A DNA stretch of 64,000 nucleotides. Origin: Closterium sp. NIES-65 (taxonomy: Eukaryota; Streptophyta; Zygnematophyceae; Desmidiales; Closteriaceae). The notes under the pieces were generated by a model. That model saw only the letters and a list, made by a program, of their open reading frames with translations. It did not search any database and was not told the origin of the DNA. The stretch covers positions 1 through 64,000 of the forward strand of contig CANXME010000319.1 of assembly GCA_948144175.1 (NCBI GenBank), read 5' to 3'. The number at the start of each line of letters is the position of its first letter. Position 1 is the first letter of the stretch. Shown here piece by piece: positions 1 to 64,000 of this stretch. The translations under genes and the position numbers were made by a program.

Positions 1-711
1 AGAGCCGTCTCTGAAACAGGGCTGACGATTCAAGGGCAAATGCCCTTAATGCCTGGAACATTAAGGGCTGGGCTCGGCCCAGCTTCCGAAGTTTAAGGGT
101 TTAATTTGAGGGCAGCCTGTCCCCGTTAAGTGCTGTTGTGGGCCTAGCCCGGATTTCAAGTGCAGATCCTGCGGCTAGCCTTATCGTCCATATAATACCT
201 CCCTCCCTTCCATTCCCTCACCAGTCCACTTGCCTCCTCCAGCCATTCCCCTACTTTTCCCATCCCTGTCAAATCCATCGACATGTTTCGTACCTCAGCC
301 TATTGCTTAGCTAGCTCTTAGTAGTTTGCCTAAGATAACGGACCCGAAGAGATGTGGGGTTTCCTTAGCGAAAGTGCAAAAAAGTTGGTAGCCCTGATTT
401 CAAGTGCCAGGTTTGCTCTCAGCCCGTAAATTTCAGGGCAACTTTTGGGGCACCTCAGCCTCTCAAGTTCTGGCTCCAACCAATCGATAGCCCTGCTCTG
501 AAAGCCTCTCCTGCTGCTGCTCTCTCTCCTATCTTCCCCCTGACGCAGTAGCTTGGTCAGTTCTGGGGCAACAAACTTGACTGACGGCAGTTCAGGCATG
601 AGACGACCAGTTGTGGACCATAGAATTTGCCGATAACTCGGTCCGATGGCGTCTTGGAGAACGAAAACGATGAGAAACTTTCTTGAAGACGTGGTATTGG
701 CGACAGACACA
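1..711 (+). promoter_or_regulatory. Upstream region of the ammonium transporter gene
   Basis: No gene is recognised here. A TATA-like TATAATA lies at 191-197, followed by a pyrimidine-rich stretch (200-260), as expected around a transcription start, and the first plausible start codon is at 712. GGGCTCGGCCCAGC-like GC-rich palindromic sequence lies at 65-85. A minus-strand open frame (330-710) exists but has no recognisable domain and abuts the start codon, so it is treated as chance. Promoter assignment is inference from position. Confidence 0.3.
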
Positions 712-904
712 ATGGCTTCGCCAGCCGCGAATATGACAATGTCGAACGCGACAGTAACGGAGGTGGCTATGGCGGAGATGCTAGCGCAGCTGGGCGGCGG
801 TTGAGGCGGAGTGGGTGAGCGTAGCGGAGCGCGCGAAGGGCATCGTGCATCTGACGACGGGCATATGGCGGATGATGGCCGCCTTTATCGTGCTCTTCAT
901 GCAG
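712..904 (+). CDS. AMT exon 1 (N-terminus and first helix)
   Basis: The ATG at 712 starts MASPAANMTMSNATVTEV, which runs into a stop near 802. From about 785 a second frame continues with VSVAERAKGIVHL and the hydrophobic AAFIVLFMQ, the normal end of AMT helix 1. The exon ends at CAG before GTGATT. The two halves are one base out of register, so an indel is needed around 785-803. Start choice is tentative. Confidence 0.55.
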
Positions 905-3390
905 GTGATTAGCAGCGTCGCAGATCGTCGCAGGGTGTCGCATGCACCCCTGGCGACAATGATAGCGAACGTCGCCAAGCTGGAACGAAGCTGGCTGTAG
1001 CTGACTGTCAATCAGCTTGGCTGTAGCTGCCTGTTAAGCAGCCCGGCTGTAGCCGACTGTACTTTATCCATGCTGGTGAGGTTATAGCGGAACGGTGGCA
1101 GAGAGCAGCACAGGCGGTTGTAGCAGAGATGCCGCAGAGAGCAGCAGCGGATGTAGCAGGGAAGTAACCTATTCCAGGCCACGTGCTCTGCTTACAGCAA
1201 CAGTGCTGTATCCGGTCCATTCATCATCCCATTCTCTCACTCATGAGTGGATGATTTGTTTAGCATTCTTGAAAATACCCCTCCCTTCCTCGTGTGTGTG
1301 TGCTCACCATGCACCACGCGCTCACCATGCACCCACGCGCTCACCATGCACCCACCACTGCCATACCTGCTCGTCGCACTTTTTTCAACCTCGCAGCTGT
1401 GTTGCTTGCTGATCGAGGGGCACATTGCTTGCTCTGTTTACATTGAAATGCGCTTATCCCATGTACCCACTCGACACATGCGCACACACTCTCTCACTGC
1501 ACAGCTCGGCTTTTCTTAATAGAGGCGGGCACCATTCATTACAAGGACACGCCCAACGCAGCATCATCATGATGATTAAGAACGTGTTGGACATGTGTGC
1601 TAGCGCCACCCGCGTGTGATAAGTCGATTTCTGAGTCGACAAAAATCATGATAAAGAACGTGTTGGACATGTGTGTCGGCAGTGCCATCGCCCGTATCCC
1701 TTCCACCTCCTCTTTCCACCTCCTCTTTCCACCTCCTCTTTCCACCTCCCTCGTTCCACCTCCTCGTTCCACCACCTCGTTCCACCACCTATCGTTCCAC
1801 CACCTCGTTCCACCACCTCGTTCCACCACCTCGTTCCCCCACCCATCCCACCCTCCAGCTCGCTTCTCTCTAATAGAGGCGGGGACCTTCGTTACACAGA
1901 ACACGCGCAACATAATGATCAAAACGTGCTGGACTGTGTGTCAACATGCGCCAGCCAGCGGCCAGCGCCATTGCCTCTGCTCATCGGCTTTGCCATTGCT
2001 TTGGAGTGGCTCTGATTTCATCGGCTGGCAAAACCCTCCGCACGGTAAGACCCTCAGGCTCGGTAAGAATCTCCGGCTCGGAGCCCTCAGGCATGGTAAG
2101 TCCCTCAGGCTTGGTAGGGCGCTCGCTTAGGCTTGGTAAGGCACTCAGGCCCAAAGGCACTCAGGCCCAAAGGCACTCAGGCCAAAGGCACTCAGGCCCA
2201 AAGCACTCGGCCCAAGGGCCAAAGGCACTCAGGCCCAAAACTCACTCAGGCCCAAAGGCACTCAGCCCAAGGCATTCAGGCCCAAGGCACTCAGGCCCAA
2301 AGGCAGTGAGGCCCAAAGGCAGTGAGGCCCAAAGGCAGTGAGGCCCAAAGGCAGTGAGGCCCAAAGGCAGTGAGGCCCAAAGGCATGTGAGGCCCAAAGG
2401 CAGTGAGGCCCAAAGGCAGTGGGGCCCAAAGCAGTGAGGCCCAAAGGCAATGAGGCCCAAAGGCAGTGAGGCCCAAAGGCAGTGAGGCCCAAAGGCAGTG
2501 AGGCCCAAAGGCAGTGAGGCCCAAAGGCAGTGAGGCCAAAGGCAGTGAGGCCCAAAGGCAGTGAGGCCCAAAGGCAGTGAGGCCCAAAGGCAGTGAGGCC
2601 CAAAGGCAGTGAGGCCCAAAGGCAGTGAGGCCCAAAGGCAGTGAGCCCAAAGGCAGTGAGGCCCAAGGCAGTGAGGCCAAAGGCAGTGAGGCCCAAAGGC
2701 AGTGAGGCGTGGTAATGTTGATCTATGCGGGCTCCCATTCTGCGTTTCACTCTTCCCCCCATGCTGTCTTCCTACCTAGCTGCCACACTCTCCGATGATG
2801 CCTTTCTCCCATCATGCTGTTCCCATGTAATGCCACGTGCGCCACACATGCGCCATGTGCCGTGCCACTTGCGATTGCCCATGCCTCATGCCCCATGCCC
2901 ACGGCCCATGCTCCATGCCCCATGTGTCAAAACCGTGATTTCTTTAGTTTGTATTGTTTTACTCTAGGTGGTGTACAATTCTGTTAGCTTAGGGTTAGGT
3001 CTGCTATATCTTTGCTGTATTCTCTCATTCTAGTCATTCATTCTCTCGTTCAGTTGTTAACACCATGCCCTCCATGTCTCGCCTCGCAACAGGTGTCGAT
3101 GGCAGTGGTGCCCCATGAGAGCGGGGCGCTATTCTTCTTCAACTTTGTCTTCTGTGCCACCAGCGCCACCATCTTTGCTGTGCTGTGGCCGAGAGGACTC
3201 AGATCACCGCCTACCTCTTCTTCAAGTGTGTAACCACCTTCCTTCTTTATCAGTCGACTCAAAACTGACTTGTGAGCAGAATCTTGAGTCGGCTAAAAAA
3301 ACCATCTTCGCTGGATCCGAGGCCGAGAGGACTCAGCAAGTAACCACCTCGCTTCTAGCCTTGCCTTTTCTGCAAATGACGGTTATTGCT

Positions 3391-3481
<91 letters not shown>

Positions 3482-3844
3482 GGTCCGTTGTATTAATTCA
3501 GCAGGGGTACAGATATGCAGTTCTATCCATGATAACCTCGATCCCATAAGCCCATCAACTCACCCCTCATCCCCCCCCCTCCCCTGAGTGACCCTCTAGC
3601 CCTCCAGCGTGTGGAGATGTCCCCCAGGTGCAGCGGCCAGGGGTCCGCTGCCATCTGGGGGTGCGCTGCCTCAATCCCAGCCCTGGCCTTGGTGTGCAGG
3701 GCGTTCGCCTGGGAGCGCTGGAGGGCCACTGACCAGCGCTGGCTGAAGTGGCAGGCCATCTTCTTGGCGGATTTCGCCAAGGGGCTGGCCCTGAAGCGGT
3801 TCCTAGCTGCTGCTGTGGCCAGCAGTTTCCTCTCTCTCTCTCTT

Positions 3845-3912
<68 letters not shown>

Positions 3913-6900
3913 CACACACACGTACGCACGCACGCACGTACGCACGCACGCACGTACGCACGCACGCACACACCGCACGTCTCATGCGCTCTCCTCTTCA
4001 TACGCATGTCTCACAATTTGCTCCCCACGCCTCCCGCCCAGCTTCTTCCTAGCAGCCATAATCTACCCGGTCATCGCGCATGTCATCTGGTCGCACCATG
4101 GGCTGCTCTCAGTGGCACCTGTGCTGCTTTGCTTGCTCCCCATTGTCAACCCCCACCTCGCCTCCCTCCGCCCAGCTTCTTCCTAGCAGCCATCATCTAC
4201 CCGGTCATCGCACACGTGATATGGTCGCACCACGGGCTGCTGTCAGCTGATGCGGGGGACTACGTGCTGGGCACCCGCGGTGTGCTCGACAATGCCGGCT
4301 CCATGGTCGTTCATGTCACTGGTGGGTGGGTGGTGGATGGTCACAGGTGGGCATGGCACAGGTGGGTCGTCGTGGATGGGCATGGTGGGCGTGGCATGGG
4401 CTGCTGTCAGCTGATGCGGGGGACTACGTGTTGGGCACGCGCGGCGTGCTCGACAATGCTGGTTCCATGGTCGTTCATGTCACTAGTGGGTGGGTGGTGG
4501 ATGGCATGGCACAGATGGGTGGTGGGTGGGGCATGGCACAGATGGGCACAGGTGGGCATGGCACAGATGGGCATGGCACAGATGGGCATGGCACAGATGG
4601 GCATGGCACAGGTGATCTCAAGTGCTTTCTTTGTAATATGTGCTCTTTGCTCCTTCCTGTATAGTGAGCAGCTGGTAACCTGGTTTCGTTTGTAATACCA
4701 TCGAACATGCCCTTGACAGGTGGCGTCACCTCATTGGTTGCTGCGTGGATGGTCGGCCCACGGATAGGAAGATTCGATATTGATGGCCGCGTTGTACCCT
4801 TTAGAGGGCACTCCCTGGTAAGATACTATCGCAATGTGATGGTCTGTAGTTTCAGCCTCATGGTCATTACTAGACCATCTCTAGTCTCTACATGGGCATT
4901 GGTTAGACTGCTCACTCACCACTACAAAACCGTCCAACCTCTTTTCATCCTCCTCGTCCTCCCTCTTCCTCCTCCCGCCGCTCTCCCCCTTCTCTCACCC
5001 TCCCACCCCTCTCCCCCCCGCCCTTCTCCCCTCTCATGACAGGGGGCACCATCATCCTCTGGCTGTGCTGCTGCTGCATGTGGGGGGTCAGGGACAGCAC
5101 TGCACTACCGTCCCCCTCCACTCAGTCTCCCTTTTCCCCCTCCCCCCGCTTCCCCTTCCCTCCCTCCGTCCACAGGTGTTCATAGCAGCGGGCACCATCA
5201 TCCTCTGGGTGGGGTTCTTCGGGTTCAACGGCGGCTCAGTGCAGTACCTGGGGCAGCCCGCCTCCGTGTGTGGCCGACGTCGCGCGCGTGTGCGCCACGA
5301 CCACCGTGTGGCGCCGCCTTTGCGGGCGTGGCGGTGTGGGTTTGTGACGTACCGGCGGAGGGAGCCGAATCTGGAGGACACGCTGAACGGCGTGATTGGG
5401 CGGGCTCGTGGCCGCCTGTGCCACGACAGTATTGTGGAGGCATATGCTGCGTGCATCATTGGTGAGTGCATGCAGGGGAGCTGGTGGGTCGGTGGTAGAG
5501 CTGGTGGGCTACGTTGGCAGATACGCTCCCAGGGTATAATACGCTAGCGTATTATACGCTGGGTATATACGCTGTACGCCAGGGCTGGCGTACTGGTGAG
5601 TACGCAAAAATACGCTGGGCGTGCAGGGTAAAACTTTTTCCCGGGGCAGGGCTAAAAAAACCTGTTTCAGGGGGGGGGATTGTTTTCCAAGAACACAAGT
5701 CATAATTTAAATTTCATAAATATCCTGAAATACATATTTGGGGCTACTTCTCCCCATACATCCCCCACCCCCACCCCACCCTCTAGCTAGCTTCCCCACA
5801 AACCGGATTTCCTTGCGGGGCTTTTCCACCACCACACCTTCCCATACTCATACACCAGCACTGCATTCCTCTCCTTCCTCCCCCAGCATGTCATCCTCCC
5901 TCCTCATCCATGTTATAGCCGGGGGGGATAGGGGCATCCGGGATGTTACCGGGCACAACCGTGCTGCCCCCATCCTTGCTTGTACCAATTGCGCAACAAC
6001 GTTCCAGTTGTGCGCAATGTAGACGAGGTCCGCACACTTGGCGGACCCGAGCCGGTTGCGGCGGGCGGTGTGGGACGCCTTCCCACTGCGCCCAGCCACG
6101 CTCGCATGGGGAAGCCAAGACGGGCTGAGTGAAGCACCCGGCATGCGAGGGCGACAAGCTCAGGATACTCGGTGCTGTGCCACGACCACCACTGCACCAC
6201 ATGCTCATCTCCCCCTTCTTCACTGCCTCCCTTGCAGAAATGGCGCCCGGCTTGCCAAAGCTGCCCTCCATGTTGATGTAGGTCAGCAATGCCTCCTGCA
6301 GCACAAGGGAGGCGCGGCGAGGGGCGCCATCCTTGCCACGCTTGAAGGTCTTGTTGTCATAGTGGCGCTCGATGTAGTCCTTGAACACCCGCGTGCACTC
6401 CACATCGTTCCTGAAATTCCCTACTCCTGGTTGGCCGGATTCAGGATCCGGCCAACCACATGCATGGGGCAGGCAAGGGAGTTGTCCCACCTGGTCCTTC
6501 ACAATCTTGGTGATGTCTGCCCTCTCTGTCCGAGTCAAGAAGTCACTTGAAGCGTCGAGCTTGTCATTGATGTCCTCGGTAAGCTGTAGCATGATGTTAT
6601 ACAGCTTACCCATCATGCCTTTCGCGGAAGAGTCCGTGGCCCGCATGGCCTTGAATGGCACCGCCATGAGAGAGGTAAAGAACTCCGCCACCCCCCACCA
6701 CTCCTCATCCATCACAGCAGCCCTGAATTTCTCAGCTGCTGTCTTCCTATCCTTGTCCGCCGCTGCCCACACCTTCCACTCGTCGCTGAGCACCATCGCC
6801 GCCAGCCCACTCCTCACCTCACATAGCCGGGCCATGGCTATGTATTGTGTCCCGAACCTGGTTCCCGCAGGCTTGAGCACCTGCTTCCCCCCCACTTTCT

Positions 6901-9900
6901 TCATATAGGCACGGGTAAAGTGGTGGTTGCGCACGAAGGTAATCATCTCCCCTCCTTTCTCCACAAGCCCCTTCGCCCATCCCATTTTGCCCATATCTTC
7001 CATCATCAGGTCCAGGACATGCGTGGTACATGGCACATGCTCAATGTGCGGCCATGTGCTCGCAATCTTCTTGGCGGCCGATGCATAGTTTGCTGCCGCC
7101 ATCGGTGCAGACCGCCACCACATTCTCCGGCCCCACCTTATCAATGACGGGGCGGATGAAGGCTGGCGATGTACCCCCCGGTCTACGACTCCATGTTGCA
7201 GTCCACCGCCTGCTCGAAAACTGCGCCGGAGTCGTTGACAAGGAGCACGTTGGCCTGCGGGCGGCCACAACGGTCGGTCATCATGTCCGACGACACCGTT
7301 ACCCCGTCCCGCTTCCAGCTCGCGGCAACGGGGGCGAACGCGACCTCCATTTTCTGCCGCACCTTCTTCAAGCCTGCCCCTCCAATGTAGCGCCTCTTAG
7401 GAGGGACGTACCCAGGTCCAGCGCGCGCAATGCACTGGACCGCGTAGCGGAAGACCGGATCGTCCGCAATGCGCTCCGGAAGTTTCAACGCCGCGAACAG
7501 AAAGCAAAGCGCGTTATCCGCGTCCTCCTTGGCGCACGTCGCCTCATTGCCAAAGAAATCTGTAATTTTGCTCTTTTTCTCCGGGTTTCCACTGACAGCG
7601 TCAAGCGCGGAGTGAATTGCAGCAGCGGCCGCCCCTCGCTTCAAGTCCTGCTGTTCCGCCTTGGTCTCGTACATGCCACGGACTTCATCGCGGACTGCCG
7701 TGGGCGCGTCCTTGCATAACGCCACAGCGCGCTTCTCCTGCCCTTTCCATGTCGCGAGATGGATTGCACAGCGGTTTGTTCCGCCCTCGAACTTCTTGCC
7801 ACAAAACTTGCACAGCTTGGGGTTGCCTTTGGTGTGAAATGGAATGAGGAAATGTTTCAGAATGGGGTGAGATAGTCCAGCCTCAACAGGATCCGTGTTG
7901 ACGGTAGTAGAGCCATGGACAGAGGCTGGATTGTTGTTCGTCGAAGTACTAGGAGCTGAGCCCGACGCCATGGCGCACTACGTAAGTCTAACTAACGAAG
8001 AAGAGTGGAGAAATGCGGGAAGGAAAAAGGAAGAGCATTTGCGCAACGTCGACCTATACGTGCAAACGATGGAAGAACATTTGAAGGGGGGTGGTTGGGA
8101 TTGAGAGGTTGGGTGGGGTGATGTGTGGTTGAGGGGGTGGGAAAGGTTTGGATTTTGAAATTCGAAGTTCAGAAGTGGGGTTGGGCACATGAGCGAAGTC
8201 GCGGTAACACTTCGCGACTTCGCACATCGTCGCGAAAGTTTTTTCAATTTCGGATTTTTTTTTTCGCCGGGGCTGCCCGGGCCGTATTTTCGCGAATTCA
8301 GAGCGTATCAGCGTATCACGCATATACGCTAGCGAATATACGTGATACGCCAGCCTTTCAAGAGCGTATCTGCCAACATAGCTGGTGGGTCGGTGGTTAA
8401 GGAGCTGGTGGGTCGGTGGTAAGGAGCTGGTGGGTCGGTGGTAAGGAGCCGGTGGGTCGGTGGTAAGGAGCTGGTGGGTCGGTGTGGTAAGGAGCTGGTG
8501 GGTCGGTGGTAAGGAGCTGGTGGGTCGGTGGTAAGGAGCTGGTGGGTCGGTGGTAAGGAGCTGGTGGGTCGGTGGTAAGGAGCTGGTGGGTCGGTGGTAA
8601 GGAGCTGGTGGGGTCGGTGGTAAGGAGCTGATGGGTCGGTGGTAAGGAGCTGGTGGGTCGGTGGTCAGGAGCTGGTGGGTCGGTGGTCAGGAGCTGGTGG
8701 GTAGGTGGTCAGGAGCTGGTGGGTCAGCGTCACACCTGGCACCTGGCAGCACCTCTCCAGAGATTGATTCGAGTGTACCTGCCAATTCGTTTCTCCTTGC
8801 ATACATCATCCATCCATCCATCTCCCTGCATGCATCATCCATCCATCCATCTCCCTGCATGCATCATCCATCCATCTCCCTGCATGCATCATCCATCCAT
8901 CTCCCTCCATCCGCCTTTCAGGGGCCATAGCAGGCGTGGTGTACCTGGGGGGGGTGTATCTGGTGAATAAGGCCCGCATTGACGACCCTGTTAATGTGAG
9001 TCTCACTGCCTTGCTCGCTAGGTGACTTTTGAGTCGACTCAAAAGTCAGCTCGCTGGCTCACTGCCTCGCTCGCTGGCTCACTGCCTCGCTCGCTGGCTC
9101 ACTGCCTCCCTGCCTCCATGCGTCTTCTCCCATCGTCGCTTCATGTCCCCTTGGGGGGGTGTATCTGGTGAATAAGGCCCGTATTGACGACCCTGTTAAT
9201 GTGAGTCCCATTGCCTCACAGCCTCAAAGCCTCACAGCCTCATAGCCACACAGCCTTACAGCCTCACAGCCTCATTGCCTCATTGCCTCATGGCCTTACT
9301 GTTTCAGTGCCTCTCTGCTTCCCTGCCTCCATGCCTCTTCTCCCACCGTCGCTTCATGTCCCCTTGTCCCACCCACCATGCATCCCTCCTAGGGATGAGC
9401 AAAGGGCGAACTCGAACACGTTCGGGTTCGAGTTCGCTCGAACATCACCATTTCCCGAACTGAACAAGGTTCGGTTCGGCGAACAATTTGGCAAGCAGGA
9501 GGTGTTCGCCGTTCGCCCATGGGGGCGAACATTTGGTATATGTGGGCGAACTCGAACATGTTCGGTTCGAACATGTTCGAGTTCGCCCGTGGGCAATTTC
9601 GTTATAGTCACATTGGTCAAACAGGGAATCTGGAGGGTTGGGAAGATAGATAGGGGGGTGGAGGGTGTATATGTGTTCATGCAACGCACACTAGCATACG
9701 ACACCATCATGTTTTGCCTATATAAAAGTCACTGTCAAATTAAATCCTACGCCTGCACACCACTGCTACTACCAACAACAGCATGCTCCGCGTCAGAGGT
9801 GTCGCCAGCACCCACCCCCTCCTGCTCCTCCTCCCCCTCCTCCTCCCACTCGTCGTCCTCATCCTCCCCCTCGCCTTCAATGGCGAACTCTGGTGGTGCC

Positions 9901-12900
9901 TCGCCTTTTGCACGTCGGCCCTCGCCTATCCTCTGTCCAGGGTGTGAGCTGTACCATGATCTGAGAATCATGGAAGCTTGCGTCCTCTGAGAGGCTAGGC
10001 GGTGCCGCTTCCAGGAAATGAGGTTGCGGCCGAGGGAGAACACGCGCTCGCTCGACGCGGACGTGGCAGGGATGGCAAGATAATCCCGGGCCATGCGCTT
10101 CAGCGTCTGCATGTTGGTGGCGCTGCGCCAATACTCCAACGCTGACACGTCGCACCGCACCCTCTCAGATAAGTACCTGCCAACCTCGTCATCCTGCACC
10201 ATCCCACCCCTCCCCACCTCCTAGCTCGCCGACAGACACGCCGCAAGGCGTCGGCGACTGGGGAGAAACTCGGCGTCTTCGTCGTCATCCGCCGCGTCTC
10301 CCTCCTCCTCCTCCGTCACTGGGGCAAGTGGGGTCGGCCGAGGGGCAATCGCTGCAGCCCGGGCCTGGTACTTGGCCACGCGTTCGCGAACCAGCTGGAT
10401 CACCTCGCCTGACGAGGAACGAGGCCTCGCCCTCCGGTCGGTATCGGGATGCAGCGTCTCCCAGTGCGCGTCGTCGAACCACGCCGCCTTCATGGAAGGG
10501 TCCAGGAAGGTCGCGATCCACAACTCGTTGCTTGACATCAGCTCATACTTCTTCAAGAGACTCAGCGCCGCCTCAATCATCGGCTTCAGCGTAGCCGATG
10601 GCCCCTTGGCAAGGCGCGACTCCATAGCGTCGATCAGGCCGTTGTAGTACGGCAGGACCATCGCCACTGTAGGGTACGCCGCTCCCTCCGCGGCCTTTGA
10701 GACTTTGGCGAATGGGCTGAGGAAGGTCTTGACAGAATGCAGAGTCTCCCAGTCTGCGTCCGTCAGGCGCAAGGTGTCCAGCTTCGCCTTGTCAGCCTTC
10801 GACACGCCCTGTCGGGTAGAACGTATGGGTGGGCGGGTGTTAGGGTGGAAAGTGGGGTGGTTGAGGTTGTTGGAGGTCCGATAAGTTTAGTCAAGCATGG
10901 CCAACAGTGGTGCAAGTCCTAGAACAAAACACCCCGACATACCAACACATAAAACCGCATACACAACACCTGGCACACACACACACCTGTGTCTGGGCAA
11001 AGAAGACAGAGATGGGTTCCTGCAGAACCCCAGCTCGCTCGACCATGTCGTGGGTCGACCCCCAGCGTGTGGGACTGTCCTGCACCAGCTTCAATGCCGG
11101 CTTCGGTTTGGCGGGGTTGCCCTGCGCGTTCAGGGTCCGCTGAAGGCCCAAGAACTTCCCTGAGCGCTGCGGCAAGAAGCCTATCCACGACGCCATCTCT
11201 CTCAGAATCTTCAGCAACTTGCGGATGGCGGTCACAGCGAGAGCTGCCTTCACTGCAAGGTTGATCACGTGTGCCAGGCATCTGCGCACATCACAAAACA
11301 TTAATGGCGGAGAGAAAGGGAAGTGTGAGTACACATTGGCATAGACCCGAGAAACACTACCACTCTCAAGCCGCATAGGCCCACCCGCCCGTACTACAAC
11401 CACAAAATGTTCACAGGAACGACGCACCCAGACTCCCTCATCGCACATCCCACGCACACTCCCTTTCGTACCGGAAGTGCATGCGCGAGTTGAAGAAGCA
11501 CTGGCCACCACCCTCCTCCGACATCCACCTGAAAGCAGCAGTGTTGCTGGAGGCGTTGTCTGAGGTGAACCCAAGACAACGCGTCTCCAACCCCCACTGC
11601 ACCACCGTCTCCTCAACCACCCTCGCCATCTGCTTGCCCGTGTGACGCCCGTGAATCTCGCGGAATTCAAACACCATTGTGCGGAGCTGGTAATTCTCGT
11701 CGATCCAGTGACCCGTTACCACTAGCCACGCCCTGTTGTTGGGCGCCGACCACATGTCGATGGTGAATGACACCCTGCACCCCAGCTCCCCCTCCTTCGC
11801 CAGCATCTCCACAATGGCTGACTGAAGAGCGGCAGCCGCATAGACCACTGTGTCGCGGGAAACCGTCCAGCGCGAGGGGATGAAGTTCTTCTGCGCGCAG
11901 TTGCGGTTTAGCAGGATGAGTAGCTCATGAAACTGGAGAGGGGTAGAGACAAGGGGGGAGAGGGGAGTAAACGTCAGGGGGATGGGATGAAAATAATATA
12001 GCACTGGGCCACACGCAAACAGTCAAAACACAAAGGGACAGACCCGTCCACTAACCACATACTTGCCCAATCATGCATGGGATGGGATGGGGCACTTACA
12101 GCCTCGGCCTCGACGATGCGGAAGGGGAGGTCGCAGGTGACCACCAGCTTCGTGATCGCCTGCCGTAGCTGCACCGAGGTCAGTTTGGTTGTCATCCACC
12201 GCTCCATCCCGCCTGACACATGACCTCCACCAGTCGCCATCCCTTTCCCCTTGGCGAGCTGCGGCCAAGTCTTGGCATGTGGCCACTGATAGACGTAGCC
12301 ATCCGGCACTCCCTTGTAGCCCCCATGGGGAAACGTCTCCCCTGGCAAGTGAACGGACGGGGTGTGGTAACGGGGATGCCACACATGCATGTGCGCAGTG
12401 TGGAAGCTCGCAAAGTGCCGCTCGCCAGGGGTTGTTGTGGATTGCTTCCACGAAAACTTGTCTGTGCAAATCTTGCACTGACGCTTATCGTCTGCCCCTA
12501 ACGGTCCAAACATCATTACTTGCCACCCCGGCTTCCTATTACCCTTGCCAGTCCCCTTACTACTCTTGGACCCTCCGTCCTCGTCTAGGAACTCGGGAGC
12601 GATCACACCCTCGCCCAAGGGCTCCCCAGTGAACGTGCAGGGATACGCCCGCTCCCTCAACTTGTTGGCCTTCTTCCTCTGCCTCGGCTCCCTAATGGTC
12701 ACGGCCTTTCTCCCCCCCACCTTAACCCCCACGCTCCCTCCCCCTTCACGCACATGCTGTGATCCCGCCTCTGTCGCCGCCCTTCCACCACCCTCTCCCA
12801 CCTCCTCCTCCCGCCCCTCTGACTCCAACCGATCCATCTCGTGGTCTTCATCATCATCATCTCCCCCCTCCCCACCGCCATGCGTCTCTGGGTCCCACGC

Positions 12901-15900
12901 CGCCTTGCTGTCATCCCCGCTCCCCTCAGTGTCCTCCTCCTTCTCGCCCTCACCATACTCCTCCTCATCCTCCTCCTCACTGCCGCTCTCCGGCTGCGTC
13001 TGCGTCTGCCCCGAAGGAGGGGGTCGAGGGCCGTCGTAACGGAAAGAGCGACGAGAGGTCGGCGCCGGTACGGTAAGCAACCCCCCAACGAAGATCGCGC
13101 CGGCTCCTCCCGGTCCATCCCCTACTCGCCCCTGCATAGGTCGTGGTGGAGAACCCGGTGCGCTGCCCTGAGCCCTGCCTGCACCTCGGCCTATGGATCC
13201 ACCAGCCCTGGAAGCCATAACTCCGCCCTCGACCCTAAACCCTAAAACACCCTTCCTGCAACGGTAGCGTTGGATGGTGCCGCACGTTCCTAAACGTTAT
13301 CCCGCACGGTTAGGTCTCTGAAATGCCCGATCCGAATCCTACGGCGTAGGATACGCCCTACTTGAGCCCTTTGCGGAGATGCTGGCTGAACCTTAATAGT
13401 AACCCTAAACACCCTACACTACGTTAAACCCTATGCATAGATCTAATGTCCGTGTACATTGCAAGTATCAGCGTGCACTTGCTTGCACCTAGAACAAGAA
13501 GGCGAAAACGAGTTCTGAGTTTGAGCTCACGAAATGAGCTCAAACACAAATTGGTCGCGACCTAAATCTGGTCGCGGCCAATTTTGACGCGAACCTTTTT
13601 GGTGTTCGTGTGGCCCCCAAGTCGAACACAAACATGTTCGTGTTCGGCTTGGAGACCCGAAATTCTGGTGCGAACGTCGAACATGTTCGGCCGAACACCG
13701 AACATGTTCGGCCCGAACAATTTAGGCAAAAAAAAATGCCTGTTCGAGGCGAACCGAACAGGCGTTCGGAATTTTGCTCATCCCTAATCCCTCCCCACCC
13801 CTCTCTCCGCACCTCCACCCCAGCGGACGCCAGTGCCGTCCCGCCTGTGCGTTGCAATTGCAATTGCATTTGCTTCTAGTGCCCCAGCACCAGAAGCATG
13901 TGCATTTGCTTCTAGTGCCCCAGCACCAGAAGCGTGTGCATTTGTGCCGTGCCGCCTGTGCGCAACCTGACTTGCTCTTGTCTCTGCACCGGACTTCCCC
14001 ATCACCATCCGTCCCAACCCACCCCACTCGCCATGTCCCATCCACAGGCCACAGCGGTGCACCTGTGCTGCGGCACGTGGGGGAGCGTGGCCGTGGGCTT
14101 CTTCGCCTCGCCAGCAGCAGTGCAGCGCACCTACCAGTTCTCCGACCCCGTGCCCTGCGGCCTCTTCTACGGCTGCGGCGGCTCACAGCTGCTCGTGCAG
14201 GTGAAGTCTGGTGGGGTGTGATCTGCTCGTGCAGCTGCTCATGCAGGTGAGGCCTGGTGGAGGTGTGATCCGCACGTGCAGGTGAGGGGGCAGATGTGGT
14301 TCCAGGTGTGAAAGTAGTAAATTGAACAAGTAACTTCATTAGAGGAGAAACCTAGCATACATCGTTGGAAGAGAGGCTTGGAAGAGAAAGGCGAATGTGA
14401 CCATAGGTTGGGTTGACCTCACTTGGGGGAGTGAAGCAACCATAGGTCAAGTGGGTTGGGTTGCCCACACTTTGTAGAAGTGAGGCAACCCTAGGCCCAC
14501 TTGTCTTGAGATGACCTCTTTTGTGGGAAGTGAGGCACCCATAAGCCAAGTGGGTTGCATTTGGGGGCCCCACCACAATTGGGTGGATTGGCACCCCAAA
14601 GTGCAAGACTACACCCAAAGTTGGGTGTAGTCCCAACCCAACTGTACACCACAATTGGTGTACAGTCACATGTGTTGGCATGCTACACAATATATAATTC
14701 TAACACCAGGTGCCTCTATAGTAGCGTCTATTTACTCTCTCCTATGTAAACGCACATCCCATCCACTTTTTTTAACTGTTTTAAAGATCGTTAATTGACT
14801 GGCTCTCTCTCGTATGTAGACGCACATTCCATCCGCCCTGTGCCTTGCGGCCTCTTTGGCGGTTGTGGAAGAACACAGTTGCTGTAAAGGGGCACACAGC
14901 TGCCGTAAAAGGCACTTGCAATCACAAGGGCGTGTCATGTCATGTCGTGTCATGTCACGTCATGTCATGTCATGTCACGTCACGTCAAGTCATGTCATGT
15001 TACGTCATGTCATGTCATGTCACGTCATGTCACGTCATGTCACGTCACGTCACGTCACGTCACGTCACGTCACGTCACGTCATGTCATGTCACTCCACTT
15101 CCTGTCATGTCACTCCACTTCCTGTCATGTCACTCCACTTCCTGTCATGTCACTCCACTTCCTGTCATGTCACTCCACTTCCCCTGTCATGTCCTCCCAG
15201 TGCGCTGTAGTGCTTCTTGTCAGCCCTCCCATCGCTCTTTCCATAGCTTCACTCACTCTATCTCTCTCCGTCTCCCTCTCTCATCCCCCACCCTCCCTCT
15301 CCTCAATCGCAGATCCTGGGCCTTCTATTGGTGTACGCGTGGGTGGGCCTCTCGTCCTTTGTCCTGTTCTACGCGCTGCACTATTTCGACGTGTTGCGAG
15401 TCAAGAGGCACGAGGAGGAGGTGAGACGGGGAGGCATGGATGGGAGTGTGTGTGTGCGAGGGGAGGGAAGCGGGTAAAGGGAATAGGGGATGGTTATGCG
15501 GATGGGGGATTGGGGGAATTCAATTCAGCCGGCGTCTCATGGTTTGTTTCATTCTCCCTTCACTTGCATGATTCTAGTTTTGTAGGTGCCTCTAAATTCG
15601 TTGCAAGGTTTGTGCTTCTTCAACCTTCACTTGAATGGGTCATCGAATTTTCTGAGGCGTCTGCCGGATTACATGCTCATGGTCACTCAGATTTTAATTA
15701 TCCGATCCTGAGTTTCGTGTCTTTGATCTTGATTTGCATCATTGTTTACAAGTTTCTGTGTCGATTCGTTTCTTGCACTTCACCCAAAATCGAACACGGT
15801 CCTTGGCTGGTTCGCACCCGATTCAACTGTTTACCTTGATTTTAGGGTTTACAGTATTCCCTCTCTCGACTGGGTACATTTCTCTCCTTCTCTACTCACA

Positions 15901-16193
15901 GGGGGGGTTGGGCACGGCATATCACGGGGTTAACGACGATCACAAGGTTTGAGTCGACTCAAAAGTCAGCTCAGCTCAACTATAGGCATATCTCTTTCTC
16001 CCTCCCTCTCTGCTGACAGGTGGGGCTGGATGTGGCATTCCACGGGGGCAACGACGATGACGAGGCGTTTGACGTGGTGGAGGATGGCGACAGCATGGCA
16101 CGCAGGCTGCTGACGTGGCGCAAGCTGCAGGTGTGTGGTGTGGGGGAGAAAACATCGTGTGCTGACCTGGCACATATGTCCTTGCTGGGTTGA
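712..16193 (+). CDS. AMT: Ammonium transporter (AMT/Mep family), multi-exon gene with hAT insertions in two introns
   Basis: This encodes an integral membrane ammonium channel/transporter of the AMT/Mep/Rh family. Family landmarks occur in the correct order over ten exons: a first helix ending FIVLFMQ; IEAG plus IMIKNVLDMC (exon 2); FNFVFCATSATIFA and AERTQITAY (exon 3); YPVIAHVIWS, the DNAGSMVVHVTGG signature (exon 4), GPRIGRFD (exon 5), AAGTIILWVGFFGFNGGS (exon 6), GAIAGVVYLG (exon 7), AVHLCCGTWGSVAVGFFAS (exon 8), a last helix (exon 9) and a cytoplasmic tail with GLDVAFHGG (exon 10), the tail motif typical of plant AMT1-like proteins. Introns are GT-AG. Exons 1, 2, 3 and 6 contain frame breaks, so the gene is either decaying or sequenced with indels. 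hAT elements sit in introns 6 and 7. Family assignment is firm; functionality is uncertain. Confidence 0.85.
1505..1690 (+). repeat. Acceptor-anchored echoes of AMT exon 2
   Basis: At 1505, directly after CAG, a copy begins LGF.LIEAGT and reaches MMIKNVLDMC at about 1605, matching exon 2 at 1859 but with frame breaks. A second, 3'-half-only copy (IMIKNVLDMCVGS) lies at 1647-1690, just after a GAGTCGAC-type motif at 1634-1641. The two upstream copies preserve the KNVLDMC codons better than exon 2 itself. Confidence 0.75.
1694..1850. repeat. Pyrimidine minisatellite (CCACCTC-type)
   Basis: Tandem units of 12-15 bases such as ccacctcctcttt and ttccaccacctcg fill the space between the exon 2 echoes and exon 2 itself, acting as its polypyrimidine tract. 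Confidence 0.85.
1859..2044 (+). CDS. AMT exon 2
   Basis: The exon follows CCTCCAG and encodes LIEAGTFVTQNTRNIMIK, the AMT helix 2/loop segment, and near its end GSDFIGWQNPP, matching the family's FIGW loop before helix 3. At least two single-base losses separate these parts (around 1918-1930 and 2000-2012). A GTAAGA donor follows at 2045. As written, the reading frame is not continuous. Confidence 0.6.
2040..2710. repeat. Intron 2 minisatellite beginning at the splice donor
   Basis: The donor GGTAAGACCCTCAGGCTC is repeated with variation four to five times (2044-2145: GGTAAGA, GGTAAGA, GGTAAGT, GGTAGGG, GGTAAGG). It grades into a long array of a 15-16 base unit, aaaggcagtgaggccc and variants, to about 2708. 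Confidence 0.9.
2711..3092 (+). other. AMT intron 2, 3' part
   Basis: No gene or known element is seen. Short CATGCC/CCATGC-type repeats lie at 2825-2930 and T-rich sequence precedes the acceptor at 3091-3092. Confidence 0.6.
3093..3225 (+). CDS. AMT exon 3
   Basis: It begins AG|GTGTCG and encodes SGALFFFNFVFCATSATIFA, then after a one-base loss near 3182 AVAERTQITAYLFF, the AMT helix 3-4 segment with the AER signature. It ends before GTGTGT at 3226. The last two bases combine with exon 4 to continue FF.FFLAA. Confidence 0.75.
3301..3350 (+). repeat. Donor-side echo of AMT exon 3
   Basis: This copy repeats TIFAG..AERTQ followed by the donor and intron start (caagtaaccacctc). It lacks the 20 bases for ITAYLFF. 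It keeps the G codon (GGA) that the main exon has lost, so the echo is in frame where the exon is not. Confidence 0.7.
3391..3478. repeat. (CT)n microsatellite
   Basis: About 44 uninterrupted TC dinucleotides in AMT intron 3. Chance open frames (LSLSLS, ERERER) across it are not genes. Confidence 0.97.
3830..3985. repeat. Compound microsatellite (CT)n(CA)n(ACGC)n
   Basis: CT repeats run to about 3885, CA repeats to about 3920, then ACGC/ACGT tetranucleotides to about 3970, all within AMT intron 3. Confidence 0.95.
4041..4113 (+). repeat. Acceptor-anchored echo of AMT exon 4
   Basis: Directly after GCCCAG, this copy encodes FFLAAIIYPVIAHVIWS and reaches HHGLLS before diverging. It repeats the first 70 bases of exon 4 (4176) with few changes and keeps its own polypyrimidine tract and acceptor. 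Confidence 0.85.
4176..4321 (+). CDS. AMT exon 4
   Basis: It encodes FFLAAIIYPVIAHVIWS, then HHGLLSADAGDYVLG and DNAGSMVVHVTG, the most diagnostic AMT segment; the D-x-AGS-x-VVH stretch corresponds to the family signature at helix 5. Its frame is open throughout. A GGTGGGT donor follows. Confidence 0.9.
4320..4620. repeat. Minisatellite plus donor-anchored echo of AMT exon 4
   Basis: After the donor, GGTGGGTGGGTGGTGGATGG and gggcatggcacagat units alternate. At 4398-4497 a full copy of the last ~85 bases of exon 4 plus its donor is embedded (GLLSADAGDYVLG to VVHVTS), still open and over 90 percent identical by eye. Confidence 0.88.
4720..4817 (+). CDS. AMT exon 5
   Basis: It follows TTGACAG and begins GTGGCGTC. 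It encodes GVTSLVAAWMVGPRIGRFD, the AMT helix 5 end and GPRIGRF loop, then VVPFRGHSL. A GTAAGA donor follows. No echo of this exon was found. Confidence 0.88.
5042..5064 (+). repeat. Acceptor-anchored echo of AMT exon 6
   Basis: Directly after GACAG, the sequence ggcaccatcatcctctgg repeats the GTIILW codons of exon 6 (5190-5207), then diverges. It is short but sits after its own acceptor-like AG. Confidence 0.6.
5176..5461 (+). CDS. AMT exon 6 with frame breaks
   Basis: It begins AG|GTGTTC and encodes VFIAAGTIILWVGFFGFNGG, the helix 6 region. It should continue through the ATTT helix and end EAYAACIIG. The expected pieces lie in three different frames: ADVARVCATTT (about 5269-5301), AAFAGVAVWVC (about 5310-5345) and LNGVI then VEAYAACIIG (5380-5461). 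Several single-base indels are therefore present. A GTGAGT donor follows. Confidence 0.7.
5482..5508. repeat. Left end of intron 6 minisatellite
   Basis: Copies of ctggtgggtcggtggt start right after the exon 6 donor. The same array resumes at 8382 beyond the hAT element, so the transposon split the array. Confidence 0.85.
5509..8381 (-). mobile_element. hAT-family DNA transposon, element 1
   Basis: The element has 20-base terminal inverted repeats at 5509-5528 and 8362-8381 (CTAYGTTGGCAGATACGCTC, one mismatch) and is flanked by an 8-base duplication CTGGTGGG (5501-5508 and 8382-8389), diagnostic of hAT. The flanks are minisatellite, so the duplication is slightly weaker evidence here. Subterminal palindromes built on TATACGC/GCGTATA lie at 5535-5580 and 8305-8350. 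It carries a broken DUF659-type transposase on the minus strand. Confidence 0.88.
5891..7971 (-). pseudogene. hAT transposase with BED finger and DUF659, frameshifted
   Basis: Translation probably starts at 7971. The N-terminal third has a BED-type zinc finger (CKFCGKKF...CAIHLA) and a DUF659 segment (DGVTVSSDMMTDRCGR). The frame shifts near 7190 (PVIDKVGPENVVAVCTDGG) and again near 7090. From there PCTTHVLDLMMEDMGK and KPAGTRFGTQY, both standard for plant hAT transposases, are open. The C-terminal dimerisation part (WHSTEYPELVALACRVL, NRLGSAKCADLVYIAHNWNV) is scattered over two further frames at 6000-6190. Function is lost as written. Confidence 0.8.
8382..8740. repeat. Intron 6 minisatellite, right part
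   Basis: About 16 copies of a 22-base unit containing ctggtgggtcggtggt, with little variation, ending about 8725. Confidence 0.95.
8806..8905. repeat. CATC-rich minisatellite
   Basis: Units of catccatccatctccctgc and shorter versions are repeated about four times just upstream of AMT exon 7. Confidence 0.9.
8922..8995 (+). CDS. AMT exon 7
   Basis: It follows CTTTCAG and encodes GAIAGVVYLGGVYLVNKARI ending DDPVN, the AMT helix before the RIDDP loop. The frame is open and a GTGAGT donor follows. Confidence 0.85.
9023..9048. repeat. 26-base perfect palindrome centred on GTCGAC
   Basis: The half-site TGACTTTTGAGTC is followed by its exact complement. It lies between AMT exon 7 and its echo. 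Related sequences (GAGTCGACTCAAAA) lie at 15951-15964 and, less perfectly, at 3252-3266 and 1634-1645, each also between an AMT exon and its echo. Confidence 0.85.
9050..9115. repeat. Short tandem repeat, ctcactgcctcgctcgctgg
   Basis: About three copies of a 20-base unit in AMT intron 7, related to the sequence just after the exon 7 donor. A looser cctcacagcc array follows the echo at 9215-9300. Confidence 0.85.
9151..9200 (+). repeat. Donor-anchored echo of AMT exon 7
   Basis: The last ~48 bases of exon 7 (GVYLVNKARIDDPVN) and the GTGAGTC donor are repeated almost exactly, without the upstream part or an acceptor. Confidence 0.9.
9390..13786 (-). mobile_element. hAT-family DNA transposon, element 2
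   Basis: Terminal inverted repeats TAGGGATGAGCAAA (9390-9403) and its complement (to 13786) are flanked by an exact 8-base duplication ATCCCTCC (9382-9389 and 13787-13794). Both ends carry dense subterminal repeats of GTTCG and AACATGTTCG (9405-9590 and 13595-13770), likely transposase-binding sites. It encodes a multi-exon transposase on the minus strand. It lies in AMT intron 7. Confidence 0.95.
9747..13218 (-). CDS. hAT transposase with introns (Ac/Tam3-like)
   Basis: The likely exons on the minus strand are 13218-12100, 11932-11472, 11281-10987, 10808-about 10221 and about 10195-9747, each with GT-AG borders except the last junction, which is unresolved (a TAG lies near 10221). The N-terminal exon is low-complexity and acidic with a BED-like finger (CKICTDKFSW...HFASFH). 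Exon 2 has FTIDMWSAPNNRAWLVVTGH and GFTSDNASSN, exon 3 CLAHVINLAVKAAL and TRWGSTHDMVERA. The last exon has the hAT dimerisation signature LAIPATSASSERVFSLGR. It appears almost intact, so this element may have been active recently. Confidence 0.85.
14048..14200 (+). CDS. AMT exon 8
   Basis: It follows ATCCACAG and encodes ATAVHLCCGTWGSVAVGFFA, then VPCGLFYGCGGSQLLVQ. The AVH..CGTWG stretch corresponds to the AMT helix 10 pore histidine region. The frame is open and a GTGAAG donor follows. Confidence 0.9.
14201..14290 (+). repeat. Tandem echoes of the AMT exon 8 donor
   Basis: The exon end and donor CTCGTGCAGGTGA is repeated as gctcatgcaggtgagg and cgcacgtgcaggtgagg, separated by cctggtggaggtgtgatc units, giving three to four tandem donors. 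Confidence 0.8.
14291..14837 (+). other. AMT intron 8, middle part
   Basis: No gene is seen. It contains diverged direct repeats of an AGTGAGGCAACCNTAGGNC-like motif (14425-14560) and an inverted ACCACAATTGG/ccaattgtggt pair (14570-14660), which may be an unclassified short element. Confidence 0.4.
14838..14886 (+). repeat. Distant echo of AMT exon 8
   Basis: The sequence encodes PCGLFGGCGRTQLL, aligning with PCGLFYGCGGSQLL at the end of exon 8, then meets a stop. It lies 640 bases downstream of the exon. Confidence 0.7.
14931..15195. repeat. (TCATG/TCACG)n satellite followed by a 20-base minisatellite
   Basis: Pentanucleotides catgt and cacgt alternate over 150 bases, then cactccacttcctgtcatgt is repeated about five times (15090-15185). 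It lies in AMT intron 8. Confidence 0.95.
15313..15420 (+). CDS. AMT exon 9 (last helix)
   Basis: It follows TCGCAG and encodes ILGLLLVYAWVGLSSFVLFY, then LHYFDVLRVKRHEEE, the final transmembrane helix and start of the cytoplasmic tail. A GTGAGA donor follows. Confidence 0.85.
15902..15947 (+). repeat. Acceptor-anchored echo of AMT exon 10
   Basis: Directly after CTCACAG, GLGTAYHGVNDDHK aligns with GLDVAFHGGNDDDE of exon 10. The palindrome-type sequence GAGTCGACTCAAAAG follows immediately. Confidence 0.78.
16020..16193 (+). CDS. AMT exon 10 (C-terminal tail)
   Basis: It begins AG|GTGGGG in phase with exon 9 and encodes VGLDVAFHGGNDDDEAF, then a charged tail to a TGA at 16191-16193. The GLD..HGG motif matches the regulatory tail of AMT1-type proteins. 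A GTGTGT after CAG at 16132 could be a donor for a further exon, so the end is tentative. Confidence 0.7.
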   Translation: MGLDVAFHGGNDDDEAFDVVEDGDSMARRLLTWRKLQVCGVGEKTSCADLAHMSLLG

Positions 16194-16775
16194 CTGCTGA
16201 AGGGTTTCACATCATCTTTGCGCTGATTGGCATATGAAGTTCTGTTACAACCCATGATTGGCATATAAAGTTCAGTTATAACCCATGATTGGACATTGTC
16301 GCAATCAGTGCTGGTGTGACAATGTCCATCCATCATCCATCCAGGCTTCAGAATGCCTGCTTCACCTTCTTCCCCTGCTCCATCACTGCTCTCTTGGAAA
16401 CCCTTATCTTCAAACCACCTTCTTGCTTGTTTCTTCTCATCTTAGCATCTGCACACGTGTCATGTCATGCAACCCCTTTTTCTCCATTCTCGGACCTCTT
16501 TTTCTTTTAGACCTTGACAAAATCCGTTGTTACAAGCTGCAACATAATACCTCCCTCCCCATCCCTCTCATCTGACCTTTTGCGTCTCTCCTTTTACCCT
16601 CCAAACTCTCGCCCCAGTCAACAGAGCAATCGCCCCTGTGCAAACTCTCTCCTCCAATGCTCTCATTCACCACCTGAGCACGCTCGCCCATCCCAACACC
16701 TGTCTCGCCCGTTCATCTCTTTTTTCTACTCTCCCCTTTCCCCCTTCCCCCCTCCTCCCCTTCCCACTGCGCAAC
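16194..16775 (+). other. Intergenic region, AMT to PP2C
   Basis: No coding feature is recognised. Two copies of a TGATTGGCATAT/AAGTTC..TTA.AACCCATGATTGG unit lie at 16222-16292, and the 3' part is pyrimidine-rich. The PP2C promoter and any first exon should lie here. Confidence 0.5.
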
Positions 16776-16845
16776 CAGCATTTCTCAACGCTCTTCTCCC
16801 GAGCAGCCGCCAAGAACACCAGCCGCCACAACGGATATGATTTTT
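16776..16845 (+). repeat. Acceptor-anchored echo of PP2C exon a
   Basis: After CAACCAG, STLFSRAAAKNTSRHNGY is encoded exactly as at 16899-16952, then diverges to a stop. The preceding cccttccc...cacaaccag sequence is also shared. Confidence 0.9.
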
Positions 16846-16895
16846 CAGGCATCTGAAATCCCCCCGCTCCTCCCCTTCCCCACCCACAACACAAC

Positions 16896-17180
16896 CAGCA
16901 TGTCTCAACGCTCTTCTCCCGAGCAGCCGCCAAGAACACCAGCCGCCACAACGGGTACGGCCCAACCGGGGCGGCAGGCAGGGACGGCAAGGGCGGCAAG
17001 GGGGGCGGCAAGGGCGGCAGCCTGAGCCAGCTGGCGCAGAGCCTGCACCCCAAGGGGTGGAACGTGGGGGAGAGGAAGGCGCGGCGGCCTGTGTGGCACA
17101 AGGCACTGGAGGGCACGCACCTGGGGCGATTCTCGCTGGCCATGTATGAGGCCAACTATATCATGGAGGACACTGTTGAG
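16896..17180 (+). CDS. PP2C exon a
   Basis: It follows CAACCAG and encodes STLFSRAAAKNTSRHNGY, a Gly/Lys-rich linker, LAQSLHPKGWNVGERKARR, then WHKALEGTHLGRFSLAMYEA and NYIMEDTVE. It ends GAG before GTGAGT. No upstream ATG in frame was confirmed, so an earlier exon is likely. Confidence 0.75.
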
Positions 17181-20100
17181 GTGAGTGCTGCAGTGCAGCG
17201 TGCTGGTTTGTTTTTGGAATCTGGAACCTGGTCAACTGGAATCTGGAAAGTCTTGTCTTCCCGTGTGGCACAAGGCGTTTGAGAGCACGCACCTGGGGCG
17301 ATTCTCCCTGGCCATGTATAAGGCAACTATATCATTGAGGATACTGTGGAGGTGAGTGGGGTGCATTGGTTTCTTGGCTGCATTGCAAGTGGACTAGAAA
17401 CTGGAAACTGGTAACTGGTAACTCGGCCCGCGTTTCTCCCTGGCCATGTATGAGGCCGGCTACATCGTGGAAGATACTGTAGAGGTTAGTACAGTGCATT
17501 GGTTTCTTGATTGTTCGTCAACTGGTAACTCGGCGCATGTGGAACAAGGCCCTTGAGTTGAGAACACACGCCGCTATCTCCGTTTCTCCTACGTTTCGCT
17601 CAAGTCTTTTTGTTGAGCATTGATGGTCCACCTGTTCTTATCCCATCTCCTCGTGATGTGTGCGCAGGTGCAATCGTCGAGTCGCGGGGTGTTCATCGGG
17701 ATTCACGATGGGCACAACGGGAGTGAGGCGGCGGAGTTTCTACGGGAAACACTGTACAACAACATCATGAGTGAGTGTAACACTATACAACAACATCATG
17801 AGTGAGTTTGTATTTTAGGCACCTCAAAAAAGCATTGTACAGCCACATTATGAGTGGGCAACGCACTCTGCAACAGTAGATTGAGCTGACTTGTCAGATC
17901 GTTCCACCAGAGATCCGGCCCGGCCCGTTCTCACGGCCAAGTGAGGCCCAAACACTGCAATATTTTTCACAAGTCAAGCAATGTGCAGGTGGGTCGTCTG
18001 GTGGGCTGTCCCCACTGTGTGAAGCCACCCGCTCTCCCTCCCTATCAACTTGTCTTCCTTTTGCCGTTGGTGCAATCTCGCTTCACTTGCATGTCTCTTG
18101 TCCCCAGGCGAGTGCACGGAGGGCAACGGGGTGTCAGTGGAGGCGTTGCGGAAGGGCTTTGACGCAACAGAGAGGCAGCTGGCGGCCATTGTGAGGGAGG
18201 CGTTTGAGGAGAGCCCGCACCTGGCCATGGTGGGGGCGTGCTCTGTGGCCGCCCTCATCACCCCCACTGCCATCTGGGTCGCCAATGTCGGCGACTGTCG
18301 CGCCGTGCTGGGTCAGGTGGGTTTGTTTCTGATGACACGTCTCAAGAGTTGTGCCTTGGGGCTGCTCTCATGATCTCATCACCCCCTCTGCCATCCGGGT
18401 CACCAATGTGGGCGAGTGCCGCGCCGTGCTGGGCCAGGTGTGTTGTGGGTCTTGTTGTATGCGGGCAGGCTGCTGCTTGCTTGTTCTTCTGATGCGCATC
18501 AAAGCTGCTTCGTCGAGCTGGGCCAGGTGCATTTGAGATGTCTCACGAGTCGTGCTCCATGGCTGGCTTCTCTGATCTCATGACGAGTCCGTTGCGCCGC
18601 CAGGGTTGCCAATGCCGGTGACTGCTGCGAGGGTGGGAGCTTTCTTTGTACAGGTTCCTATCCATCCCAAGGATGAAATCCACCCTTGCACGGACTCGGA
18701 TGGGCTCCAGGCCCTCCCTTTCCCGATGCAAAGGCCGGGATGACCAGGGTTGCCAATGTCGGTGACTGCTGACCATTGTGCCACCAATGTGTGCCTAGCA
18801 TCTCTTCTTTGTCATACCTAAGCTCACAAACCCATATCGCAGGAGCAGGATGAGATGAGCCCTGATGCAAGACACGCAACAACTGATTCCACTGGGTGTT
18901 GATCCAAGCACAGTGGTTGCTCAGCAAGGTGATGCATGCAGGCGGCCGTTTTGGAGGCCAGGGGCTTACCAACAACCATCTCACTAATAATGGCATAGGC
19001 GGGACGGGAGGGTGGGAGCAGGGCGAGAAACCCAAGTCGTATGTCGTAGGCGATGCTGGGATGTGGCGGTGATCTGATGATGGCGGAATTTATCGAGGCT
19101 CTGAGGGACTAATACATCTTCAGAGCCAACACTCTTCACAAAGATAAGGATGAATGAAACCCACCCCCCCCACCCGCACCACCCTCCAAACAGGTCCGTC
19201 AAGTGTCAGACGGTGTCGAGTGTCAGGCAGTGCAGCTGTCCACGGGCCACAACCTGTCGGTGCCTCTTTCCCTTCCCCTCCTCTCCTCTCCCTTTCCCCT
19301 CCCCCTTTCCCTACCCCATCCAAGCAGGTGCGGCAAGTGTCAGACGGGGTGGAGTGCCGAGCAGTGCAACTATCAACGGACCACAACCTGTCAGTGCCGG
19401 CCATCAGAGAGAAGTACATCGCGGAGCATGCCGACATGCCCGATGCCGTTGTTGAGCGCCGCGGCCGCTTCCGTGTGAAGGGCAAAGTGATGGTGAGGGA
19501 AAAGTGATGGTGAGGGCAAAGTGATGGTGAAGGCAAAGTGATGGTGAGGGCAAAGTGATGGTGAGGGCAAAGTGATGGTGAGGGCAAAGTGATGGTGAGG
19601 GCAAAGTGATGGTGAGGTCGAGAAGTTTGTTAGATGTGAGCATTCCGATTGTCGAGCACTGTGGACGCTTGTGAAGGGAAAATATTTATGCTGAGGGCGA
19701 TGATGTAACGTAACCACTCCGACCGACCCACCCGATGCCCCTCCCCATCCATCCACCTTCCATTCCATGGGTCCTGCTCAATTTCCCTTTCATGCACCGC
19801 CCCCATACTCCCTCCCACCGCAGGCCTCTATCTCAACTCCACAAACTTTCTGTCGAGAACCCTTATTTCCTGCGTCTCTGTCACTAATCCCCAACTTCCA
19901 TTCCCTACTACCGCCCCCATCCTTAGGTCACCAAGGCCTTTGGCGACCTCTATCTCAAGTCCACCGACTTCAATCGGGAGCCCCTCGTGTCGCGCTTCCG
20001 AGTGCCGGAGCCCTTCAACCCGCCGCTCATCTCCGCCGACCCCTCCGTGGCCGTGCGCGTCTTCTCGCCGCACGACTCATTTGTCATCGTGGCCTCCGAC

Positions 20101-21737
20101 GGGCTCTTTGAGTTCCTCTCCAACCAGGAGGCCGTCAACATCGTCGCCAGCAGCCCTAGGAAGGTGAGTGGGCAGGCGGGTCGTAGTGCGGTGCAGAGCG
20201 GTGCAGATGGGCTGGCTGGCTGTCATCGTGGCCTCGGACGGGCTGTTTGAGTTCCTCTCCAAGCAGGAGGACGTCAACATCGTGGCGAGCAGCCCTAGGA
20301 AGGTTTGTTCTCTTCTTTTCCAGGCGCCTTGGTACATGTGCATGCTGCTGCTGCCTTGTTCCTTGTCCCCTCCTCTTTCTAGTCATGAGCAAGGTGCTGC
20401 ACTTGTGGCTGCTCGTATCTGTGTCCTCAAAAGGATAAACTCCGACGTTTTCATTGAAGGATGTCATTAATGGATGCCATTGCACCCCAATGCTGCTTCA
20501 CGACTTGCCGCCATTCGTTTGTCCCGCTACTGCCTCGCAGCGTAGCCCGTCGTTGCCGTTGTCATTCCTCCGTGATCTGCCTATCGTTTTTCTGAGTCAA
20601 CCCAGAACAGAATCACCCTCATCATTCCTCTGGGCCCATCCCATCCTGCTGCTACAGGACGTGGCTCGCCAGCTAATCCGGACGGCGCTGCAGCGGGCGG
20701 CAGAGAAGACGGAGATGCTGTACAACGACTTACTGCGCATGCCGTCCGGGCAGCGGCGGGACTACCACGATGACATCAGCGTTGTCGTCTTCTTCCTGGA
20801 CCATGATGCCATGCAGCGATCCTCTCATAGCTTCTGGAAGAAGGTGAGCTGTCCGGTTTAATATATATATTTGTAAAGGGTGTGCCTCTGCCTTCACCTC
20901 CTTCCCCCTTCCCTTCCCTCGCCCCATTGTACCCTTGCCCCCTCCAATGACGTGTCTGTCAAGGGTGACTCCGCCATCACCGCCCCCCCCCTCCCCCTAC
21001 CCTTCCCCTTCCACTCTCCCATTTCTACCCTTCCCCTTCCCTTCCCCCCTGTATCCTCCCCCTCCCACCCCCAGGATGTGTCCATAAAGGGTGGCTCCAC
21101 CCTTATCTCCTTCCCTCCCCCCCTCCCTGCTCCCCCCTGCGTCCCCCTTCTTTCCCCCCCCCTCCAGGACGTGTCTATAAAGGGCGGATCAGCAGCCTCC
21201 TCTCTCCTGGCCGCCCCCACCATCTCCGGTGCTGACGTGCACAACATCTCCAGCATACGTGGCGCCACGTCAGCGCGCGACGCGCTGGCAGATGCGCGGG
21301 CGCAGCAGGGGGAGGCTCCACCTCAGGGCAGCCCCACGTGGCAGGCAGGGTCGGTTTCTGAGGCGCTTCAAAGGCAAGGCAGCGCCAGCTGGCGGCCAAG
21401 CTCAGTTTCTGAGGCGCTTCAGAATCAAGGCAGCGCCAGGTGGCAGGCAGGCACAGTTCCCGAGGCGCTTCAAAGGCAGGGCAGTGCCAGTTGGCAGGCA
21501 GGCTCAAGGGAAGCCGAAAGGGAGGTTCTAGGAGTCGGCAACGGGGGGTGGGGGGAAGGTGCAGGGAGGAGCGGGCTAGTGGGTGTGGGTGGGTCAGGGA
21601 GCAGCAAAGGTGGGGCTTGGAGGGAAGAGGAAAGGAGCATGTCGGGGAGCCGCCGGCATGCTGGTGATGCGCTGGTGGGGTTGACTGTGCCTGAGGATGC
21701 TGTAGTGGACGTCAGCCAATTAGGGCCCGCCAGCTGA
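16896..21737 (+). CDS. Protein phosphatase 2C, plant clade-D-like, multi-exon
   Basis: This is a metal-dependent Ser/Thr phosphatase. The ordered PPM motifs are FSLAMYEANYIMEDTVEV, VFIGIHDGHNGSEAAEFL, IWVANVGDCRAVLGQ, LSTDHNLSVP, VTKAFGDLYLK, FVIVASDGLFEF and YHDDISVVVFFLDH, with the metal-binding aspartates of DGH, SDG and HDD present. The FS-x-A..ANY..ED start and AFGD-x-YLK match plant clade D; known clade D members act on plasma-membrane H+-ATPase. The canonical DGHGG is DGHNG here and GDSRAV is GDCRAV. The last exon adds a long tail with tandem repeats. All exons are in phase. The first exon is not identified with certainty. Confidence 0.88.
17262..17590 (+). repeat. Three donor-anchored echoes of PP2C exon a
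   Basis: Copies lie at 17262-17351 (WHKAFESTHLGRFSLAMY, donor GTGAGT), 17430-17484 (FSLAMYEAGYIVEDTVE, donor GTTAGT) and 17533-17590 (WNKALELRTH, degenerate). Intron text between them (cattggtttcttg, ctggtaactcgg) is co-duplicated. Confidence 0.9.
17668..17770 (+). CDS. PP2C exon b
   Basis: It begins AG|GTGCAA and encodes VQSSSRGVFIGIHDGHNGSE, then AAEFLRETLYNNIM. It contains the DGH metal-binding motif. It ends in phase 1 before GTGAGT. Confidence 0.85.
17771..17863 (+). repeat. Donor-anchored echoes of PP2C exon b
   Basis: The exon end acactgtacaacaacatc plus atgagtgagt recurs once exactly (17779-17808) and once degenerately (17829-17860), with a 31-base period for the first pair. Confidence 0.85.
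18108..18316 (+). CDS. PP2C exon c
   Basis: It follows TCCCCAG, completing the Ser codon split after exon b. It encodes ECTEGNGVSVEALRKGFDAT, then VGACSVAALITPTAIWVANV and GDCRAVLGQ, the core beta-strands of the PP2C fold. A GTGGGT donor follows. Confidence 0.87.
18317..18775 (+). repeat. Donor-anchored echoes of PP2C exon c
   Basis: Copies of the exon end occur at 18372-18437 (LITPSAIRVTNVGECRAVLG, then GTGTGT), 18510-18530 (ELGQ plus GTGCAT), 18597-18636 (VANAGDC) and 18746-18772 (RVANVGDC then stop). Intron segments such as ctgatgacacgtctcaagag are also repeated. Confidence 0.85.
18776..19193 (+). other. PP2C intron c, 3' part
   Basis: No gene or recognisable element is seen in this stretch. 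Confidence 0.5.
19194..19264 (+). repeat. Acceptor-anchored echo of PP2C exon d
   Basis: After AAACAG the copy encodes VRQVSDGVECQAVQLSTGHN then LSVP, matching exon d to its 24th residue, and then enters pyrimidine-rich intron. It keeps both acceptor and AG|GT context. Confidence 0.92.
19328..19492 (+). CDS. PP2C exon d
   Basis: It begins AG|GTGCGG and encodes VRQVSDGVECRAVQLSTDHN, then REKYIAEHADMPDAVVER and GRFRVKGKVM. This corresponds to the LTxDHN and WRIKG segments of plant PP2Cs. It ends before GTGAGG. Confidence 0.87.
19481..19620 (+). repeat. Tandem array of the PP2C exon d donor
   Basis: The exon end plus donor gcaaagtgatggtgaggg (18 bases) is repeated about eight times, so each unit carries a potential GT donor after GTGATG. 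Confidence 0.95.
19824..19880 (+). repeat. Acceptor-anchored echo of PP2C exon e
   Basis: After ACCGCAG the copy reads GLYLNSTNF and then RTL, aligning with GDLYLKSTDFNREPL of exon e, with indels. Confidence 0.75.
19927..20163 (+). CDS. PP2C exon e
   Basis: It begins AG|GTCACC and encodes VTKAFGDLYLKSTDFNREPL, EPFNPPLISADPSVAVRVF, and FVIVASDGLFEFLSNQEAVN to SPRK. It contains the SDG metal-binding aspartate. A GTGAGT donor follows. Confidence 0.9.
20219..20302 (+). repeat. Donor-anchored echo of PP2C exon e
   Basis: AVIVASDGLFEFLSKQEDVN to SSPRK followed by GTTTGT repeats the last 84 bases of exon e. It is fully open and over 90 percent identical by eye. Confidence 0.93.
20658..20843 (+). 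CDS. PP2C exon f
   Basis: It follows CTACAG and encodes DVARQLIRTALQRAAEKTEM, then YHDDISVVVFFLDHDAMQRS, completing the catalytic domain with the last metal-binding aspartates. A GTGAGC donor follows. No echo was found. Confidence 0.9.
20947..21110 (+). repeat. Two echoes of the start of PP2C exon g
   Basis: NDVSVKGDSAIT (20947-20984, no clear acceptor) and DVSIKGGSTLIS (21075-21110, after CCCCAG) precede the intact DVSIKGGSAAS of exon g. Confidence 0.85.
21168..21737 (+). CDS. PP2C exon g (C-terminal tail with tandem repeats)
   Basis: It follows CTCCAG and encodes DVSIKGGSAASSLLAAPTIS, then a tail with about three repeats of a 19-20 residue unit of the type SVSEALQRQGSASW (21341-21505). 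It ends at a TGA at 21735-21737. The tail is outside the PP2C fold and I do not recognise it from other phosphatases. Confidence 0.82.
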   Translation, partial: DVSIKGGSAASSLLAAPTISGADVHNISSIRGATSARDALADARAQQGEAPPQGSPTWQAGSVSEALQRQGSASWRPSSVSEALQNQGSARWQAGTVPEALQRQGSASWQAGSREAEREVLGVGNGGWGEGAGRSGLVGVGGSGSSKGGAWREEERSMSGSRRHAGDALVGLTVPEDAVVDVSQLGPAS

Positions 21738-21993
21738 TTCGCTGATGCGAGCGTGAGAGCGCTGCTTGACTAACTGGCGCGCCGGTTTGCCGGCCAGGGT
21801 GTGCGTGAGCCGGCCAAGAGCCCAAGGGTGCTGCTTGACTAACTGATACCGTAGTGACGAGAGGCTTCTTGTGTTGGTTGGGTTGGGACCTGGGTGTGGC
21901 CGTTGCATTGCCGCTACGGAATTCAGAACCAGGCCTTTGCTGTGATACAGTGGTGAATGGTGGTGGGTTGCGTTGTGTGTGTGTGTTGTGTTG

Positions 21994-21999
21994 AATAAA
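21994..21999 (+). terminator. Polyadenylation signal AATAAA
   Basis: AATAAA lies about 255 bases after the PP2C stop, just upstream of the MITE at 22015, and follows a (GT)n stretch. Confidence 0.6.
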
Positions 22000-22014
22000 G
22001 AGAGATTACAAGTA

Positions 22015-22529
22015 CCGTATCCCCCCGGATATACCCCCATGGGGGGCAATAATAAAACAGGTTTTTTCATGGGGGTGGGCTTATAATCGAGTAAATTTAT
22101 AAGCGCCGGTGTTTATAAAATGACATACATATCTTTTTATATCTTTTAACACCAAACTGTAGGTCTCGTGCTTGCCTTTTCAATCGAGTCGAAGTTACAT
22201 GGGATCGTCTGTGAAATTCTCGCGCGCGCTGGGAGATACACCCAATCTGACTCACATCCAGCTCCTGATAGGTCCTGCTGACTGGACCCGCATCCAGTGC
22301 AGGGTCCGAATGTGAAGGGAACCGAATCTGCAACATATCCGCCTGCTAAAGTAAAAATCGTTACAGCTTTTTGAACACATTTCAAATTTTAAAGTTTACG
22401 TGCGCTTATAATAAAACAAGTTTTTTCAAGGGGTGCGCTTATAATCGAGGAGGGGATATAAGCGCCATATGCCAATTAGAAGCGCCAGGCGCTTATCCTA
22501 GGGTGGCGCTTATATCCGGGGGGAGACGG
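22015..22529. mobile_element. MITE 1, TA-flanked (Tc1/mariner-like termini)
   Basis: The 19-base terminal inverted repeats CCGTATCCCCCCGGATATA and CCGTCTCCCCCCGGATATA (as read from the right end) are flanked by TA on each side (22013-22014, 22530-22531). A ~40-base internal direct repeat (ataaaacaggttttttca... and ataaaacaagttttttca...) lies near each end at 22050-22090 and 22409-22449. No transposase is present. Confidence 0.75.
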
Positions 22530-22531
22530 TA

Positions 22532-23012
22532 CTGTATGTACCCATGTGATGCAGTCCCATGTGGGCTTCAACACTTGGTTGGGCCCCAACCCGGCTCATG
22601 GCCTACGTCTCTATAGTGCAACTAACAATCATCGCTGTGTTTGCCTGCCTATTCCCAAGCGACCTCAGCTTTGCATGCTATGACAAGCAGTCGACTACAA
22701 GCTTGATCACCTCCACAAGCTGCGCGTGCGGGAGTCATCGTCGTGCACCTGAAACTTGTGACTGCACGACTTCCGCACAGTGCCCGCATGCAAAAGTCAT
22801 AACCGTATGGAGAAGTTATGACCGCATGCAGAAGTTATGACCGCGTGCGGAAGTCATTACCACATGCAGAAGTCATTACCGCTGTTTGAATATAACTTTA
22901 TGCGGTGTAAACTGTAGTGTATGTAATCAGTTGCTGTGTTGTATGTAGTGTGCCTCCTTTTTCCTTACCTATATCCTTGTACTGTTTCTCATTATTCAAC
23001 ATTATTTTGTCA
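22532..23012. other. Intergenic stretch with 19-base tandem repeat
   Basis: Five diverged copies of a 19-base unit, cgcatgcagaagtcattac-like, occupy 22787-22882. No gene is recognised elsewhere in this stretch. Confidence 0.6.
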
Positions 23013-24310
23013 AGAACTGAATGATGTTTTAACTAAGGTTGGTTGGGGTACATAAACCTAACCCGAACTGCTCTCAAGTCGCGGCTCTCGACAGAGGAGA
23101 ATCGATGCCTTGTTGTTAGTAAACAAGGTCGTTGCAGAGCTCAGCTGCTCACAATGGTCAATGAGCAAGAAGGTCAACCAGCGCAGCTCCTATGCAGCCA
23201 TGGCTCCAGCGTAGATCTCGCCTCAGCGGTAGAGGCCGAGATTGAGGAGGAACGCGTGGACCTCCACGAAACAGCTCCAGAGCCCAGGCTGAAACAGTAC
23301 CCCTAAGTAGACCTGTGAGTCTCGGTGTCGTCAGCGTAAGAAAGTCACAGTGACCAGTAAGTACGACAGACTGCCTCCCTCCAAGAACCAGCCCCTCGCC
23401 TGATATTGTCGCTAGGTACTTCGACACCCTCACAGCAGCTGTCCAGTGAACAGGACGGTGTCTCCCTGTCGCAACAAAGCGAGCAAGGATGTTGAGAGGG
23501 AAGGCGAGGTCTGGGCGAGTACAAGTCATTAGGTACATGAGGCAGCCCACAAGCTCTGCGTAAGGACCACTAGGCTCAAATGGCTCGTCAGGAAATGTAC
23601 CATTGTGTCTGTGGTCAATGGCAAGAGGTGTGCGCTGTACTGTGGAGTGCTGAAGCTTGAACCGCTGAAGGACCTGCTGCACCATGTGTGACTGTGAGAG
23701 TGTAATGGTGCGAGCAGCTCTGTCCCTGGTGATCTGCAGGCCAAAGTAGTGGCGCAGCTCACTAAGATGAGTGCACGTGTGTCTGCAATTCGGACTTCAC
23801 GTAAGCCAAAGCAACCCTGTCAGCGGTGGCGAAAACCAGGTCGTCGACATAGACCAATACAAAGAACGGTGTGGAGCCACGACGAACGAACAGCGACGGG
23901 TCGGCAAAAGGTTGCTGGAAACCGAGGTCAGACAGGGTAGAACGAAGGGTGTCGTGCCACTCACGAGGCGCCTGATGAAGACCGTAGACCGGCCACCTCA
24001 GAATCCACTGGGTCCCAGGAGGGAAAGTGCAAGTGAAGGCAGAGGGACGACGCAACCAGACCTCCTCGTGTAGGCTACCCTGAAGGAAGGCAGTGGAGAA
24101 GTCGAGAGAGTGTAGCTCGTAGTCTCTCTATGCTGCTATGTGCAGTAACACCCGAAGAGTGGTCATGTTCGGGGTAGGCGCGAAGGTCTGAAAGAAGTCA
24201 ACTCCCTTGCGCTGACTGAAGCCTCTAACCACACAGCGCGCCTTGAAGACCAGAACTGAATGATGTTTTAACTAAGGCTGGTTGGGGGTACATAAACATA
24301 ACCCTAACTG
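23013..24310 (-). pseudogene. Copia RT/RNase H fragment between 58-base direct repeats
   Basis: The minus strand encodes pieces of Copia RT and RNase H: EEVWLRRPSAFTCTFPPGTQ, GLHQAPREWHDTL, VLVYVDDLVFATAD, GCLMYLMTCTRPDLAF, in the family of Copia A/D, with frame breaks and stops. It is bounded by near-identical direct repeats at 23013-23070 and 24252-24310 (ctgaatgatgttttaact...). No LTR is seen. The repeats are too long for a normal target duplication. Confidence 0.75.
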
Positions 24311-24871
24311 TTGTACCCCATATGACACACATCACTAAAGGCCTTAACATATGACATATTCGCCAAACTCCTCGTCATCTCACTTCCCCTCGTCCCTAAC
24401 CTAGGTTTCTCCTTAACCTAGGCTAAGTCAACATCACGACAACTGCATTTAAAAGTCATTTCTGCATGGCCTCAAAGTACGATATACCGAATCACAGCCC
24501 AGCTAGCAAGGCCCAAGCCTTGATATTGGAGACTAAAATACAACACTACTTTCCCTTATACCGTATTAATGTTTTCATCGATTGAAATACGAGTTTTGAT
24601 ACAAGTGAGTTTCAAACATTTTTATATCATGCATTTTTATCATTTTTTACAATAGTTTTTAACAATATTTTTTATATATAAGCAAGGAGCTGGCTTTTCT
24701 ACACATGACCCAGAGAGCAGACTGTCACCCACCACCGCCAATAGATGCAATGTTTCCTGCAACTACTGCATTGCACCTTTAGATAGAGGAGTGAATGCGT
24801 TGATCCAGCTATGGCAGAGCAACGAATCAGCTTCATGGCTCCGTGTACAGTATCTGTGCTTCACCTGCACC
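24311..24871. other. AT-rich intergenic stretch
   Basis: No gene or known element is seen. The base composition (24460-24710) is distinctly AT-richer than the surroundings. Confidence 0.5.
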
Positions 24872-25839
24872 TGCGGAGATAACTACTACAACGGGAGCTA
24901 GACTACGGGCTAGGCACGGGTGCTCGTGTGATCTCTGCGTTCTGTCTTTTAGTCGTTTTCTTGTATGCACACTACTTGCAAGTTTACGGGGAGAATTGGC
25001 AAGAGTTCCACTAGGAAAAGTTGACAACAATAGAACAAAAAAGTTGGCAGAACAAACTACATCAGAGCTAGCATGCAAGCAGGTCGACTGCCAGCGCAGC
25101 GTTCCAGCACGACTTCGTCGACCGCGTTCCAGCAGCGCAGAGTCGCGGCCCGCCAACGCTGTAAGTCGACGACATGACAACGTTGCGGGTCGACGGCGTG
25201 CCAGCGTTGCTCCTGCAGTACAGTAGCGCACCTACTTCGCAGGTGCTCACAGATGATTGGCATGCCGTGCCTTGTCACCTACACAGCGCACACACCAAAT
25301 CAACCTTGTGCTGACGACTACATCTGATCAGCCACGTCGACCTCGGGATACCACCACTGAGGTCGGTCTCGCCACTACCACCTAGGCAATCGTCGCACTC
25401 CTCCACAGAACCTTGTCACCCAGGTAACCTGGTCAATTGGGCAAACACGTCGACCAGCTGCTTCTTAATGTGCCCGTTGACCACCCAAGTCGACGACCAC
25501 CTCCAGTCGACCTCTCCTTTGGTCGACCAGCTCCCGGTCGACGACACTCCTGGTCGACCAACTCCAGGCTGACCAGCACAGCAGTTAACCGACCACACCA
25601 AGTCGGCTACCCCAAGTCGGCGTCCCCAAGTCGACGCCTCCAATGTCGACCTTGCCAGGTCAACCACCCGAAGTCGGCGCCCTCCCAAAGTCGGCGCCCT
25701 TGCAGTGGCCCCCGTGCAGGCCGACTAGCCCCGTCGACTAGCTCGCCCCACTGCTGTAGGTCGGCTGCACCCCTCACACCCGACCACGAAGTCGGCTCCG
25801 CCCAAACGAGGACGGGGCCTAACACGACCCCTGTTGACA
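24872..25839 (-). mobile_element. Solo LTR of the Copia C family
   Basis: It runs TGCGGAGATAACTACTAC to GTTGACA and aligns along its whole length with the Copia C LTRs, but with many differences. It is flanked by the 5-base duplication GCACC (24867-24871 and 25840-25844). No internal domain is present, so it is a product of LTR-LTR recombination. Confidence 0.92.
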
Positions 25840-26089
25840 GCACCTGCACCATTGCAGTTAATAAGTGACCATCATCATTCCGGAGTACTAACCGCTTAGA
25901 CGGCTGCCACAATAGGGCAAGTAATTTTGAGGCTCAAGTGCAGCCCCTGAATTTTCGGCGTTTTTACCATGATCTCGCATCAAAACATACTATTCATACC
26001 GATACCTTGCCTGATTAATTAGCGATGGTTGATTTTTTCAGCCAATTTGTTTGTAGCATGTCTGTTTGTTCCCCCCTCTTTCTTTAGCC

Positions 26090-26210
26090 CCTCGCCCCAA
26101 CTCACCTCAGTCTCTCGCCCCTCTCCCCAGCCCAGCTCAGTCACTCGCCCCTCCCCCCAGCCCACCTCGTTATCTCGCCCCTCCCCCCATACCACCTCAT
26201 ACTCTCAGCT
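26090..26210. repeat. Pyrimidine minisatellite
   Basis: About four copies of a ~32-base unit containing tctcgcccctccccccagcc. Related sequence resumes after Copia A (37515-37560), showing that Copia A inserted at the edge of this array. Confidence 0.8.
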
Positions 26211-26944
26211 CCCCTTGAGCCCACCCACTTTATCCCCTCCCCTCAGCTGTCAAATGTTATATCTACTACAGTTTGTTTCGGTTGTAGTGGGGTAGATACT
26301 ATGGGGTACAGTAAGTTTAGGTTTTCCTACTTGTACCCAACCCTTTTCCTAGTGCAATCACTTTTCTCATTCTACCATGGTATTACGAGCCTAGGTTAGG
26401 AACCTAGTTCCTAAGGGCCCACCGTTCCACTAGAAGCGCCCTCGTGCGCCGTCCCTTACTCGCGCCCTCGTGCGCCTTGTTCCTAGTGCGCCCTCGCGTG
26501 CCCCTTCCTCTCACGCTGCCCGTGCGCAGCTGCTAGCCGCCCGCGCGCGCGGCCTGTTTTTCGTGCGCGTAGCCCGCTAGCCGCCCGCACCGTTGACGCC
26601 GCCCACACGCAGCCTGCCCTGGCCTCGCGCGGCCCCTAGCACAGCCCGCGAGCTACTCGTCGACCGCCGCGCGCCGCCGCCTCGTGCCCGTAGGCCGCCA
26701 CCCGCGCTAGACCGCCCTCACGACGGCTGCCGCCCGCACGTAGGCCGCCGCCTCGCACAACCGCAGACCACGCGCCGGCCCACCCTCCCTGACCGAGTCG
26801 CGCCGCGGCGTCCTGCCCGAGCCGCGCCGCCCTGACCGGGCCGCGCCGCCCTACTGTGCCCCACCTGCAGCACTTGCTGCTCCTGTTACTGCTACTGCTA
26901 CTACTGCTACTGCTGCTACTGTTCCTACTGCTGCTACTGCCACT

Positions 26945-27580
26945 ATGGCCAGTCCTACCGTTCTCACTTTTGACGCTGAGGGCCGTCCGATTAAGTTTGA
27001 CGTTTGGCTCGATGACCTGCACCTGTTCCTCCAGATCACTGCCAAGGACGATGTTTCCATGTTTGACCACACGTCCGGCGCCGCTCCCGCTCTTGCTGCT
27101 ACTGCTGACAGCACTGCTCGCTCACAGTGGCAGACCCGTGACGCTCATGCTCGCCTAGCCGTTCGCAGCCACCTGCCGTTAGATGAGCGCGAGCACTTTG
27201 GCCAGCATAAGACCGCTAAGGAGCTGTACCATGCTGTAGTTGCACGCTACTCCTCCCCTGCTACTGCTGCGATAGGCTGTCTCTCACTGCCCTATCTCTT
27301 CCCCGATCTGTCTGCCTTTGCCACTGTAGCTGACCTCATCATGCACCTCCAAACTAGTGATCTTCGCTACCGTGCCGCGCTTCCCCCCAATTTCCTAGCC
27401 AAGAACCCTCCCCCGATGAACCTCACACTCTACCACCTAGTCACCCGCCTCCTTGACTCTCTTCGCACTGTCAGGGACCACTTTCTGGCCCTCTCCCCCA
27501 CCGACCTGGGGGTGCTGAGCCTGGGGGAGTTGAGACTGACCGTGCTGCGCCTGGTAGCGCTCCCTCTTCACAGCAGCTGA
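26945..27580 (+). CDS. Copia A gag
   Basis: It starts MASPTVLTFDAEGRPIKFDV and includes WLDDLHLFLQ, ARSQWQTRDAHARLAVRSHL and LPYLFPDLSAFATVADLI. This is the gag of the same Copia lineage as Copia E (62409). The end (after NPPPMNLTLYHLVTRL) is followed by frame changes. 26378-26944 is a GC-rich leader with no gene. Confidence 0.8.
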   Translation: MASPTVLTFDAEGRPIKFDVWLDDLHLFLQITAKDDVSMFDHTSGAAPALAATADSTARSQWQTRDAHARLAVRSHLPLDEREHFGQHKTAKELYHAVVARYSSPATAAIGCLSLPYLFPDLSAFATVADLIMHLQTSDLRYRAALPPNFLAKNPPPMNLTLYHLVTRLLDSLRTVRDHFLALSPTDLGVLSLGELRLTVLRLVALPLHSS

Positions 27581-29069
27581 GTGGGTGGTACTCTCAGCGT
27601 TGCAGCCTCAGGCGTGGGGATGCTAGAGCTGGGGGTTCTGCCGGAGTTGGAGCTGGTGGTGCTGCGGGTGCTGTGTCGCGGCCGGAGCCTCCCACCCCAC
27701 AACGGCTGCGTGAGTGGTACGCTCGACGCTGCAGCCTCCGGAGCGGCGCTCCTAGCACTGGGGTGCCACCCGCTGGAGGCCCTGGTGCTGCTGGAGGTAC
27801 TGCTGGTGCTGGAGCTGCTGGAGGTGCTGCTGGTGCTGGAGCTGGAGCTGGAGGTGCTGGAGGTGCTGGAGCTGCCGGTGGAGCTGAGGACGCTAGGCCT
27901 ACTGGAGTTGGTGTAGCTACTGACCCTGGGGTTGGTGTTGCAGGGGCTGGAGCTGGAGGTGCTGACGCTCGTCCTCCTGCACGGGCTGGAGCTGGAGGTG
28001 CTGACGCTCGTCCTCCTGCAGGTGCTGGAGCCGACGGTGCGGATGGAGCTGCTGCTGGGGGTTCTGGTGCTGTCTCTGCTGGTTCTGGGGGCGCTTCACG
28101 GTCGCGGCCGTACTTCGTTCCGCTCCTTCACCAGGTTCTTGGTCAGCCGCCTCCTTGTCCTGCTCCCTCGTTAGAGTGTCCTCCGCCTGTCTAGTCGCAG
28201 TCACAGTTACAGCCTGCCTCGCCACTCCCTGGTCCTTCTCCCTACACTGGTCCGACAGGAGGTCTTACGGAGCGTCGTGAGCCTGAGTCTCGTCCTGTGT
28301 TGCCTGAGTCTCGTTCTGCGTCACCTGTTCGTGCTGCTCGCACTGGTCGTCGTGTTCCGCGTCAGCGTCCTCCTGCTGTCCCAGGCACTCACCAGATGAC
28401 GCTTCGTCCTTCCACTGCTCCACAGCGTGTCCCTCTGCCTTCTCCTCCTGCGTCCTCCCTTCCTGCCCTTGCTGACCCGGAGTCCGACTCTCTTCGTGCT
28501 GCTAGTCCTACTGTCACGTGTCTCCTGGCCACGGCTGTCACTGACCCGTCCTTTGAGTCAGGTGCTGCGTCTGCCTTAGTTGCTGAGCTTGTCGAATTTG
28601 CTGCTCACTGTCGTCTAGATTACGCCGCGAGTCTTGTTGCTGAGGCTGAGTGTGTCTGTCCTCCGTCCGTCGGGGGTGAGTGTGCTCTTGGCACGGACGT
28701 CCTTGAGGACAGGCAGGAGGAGTTTGAGTGCTTTGCCGCTGTTGTACCTCATCTCGTGTCCATGCTGATTGCACCTGAGGGAGACCCGGATGCACCAAAC
28801 ATCCCGACCCCGCGCTCTTACGCTGAGGCGATCGCGGGTGAGTACTCCTCTCAGTGGCAGACAGCCATGGACGCACAGATGGCATCCTGGAAGTCCACTG
28901 GCACTTACATCGACGAGGTTCCCCCTCTTGGGGCGAACATCTTCAGTGGCATGTGGATTTTCAGGGTGAAGCGGCCGCCAGGTTCTCCGCCTGTCTTCAA
29001 GGCTCGTTACATTGCTCGAGGCTTCAGTCAGCGAGAGGGAGTAGACTTCTTCCGGACCTTCTCCCCCAC
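27581..29069 (+). pseudogene. Copia A linker and pol N-terminal part
   Basis: QRLREWYARRCSLRSGAPS at about 27707 is followed by a Gly/Ala-rich (PAGAGAAGG) low-complexity region to about 28080, then PYFVPLLHQVLGQPPPC and, from 28297, a frame with ESRSASPVRAAR to the RT entry (KSTGTYIDEVPP, MWIFRVKRPPGSPP). Protease and integrase, which should lie between gag and this linker, are missing. The frame stops at the Gypsy insertion inside FFRTFSPT. Confidence 0.8.
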
Positions 29070-29874
29070 TGTGAGAGTACGACGGCTTATGCTAGCTATG
29101 CTTGCTTGCCTTTACTTTATTATGCTATTTCTAGCATAGGATAATCATATGCATGCATGAATTGCTTGATTTCCTAGACTAGGTGCTTTCCTATATTTTA
29201 TTATAGTTATAGCATCGAGCTAGGTTGCGTGCACCGAATTCTGGCTTTTCGGTTGCCACCGAATTGCCTTCTACCAAATTTGGGAAGGATCTGTTCGGGA
29301 CGCTGCGCGACCCGCGGAACCTTTGCGTAACACCTGGTTACGGGGCCTTGTGTCGAGCTTATATATAGCCTCGTGTTGTACCCAGGTGATCATTCAATTC
29401 AATTCAAACTCTCTTTTCTAAGCTCGATCCTAGATCCTCACACTTAATAATCAGAGCCTGTTTAGACGCGAAGTTTTTCGACCGCTAAAACCTAGCTTTT
29501 AAAACCGCGGGGGCGACGACGGAAAGCGCCGATTTCGTGTACGTAAACCAGTTCCGCGCTTTTTTCTAACGTCCCCCTCGAACCGGTTTTCGAACACTCC
29601 TCAGGTCCAGTGGCGAAAAAGTTGGAATGTCGACCGTCGGATCGATTCGAATCTCAACGGCCTCGATAATTTCGCCCAAAAAAGGTTGGACTTCGGAGCG
29701 CCGGATTGAATTTCTTCTCAACAGCCGAGATCAGACGCGAATTTCGACTAAGGGAGAATCACACGACCTACAGAATCAGCCCTCGCCATTTCTGCAGGCA
29801 ACTCAACTCACAGTAAAATAACCAGCGCCTGAAATTCATTTTTTTTTGTCGCAAATCTTCCTATAAATCGCCAA

Positions 29875-31020
29875 ATGGAGGAAAACAATGATAATTCCGT
29901 ACGGAAAATTACGGAGTTACACACCGGCCTGAACCAGACGCGAGCGGCACTCCAGCAAATAGAGGAGCTTCTCGCGAACCAGTCGGCAGCCGCCACGTTA
30001 GCAGCGAACGCAACGGCGAATGCAGCAGCGACGTCAGCAGCAGCAGCGGCGACACCGACACTTCACCTAGCAGCAGCGGCAGCAGCTACAGTGAATCTTG
30101 AGGCGGCACGTCCGAGGCTATCAGAGACGTTCAATCCGAATGCGAGAGACACCGATGTCCGTCGATTCATTGCGACCCTCGAAATTTACTTCGAGGCCGT
30201 TGGCTGTACGACCCCGACACACGATGCAATGCAGATTCGGCTCGCAGCAACACTGTTACGAGGCCTAGCGCTCGTATGGATTTACAATAGCAATAAGATC
30301 CGAGGCGAGGGGTCATGGACGCAGTTTCAGGAAGCTTAAATTCAACGTTTCGAACCAATCAACTCCAGCTACATGGCGCGGCAGCAGATTCATCGGCATA
30401 AACAGTTCGGCAGTGTAACACAGTACATGCAGCAGATGGAGAGCCTCTTCAACCGAATTACTGACCCGACCGAAGGGGAAAAAATCCAAACGTATACTGA
30501 GGAGCTAAAGATGGAAGTCCACCAACAGGTGATTGCCGCGAACTACAACAACTACCGTCACATGGTGTGTGCAGCAGATAGATTCGATGCGTTGATGCGA
30601 GATCAACCCGAAACACGACGACGCGTGCCGAACAGATCATTCGGCACGGAGCGATCGGCACCACCCACGACCGCCGACCCAATGGATATCAACAAGATCG
30701 ACGCGAAGCAGCGGCCGACAAAATATGAGAACTGCGAATTTTGCGGCGCAGCAGGACATCGATTCTTGGCGTGTTGGAAAATGAAGAAGGCACGAGCAGA
30801 GCTGCAGGGCAACAACAGTGCGACATCCACGATGGCAAAAAAAGGAGGACACGATGGCGCGAATTTAAAACGCCATGACCGGCCGGCAACAGGGGAAATC
30901 GCCGTGACAAATAGAGGCTCCGCGAAACAAGACTCTGTACCGACCGGGATGTCAGAATCCCAACCACTAGACCATTGGGATAAAAAGGCTTGTTTCAGTA
31001 GTGGGTCAGTGCGCCCATAA
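29875..31020 (+). pseudogene. Gypsy gag with zinc knuckle, one stop, TRIM insertion
   Basis: It starts MEENNDNSVRKITELHTGLN with an Ala-rich segment and a retrotransposon gag domain (RRFIATLEIYFEAVG...AATLLRGLALVW). A single in-frame TAA at 30337 breaks it, then the same frame continues from IQRFEPINSSYMARQQ to the knuckle CEFCGAAGHRFLAC (CX2CX4HX4C) at about 30740. The TRIM element enters at 30950. Confidence 0.85.
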
Positions 31021-31326
31021 CCCCCCAGGCAAACGCGCCTGTAACCCCCACTAGGATCGATCGGGGATCTCACAATGTAGCTCTACTGACACCCCCCCAC
31101 ATTGGGAGGCCCAGGACTGAGCACAGTGGCAACGGCCAACATGTGCATACACCGGGATTCGAACCCGAGACCGCTCTGATACCATGTCAGAATCCCAACC
31201 ACTAGACCATTGGGATAAAAGGGCTTGTTTCAGTAGCGGGTCAGTGCGTCCATAACCCCCCAGGCAAACGCGCCTGTAACCCCCCCTAGGATCGATCGGG
31301 GATCTCACAGTGTAGCTCTACTGACA
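30950..31326 (-). mobile_element. TRIM 1 (terminal-repeat retrotransposon in miniature)
   Basis: Two 142-base LTRs (30950-31091 and 31185-31326, about five differences) run TGTCAGAATCCC to CTACTGACA. The 5-base duplication CGGGA flanks them (30945-30949 and 31327-31331). On the minus strand the primer site TGGTATCAGAGC is directly adjacent to the LTR (31173-31184), and a purine tract CCAATGTGGGGGGG precedes the other LTR. The internal domain is only 93 bases and has no coding capacity. Confidence 0.95.
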
Positions 31327-34300
31327 CGGGAAACTCCAGCCGAACACCCTCGAGAGTAAGAATATTCCCTCTCGAGGTTTTCAAGCATTAAAAAAGCCAG
31401 GGGAGATTTCGAGGCCAAGAAAAAGCCTTCAAACATTATTCAGGTACATGAGAAGTTGGGCAAACCACTCTGGAGCGTTGAAAAGGGTCGTGCGTTCCAA
31501 GGAGTTCATATTCTCTCCCCGCAGCATAGTGTTAAGGCTCCCCATTGCCCACAGTAGAAGCCTACACAGCTGCAAAGGCTTAAGGGAAGGTTCCAGGCCA
31601 AGACCAAGCTGAATCGGCCTCGGATAAATCCTTCCAACCATACTCAGTTGGAAACTGATATGGAGTCAGCAGCTTCGAGCGCAGGACCGAGGAATGATCT
31701 ATTCGACGACCCTACGATCCTATAAGCGAGACCATTTACGGCTACTCGGAGCAGTAGCAACCACTAATACTCGAGGTGATCTGCAATGGGCGACGACTCC
31801 AGGCAATGGTGGACAGTGGTGCGTCTCACTCGGTGTGCGACCGCGGGACGTTGGAGAAAATTGGAGAATTTTCGGAGGAGACCAAATTCTCGGCAACAAT
31901 GGTGGACGGTACGAAACTTCCCATCCACGGCGAAGGGTCACTGTAGCTGCACATAGGGGCGCTGAGGTGGAAGCCGACGTTGCCGATCACGAACATCAAG
32001 GGCTTAGATTTCATCTTGGGGCGAGATTTCTTGAAGCGGTTCAACCCCGAGATCGACTGGGTCAACATGAAGGCGTGCATCTACAACAACGGGAAACGAG
32101 TGGAGCTGCGAAGCTGGATGGATACAGGGAGCGTTCCTGAAACGACACTGGCACGGTTTGAACGGACTGTGAACAAGAGTAACACAGGATACTTAGCACT
32201 GGTTATGGCAGCAGAGGAGGAGGAGAAGCCGAGTTTGGAGCTACGTGTAGCAGTAAAGGAGGTGTTGGAGCAGTACAAGGATATAATGCCCGACGACCTA
32301 CCCGCAGGCGTACCTCCAGCACGCACCCACGAGCACGAGATCGTGGAGGAACCAGGTGCAACACCCGTCTCATGTGCACCATACTGACTGAGTCTGACCG
32401 AGCTGACAGACATGAAGAAACAGATAGAGTATCTACTGGATAGACAACTGATCCGCCCATCCACCTTTCCCTACAGTGCACCAGTCCTCTTCACTCCAAA
32501 ACCAGACGGCAGTCTACTGATGTGCATCGACTACCGCGCACTGAACAAACAAACAGTTAAAAACAAATATCCCATACCGCGCATAGACGACCTACTGGAC
32601 CAACTGCGTGGTGCAACAGTCTTTTCGAAGCTGGACCTACGGTCGGGTTACTGGCAGATCAAGATGGCGGACAACTCGATCCACAAGACGGCGCTCCGTA
32701 CAAGATACGGCTCCTACGAATACTTTGTGATGCCGTTTGGACTCTGCAACGCACCAGCGACGTTCCAGGCGGAAATGAACCATATTCTACGACCCCTGCT
32801 GGACGAGTGCGTAGTGGTGTACCTGGAGGATATCCTCATCTACTCCAAGAATATGAAGGAGCACATGGAGCATCTGCGGAAGGTCTTCGAGATCCTGCGG
32901 AAAAACAAGTTCTACGTGAAGCTGTCGAAGAGCGACTTTGCACTGAAGAAGGTGCAGTTTCTCGGGCACATGGTGAGTGCCGAGGGCGTACACGTGGACC
33001 CGCGGAAGATCGAAGCCGTCAAGAAGTGGAAAGTACCGGAGAACGTGAAGGAGTTGCAGCAGTTCCTAGGCTTCGCCAACTACTACAACAGGTTTGTGCC
33101 GCAGTATGCTAAGATAACAGCGCCACTGACCGACCTACTGAAAAAGGATACGCCCTACAAATGGGATACTCCTCATCAGCAAGCCATGGAGCAGCTACAG
33201 ACAGCATTGACTACAGCGCCAGTACTTATCCTATCGGATTCAGACAAGGACTACGTGGTGGAAGCAGACGCTAGAGACTAGGCAGTCGGAGCAGTACTGA
33301 TGCAGGATCACGGACGCGGTTTGCAGCCCATCGCCTACCTCAGTAAGAAGCTACACGGAGCAGAACTGAACTACCCCATCCATGAGAAGGAAGCCTTAGC
33401 GATAGTCGTAGCCTTCAAGGCATGGAGGTGTTACCTAGAGGGAGCCAAGACCACAGTCTATAATGACCACTGCAGCCTCAAATACCTGAAGTCGCAGCCT
33501 ATGCTCTCACGACGACATGTGCGGTGGGTGGATTTCTTGGAGACCCACTTCCACTACGACATCGTCTACAAGCGCGGGCTACACAACAAAGCAGACGCGT
33601 TGAGCCGCCCAGGTCATGTAGCAGGCATCCAACTCGACGGGATGAGCCCTCTGCTCAAGGGTCTATTCCAACATGGGTATTCCGTGGACGGCGAGATAGC
33701 AACGGCAGAGAAACAGAAGCTGTTACAGTGGGAGAAAGACTTAGCTGTAAGGAAGGGTTCAGGAAAGATTTGGGTACCAAATTATGCCCCGCTACGGCAG
33801 ATCCTATTGGAGGAGTTTCACGACGTACCATACGCGGGACATTTCGAGAGCAGCAAGACGTTAGCAGGGATAGCTAAGTATTACTACTGGCCCGGGATGG
33901 CAGCAGACGTGCAGCAGTTCGTCACCTCATGCAACACGTGCCAGCGGATGAAGAGCAGGAAGTAGAAAAAGCAGGGTTACTTCAGCCTCTACCTATACCG
34001 GAGCAGCCATGGCAAGTCGTTACCCTCGACTTCATCACAGGACTTCCTTCGACCTCACGGAGGCACGATTCTATCCTCGTGGTGATCGATAAGTTCTCCA
34101 AAATGGGTCACTTCATACCGACCAACGCCACAGCTACAGCTGAAGCAACTGCTCGCCTCTTCTTCGACCGCATCATCACCATCCACGGCATCCCCGCTAC
34201 ACTCATCTCAGACAGAGACCCAAAATTCACCAGTAAGTTCTGGAAGGAGCTCGTATTGCAGACAAAGCTTGCAATGTCTTCAACGTACCACCCCCAGACT

Positions 34301-35082
34301 AACGGACAGACAGAGGGACTCAATCAAGTGGTTGAACAGTTACTGCGCACAGCTTGCAAGGACAACGTCAGCCACTGGGACACACAATTACCGACCCTAG
34401 AGTTCGCTTACAACAACGCATCACATGCGGCCACGGGGAAAACTCCTTTCTTCCTGTGTTACAGATGGGAACCACTCACACCACAGCAGCCAACCACACC
34501 GGCACACGTCCAAGCCACACATGACTTCGTCACCACTATGCAGCAGCTATGGGAGACGACTGAGCGACGTCTCACCACGATGCAGAACTCCCAGAAGCAG
34601 TATGCCGATCGTCAGCGACGAGATCACTCAGTAGCAGTCGAAGATCAGGTGCTTCTTGACACACGCAACTTGAACCTGTCTCACCTCCCATCCAAACTCC
34701 GGCCTCGCTTCTGTGGTCCTTTTCTCGTTGAGGCACAGGTGACGCCAGTTACATTCCGCTTGCGCTTACCAGATACGTGGAAGCTTCACGACGCTTTCAA
34801 TGTCCAGCTACTGAAACCCTCAAGGACCCCAACCAGCAGTTCCAGGGACGGCAGCTACCGCCACCACCACCTGTTCTCATACAGGATGAACCCGAGTACG
34901 AAGTGGAGCGCGTTCTCACTCATCGGCGCCGCGGCGGCAAGACCCTCGATTTCCTGATACGCTGGAAGAGATACGGCCCCACTGAGGATAGTTGGGTTGC
35001 AGAAGCTGATATGGGCAACGCACGCCGTGCTCTCACGGCCTACCTTGTCAAGCAGGGTGTATCTCACGCCACCCAGCTTTGA
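31327..35082 (+). pseudogene. Gypsy pol: protease, RT, RNase H, integrase, chromodomain
   Basis: The protease region has DSGASHSVCD (about 31810). RT (32412-33281) has [44 protein letters not shown] and an active site YLED where YLDD is expected. RNase H and the H2C2 integrase finger (HDVPYAGH...CNTC) follow to 33965; integrase has LDFITGLP, SDRDPKFTSKFW and NGQTEGLN. The chromodomain (YEVERVLTHRRRG...FLIRWKRYG...DSW) lies at 34885-35060. Stops lie at 32386, 33279 and 33963, with a frameshift near 34826. The chromodomain places it among chromoviruses. Confidence 0.9.
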
Positions 35083-35464
35083 GGGGGGGACGTGTGAGAG
35101 TACGACAGCTTATGCTAGCTATGCTTGCTTGCCTTTACTTTATTATGCTATTTCTAGCATATGATAATCATATGCATGCATGAATTGCTTGAATTTCTAG
35201 GCTAGGTGCTTTCCTATATTTTATTATAGTTATAGCACTGAGCTAGGTTGCGTGCAAGAATTCTGGCTTTTCGGTTGCCACCGAATTGCCTTCTACCGAA
35301 TTCGGGAAGGATCTGTTCGGGACGCTTCGCGACCCGCCGAACCTTCGCGTAACACCTGGTTACGGGACCTTGTGTTGAGCCTATATATAGCCTCGTGTTG
35401 TACCCAGGTGATCATTCAATTCAATTCAAACTCTCTTTTCTGAGCTCGATCCTAGATCCTGACA

Positions 35465-37154
35465 CCCACCCCGAAGATGACCACTCTTCGGGTGCTACTG
35501 CACGTTGCCGCTCAACGTGACTACGAGCTTCACTCTCTTGACTTCAGCACAGCTTTCTTGCAGGGCAGCCTGCACGAGGAGATCTGGCTGCGCCGCCCTC
35601 TTGGCTTCACTGGGTCGTTTCCTCCTGCTACCAAGTGGAGCCTCCGGCGGCCGGTCTACGGTCTCCGCCAGGCGCCACGTGAGTGGCACGACACACTGAG
35701 GACTACACTTGCGGCTCTTGGGTTCGCGCCTTCTACTGCTGACCCGTAGCTGTTTCTGCGCACCGACACTTCGCTGCCGCCGTTCTACATCCTTGTGTAC
35801 GTCGACGACTTGGTCTTTGCCACTGCTGACACTGAGGCTCTCGCCCTGGTGAAGTCGGAGCTGCAGAAGAGACACACGTGCACAGACCTGGGTGAACTGC
35901 GCAGCTACCTTGGCTTGCAGATCACCCAGGACAGAGCACGCCGCACCATCACACTGACTCAGTCACACATGGTGCAGCAGGTCCTTCAGTGCTTCGGCTT
36001 CACCTTGTCCTCGGCACAGCCGACTCCTTTGGCTACAGGTCACTCGCTCTCAGCTCCACCTTCGGATGAGTCCGCAGAGCCGAGTGGTCCTTACCCAGAG
36101 CTAGTTGGCTGCCTCATGTACCTGATGACTTGCACTCGTTCTGACCTCGCATACCCTCTTGGCCTTCTGGCTCGCTACGTGGCTCCTGGTCGGCACCAAA
36201 AGGTGCACATGGATGCTGCTAAGAGGGTACTACGCTACTTGTGCGGTACATCAGGCATGAAGCTCATGCTTGGAGGGAGGAGCTCAGTTGTTCTCACTGG
36301 GCACTCAGACGCTTCTTGGGTTGACGACCATGCTACTCAGCGGTCGTCATAGGGTTACACCTTCAGCCTTGGCTCTGGTTCAGTTTCTTGGCATTCTACA
36401 CGTTTGGCTTCAATTCTCAGCTCCAGTTGTGAGGCTGAGATCTACGCCATAGCCATGGCTGCACAGGAGTTACGCTGGCTCACCTACCTGCCTCATGTAC
36501 CTGATGACTTGCACTCGTCCTGACCTCGCGTACCCTCTTGGCCTTCTGGCTCGCTACGTGGCTCCTGGTCGGCATCGAAAGGTGCACATGGATGCTGCTA
36601 AGAGGGTACTACGCTACTTGTGCAGTACATCAGGCATGGGGCTCATGCTTGGAGGGAGGAGCTTAGTTGTTCTCACTGGGCACTCAGACGCTTCTTGGGT
36701 TGACGACCAGGCTACTCAGCAGTCGTCATAGGGTTACACCTTCAGCCTTGGCTCTGGTTCAGTTTCTTGGCGTTCTACACGTTTGTCTTCAGTTCTCAGC
36801 TCCAGTTGTGAGGCTGAGATCTACGCCACAGCCATGGCTGCACAGGAGTTACGCTGGCTCACCTACCTGTTGACCGACTTGGGAGAGCGGCCTCGTTCTC
36901 CTCCAGTGCTGTACGTCGACAACAAGGCTGCCATTGCCTTGTGTGAGGAGCACAGACTGGAGCACAAAACGAAGCACATCGCTTTGCGTTACTTCCTGGC
37001 TCGAGAGTTGCAGCAGCGTGGTCAGCTTCGTCTGCGTTACGTGGCCACTCGGGCCAACACTGCTGATATATTCACCAAGGCACTTCAGTCTGGTGATCAT
37101 CAGCGTTTCTGCACTATGCTAGGGCTTGTGCCCACTTTTCCTCACTTGCTGTAG
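35465..37154 (+). pseudogene. Copia A RT C-terminal part and RNase H, with tandem duplication
   Basis: After the Gypsy element the frame resumes MTTLRVLLHVAAQRDYEL, SLDFSTAFLQGSLHEEIW, VYGLRQAPREWHDTL, ILVYVDDLVFATAD and SYLGLQITQD. Stops lie at 35746 and at two equivalent sites (36349 and 36728). A 379-base block (36111-36489) is duplicated directly downstream. The final RNase H part (CEAEIYATAMAAQELRWL, YVDNKAAIALCEEH, ANTADIFTKAL) is intact to 37154. Confidence 0.88.
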
Positions 37155-37519
37155 GCTTTGCTTGTACTGTGATATATATATACATATACCTGCATGCTTG
37201 CTTTGCTAGGTAGAGATCAATGTGATGTTTGTGTTACATATATGCCTCTGCATGTGAACTGGCCTTGTGGCCCCTTGCTCGAGCTCAGTGAGTGTGGTGA
37301 CGTTGTGATCCACCCTGAGCTTGCTTTGCCTTTCTTGACTGGTCTTGTGACCCCTTGCTCTCCCCCACTTTGCCTATGGGGGTGTGTCAAATGTTATATC
37401 TGCTATAGTTTGTTTAGGTTGTAGTGGGGTAGATACTATGGGGTACAGTAAGTTTAGGATTTCCTACTTGTAACCAACCCTTTTCCTAGTGCAATCACTT
37501 CTCTCATTCTAACATCAGC

Positions 37520-38289
37520 CTACATGTTTCACCCCTACCCCCAGCCCACATGCTTCGCCCCTTCATCAAGACACTTCCTTGAAACCCCAAATCCAAACGA
37601 TGTTCACAAGCGGCTCTTGACTAGACGGCAACGCCATTAGGGGTGATGAAAGCAAGCGGGGCACTACGGGACATCCTGTTCCTAACCCATACCACCAATG
37701 ATGTAGCTCACAAGCAAACAAGGAGACCACTCACAACCAGTAATGTGTGAATCCTCTCTACTATGTGCCACCGGTTCGTTACGCCATTCTATTGTTGAAT
37801 TGATGCAATAATCAGTGAGCTCGAACAAAGCTTCAATCTTCAATTGCTTTCAAAGCTTCTTCTGGGAACTTGCCGCCCCTGATTCAATGGGGAATTCTTA
37901 GCTGAGGCATTGATTCCAACTCCACCTTTACGTGCCATTGGCGAAGGACAGTGCGGCAACGCAAAGTATTACGGTTACGAAGAGAGAATGACCAACATAT
38001 TCGGTAAAGTTGTTACTTAGACTGAGTCTATACCATCTTCTCAAAGATGGTGCGTACACAGGTCTCCGCGATAGTAAACAAACTTAATCCCATGGGCCAA
38101 GTGTTTGCAATGCATCTAGGGAAAATCAGGTTGAAATTCACAATAGGCAGGTCTCACAAGGAAAACAATCTGCAATTCCCCCCCAACAATCCATGCACTT
38201 TAGACTTCCGCAACGAGCCATTTGTTATGATAACGACATCATGGTAAAATTGGTGGTAAGCAACGGTAGAGATGAGAAAGTAGAAGGAT
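37520..38289. other. Unassigned stretch between Copia A and Copia D
   Basis: No recognisable gene. A short plus-strand open frame (38047-38247) has no known domain. Together with 60007-60939 this was one continuous host sequence before Copia D inserted. Confidence 0.4.
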
Positions 38290-38619
38290 CCAACTGTCGA
38301 AATCACTAGGCAGGAATGATTGAGTTGAGCAGAATGATGAGTACTAGTATGCAACCCTTAAGTGCTGTACTCACTAGAGTATGCCCCACTACAGCCTAGA
38401 GACATACAAGCATAATTTGACGCACTCCCATAGACAAAGTGGGGGATAACAAACACAACAAACGCTTACAAGACCAGTCATGCAAGAGAACAAGACAAAG
38501 CAAAGCTTAGGGTGGATCTCAAGGACACCACACACTCCGAGCACAAGCAAGCGGTCACAAGGCCAGTTCATATGCAGAGTTAATAATAACAAGGTAGTAC
38601 ACTGATCACAACCTAGCAA

Positions 38620-39201
38620 GAGTAAACATGCAGATATAAGCATATATAGCAGTGTACAACAAGTGCAAGGCAAGATCAAGAGACAAGCAGGTGAGGCACA
38701 GTGGGCAGAAGCCCAAGAGCAGTGTAGAAACGCTAATGATCACCAGACCCAAGGGCCTTGGTGAAGACATCAGCAGTGTTGGCCTAAGATGCCACGTAGG
38801 AAAGGCGAAGCTGCCAACACTGCTGCAGCTCTCGAGCAAGAAAGTAGTGAAGACCAATATGTTTTGTTCTGTGCTCCAGTCACTGCTCGTGACACAAGGC
38901 AAGCATGGCCTTGTTGTCGACGTACAGGACTAGAGGAGAACGAGGCCGCTCCCCCAAGTCGGTCAGCATGTAGGCCAGCCAGCGTAGCTCCTGTGCAGCC
39001 ATAGCCCCAGCATAGATCTCGGCCTCACAGCTGGAACCAAGCACAGAAGACGAATGAGCGGACCTCCACGGGACAGAACCAGAGCCAAGACTGAAGGTGT
39101 AACCTTGACGACCACTGAGTCGCCTGGTCGTTGGCCAAAGAAGCATCTGAGTGACCTGTGAGTACCACTGAGTCCCGTCCTCCAAGCACACGCCCCATGC
39201 C
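38620..39201 (-). pseudogene. Copia D RNase H, 3' part
   Basis: The minus strand reads DSVVLTGHSDASLANDQAT, RQGYTFSLGSGSVPWRSA, SSCEAEIYAGAMAAQELRW, LVLYVDNKAMLALC and LLESCSSVGSFAFPTWHLRP. Frames are broken. Copia B separates it from the RT part at 53610. Confidence 0.85.
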
Positions 39202-39829
39202 CGATGTGTTAGAAGGAAATGATGCCATGAGCAACAAAATGTCTGCGCTAGGATTCGAGCTCCTGCCCTTCAAATCTGTCCTAAAAGTGTCTCAAGACAG
39301 ATTCAGGGCAGTTTTTGCTAAGGCGTTGGTTATGGTGCACGCGAGTTTCGAACTGGAAAACTTTCGATTCAAGTGTTCCGAAGTGTCTTGTCAAACATAT
39401 TGGGGACAGATTGGGGACAGTTTGGCAAAATCGATATTTGATCGCGTTCGGTTTGAAACTCGGCAGCGAAGTGTCGAAGTCAATGGAATTTGCACGGGAG
39501 TAACAGTCGGTGGTCGACGGAATTCTAGTCGCGGAAATACTCGTCTATGGAATTCCAGTCAATGGAATTCGCCCGGCAAGATTCAAGGCTCGAAATTTCG
39601 CGTCGACGAAATTCAGCGCGCGGCCCGGGTCGACACTTTCTTATGTGCTTTTATTTTGTATTGCGTCCTAGTATAAAACCGGAGGGCACAAACCAGAAAT
39701 CAACTAAGTCATTATCACTGCTATGTTTGTGTGTATCTCTGGCTATAGTGGACCGTAACCTGCAATCTTTAGTGCGTTGGAATCGGGCTTTCAAGCTCGA
39801 TCAAGCTGCTATAGTAGGTCAGGAGCTGG

Positions 39830-41197
39830 AGGCATCCGTTTGTGGGCACCACCCTAACTTGCGCGATGAGGAGATCGGCCTTATTATGGATGGTCGTCTA
39901 CTACGCTTGGTCCGGGAACGTGCAGCGGAGCAACCACCTGTGGGCTGCCAGCAAGGGGGAGCTGGTGGGGGAGGAGCTGAGCATGAGGCTCCTGTTGCTG
40001 TAGGCATTGATGGAGGAGCTGTTGCACCGACCATTGACATGGGAATGATCGGCACGAGCTATGGAGATGAGCACATCTCCGTGACGCCGCTGCTGGAGGG
40101 AAGACACGACCTTACCGCATGGGACAACACCAAGCCTGGCCCCAAACAACCCTGTGCAACGAAGAGAGTACGCGAAGGGCCAAATGCTTGCATTCATGGT
40201 GCTGAATTGTTGTGTTTCCCCACCCATCCAAATGTCCATCTCTGGTTTCTCTCAGCAAGAGAAAGCCGGGCAAATGGCATGGGCATGTATCTTGTCGACG
40301 TACCAAGCTTGTGATGCCCTCCACGCCTCCCTATTTCAGACCCAGCTAGCCCAACCCAGGAAGGGAGATGACAAGACGGCCGAATCCTACTAAAACAATA
40401 CTCGCACCATTCCAGCGGAGCTGCTGACCATTCGACAGCAGGTCCATATGGCCACGTTCATTGCGCATGTGTTGAAGGGACTGCCGCCGGAGTATGGATT
40501 TCTTTGCTGCAAGCTCAACATTTCTAGCCGAGAGATGACGGTCAAACGTGTGTCCATTGAGGTGGTGATGGAGGAGCAGACCCTTTCCATCAAACAGAGC
40601 TACAAGCAGATCACCAGTGATGCATCGGCTTTCTATGGCGCTGTCAACACAATCGTGGCTACAACGGGGGTCAACGGGAAGGAAGGGAAAGGAGGAAGGG
40701 AGCAGATGGACAAGAAGAAGGATGGCAAGCGGGAGAAGAAGCGAGCTCCCTTCAAGGGGCGCTGCAACTACTGCAATAAGGAGGGGTACATGGCTGCCAA
40801 GTGTCCGAAGAAGAAGGATACAATGCCCACGGCAGCCGCGAACGTAGCCGAAGGAGACGGGAAGGGCGTGGTGCTCACCGTCGTGTGTTTGGTTGCGAAG
40901 TTGCTGGTCGACGACAAGAACTTGTGGTTCCTTGACTCGGGATGCTCCCAACAAATGACAAGCTGCAAGGAGACATTCATGGCGATCCGTGACCCATCTG
41001 CAACGAAATCCGTCAAAGGGTTTGATGGTACTATGCAGGAATTCGCCGGTGTTGGTGAGGTTTTGCTGGAGGGCACTAACGGCTTGCGTGTGACCCTGCA
41101 TGTTATCCTCTTTGTGCCAAGAATGAAGGCCAATTTGGTCACCCCTGGGCAGCTCACGGAAAAAGGAGCAAATCTGCAAATCGAAGAAGGTGTCACC
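39830..41197 (+). pseudogene. Copia B gag and protease start
   Basis: The N-terminus is truncated. DEHISVTPLLEGRHDLTAW at about 40070 matches the gag start of Copia C (DRISVTPPLVGRPDILTW). From 40448 a clean frame has AHVLKGLPPEYGFLCCKLN and a zinc knuckle CNYCNKEGYMAAKC in which the histidine is replaced by tyrosine. The protease motif WFLDSGCSQQMTS lies at about 40925. Copia C interrupts the frame at 41198. Confidence 0.85.
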
Positions 41198-44100
41198 TGC
41201 GAAGATAACTACTACAACGGGAGCTTAGAGTACTGGCTAGGCACGTGTGCTCGTGTGATGTCTGCGTTCGTTGGTCCTTAGACGTTTTCCTAGTGCTCAC
41301 ACTGCTTGCTAGTTCACGGGGCAGTTTGGCAAGAGTTTCACTAGAGAAAGTTGTCAATAATGGTCCAATGAAGTTGGCAATGCAAGACTACATCAGAGCT
41401 AGCATTCAGGTTGGTCGACTGCCAGCACAGCATGGTCGACCGCGTTCCAGCACGACTTGGTCGACCACGCTACAGCAGTGCAAAGTCGACAGCTTGCCAA
41501 CGCTGCAGGTTGACGGTGTGCCAGCATTGCTCACGCAGGACAGCAGTGCACCCGCTTTGCAGGTGCGCGCAGATGATTGGCATGCAAAGTCTCGTCACCT
41601 GCACAGCGCACACACCACGTCAACCTCGGGCTAGCGACTGCCTCTGATCCGCCACGACGACCTCGGGATACCACCATGGAGGTCGGTCTCGCCAACTTCG
41701 CCTGGGTGACCGTCGCACTCCTTCGCAGAAACTCGTCACCCAGGTATCCTGGTCGACCGGGCAACTATGTCGACCAGCTGCTCCTGTATGTGCTCTTCGA
41801 CCTCCCAAGTCGACAACCACACCAGGTCGACCTCACCAGGTCGACCACTCCTCCGGTCGACCAGATCCAGGTCGACGTCACTCCTGGTCGACCAGTGCAG
41901 TTGTCAGCTACCCAAGTCGGCGTCACCAGGTCGACGTGCCACATCGCCGACCACCAGTTGAAGTCGGCCGCTGGCTTCCCAAGTCGGCGGTATTGCAGTG
42001 GCGCCGTGCAAGTCGACCAACCCCGTCGACCAGCTCGTCCAAGTCGGCGTCGCCCACTGCTGCAAGTCGGCTGTACCTTCCGTACACCCCACCACGAAGT
42101 CGGCTCCGCCCAAGCGTGGACGGGGCCAACACACAACTCCCGTTGACACTCCCCTGCCGCGTTCACGCTTGGCCCCCCCAAGTCCACTCGGCAGTACTCC
42201 TCGGAGAATAGCTCGTCGACGTGCACCCAACACACAGGACGTCGTCCACCGCACCAGCCATGCAAGAGGGCATGGCACCTACTGCTGCACGTTGTCATCT
42301 TCGTCGCCCACGTCGGCCAAGCGCACCTGGCCGATGGCGACGGAGCATCGGTTGAAGGCCGGATAGTGCAGCGCCTTCGTCAGGAAGTCGGCCGGCTGCT
42401 CAGTGGTCGGGATGTACCTCAGCGAGAACTTCCCGCGCTTCACCATGTGCTGCAGCCAGGCCTGTCGCCGCTCCATGTGCTTGAGGTTGCCCGTCAACCC
42501 CATGCCCTCGACGACTGTGATGGCCGACTTGTTGTCCACCCGAAGGACGGTCGGCTTCCCGGCATCCAGCTGCCGGAACTCTGCAAGGAGGAAGCGAAGT
42601 CGGCGTCCTTCCTTGCCGGCCTCGGTGGCTGCCACGTACTCCGACTCAGTCGATGACAACGTCGCACACTTGATGCGCTGGCTCGACCAGGAGACTGCGG
42701 CCCCTCCATAGACGAACACGTAGCCACCCGTGCTCGTCCTATTCTGCTTGTCACCGGCGTCGTCGGCGTCCACATAGCCGACCAGCTCCAGCGACTCAGG
42801 TCCACCGCCGAACTCCAGTGCGGTGTCGCGCGTATTGGCGAGGTAGGCGAGGCAGCGGTCGACCTCGCGCCAGTGCTGGTCACTCCTCACCGTGAGGCCG
42901 CTCCCCAGCTTGCTGCAGGCGAAGGCGATGTCCGGCCTCGTCGTCGTTGCCGCGAACTGCAGCGAGCCGACCTTCTGCCGGTACTCCTCTTCCTGCCGCT
43001 CCTGTGCCTCCTCGTCATCGAACGTGAGCTCGGCGTAGGCATCGACCGAGACCGGCGTCTTCGGGGTGCGCCCGGTCTGCTCCTCGTCGATGAAGCGCCT
43101 ACGAAGCTTGTCGGCGTAGCCCTGCTGGTGCAGCCACAGCTTCCCCGCCGACCTGTCGCGGACGATCTCCAGCCCGAGGTACTTCTGCACCGGCGAGATC
43201 TCACGCAGCTCGAAGGCGGCTTCCAGAAGCTCCTTCAGCTCCTTCAACATCGCGGCGCTACTGCTGGCGGCAAGTAGGTCGTCGACGTAGACCAGCATCC
43301 AGCAAGCCACTCCGTCCTTGAAGTAGAGAGCCTCGTCGACCTGGCTCTTCTTCCACCCGGCGCCGACCAGCACGTCATTGAGCGCCAAGTACCATAGCAG
43401 CGGCGACTGCTTTAGCCCGTACAGGCTCTTCAGCAGCTTGCACACCCGGCCGGTCCCGTCGTTGAAGTAGTCCGGCTGGGACATGTAGAGCACCCTGTCG
43501 AGCTTGCTCTGCAAGAAGGCGTTCTTCATGTCGAGCTGCATCAGGTTGAGGTTGCGGACGGCGACGATGCTGAGGAAGATCCTCAGCGTGACGTAGCTGC
43601 CCACCGGCGCGAACGTCTCGTCGTAGTCGGCGCCGTACACCTGCGTGAAGCCCTTCACAACCAGCCTCGCCTTCTCGCGCTCGACGGTGTCGTCGACGTG
43701 GTACTTCGTCGTCAACACCCACCGGTTCTTCATGACGTTCACTCCCGGCGGACGTTCGACCAACTCCCACGTTCCCATGTTGAGGAGGCTGCGAATCTCC
43801 TCCTCCATGGCGGCCTTCACCGCCGGGCCCTTCCAGCTCGCCAACGCCTCCTTCACCGTCATCGTCGAGATGTCCCAACGGTGCTCGGGGTCGGCTAGCA
43901 TGTCGGGGTCGAGCTCTGGAAACTCCTCATCCTCCTCGGCATCGTCGTACAGCAGGTCGTCGGCCTCATCGTCCACGTCGTACACCGTGGTGAAGGCAGC
44001 GGGGACGAAGAAGTCAGGCGGTCTCCGAAGTCGGCCTGAACGCCGTGGTCCTGGCTGGACCTCCTCGGCGTCCCCTCCATCGTTGCTGTTGTCGCTGCCC

Positions 44101-47100
44101 TCGGCGTCCTGCTGCTCCTCAGCCGGCGTCCCAGCCGACTTCTCCCCTATGGTCGGCTCCCCTGCCGACTGCCCGGTCGCCGACTGCTCCTTGGTCGGCG
44201 TCACTGCTGCCTGCTCTTTTGTCGGCCGCTGGTCCTCGACCTGCTTCTCGACCTGCTCCTCCCCTGTCGACGTCGACTGCAATCCCACGTCGACCTGCCG
44301 CTCGTCACGTCGGCCACCGGCGATGCACTTGGCCGAAGGCGACGTCCCACTACTCCCCTCATCGCCGGAGGCCGACACCGAGGTCAGCCCACGCAGGTCG
44401 GCCACGAGGGGAGGGGCAGGGGTCGGAGGGGGAGGGGTAGGGGGGCGGACGTCCTCGACGTCCGTAATAGCAAGCTCACCGACCTCGGCAAGCAGTGGCA
44501 GCGTCGCCGACGAGGTGTCAGAGGGCGGGGTGGGCGACGAGCGGCCGGACACCGACTCGTACTCCGTCTTCCACTCGGCCTGCGACAGCTCCTCGTAGAA
44601 CACCACATCCGACGTGGTGACCACCCGGTCGGCGTCGACGTCGAGGAGCTCCCAGCCCTTGCTCGCCGCCGACACGCCAAGGTGCAGGCCCCACCTGGCC
44701 TTCGGCTGCAGCTTCCCACCACGCTGCTGCTCGGTGACTAAGAACTGCGCCATGCAGCCCCACACCCGTGCCAGCGACAAGTCGGGCTTCTTCCCGGTCA
44801 GCAGTTGGTACGGCGTCGTCCCCGGCGGCAGCGCCGACCTCTCAAGGCAGTTGCGGACCCAGACGGCCTGCCGGAGAGCGAGGTGCCACCAGTGGTGCTG
44901 CACGCCCATGTGCAGCAGCATTGTCCGCACCGACTCCACCACCGTCCTCATCTTCCGCTCCGCCATGCCGTTCTGCTGCGGGGTGTATGGGCAGGTCAGG
45001 TCGTGGACGATCCCCTTGCCGTTCACGAAGTCGGTGAACTGCTTCCCGAGGAACTCCCCTCCCCGGTCAGAGCGCCGGATTAACACCGACCTCTTCGTCT
45101 GCCGCTCAGCCACTGCCAGCCACTGCACGAACGCCGGCAACGCATCTGACTTCTTGGTGACCGGCTTCACCCACACGTAGCGGGTCTTGCGGTCCTTCAG
45201 CAACAAGAAGTACAGGCTGCCATCCTTGGCAGCCACGCGGAAGGGCCCGCACAGGTCGATGTGCACGACGGCCAGCACATCGTCGGCGTCGGAGCCTTGG
45301 TCGGGGAAGGTGTGCCGCGCCAGCTTCCCGCCGACGCACGAGACACACGGGGAGTCGGCGCCCGTCGCCGACTTGGGGTCCAGCCCAATGGCGACCTCGT
45401 TCTTCGCCGAGCTCCGTATGGTGTCCATGCCGACATGTGCAAGCCGGGCATGCATACGGTCCGGCGTCGACTTCGTCTTCGAGACGATCGCCCGCAGAGC
45501 CACAACCTCCGTCGTGGGCGACGTCGACCTCGTTGAGCAGGGACGCAGGTCGGTGCAGAGGACACGCCCGGAGTACGTCGCCCGACCGAGCACCTCTCCC
45601 GTTGCCGAGACGAGCACCATCCCGTCGCCGTCCTCTTGCAGCTTCACGCCGTGCTCCTTAAGCTGGCCGGACGACAGCAAGTTCGCCCGCACACCCGGGA
45701 CGTACAACACGTCGGGGATGAGCACCTGCTTCCCGGCCTCCCCTTGCAGGGCGACGGTGCCGCTGCCCTGAACGTCCTGCAGCGCCCCATTGAAGCCGCG
45801 CACGTGCTTGATGGAGCCACTCGGCTGCAGGTCAACGAAGGCTTCCTTCGTTCCCATCAGGTGGTGGGAGCAACCGCTGTCGAGCAGGACCACCGCCGGG
45901 TTCGCCTGCACAGCCGCCGCCACCGCCTGGAAGTCCTCTCCGGCCTCCGGCGCCAGAGAGATGGTCGGCTCCACGACGCCGACCAGCGAGCACGACGCCA
46001 TTTTGTCGTCTCGCCCCTTGCCGCCTGCAACGGAGTCGGCGTCCTTCGCCGAAGTCGATGCCTTGGTCGACTGTTTCTCCTTGCGCGGATGATTTCCTCC
46101 ACGACGAGGACGACGGCTGCCAGACCTCCCGCGGCCGCCCTTGTCGTCGTCGTCGGAGTCACTGCGGTCGGGACAATCGAAGGAGAGGTGATCGGGGCTG
46201 TGGCAGATCCAGCACTCCCGACGTCGACCTCCTCCTCCTCGACCGCCGTCCTTGGTCGACTTCTTCTCGACCTCCTTGGTCGACTTCCAGCTACCGCTCC
46301 CGCCGCCACCAGACTGTCCGCGCTGTCCTGGTCGGCCTCCTTGTTTCGCAGGGGCGACGAATTTGGCCTGCGCCAAGAGCTCCTGCGATCGCTCAGCCTC
46401 CTGCATCGCCTCGTCCTGCAGGATGTATGAGGTCAGGTTGTCCTCGTTGAGCATCGCCCTTGTGCTCGGCGCCATAGACAGCCGCTTCAGCAGGTTGTAG
46501 CTGCTAGAGAGACCCTGCATGACATGGGTGATGTACGACGCCGTGGAGTACTGCGCGCCGGCCATCCTGATGGTGGCGAGAATTCGCCTGGCTCGGTTGC
46601 AGTAGTCGGTCGCACTCTCCTCGTCGCCCATACGCAGGTGTGTCAGCTGTCCCTCCAGCTGGGCGATGAACAGGTCGTCGGTGACCTGGTACGTCGACTC
46701 AATGAAGTGCCACGCCCGGTGGCCAGCGTCGAGGTACTCCCGGCACCACTTCAAGGCGATCTGCACGCCCGGCGAGCAGCACCGCGAGATGACCGTGAAG
46801 GTCAACAGCTGCACGGCGCGAAACTCCGCACGCAGGTTGGGGTGGTGCTCACTCGGCGTCGCCACGGTCCCTCGGGCGAAGCCGATCAGCCCGGCCATCT
46901 CCAGCTGGGGCTCGATGGCTTCCTTCCAGGTGAGAATGTCGGGTCGACCGACCAGCGGAGGGGTGACCGAGATCCTGTCCGGCGTAAACTTGAAGTAGCC
47001 GTAGCTCGGTGCAATCCCACCTGCCGTCACCTGGGACGCCGTCATCGGCGACAGCCCACTTCGACGCCCACCGCCGTCACCATGTGAGGAGCCTGCAGCC

Positions 47101-48471
47101 ACCGACGGCTGCATCCCTCTCGCCTGAACGCCGCCGGCTTCACCGGCGTGTATCACACCTCGTTGCCTCGACGTGCCTCCCACACTGCTGCCGACCTGAC
47201 CTCCACCGGCGTTGACGCCCACATCGACGCCGCCGTCGTTGTTCACCGGTCGAGGAGAGGCAGGTCGAGAAGGGGGATGCTCCGCCGCCCACACGGAGCG
47301 GAGTCCGGCCTCGACGACTGCCCAGGGTATCGCCCCATACTCCTGGGCCTCATGGCGTCTCCTCGCATCCTCCAGCCGTCCCTCCAGGGTGTCCATCACC
47401 TCGGCGTCGCCTACGCGCACGCTAGTGACTTCACGGCTGCCGGTCTACGAACACGATCGGTATGTGCTAAGTCGGCTAGACTGAACTACGTCGCGTGTTC
47501 GATCCACGCTCACCGCACCATGCGAAGATAACTACTACAACGGGAGCTTAGAGTACTGGCTAGGCACGTGTGCTCGTGTGATGTCTGCGTTCGTTGGTCC
47601 TTAGACGTTTTCCTAGTGCTCACACTGCTTGCTAGTTCACGGGGCAGTTTGGCAAGAGTTTCACTAGAGAAAGTTGTCAATAATGGTCCAATGAAGTTGG
47701 CAATGCAAGACTACATCAGAGCTAGCATTCAGGTTGGTCGACTGCCAGCACAGCATGGTCGACCGCGTTCCAGCACGACTTGGTCGACCACGCTACAGCA
47801 GTGCAAAGTCGACAGCTTGCCAACGCTGCAGGTTGACGGTGTGCCAGCATTGCTCACGCAGGACAGCAGTGCACCCGCTTTGCAGGTGCGCGCAGATGAT
47901 TGGCATGCAAAGTCTCGTCACCTGCACAGCGCACACACCACGTCAACCTCGGGCTAGCGACTGCCTCTGATCCGCCACGACGACCTCGGGATACCACCAT
48001 GGAGGTCGGTCTCGCCAACTTCGCCTGGGTGACCGTCGCACTCCTTCGCAGAAACTCGTCACCCAGGTATCCTGGTCGACCGGGCAACTATGTCGACCAG
48101 CTGCTCCTGTATGTGCTCGTCGACCTCCCAAGTTGACAACCACACCAGGTCGACCTCACCAGGTCGACCACTCCTCCGGTCGACCAGATCCAGGTCGACG
48201 TCACTCCTGGTCGACCAGTGCAGTTGTCAGCTACCCAAGTCGGCGTCACCAGGTCGACGTGCCACATCGCCGACCACCAGTTGAAGTCGGCCGCTGGCTT
48301 CCCAAGTCGGCGGTATTGCAGTGGCGCCGTGCAAGTCGACCAACCCCGTCGACCAGCTCGTCCAAGTCGGCGTCGCCCACTGCTGCAAGTCGGCTGTACC
48401 TTCCGTACACCCCACCACGAAGTCGGCTCCGCCCAAGCGTGGACGGGGCCAACACACAACTCCCGTTGACA
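41198..48471 (-). mobile_element. Copia C, full-length young LTR retrotransposon
   Basis: Two 951-base LTRs (41198-42148 and 47521-48471) running TGCGAAG to GTTGACA differ at only two positions by eye (near 41795 and 41807). The duplication TCACC flanks the element exactly (41193-41197 and 48472-48476). One uninterrupted gag-pol frame fills most of the interior. The primer site TGGTGCGGTGAGCGTGG lies directly inside the 5' LTR (47504-47520). It is intact, recent and a candidate for current activity. Confidence 0.98.
42279..47420 (-). CDS. Copia C gag-pol polyprotein (1713 aa, intact)
   Basis: Domains in order: gag (about 150-390); zinc knuckle CWICHSPDHLSFDC (about 402-416); protease VLLDSGCSHHLMG (about 510); GAG-pre-integrase (HARLAHVG, CVSC; about 660-700); integrase core with HIDLCGPF, DRGGEFLG (about 783) and PQQNGMAERKM (about 815); acidic Ser/Pro linker; RT with RLVVKGFTQVYGADYDETFA, QLDMKNAFL and LVYVDDLLAAS (about 1377); RNase H with VGYVDADDAGD (about 1550) and SSTESEYVAATEAGKEG. 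All catalytic residues are visible. The start at 47420 gives a gag of normal length. Confidence 0.96.
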   Translation of the reverse strand: MRVGDAEVMDTLEGRLEDARRRHEAQEYGAIPWAVVEAGLRSVWAAEHPPSRPASPRPVNNDGGVDVGVNAGGGQVGSSVGGTSRQRGVIHAGEAGGVQARGMQPSVAAGSSHGDGGGRRSGLSPMTASQVTAGGIAPSYGYFKFTPDRISVTPPLVGRPDILTWKEAIEPQLEMAGLIGFARGTVATPSEHHPNLRAEFRAVQLLTFTVISRCCSPGVQIALKWCREYLDAGHRAWHFIESTYQVTDDLFIAQLEGQLTHLRMGDEESATDYCNRARRILATIRMAGAQYSTASYITHVMQGLSSSYNLLKRLSMAPSTRAMLNEDNLTSYILQDEAMQEAERSQELLAQAKFVAPAKQGGRPGQRGQSGGGGSGSWKSTKEVEKKSTKDGGRGGGGRRRECWICHSPDHLSFDCPDRSDSDDDDKGGRGRSGSRRPRRGGNHPRKEKQSTKASTSAKDADSVAGGKGRDDKMASCSLVGVVEPTISLAPEAGEDFQAVAAAVQANPAVVLLDSGCSHHLMGTKEAFVDLQPSGSIKHVRGFNGALQDVQGSGTVALQGEAGKQVLIPDVLYVPGVRANLLSSGQLKEHGVKLQEDGDGMVLVSATGEVLGRATYSGRVLCTDLRPCSTRSTSPTTEVVALRAIVSKTKSTPDRMHARLAHVGMDTIRSSAKNEVAIGLDPKSATGADSPCVSCVGGKLARHTFPDQGSDADDVLAVVHIDLCGPFRVAAKDGSLYFLLLKDRKTRYVWVKPVTKKSDALPAFVQWLAVAERQTKRSVLIRRSDRGGEFLGKQFTDFVNGKGIVHDLTCPYTPQQNGMAERKMRTVVESVRTMLLHMGVQHHWWHLALRQAVWVRNCLERSALPPGTTPYQLLTGKKPDLSLARVWGCMAQFLVTEQQRGGKLQPKARWGLHLGVSAASKGWELLDVDADRVVTTSDVVFYEELSQAEWKTEYESVSGRSSPTPPSDTSSATLPLLAEVGELAITDVEDVRPPTPPPPTPAPPLVADLRGLTSVSASGDEGSSGTSPSAKCIAGGRRDERQVDVGLQSTSTGEEQVEKQVEDQRPTKEQAAVTPTKEQSATGQSAGEPTIGEKSAGTPAEEQQDAEGSDNSNDGGDAEEVQPGPRRSGRLRRPPDFFVPAAFTTVYDVDDEADDLLYDDAEEDEEFPELDPDMLADPEHRWDISTMTVKEALASWKGPAVKAAMEEEIRSLLNMGTWELVERPPGVNVMKNRWVLTTKYHVDDTVEREKARLVVKGFTQVYGADYDETFAPVGSYVTLRIFLSIVAVRNLNLMQLDMKNAFLQSKLDRVLYMSQPDYFNDGTGRVCKLLKSLYGLKQSPLLWYLALNDVLVGAGWKKSQVDEALYFKDGVACWMLVYVDDLLAASSSAAMLKELKELLEAAFELREISPVQKYLGLEIVRDRSAGKLWLHQQGYADKLRRRFIDEEQTGRTPKTPVSVDAYAELTFDDEEAQERQEEEYRQKVGSLQFAATTTRPDIAFACSKLGSGLTVRSDQHWREVDRCLAYLANTRDTALEFGGGPESLELVGYVDADDAGDKQNRTSTGGYVFVYGGAAVSWSSQRIKCATLSSTESEYVAATEAGKEGRRLRFLLAEFRQLDAGKPTVLRVDNKSAITVVEGMGLTGNLKHMERRQAWLQHMVKRGKFSLRYIPTTEQPADFLTKALHYPAFNRCSVAIGQVRLADVGDEDDNVQQ

Positions 48472-48476
48472 TCACC

Positions 48477-50320
48477 CGCATCATCACATCGGGAGGACAA
48501 GTGGCTGCAACAGCACCCTACTGCCATTGTCTTCTTTGCCTTGACCTGAAATCGTGGCCAGCAAGCAACGGCACAACGGCAACAGCAGCATGCAACGGCA
48601 TGATGGCTGCATCGGCTTGCAACGGCACGGTGGCTGGAGCAGCATGCCACGGCATGGTGGCTGCAGCGGCATGCAATGGCTCGGTGGCTGGAGCAGCATG
48701 CAACGGCACGGTGACTGCAATGACATGCAATGGCATGACTAAGGTGGTTGTTGCGGGAACGGCCAGCATCAAGACGTACGCGGTAGGCTCCAAGGCAACG
48801 CCCAACCTGTGGCACGCTCGCCTTGGACACGTCCACTTCGATGCGGTGAAGTAGACAGCCACGAGCGTTGGCGTGTTAGGCATGGACCTGGAGAAACGAG
48901 GTGAGGATATGCCGTGCACCTCTTGCCATGAAGCCAAACTCACCCGCGAATCATTTCCGCTGCACGACGAGCGCGAGGAGCAGGTTCTTGGGCTGGTCCA
49001 TACTGACGTATGCAGTCCATTTCAGAACCCAACCATGGATGGAAGCAGGTACTACATTCTGCTCATGCACCATGCCTCACGTTACACTGGGGGAAGACGT
49101 TGAAGCTAAAGAGCGACACGCTTGCTGCCTTCAAGGAATGGCTTCCCGAAGCTGAACGTCAAACCGGAATGATGCTGACAGTGTTGCGGTCGGACCGGGG
49201 AGGGGAGCTTATGTCGAATGAGTTTCTATTGGTGCTGAAGCAACGAGGAATCTTGCGTCAAATTTCCTGCCCCTCGACCCCCCAGCAGAACGATGTGGCT
49301 GAACGCCGCAACCGTACAGTAACCAAGGGCATGCGTGTGATGTTGGGGCACATGGGGGTGAAAGCACACTGGCGGCACTCAGCTTTCCAGCAGTTCTGTG
49401 GGTGGTTAACCGTGTGCACTAGTCCACCCTGCCCTGGCGTGGCCCCTCATTTGGTGGTGTTCATAGTCAAGCCCGATGTGTCCATGGTCCGTCTGTTTGG
49501 GTGCATGGTGCAATACCACATTCCTGAGCATGAGCGTGAGGGGAAGCTTGCAAGCAAGACTTGTTGGGGCTTGTGCTTGGGCATAAGCATGGAAAGCAAG
49601 GGATGGTGTGTGGTAGATGTTGGATCAAATCGCATGGTCATCACTCGGGATGCACGTTTTTATGAGGACATGTCACTTGAACGGTGGCAGAAGTGGCGTG
49701 CACGCGTGGGTGACGGGAATGACCAGCCCACACCACCCTTTGCTTCACTCCCATCTCTCTTTCCTGAGCCCTACGACCCTGAGCAGAATTCGCCGCCACC
49801 ACGTACCGTCATCGTGGTCCCGATACCATCCATGCAAGGGGACGAGCAACCGCTTGATTGCTCGGTGGGCCCTACGGGCAGCAAGGCACCCATGGCCGCG
49901 CCACCCCGCAGTCCTTCTTCAAGTGCTGATTTGACGCCTGTGGGACCAGAGGATGGTCCCCTTAATGACGGAGGCACCACGGCTGATCATGAGGAGGAAG
50001 GAGAGGTAGTAGTGGATGAGCAGCCATCGGTGGCCCATGAGCATGAGCCTTTACATGCGGTCCCCTCTACCCAGCTCACTCCACCTCCCCCACATCGCTC
50101 CAGCAGGCCTAACAAGGGGGTGCCATCCGTACGGTTTCAGCCTCCAGCCATGACGGCCCTGGATACGGACGATGAGGACAACCGTACAATGCGGCGTACC
50201 TTGCTGAGGATGATTGCGACACGGACAGCGAAGACGAAGTGGAGTACCCAGACGAGGATGAGGAGGAAGGCGCTTGGGGAGGTGTCATCCTCGACCTGGC
50301 AGCTGCATTGACCAAACTTG
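48477..50320 (+). pseudogene. Copia B integrase region with in-frame minisatellite
   Basis: The protease end (ITSGGQVAATAP) resumes after Copia C. At 48580-48740 a tandem repeat encodes about six ACNG(T/M)VA(A/G)A units inside the frame. LWHARLGHVHFDAVK and CTSCHEAKL form the HHCC finger, HTDVCSPFQ and SDRGGELMS the catalytic part, then PQQNDVAERRNRTV. Stops and shifts occur at 48853 and near 49100. The tail to 50310 is an acidic, Pro-rich linker. Confidence 0.82.
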
Positions 50321-50324
50321 AAGG

Positions 50325-51291
50325 TTAAGAATGGTGGGCTGCTATGAAGGAGGAGATGGAGAGCCTTAATGAGCAAGGCACTTGGACGTTGGCTGACCTA
50401 CCTGAAGGTCGCAAAACAGTTGGCGTCAATTGCTGCTGAAGAAGAAGCTGTGGCCTGATGGCACCGTGGAGAAGTACAAGGCTAGGCTCGTGGCTAAGGG
50501 CTTTAGCCAACGCTTCAGCATCGACTAGGACGACACTTACGCTCCTGTTGGTAGCTACACCACCGTTCGCGTGCTTCTCTCAATCACAGCAGCTATGGAC
50601 CTGGATTTGCTGCAGCTTGATGTAAAAAATGCATTTCTTCACGACACCATCGACCACGATATCTACATGCAGCAGCTGCCCTACTTCACCGATGGTAGCA
50701 GCAAGGTGTGCCTCCTATAAAAGAGCCTTTACGAGCTAAAGAAGAGTCCCTTTCTGTGCTACAAGGAGCTGGACAAGGTGCTCCTTGTGAAAGGGTACAA
50801 GAAGAGCCTTCTAGACCAGGCCCTATACTACAAGGATGGGGCAAGCGGGAAGCGCGTGTGTCTGCTACTCTACGTGGATGACCTGCTAGCGGCAAGTGAA
50901 GACTAGCAGCTGCTGCAGGACCCGATGGAGCTGCTGGCCAAGGCGTTTCAGCTCCGTGAGGTGGAGCCAGTGGAGCGCTACCGGGGGCTGCAGATTGTGC
51001 GCGACCGCCCCAACAGGACACTTCTCCTACACCAGAATGCATACGTGGCGAAGGTGCAGCAGCTTTGGCAAGCAGGATGCTGGGCAATTCGCCGACCGAA
51101 CCATGACCAAGCACTTGTCAATCCTCGGCATGGTGCAATTTGCAGCCATCTCAAACCGTCTTGGCCTATCTTTTGCGTGCAGTCGCCTTGCAGCAGGTGC
51201 ACACCTAAGGACGGATGTGCATTGGCATGTGCTCTTCTGCACACTCTCCTACTGGGCTGCCTCGTTGGACATGGAGCTACTGTTCAAGGGA
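50325..51291 (+). pseudogene. Copia B reverse transcriptase
   Basis: MKEEMESLNEQGTWTLADLP, KARLVAKGFSQRFSID, DLDLLQLDVKNAFLHDTI, LYYKDGASGKRV, LLLYVDDLLAASED and RYRGLQIVRDRPNRTLLLHQ are visible. In-frame stops lie near 50527, 50717 and 50904, and a frameshift near 50438. Confidence 0.85.
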
Positions 51292-52535
51292 GGACTGTCA
51301 CATTTATGTGAACGTGATATGGAAAGCGGGGAGAGCAAGGGGGGGTGTACAAAATATACATATTGTAAATAGCAAGTTGGGCAGTGTTGAGGACGAGGGG
51401 TGAAGGGTCAAGCGGCGGTTGGGGTAGGGAAGGGAACTTGAGAGGTTCGAGGGGGATGGACATCTGCCAAAGCGAAGGGTCGGGGAAGGCATGGAGAGTA
51501 GGCAGGGCAGTACTTACGAAAGGAGGACTTGGACTCAAGTAGGTTTTACAGCGCAAGGCAGTGGCTGCAAAGGCAGGATGGTTACCACAGGCACTTGGAT
51601 GGGTGTTCGTTTGCATGTGTGTTTGTTTCCCTGTGTGTGCAGGCAAGCTCCCAGGAGCCAGCTGGATCTGGGCGATGTCAGCTGGAGGCAAAGTAGCTAG
51701 AGGCGAGGAACAGTGGCAACAGGCAGCATGGATGCAAGCCTTCTCGAAAGTAGCAATAGCTGCTAGCGAGTAGACTAGGGAAGGGCAGTGTGAGGATCTG
51801 GGATCGAGCTCAGAAAAGATGATTCAAATTGAATTGAATGTCCACCTGGGTACAACACGAGGCTATATATAGGCTCGACACAAGGCCCCGTAACCAGGTG
51901 TTACGCGAAGGTTCCGCGGGTCGCGAAGCGTCCCGAACAGATCCTTACCGAATTTGGTAGAAGGCAATTCGGTGGCAACCGAAAAGCCAGAATTCGGTGC
52001 ACGCAACCTAGCTCGGTGCTATAACTATAATAAAATATAGGAAAGCACCTAGCCTAGGAAATCAAGCAATTCATGCATGCATATGATTATCCTATGCTAG
52101 AAATAGCATGATAAAGTAGAGGCAAGCAAGCATAGCTGGCATAAGCCGTCGTACTCTCACAGGCAGGACCCATGGGGGGGGTGACGGATCTGGTAGAATA
52201 GGCGGATTCTGGTAGAGCTAGCCTCAATGCTTGTATGTTTCCTTTACTACACGATATTCTTGCAACCGACGAAGCAAGTAGTGGCTAGAAGGAGATATCA
52301 CAAGGTGTTATGTAGTTGGTAGATTGTGGAGGCAGAGATATGTGAGGGAGCAGGAGCTGTGAGTGCATCAAGAGAACTAGTAGCAAGGAAGGAGAAGCTA
52401 GAACAGTGATGAGGGGGGGTGAAGGGCAGCACAAGGGGAAGAATGACATCAGGAGGAGATGGTACTGGGAGTGAAGGAGGTACCAGAATGAGAGAAGGCT
52501 GCAAGGGAAGAGGGGAGTGGTGAGGTTCCGACCGG
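51292..52535. other. Unidentified insertion in Copia B between RT and RNase H
   Basis: Compared with Copia C, about 1.24 kb of extra DNA separates LLFKGG from LNLVGYVDADDAGD. Apart from the Gypsy solo LTR at 51789-52161 it shows no coding similarity that I recognise and no clear terminal repeats. It may be a further decayed element. Confidence 0.5.
51789..52161 (-). mobile_element. Solo LTR of the Gypsy family
   Basis: This 373-base sequence is the reverse complement of the Gypsy LTRs at 29070 and 35092, TGTGAGGATC to CTCTCACA, and is flanked by the exact duplication GGCAG (51784-51788 and 52162-52166). Confidence 0.96.
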
Positions 52536-52945
52536 ACCACTGAGCTTGAATTTGGTGGGGTATGTGGATGCGGATGATGCAGGCGACAAGGAGAACCGGT
52601 CGTCCACAGGAGTCTACATTTTCAAGCCTGGTGGAGCTGCCGTTTCATGGCAGGCCAAGAAGCTGCAGGGTGCGACCAAACTTTTCTCCACCGAGAGCAA
52701 GCTTGTGGCTGCGGTGGAAGCAGGAAAGGAGGGGCGCAAGCTAAGGTTCCTGCTGTGGGAGTTTCAACTGCTCAAGAAGGGTGTTCCCACCACCCTGTAC
52801 GTCGACAACATGTCAGCGGTGCAGCTCAGCTAGGCGGGCGGGCTCCAGGGGCGCATGAAACATGTGGACCGTCGCCACATGTCGCTGCAGGACATGGTGC
52901 GCATGAAGAAGTTGGAGCTGCAACACATCTCCCTACGACGGCGCA
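52536..52945 (+). pseudogene. Copia B RNase H
   Basis: LNLVGYVDADDAGDKENRSS, AGKEGRKLRFLLWEFQLL and YVDNMSAVQLS are followed by a TAG at 52832, then KHVDRRHMSLQDMV in another register. Homologous to the Copia C C-terminus. Confidence 0.85.
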
Positions 52946-53609
52946 GCCCGCGGTCTTCTTCAAGAAGCGGCTCGACAAGGCAGCCTTCAACCAATGTTGT
53001 GCAGCAGGCGGCCTGGTGCAGCGTGCTCCTAACAGCAAGGGGGCATGTTAGAAGGAAATGCTGCCATGAGCAACAAAATGTCTGCGCTGGGATTCGAACT
53101 CATAACTTTCAAATCGGTCCTGAAAGTGAGTGATGGTTATGGTGGACGCGAGTTTCTAACTGGAGACCTTTCGATTCAAGTGTCCCAAAAGTGTCTTATC
53201 AGGACAGATTGGGGACAGTTTGAGGACAGATTGGGGATAGTTTGTTGACATCGATATCGGGTCGCGTTCAATTTGAAACTCGGCAGCGAAGTGTCGAAGT
53301 CAACATAATTCGCACGGGAGTTACACTCGGAATTATGGTCGCAGAAATTCTCGTCTACAGAATTCCAGTCAATGGAATTCACCCGGCAAAGTTCGCGACC
53401 CGGATGGACACTTTCTTGTGTGCTTTTATTTTGTATTGCGTCCTAGTGTAAAACCAGAGAGCACAAACCAAAAATCAACTAAGTCATTATCACGGCTATG
53501 TTTGTGTGTATCTATGGCTATAGTGGACCGTTTCCTGCAATCTTTGGCGCGTTAATATCGTGCATTCGAGCTCTATCAAGCTACTATAGTAGTGAGATTC
53601 TACACAATG

Positions 53610-55170
53610 TACTGCACCAAGCAACGCAGTACCCCCTTAGCAGCTTCTCACTGCACCTTTCGGTGTCTACCAGGAGCCACGTAGCGAGCTAGGAGATTGA
53701 GAGGGTATTCGTTGCCAGGTCGTGTGCATGTCATCAGGCACATGAGGCAACCAACAAGCTCTGGATATGGACCACTCGGCTCTACGGACTCGTCTGAAGG
53801 TGGAGCTGAGAGCGAATTGCCCGCAGGCAGAAGAGTGGGCTGTGGCAAGGAAAACTGGAAGCTGAAGCGCTGAATGACCTGTAGCACCATGTGTGACTGA
53901 GTCAATGGGATGGTGCCCCTTGCTCTGTCCCGAGTAATCTACAAACCAAAATAGCTGCGTAGCTCACCCAGGTCAGTGCAAGTATGTCTCTTCTGTAGCT
54001 CCGACTTCACAAGGGCCAGCGCCTCATTTTCGGTTTTAGCAAAGACCAAGTCGTTGATGTACACGAGGGTATATAACGGCGGCACAGAAGGGTCGGTGCG
54101 CAGAAACAACAACGGGTTAGCAGTCAAAGAAGCAAACCCAAGAGCCACAAGCGTCGTCTCAGTGTGTTGTGTCACTTGCAGGGTGCCTGGCGGAGACCGT
54201 AGACCGGCCGGCGGAGGCTCCACTAGGTACCCTCAGGAAATAACCCAGTGAAGCTAGGTGGGCGGCGCACCCAGATCTCCTCGTGAAGGCTACCCTGCAA
54301 GAAATCTGTGGAAAAGTCGAGGGAGTGCAGCTCGTAGTCACGCTGTGTTGTAACGTGCAGTAACACCCAAAGAGTGGTCATCTTCGGGGTGGGGGAGAAG
54401 GTCACAAAGAAGTCGACCCCCGTCGCTGACTAAAGCCTCGAGCATCATAGCGGGCCTTGAAGGCAGGCGGAGAACCCGGCGGCCGCTTCACTCTGAAAAT
54501 CCACATGCCATTGACTATGTTCGCCCCAGGAGGGGGAAACTCGTCAACGTAGGTGCATGTGGACTTTCCTGAAGCCATCTCCGCGTCCACGGCTGTCTGC
54601 CACTGACAAGAGTACTTATATGTGATCGCCTCTGCGTAAGAGCGCGGGGTGGGGATGTCAAGTGCATCCGGGTCTCTATCAGGGCAAAGCAGCATGGACA
54701 CGAAACGGGGTAAAATGGCCGCGAGACAATCAAGCTCAAACTGCCTGTCCTCAAGGACGTCACAGACAAGGGCAAGCTCACCCCCGACGGACGGAGGACA
54801 GACAGACTCTGACTCTGTAACAAGACTCACGACGTAGTCGAGACGACGGGTAGCAGCAAAGTCAACTAGCTAAGTGACTAGGGCAAACGCAGCAGTAAAC
54901 TCAAAGAAAGGGTCAGTGACAATAGTAGCGAGGAGACGAATGACAGTAGGACTAGCAGCACGAGCAAGGTCAGATTCAGGGTCAGGAACGTCAAGAAGAG
55001 AGGACACAAGAGGGGACGGCAAAGCAACACGCTGTGCAACAGAGGAATGACAAAATGCCATAGTGTGCGTGCCGGGGACAGGTGGAGGACGAGAACGACG
55101 AGCACGGCTGACAGTGCGAACAAGGGAGGCAGGACGAGACTCAGGCTCACGAGGCTCTGCCAGAGAGCCT
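53610..55170 (-). pseudogene. Copia D reverse transcriptase and upstream linker
   Basis: Read on the minus strand from 55170: ESRPASLVRTVSRARRSRP, DVLEDRQFELDCLAAILP, TPRSYAEAITYKYSCQWQT, MWIFRVKRPPGSPPAFKARY, TTQRDYELHSLDFSTDFL, TLVYINDLVFAKTENEALA (active site changed from YVDD to YIND) and GCLMCLMTCTRPGNEYPL. Frames change near 54400 and 53940. Confidence 0.85.
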
Positions 55171-55172
55171 AT

Positions 55173-55292
55173 TGTCAGAATCCCAACCACTAGACCATTG
55201 GGATAAAAGGGCTTATTTGCATAACCCCCCAGGCCAACATGCCTGTAACCCTTCCCTAGGATCAATCGGGGATCACCAGTGGACCTCTGACA
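55173..55292 (-). mobile_element. Solo LTR of TRIM 1 family
   Basis: A 120-base copy of the TRIM 1 LTR, TGTCAGAATCCC to CCTCTGACA, is flanked by CCTAT (55168-55172 and 55293-55297). Confidence 0.95.
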
Positions 55293-55577
55293 CCTATTTG
55301 TGCAGGGTAGGGAGAAGAAGCAGGCAGTGGAGAGCCAGGACGTAACTGTGGTTGTGACTGGTCAGGCGGAGGACACAAGAGAGGCGGAGTAAGGCCAGTG
55401 AAAGATGGAAGACTAAGAATCTGACGAAGTGCCGAGCCAGGTGGTGGTAAGCATGACTGCGGCTGCGGGTAGAAAAATGGTCGGCGCGGCGCAGTACCCG
55501 TACCGTTAGCTCCTCCAACACCTCCAGCACCCCCAGCTCCAGCACTTCCAGTACCACCAGCTCTAGCAACTACAATA

Positions 55578-56196
55578 CCGTAATCCCCCAGATATAAGAC
55601 CCCCTCAAAATAGAACACCCCCAGGTAGCCAATACGGGGGGGAGTGTTTATTAAGCCTTGAAATCGTTTTACCTCCCTTTTGAGGGGTGAACAATATAAG
55701 ACCCCCTCCTTCCTTTATACGGAGGTTTCCATATAGATTTTAAATCAACGATTTAAATCAAAACATGTTATGATGCGTAATTGGACTGTTTGGGGGTGAG
55801 TTTGCAGTATTAGGGGGTGAATCTGTTGCGCCAGGGGGCGATTTTGCAGTGTCCGGGGGCGAATTTGCTGTGTCAGGGGGCGAATTCGCTACGTGAGGTG
55901 GGGGGATTTTGCTGTCAGAAGCGAATGCGTTGTGACTGGTCAAGTGTTTCCGGCAACGGTATGACTGGTCAAGGGTCATTCCAAGCAAACAACGATTCGC
56001 TCTCTTGTTGCTTGCCAAAAGCAGACCAGCAAGTTCAGTGTTAACAGCTGTGTCCAAACACTAAAATAAATATGTGTCATATGAAAACACCTAGGTTTTT
56101 TTTTTTTTTTTTTTTGTTAGGACCCCCCCCCCCCCCCCCCTTTGTTACAAGGGGAATTACATAACACCCTAGGGTGTTATATCCGGGGGAATACGG
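55578..56196. mobile_element. MITE 2, TA-flanked, same terminal repeats as MITE 1
   Basis: The termini CCGTAATCCCCCAGATATAA and, from the right, CCGTATTCCCCCGGATATAA are flanked by TA (55576-55577, 56197-56198). It interrupts the GA-rich linker of Copia D. Inside are a poly-T/poly-C tract (56097-56142) and tandem gggggcgaatttgc units (55797-55905). The interior is unlike MITE 1. Confidence 0.8.
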
Positions 56197-56198
56197 TA

Positions 56199-57250
56199 CC
56201 TCCAGCTCTAGCACCGCCAGCACCTCCAGCTCCAGTACCTCCAACACCTCCAGCTCTAGCACCTCCAGCACTAGCAGCTCCAGTACCTCCAGCACCTCCA
56301 CCGCTAGCACCTCCAGCACCAGCAGCTCCAGCACCTCTAGCACTAGCAGCTCCAACACCTCCAGTACCTCGAGCTCCAGTACCTCTAGCACCTCCAACTC
56401 TAGCACCTCCAACACCAGCAGCTCCAGCACCAGCAGCTCCAGCACCAGCACCTCCAGCACCAGTAGCTCCAGTTTCTCCTGCACCAGCAACTCCAGCACC
56501 TCCAGCACCTCCAACACTAGTAGCACCTCCAGATTTAGCAGCTCCAGCACCTCCAGCACCAGCAGCACCTCCAAAACTAGCACCTCCAGCACCAACAGCA
56601 CCTCCAGCACCAGCAGTACCTCCAGCACCAGTAGCTCCAGCACCTCCAGCACCAGCAGCTCCAGCACCAACAGCTCCAGTAGCTCCAACACCTCCAGCAC
56701 CAGTGGTACCTCTTGCAACTCCAAAATTAGCAACTCCAGCACCTCCAGCACCAGCATTACCTCCAGCACCAGCAGTACCTCCACCACCAACAGCTCCAAG
56801 ATCTGTAAAACTCCAAGCTCTAGCACTAGAGCGGCCTCATTGAACGATCCATTCACGAATCTGCTGCAGCAAGAGCATCTCGAGTCGACTAGGCGACTGC
56901 TGCGGTCCAACGCTAGGACCTCCAGCAAGAGCACCCATGGCCCCACCACCAGTAGGACTCGCAGCACCCTTAGAGTCAGCACCTTCAGAACCCTCACCCC
57001 CCGTCTCAGCACCCCCAGGATTAGCACCTCCAAAGTCCTCACCCCCAATGTCACCACCCCCAGCAGCACCAGAGTCCACAGCTACAGGTTTGGAGGTGGC
57101 GAAGACAGTCAAGGCGGAAAACGAGGAGGGTCTTCAACCATGGAGAGCGGCGAGTGGCCGCCGTGTCGTTAGCAGCGGGGTCACCCCCCTCACCTAGGCC
57201 AGAGGAGACCTCCAAAGGCTCAACCAAGGGGGGTAGGTCTACTTGAGACA
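56199..57250 (-). pseudogene. Copia D Gly/Ala-rich linker
   Basis: A long imperfect repeat of gctggaggtgctgga on the minus strand encodes GAGGAG-type low-complexity protein (56200-56830), preceded by QQIREWIVQ at about 56850 and by SGVSQVDLPPLVEPLEV at about 57200. Chance frames SSTSST and VLEVLEL on either strand are not genes. Confidence 0.8.
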
Positions 57251-58480
57251 CACCTGAGGGAGCAGGACCCTGTGGGGGGAGGGGGTCTATCAGGGGGGGA
57301 CAGGAATCAGGAAGAGGGGCGGCAGGGGGACTGGGTGGGACGCGTGTGGGTGGAGACGGTAGAAGCAGACCGACTCTTCAAGGGTGAGCGTCCTGAAAGG
57401 GACTCGACACAAGGCAGGGTGGTAAAACTGCCAAGGCGGGGCGTCAGTATGGAAGCCAAGGAAGATGCAGTGGAGAGTACAAAGAGAGAGCTTGCTCGTG
57501 GTGATATCGAGGACAAGGGAGAGCGCACCCCAGACCCAAAATGCCGACGCATCACCAACCTCCCCTGTCCAATGTAGTGTGGGCAAGGTCTCCGGCGCAA
57601 AGACACGGGGCCAGAGGTTGAGCTGATGCGCAACGTATCAGACCGCAAACGGCCACAGAAAAGCAGCCGCATGGATCATGGAGGTACGAGCAACCTCCAT
57701 GATTAAGCCAATACGACGCTCTGCAATCCCATTCTGCCGCGGAGAGGCTGAAACCGTGAACAACTGCGCGATGCCCTCGTCTCGATAGAACTCTGCAAGG
57801 AGGCCGGAAGAAAACTCAGTGCCCCTGTCAGAGTGCAGACGCAGGACTGGAAGGTCCCGCCGAAACCGCTCGCGCAGCTAGCGACGAGTAGCGCCAATCC
57901 AGGAGATCAAAACACTGTGGAAGTCCACCTTGCTCCGCAAGGGGAAGAGCGTGGTGTAGCGCGTTTAGTCGTCAACAACCCGCGGAAAGTAGCGTTCCTG
58001 GTCCGTGTGGATGGGGTCCGGGCCCCATACGTCTATGTGGAGAGTCTACAGAGGAGCAGTGGTTGGAGGAAATGAGGAGGAGTAAGGAGCGGTGTGCTGC
58101 CGCCCCTCAACGCAGGGAAGGCACGGCGGGCAAGGCGAATGAGGGAAGGGGGTCAGGGACCTGGGAAGGCCAGAGACAAGGAGACGGGAGTGCATGCTGG
58201 GTAGACGCGGCAGAGAGGGGTGGCCGAGTTGGTGGTGCCAGAGGAGAGTCTGGTGGGAGAGTAGCCGACATGAGCACGATGCAGCTAACTGACCAGACGG
58301 AAACACCTGACTCGATGTAATCACCGGACCTAACGTAATCACCTGTGCAGACGCAGTGGTCAGGGTGTGCAGACTGCCCAGGCTGTCAAGTGAACGTGGC
58401 GAGGTGCTCACCAGTGTGGGAGTCTGTACAGGTTGCCACTCGCTCACCCCCAGGAGTAGTTACAGTGACAAATAGGTCCT
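57250..58480 (-). pseudogene. Copia D integrase
   Basis: Minus strand: LLSHQTLLWHHQLGHPSLPR and CPPCLPCVEG (HHCC finger, 58280-58120), then HIDVWGPDPIHTDQERYF, LPVLRLHSDRGTEFSSGLL and SPRQNGIAERRIGLIMEVAR (57830-57690), and FWVWGALSLV. One-base shifts and stops break the frame near 57880 and 57655. Confidence 0.85.
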
Positions 58481-59118
58481 GGAGGACAGCGTTACTCACC
58501 AAGTTCGTAGTGAACGAGGGGAGGTGGAGACCTGCAAGCGAGCCAGAAGGGGCTGCCGGACACGGGAGAACGGTGGAGGCACGGGCTACGTCTAGGCCCC
58601 CAGAGGGGTAAGCCAGACTGACCGAGACAGGTGCAATGAGCGGTGTGACTGTGGTGCAATCGCAGAAGAAGCAGCGAGTCACCCTCAAGCGTGAAGGTGT
58701 GTAAAGCCTCCACAGGAGGTGCACCTGTGCTACTAGGCTCGCAGGCACCTAGACTAGCAGCCTCTGCACTACCAGGGACGCGCCGCCGAGAAAACCACTC
58801 GCGAAGCTGTTGCACTGAGAGGGTCTCCTCCTAACTCTACTATCGCTGCTGTCCAGTACCTCCAGTACCAGTACTAGTACCCAAACCAGAGCGGCCTGGC
58901 TAAATAACCCACTCACGAAGCTGCTACGGCGAGAGCGTCTCAAGTCGACGGGACTGCCGCCGCTGTCCAGTATCACCAGCACCTATGAAATCCCAAGCTT
59001 TAGCACCAAGCGGCCTCGCCGAATAGCCCACTCGCGAAGCTGCTGCGGCGATAAAGTCTTTGGCTGATGTTGCTGCTGCTGTTTACCCCCAGACGCTGCT
59101 ACAACCGTGATAGTGGCC
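58480..59118 (-). pseudogene. Copia D protease remnant and rearranged gag
   Basis: From 59118 the minus strand reads MATITVVAASGGKQQQQHQP, then three tandem modules each containing an LREW-type motif (QQLREWAIRR, QLREWVI, QQLREWFSRR; 59060-58790), then a protease remnant (ALHTFTLEGDS) and CPAAPSGSLAGLHLPSF. The normal N-terminal gag domain (as in Copia A and E) is missing. Confidence 0.7.
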
Positions 59119-59861
59119 ATGGCAAGCAGTGGCAGTTAGTAGCAGCGGCACACGGGCGTCAGTGGCGACTACTGTAGCTGTGGCGGTAGTTGCTGTAGTG
59201 GCAGGTCAGCTAGGCAGGGCGGGTCAGCCGGGCGGCTCGGCACAGTTTGGGCAGGGCTGCGCGACTCGGGCAGGGGCGGGGCACAGCAGCGAGCAGGGCG
59301 CGCAGTGCACGGGTAGGGCAGCGGCCAGGGCACCGCGCGGGCAAGGCGCACATTGCGCGTGGGCGGCGCCAGCAGCGGGCAGACAGCATGCGGCCTGCGG
59401 GACAAGGCAGCGCACGAACTGCTGGGCGTGCGGGTAGTAGGGCAACGCGGGCAGCAGGGCGACGCGGGCAGCAGGGCGTGCGGGCTGCAGGGTGACGCGG
59501 GCAGCAGGTCGACGAGCTGCAGGGCGTCGCGGGCAGCAGGGCGGCGCGGGTTGCAGGGCGACGCGAGCAGCAGGGCGACGTGGGCAGCAGGGCGTGCGGG
59601 CCGCAGGGCGACACGGGCAGCAGGGCGACGCGGGCTGCATGGCAGGGCAGCACGTGGGCTGCAAGGCAATGCAGCGCGCGAGCTGTAGGGTTGCGCGGGC
59701 AAGGCAATGTGCGGCTGCAGAGCTGCGCGGGCGGGGCAGTGCGCGGGCTGTAGGGCAGGGTAGCGCTTGGGCAGCAGGGCGGCGTGCGGGTAGGGCGGGG
59801 CAAAAAACGTGTAGTTCCTACGGTTGGTGGGCCCTAAAAGAGCGGTCCTACAGACGAACCA
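59119..59861. repeat. Copia D leader minisatellite
   Basis: Imperfect units of gcagcagggcgacgcgg and gcgggctgcagggc fill the leader between the primer site and gag. Open frames on both strands across it are low-complexity artefacts. Confidence 0.85.
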
Positions 59862-60006
59862 GCTCTGAAACCATGTCAGAATCACAAGGCATGAATGATT
59901 GAATTAAGCAGGATGATGAGTATAAGTATGAAACCCTAAAGTGCTGTACTTACTAGAGTATGCCCCACTATAGCCTAGAGACATACAAACATAATTTGAC
60001 ACCAAC

Positions 60007-60939
60007 TGCAAAAGTACTGCTTTGTGCGCCTCGAACAACAGGACGATACGTTCGGTCTCTAGCACTTTTTCTGCGGTCGTTAGCCCTCTTCCTTGCAACA
60101 TCTATTCTCAATTGAGACAGTAACGCCTTAATATGTGAAACGTGAATATGCATGCATCTCAACCACATGGTAAACCAATTACAAGCCCCTCACCCATAGA
60201 ATGACTAGCTTTCACCGCTCGTACATTTCCCTGTCGAACTCGATGGATCTCAGACGGCTCAAGCAGTCCTCAAGTCAGATGCATGAGGAGGAAAGTTGTG
60301 GCTAACCTCACAATAAGTCACCGCCCTTTTTGCGGCTGCTCCCCTCTTGTTGTTGTAACTGCCTCACCAATTGCTACTTCTGACTTATCATCCTACCCTT
60401 CCTCATCCGATACTCATGCCACTTTGTTGTAAGAAATGCAAATGTTTTTTTCTCTAGGTCTATCAAGTCATCGTTGTAATACGCGTCCCTCATTCCAGCT
60501 ACGGGAAACCAAACACTACTTGGTATGCCAACCCTTGAGAGCCATTACTTTGGGCTTCCAAGGAAAAGCAAACACCCATTGTAGCCCTACCCATGTCCCC
60601 ATACGCCAAATTGTTGCTGCAGATTTCACTATCTTGTACTGGTCCCAACTTTCCTTCCTTCCACATTCCCTCTAATACTGCTTCGTACTGTAGTGCTAGC
60701 TCCAAGTTTGGCTTCACCATCTGATGTTAGTGCTCTCCCAAAGTGCATTGCCTCTTTAATACTTCATGATCCACTTTCCAGCCTCCTCCTTCCTCTCTAC
60801 CGCCAAGTAATTCGACCTCATTTTTTGCCACAAGCCGGATTTCCAACCACACACTTCCCCTCATTCATATCCAAACAAATAACGTTTAAAATTGTGCAGT
60901 AATTATTACGACCCCCTCTTGTATGCCGCGACACTGTCT
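60007..60939. other. Unassigned stretch with a short open frame
   Basis: The minus strand has a 73-residue frame (60499-60720; NLELALQYEAVLEGMWKEG) with ordinary amino-acid composition, followed in other frames by TTKWHEYRMRKGRM at about 60400. I do not recognise the family. It may be a remnant of a gene or transposase continuing on the other side of Copia D. Confidence 0.35.
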
Positions 60940-60944
60940 GCAAG

Positions 60945-61320
60945 TGCAGGGATAGCATTTCAGTCCGCTAACCAACTGGTACAAAATGGCATGTTTCCTT
61001 GGTGGGTCAGCGCAACCATACTCCACCAGGTTGACACCTGTAGCCCTTGGGAAGATCACTTCGGGCCATTCCAGTATCCACTTCCAGTATCCTTTCATTG
61101 GGAGGGCCCAACACAAGGGAAGAGGAAGTTGCCAACAACAGGGATCGAACCCCAGTCCTCCACACTCACCGCACCATGTGGAAAATCATTCCTGTCCGCC
61201 AACCAACTAAGATAAAAGAGCATGTTTCCTTGGTGAGTCAGCGCACCCATACCCCCCAAGAACGACACCTGTAGCCCTTGGGGAGACCACTTCGGGTCAT
61301 TCTAGTGTCCACTTCCAATA
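60945..61320 (-). mobile_element. TRIM 2, diverged relative of TRIM 1
   Basis: Two ~145-base terminal repeats (60945-61089 and 61177-61320) are flanked by GCAAG (60940-60944 and 61321-61325). On the minus strand the primer site TGGTGCGGTGAG (61165-61176) abuts the right repeat and matches that of Copia C, not TRIM 1. The repeats share CTGTAGCCCTTGGG-type blocks with TRIM 1 LTRs. The outer end reads TA instead of TG. Confidence 0.85.
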
Positions 61321-61739
61321 GCAAGAACACATATAAATGCTCTTGATCATCCATCGTTTAGAGCGCAACCAAGCTCGATAATTTTGCCTAAGTCACGTGT
61401 CAGATGATTATATTACTGATGCATATATTTAGGCTGTAGTGGGGTAGCCCATAGGGGGTACAACCCAATTAGGGTTGGTACTTGTACTTGTTTCATTTCA
61501 TAGTGCACTCATTCCTCACCTCTATCTCAACATGGTATCGAGCAGGTTCCCTAGTGGGAACTGTTCCTAGGGCCCACCTACTATTCCGTCCTGCCCGGAG
61601 CGCGCTCTGCCCTAGCCCGAGTCGCGCTGGGCCTTTTTTTTTCCTTTGGCGGCCCGATCGCGTCGAGCCGCCCGCGAATTTTTGACGCGCCACCTACGCG
61701 GCCTCGTCGCGCCGCCCCTAGACGGCCGCGCCACGTCGC

Positions 61740-62340
61740 GCGTGCCGCCCTCCAGTCCCGCGCCGCCCCCCTCTGACCCTCGCGACGCCGGCGCCGTCTC
61801 AGACGGCCCCGCGATCGCCTGCGACGGCCCCACCGTCCCCTCTACCGGCCCCTCCGCTGCGCTTGACGGCCCCGCTGTCCCCTCTACCGGCCCCGCCGCT
61901 GCTTCAGACGGCCCCGCCGCTGCACCTGACGGCCCCGCCGTCCCCTTTGACGGCCCCGCCGCTGCACCTAACGGCCCCGCCGTCCCCTCTGACGGCCCCG
62001 CCACTGCACCTACCGGCCCCGCCGCTACCCCTGACGGCCCCGCTGCTGCATCTGCAGGCCCCGCCGTCTCACCGGCCGGCCCCGCTGCTGTACCTGACGG
62101 CCCCGCCGCTTCACCTACCGGCCCCGCCACTACCCCTAACGGCCCCGCAGCTGCATCTCCCGGCCCCGCCGCCCCAGCAGCCGAGCCGCCCCAGCAGCCG
62201 AGCCGCCCCAGCAACCAAGCCGCCCCAGCAGCCGAGCCACCCCAGCAGCTGAGCTGCCCGAGCCGCCCCACCCGCCGAGCCGCCCGAGCCGCCCAGCAGC
62301 CGACCCGCCAAGCCGCCCGAGCCGCCCGAGCCGCCCGAGC
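61740..62340. repeat. Copia E leader minisatellite
   Basis: About 20 units of a ~15-30 base sequence around ggccccgccgctgcacctgac-like text precede gag. Both strands are open over more than 240 codons (DGPAAAP and GPSEGTAG-type frames), which reflects the repeat period and not a gene. Confidence 0.88.
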
Positions 62341-62408
62341 CGCCTGCACTGCCTTGTCTGGTGAGCACTGAGCTTTACTCTGCGCACTGCCCTTACCCCA
62401 CTGCTGTC

Positions 62409-64000
62409 ATGGCTACCCCCAGTGTCCTCACCTTCGACGCTGAGGGCAGAGCCATCGACTTTGACGTGTGGGTAGACGACCTGCTGCTTTTCCTACAGTG
62501 CGACAGAGCTGACAGCCTCTCTCTCTTTGACCTCACTTCTGGTGCCTCTCCCGCCCCTGCTGCTACTGAGGATGCCACTGTTCGCTCACAGTGGGCCACA
62601 CGCGATGCTGCTGCACGTCTTGCTGTGCGTCGCCACCTCCCTCCCTCTGAGCGTGCACACTTTGGGTCGTACAAGAGTGCTCAGACCTTGTACGACGCCG
62701 TTATTGCACGCTACTCCACCCCTGCCACTGCTGCACTGAGCCGCCTCATGCTACCGTACCTCTTTCCCGACCTTGCTTCTTTTGCCACAGTCGCCGACCT
62801 CATTACCCACCTGCGCACTAGTGACGCTCGCTTCCGCACTGCGCTTCCTGCTGAGTTCTGCGCCAAGAACCCCCCCCCCCCAGTACTTCACTCTCTACTA
62901 CATTCTCACCCGCCTCCCTGACTCCGACGACTTACTCTCAGTCTGCCCCACCACTCTCACTGTTGACCTCCTCGAGAAGTCCCTCCTAGCAGCTGAGAAG
63001 AGCATTCTCGCTGTAGGGGCCTCTCGTGGTGACCCGCGCACCCCCATCTTTGAGGGGTGTTCCCCCTCCCCCCTCCTGCCCTCTGTCGCCTCTGCTGCTA
63101 CGGCCGACCTAGTTGGTTTTGAGTCGGTCGGTGCGGCGTCTGCCCCCAGTGGGAGACGTCGCTCTAGCAAGGGCAAAGGGGGCAGGAGCGGTGGTGGAGG
63201 CGGCGGGGGCGGTGGGAGCGGCGGTGGAGGCAGCGGAGGAGGTGGGGGTGGTAGCGGGAGTGGTGTCGGGAGTGGAGGTGTCAGCGGCGGCAGTGGAGGC
63301 GGGGGTGGCAGCGGCGGTGGTGGTGGGAGTGGAGGCGGAGGCGGCGGTGGCGGCAGCGACGGTGGGAGTGGCGGTGGCAGCGGAGGTGGTGGCGGCGGCG
63401 GCGGAGGAGGCGGCGGAGGAGGTCGTGGCTCGTCGCAGAGGAGTGGCTCCGGTGGCGGTCAGCGCCAACAGCAGCGGCAGCAGCGTGGTCAGGAGACCCT
63501 CTCCCCGCAGCAGCTCCGTGAGTGGTACGCTGCACGTCAGAGGGGTGGGGGTACTGGTCCGTGCACCTACGTCTTGCGCACGGGCGACCGTGCGGGTGAG
63601 CCGTGTGGTGGTCCACACCCCGCCCAGCGCTGCTTCGGCCGCCTGACTGACGCTTGGCGCCGCCAGTTTCCTGACGCCTCTGAGATCCCTCGCTGGGACC
63701 AGCTGTCTAGGGTAGGGGTAGCTATCTTTGATCTTGACTTTGATGCTATTCTTGCTGCCATGTATGCTGTGACTATTAGTGAGGAGGGTGACTGTTACCG
63801 GTGTTTCCCGCCCGACCCGGGCATTGGTACTGCGGCTCTAGGTGCTGTCGAGGCTGCTGCTCCAGGTGCTGGTGAGGCTGTCGCTCTAGGTGCCAGTGAG
63901 TCTGTGTCCTCAGGTGCTGGTGAGTCTGCTCTCTCAGGTACTGCGTCGGCTCCGCCCTCTCTCACCTTCACTCTTGACTCAGGGGCGTCTCGCTCCTTCT
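62409..64000 (+). CDS. Copia E gag-protease, frameshifted at a poly-C tract, partial
   Basis: It starts MATPSVLTFDAEGRAIDFDV with VRSQWATRDAAARLAVRRHL and LPYLFPDLASFATVADLI. A run of 13 C at 62870-62882 breaks the frame; it then continues YFTLYYILTRLPDSDDLLSV, a Gly/Ser-rich region (63180-63440), QQLREWYAARQRGG, and an unusual knuckle with Cys, Cys, His, Cys (CTYVLRTGD...CGGPHPAQRC) at about 63560-63630. IFDLDFDAILAAMYAVTISE and the protease FTLDSGASRSF follow at the window end. Confidence 0.88.

Follow-up and report, generated by a model that had tools for sequence, protein, structure and literature searches.

Partial copies of exon ends in the introns of a Closterium transporter-phosphatase gene differ from their exons mostly at silent sites

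We analysed a window of 64,000 nucleotides (contig C319, positions 1 to 64,000) from the assembly of Closterium sp. NIES-65, which comprises 874 Mb in 2400 contigs. The genome description of this strain reports 876 Mb, haploid material and assembly by Canu, followed by correction with Arrow and Pilon (PMC10407611). The window begins with one fused AMT-PP2C gene (712-21737, plus strand) encoding a transporter-phosphatase. The original prediction had described two neighbouring genes. However, the last ten exons form a single open frame, running from the C-terminal half of AMT into PP2C. Furthermore, on contig C1923, which carries a clean copy of the locus, all 17 exons join in a single reading frame that encodes 1075 amino acids and, with the stop, measures 3228 nt. 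By eye, the annotated NIES-65 protein P0001 equals the window translation except for its start and one stretch. The pairing of PF00909 with PF00481 is also seen in Klebsormidium, Chara and Marchantia proteins, as well as in one labelled Mesen1 (putatively Mesotaenium).

Frameshifts in the window are confined to the first 9 kb, where they break AMT exons. None are present on C1923 or on C415, which carries a third copy; the AMT exons are intact on both, ruling out that the AMT half is a pseudogene. The same 9 kb contain about 105 gaps relative to C1923, some in minisatellites, and more relative to C415. Judged by these alignments, the frameshifts are indel errors at a contig end and the start of C319 looks unpolished. 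The three contigs are 98.2-99.7% identical and, hence, are not independent evidence against assembly error. The gene spans 21 kb in the window, of which about 7 kb is transposon; mean intron length is given as 485 bp in PMC10407611. Transposon-like reading frames lie on the minus strand inside two AMT introns (5890-7971 and 10220-13218). Two frames of the former match Pfam DUF659 below the cut-off and three frames of the latter match nothing. Elsewhere in the window, a 379-bp unit is repeated in tandem (36109-36869, 96%) inside what appears, by eye, to be a retrotransposon coding region.

Every exon was compared by alignment with the introns flanking it, using up to 1.5 kb of either. Partial exon copies scoring above all 40 dinucleotide shuffles are referred to as echoes. 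For C1923, the flank was limited to 1 kb, and scores were compared with 100 single-base shuffles on the plus strand. Plus-strand echoes were detected for 13 of the 17 exons in the window (A2, A3, A4, A6, A7, A8, P0, P1, P2, P3, P4, P5 and P7) and for the same 13 on C1923. This agrees with the original prediction that at least 12 of about 17 exons have degenerate partial copies in introns. For A1, A5, A9 and P6, no echo scored above shuffles in the flanking introns. The reverse complement of the flanks never exceeded shuffles for any of the 17 exons in the window.

All of these features are on the plus strand, and echoes were placed by exon-against-flank alignment. Exons A1 (712-904), A2 (1859-2044), A3 (3093-3225), A4 (4176-4321) and A6 (5176-5461) were located by tblastn; the last three were also aligned. 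A1, the start of AMT, has a 1-nt assembly insertion in the window, A2 and A6 have indel errors and A3 has one; A1 and A2 are intact on C1923, which was also used to define A3. Two acceptor-side echoes precede A2 (1509-1599 and 1642-1677) and a donor-side echo of A3 (3301-3336) stops short of the donor; both sets are also found on C1923. A4 is copied on both sides. Codon comparison identified 7 synonymous and 0 non-synonymous differences in its acceptor-side echo (4042-4112), and 6 and 0, respectively, in its donor-side echo (4395-4484). Exon A5 (4720-4817) was placed by alignment, and A6 has an acceptor-side echo (5034-5065). The donor-side echo of A7 (9149-9200; exon 8922-8995, by alignment) belongs to a duplication that reaches into the intron, and appears in the list of duplication events and in the spacer comparison described below. 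Exon A8 (14048-14200, open frame) has a donor-side echo at 14832-14883. A9 (15313-15420) was defined by open frame and alignment.

The remaining exons were defined by open frame. Exon P0 (16020-16130, also from C1923) carries the AMT C-terminus in frame into the PP2C part and has an acceptor-side echo (15916-15952). P1 (16899-17180) has an acceptor-side echo of 97% identity (16779-16837, also on C1923) and two donor-side echoes (17260-17351 and 17430-17484). The following intron of C1923 (window 17181-17667) is missing from the paralogues on C2082 and C1475, where a single exon spans the site. P2 (17668-17770) has a donor-side echo with a 31-bp shift (17779-17801), and P3 (18108-18316) has three (18375-18437, 18603-18624 and 18747-18768). 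The acceptor-side echo of P4 (19194-19264; exon 19328-19492) differs at 10 synonymous and 2 non-synonymous positions, according to codon comparison. A 17-bp array (19493-19617; tandem array 19479-19617) is seeded on the P4 donor. P5 (19927-20163) has a short acceptor-side echo of 24 nt (19825-19848) and a donor-side echo (20221-20302), 93% identical, in which similarity ends at the donor GT. P6 occupies 20658-20843 (also aligned). Finally, P7 and the stop codon (21168-21737) are preceded by an acceptor-side echo (21075-21121) that protein comparison finds read through in P0001.

Echoes fall into the two anchored classes anticipated from the window, with 5' parts of exons upstream and 3' parts downstream. 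Judged by exon midpoint, this side rule was obeyed by 80 of 80 echoes from six loci, with outputs checked by hand. The set excludes six C1923 rows of the P4 17-bp array, and numbers 77 without three rows of locus L054 that repeat near-identical C1475. None of the 80 spans both exon ends, unlike an array of mutually exclusive or alternative exons, in which every copy has an acceptor end and a donor end. The exons expected to be copied on both sides (AMT 4; PP2C a, d and e) are indeed A4, P1, P4 and P5; of these, the upstream P5 copy is only the 24-nt echo and the downstream P4 copies are the 17-bp array. On C1923, shifts of the 20 echoes ranged from 31 to 691 bp (median 143.5; 12 between 93 and 172) and, outside the P4 array, echoes differed from exons by 3-25%. 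Echoes of the AMT half are present on all three contigs.

Echoes are not restricted to this gene: further genes of NIES-65 have them, as do proteins annotated in other Closterium strains, although some genes lack them. Across 24 PP2C loci, flanks had a local copy in 179 of 1310 windows, compared with 14 of 68 for windows at core edges and 29 of 248 for those within cores; on the reverse strand the numbers were 2, 0 and 1, respectively. These counts include minisatellites, and some loci are copies of one another. With minisatellites masked and shifts of at least 60 bp, events per kb, which are lower bounds, were 1.03 for C1923, 2.60 for C1475, 0.25 for L042 and 0.29 for L043. Values were 9.0, 2.83, 4.5 and 2.17 for L051, L052, L053 and L054, loci partly chosen after repeated matches had been seen. 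The count was zero in C2082, L041, L044 and L050. Five random stretches gave 0, 0, 0, 0 and 1.5, and the transposon part of the window 0.17. The C2082 paralogue, with a gene span of 5.7 kb, contained minisatellites only and no echo-type copies, in a comparison that is likewise a lower bound.

Gene families were also inspected by eye in HMM tables, with contig copies merged. Adjacent matches on one strand were called echo-like pairs if they had at least 20 family positions in common; they imply no rate. Such pairs were evident in six PP2C genes (C2039, C1851, C106, C198, C970 and C2390), three TCP-1 genes (C1626, C43 and C1052) and at least three kinesin genes (C1673, C1367 and C2165). The side rule fits all ten pairs with a readable side (C106 and C2165 have none) among the matches listed. 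Unlike echoes, adjoining kinesin matches at C511:712945-713361 and C1052:556971-557362 cover the same family positions but lie on opposite strands. At L051, one exon is followed by 15 downstream copies according to donor motif, and 17 according to BLAST. Donor-to-donor spacing is 116-195 bp, except for one gap of 757. Translated echoes were identified by script in NIES-53 protein P0017 and Yama58-4 protein P0019, and by eye in NIES-54 protein P0007 and NIES-65 protein P0013. By script, P0007 showed no internal repeat, and neither did five proteins from Marchantia, Mesotaenium, Klebsormidium and Chara.

The data support tandem duplication across exon-intron boundaries as the origin of echoes. 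As a well supported first step, repeated local tandem duplication within gene bodies, in units mostly of about 90-235 bp, would yield the copies. If one breakpoint fell within an exon and the second within an intron, the duplication would be tolerated, because one full exon and both splice sites survive. The product would be an acceptor with the 5' part of the exon upstream, or the 3' part with a donor downstream. Hence, the side rule, with its two anchored classes, would follow automatically. When the spacer between exon and echo was compared with the mirrored flank, 17 of the 20 echoes were testable; 9 matched at no more than 10 of 300 shuffles, and 8 did not reach this level. The abrupt end of similarity at the donor of the downstream P5 echo is not predicted by plain tandem duplication. 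Insertion of spliced mRNA is ruled out for this echo; by eye, gtttgttctc follows instead of exon P6. Repeats of 51 and 102 bp occur inside exon P7. Duplications with both breakpoints in one exon would usually spoil the protein, and the P7 repeats would be a tolerated exception.

Local copying is not confined to exon edges. In the window gene, 50-nt windows had a local copy within 700 bp in 246 of 861 cases for introns (28.6%, with minisatellites and the echoes themselves included), 46 of 160 for edges (28.7%) and 63 of 241 for exons (26.1%). Corresponding counts were 5 of 695 for transposons and 0 of 118 outside. No class had any on the reverse strand at the threshold used; at lower thresholds, roughly 1% of transposon windows did. 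The near absence of local duplications from the two transposon regions in AMT introns means that the transposons may be younger than the echoes. In our list of duplication events, a lower bound, exon-touching events far outnumber intron-only events at spacings of at least 90 bp, which made targeting of exon edges look likely. However, targeting found no support once exons, echoes, minisatellites and transposons were masked. The remaining 607 intron windows yielded three exon-free duplication families, with shifts of 36, 48/98 and 70 (the family at 70 adjoins the A8 echo), and a further match (shift 213), the intronic part of the A7 duplication. On these few cases, longer recognisability is the best explanation for the surplus of exon echoes. 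Consequently, our second step, supported by small numbers, is that duplications would not be aimed at exon edges and that the exonic half would outlast intron sequence that is turning over.

These observations divide the view, taken from the window, of a continuing process that copies exon edges and lengthens introns. Repeated local copying of edges, with lengthening of introns, stands: the C2082 paralogue, in which no such copies were detected, spans 5.7 kb compared with 21 kb (about 7 kb of it transposon), and echo-like pairs occur in unrelated families. Special targeting of edges does not, given the masked scan. Similarly, seven exons were correctly described as starting with GT directly after the acceptor AG (7 of 16 acceptors). 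The suggested creation of introns from AGGT was not borne out, as AG and GT flank only 3 of 16 introns. The AGGT model of intron gain by Rogers, as described in PMC4974935, also invokes tandem duplication beside splice sites. It differs in that units here cross existing boundaries and in the same 3 of 16 count.

For an echo that is dead from the outset, divergence at silent sites accrues in exon and echo alike, but at amino-acid sites in the echo alone. Hence, a pN/pS near 0.5 is expected. For the 20 C1923 echoes, pN/pS was 0.18 (S 79.5, N 44.5, 0 stops). The same value was obtained for 40 echoes from five other loci (S 275.5, N 160.5, codon positions 75:73:288), where the 2 stops are one echo seen in both C1475 and L054. 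It was obtained again for 20 echoes from the AMT half of C1475 plus one more exon (S 93.5, N 54.5, 0 stops); the latter two sets share the C1475 gene but no exons. Neutral decay of echoes was simulated under six mutation spectra, with values of 0.39-0.66. A further simulation, which used three spectra and included random ages, indels and a similar detection step, yielded 0.39-0.52. In each of 12 settings, detection step included, 0.18 was reached in 0 of 2000 bootstraps of 20 echoes. Single echoes vary, and pS ranges from 0 to about 0.6 within the C1923 gene. Only or mostly amino-acid changes separate exon and copy for the upstream A6 echo (C1923) and for copies of exon positions 73-108 (C1475). 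At the level of sequence, the mostly silent differences suggest that the copies were recently part of working genes, and are not dead debris. We infer that unequal exchange brings copies into the functional position and out of it again, or else that the echoes derive from functional copies that had diverged.

Our third step is that most divergence between exon and echo may have built up while both lineages coded for protein. In the simplest account, a carousel, unequal exchange between repeated units, within or between alleles, would add and remove units. Recently functional edges would become echoes, echoes would become the edge, and copies with amino-acid changes would be purged on return to use. 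The L051 array was examined in this respect, using 15 copies, one of them the exon, chosen for donor motif and similarity. Between echoes, pN/pS was 0.23; pS was 0.43 for exon against echoes versus 0.48 among echoes, which places the exon hardly nearer to its echoes than these are to one another. All four combinations were present at 95 of 120 informative site pairs. Exchange is expected to produce this, but repeated mutation at high pS could do so too. By eye, NIES-53 and NIES-65 share the A6 exon of the C1475 gene but differ in its echo. Thus, decay of an echo seems possible once function is lost, and this echo seems to be decaying now. Downstream echoes have no acceptor, so past function requires exchange with other alleles. 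We tentatively propose, as a possibility that we would not yet bet on, that exon edges in Closterium are not fixed, each border being a single unit in a tandem array that keeps turning over, with repeated swaps between the functional edge and intronic copies by unequal exchange. Taken as a whole, the explanation by tandem duplication, untargeted edges and this carousel seems to us to have an even chance of being right.

Echoes could instead have been copied during repair from a diverged functional template, such as a homeologue, a paralogue or a foreign allele after hybridisation. They would then be born with mostly silent differences and decay neutrally, and low pN/pS would be accounted for without any exchange between edge and echo. 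More than half of NIES-65 gene groups are duplicated and hybridizations are named in a section title, according to PMC10407611. Even so, we consider such a template rather unlikely; the span of pS among echoes of one gene argues against it and, with the three NIES-65 gene copies nearly identical, no living donor is seen. It is improbable that the echoes are in use, as alternative acceptors or donors spliced into some transcripts and kept coding by selection. The P7 echo is indeed in frame in P0001, from an annotation whose evidence included RNA data (PMC10407611), and GTGAGTG is kept in 14 of 15 L051 donor-motif echoes, though the motif search favours that outcome. Conversely, none of the 80 echoes covers both exon ends, in-frame stops follow the A2 and P1 upstream echoes (by eye) and the C1475 A6 echo seems to decay differently in two strains.

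Ordinary neutral decay, with tandem duplications across exon edges leaving dead fragments only, fits the geometry and the few echoes with only or mostly non-synonymous differences. It conflicts with the codon comparison in three sets, at 0.18 versus a simulated 0.39-0.66, and we regard it as quite improbable. An assembly artefact is barely credible. The window is an unpolished contig end, as its gaps attest, but echoes outside the P4 array are diverged from their exons, are present on three (albeit near-identical) contigs and have similar counterparts in proteins of other strains. For these reasons assembly duplication was judged unlikely.

A boundary-crossing tandem duplication with intron gain is described for the potato RdRp gene (PMC4974935). 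There, too, a direct duplication lies over an intron-exon boundary and includes the acceptor and the 5' part of the exon. In that account, the potato case is a single event that created a spliced intron. In contrast, 80 echoes were measured across six loci of Closterium; they lie upstream as well as downstream of exons, in some cases as arrays, and carry a coding-level signature, with no new intron seen. Small tandem duplications arise in human and mouse cells by fill-in of break ends by Pol alpha-primase/CST (PMC8355091). The reaction described there would be a plausible source of short direct duplications. Copy number variation reported for Closterium concerns the same strain, in which duplication is rife at gene scale (PMC10407611). 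That variation involves whole genes, whereas parts of exons are duplicated here.

For annotation, our results are a warning that gene predictors can take echoes for exons. The boundary-crossing duplication used for comparison, as presented in PMC4974935, is a single case. Where one genome holds numerous such copies that differ in age, intron growth, splice-site competition and intron gain could be followed as they proceed. That presumed intron debris carries a coding signature is also relevant to the evolution of exon borders. If exon edges are indeed exchanged with their copies, the introns of Closterium would be a reservoir of spare, recently functional exon ends.
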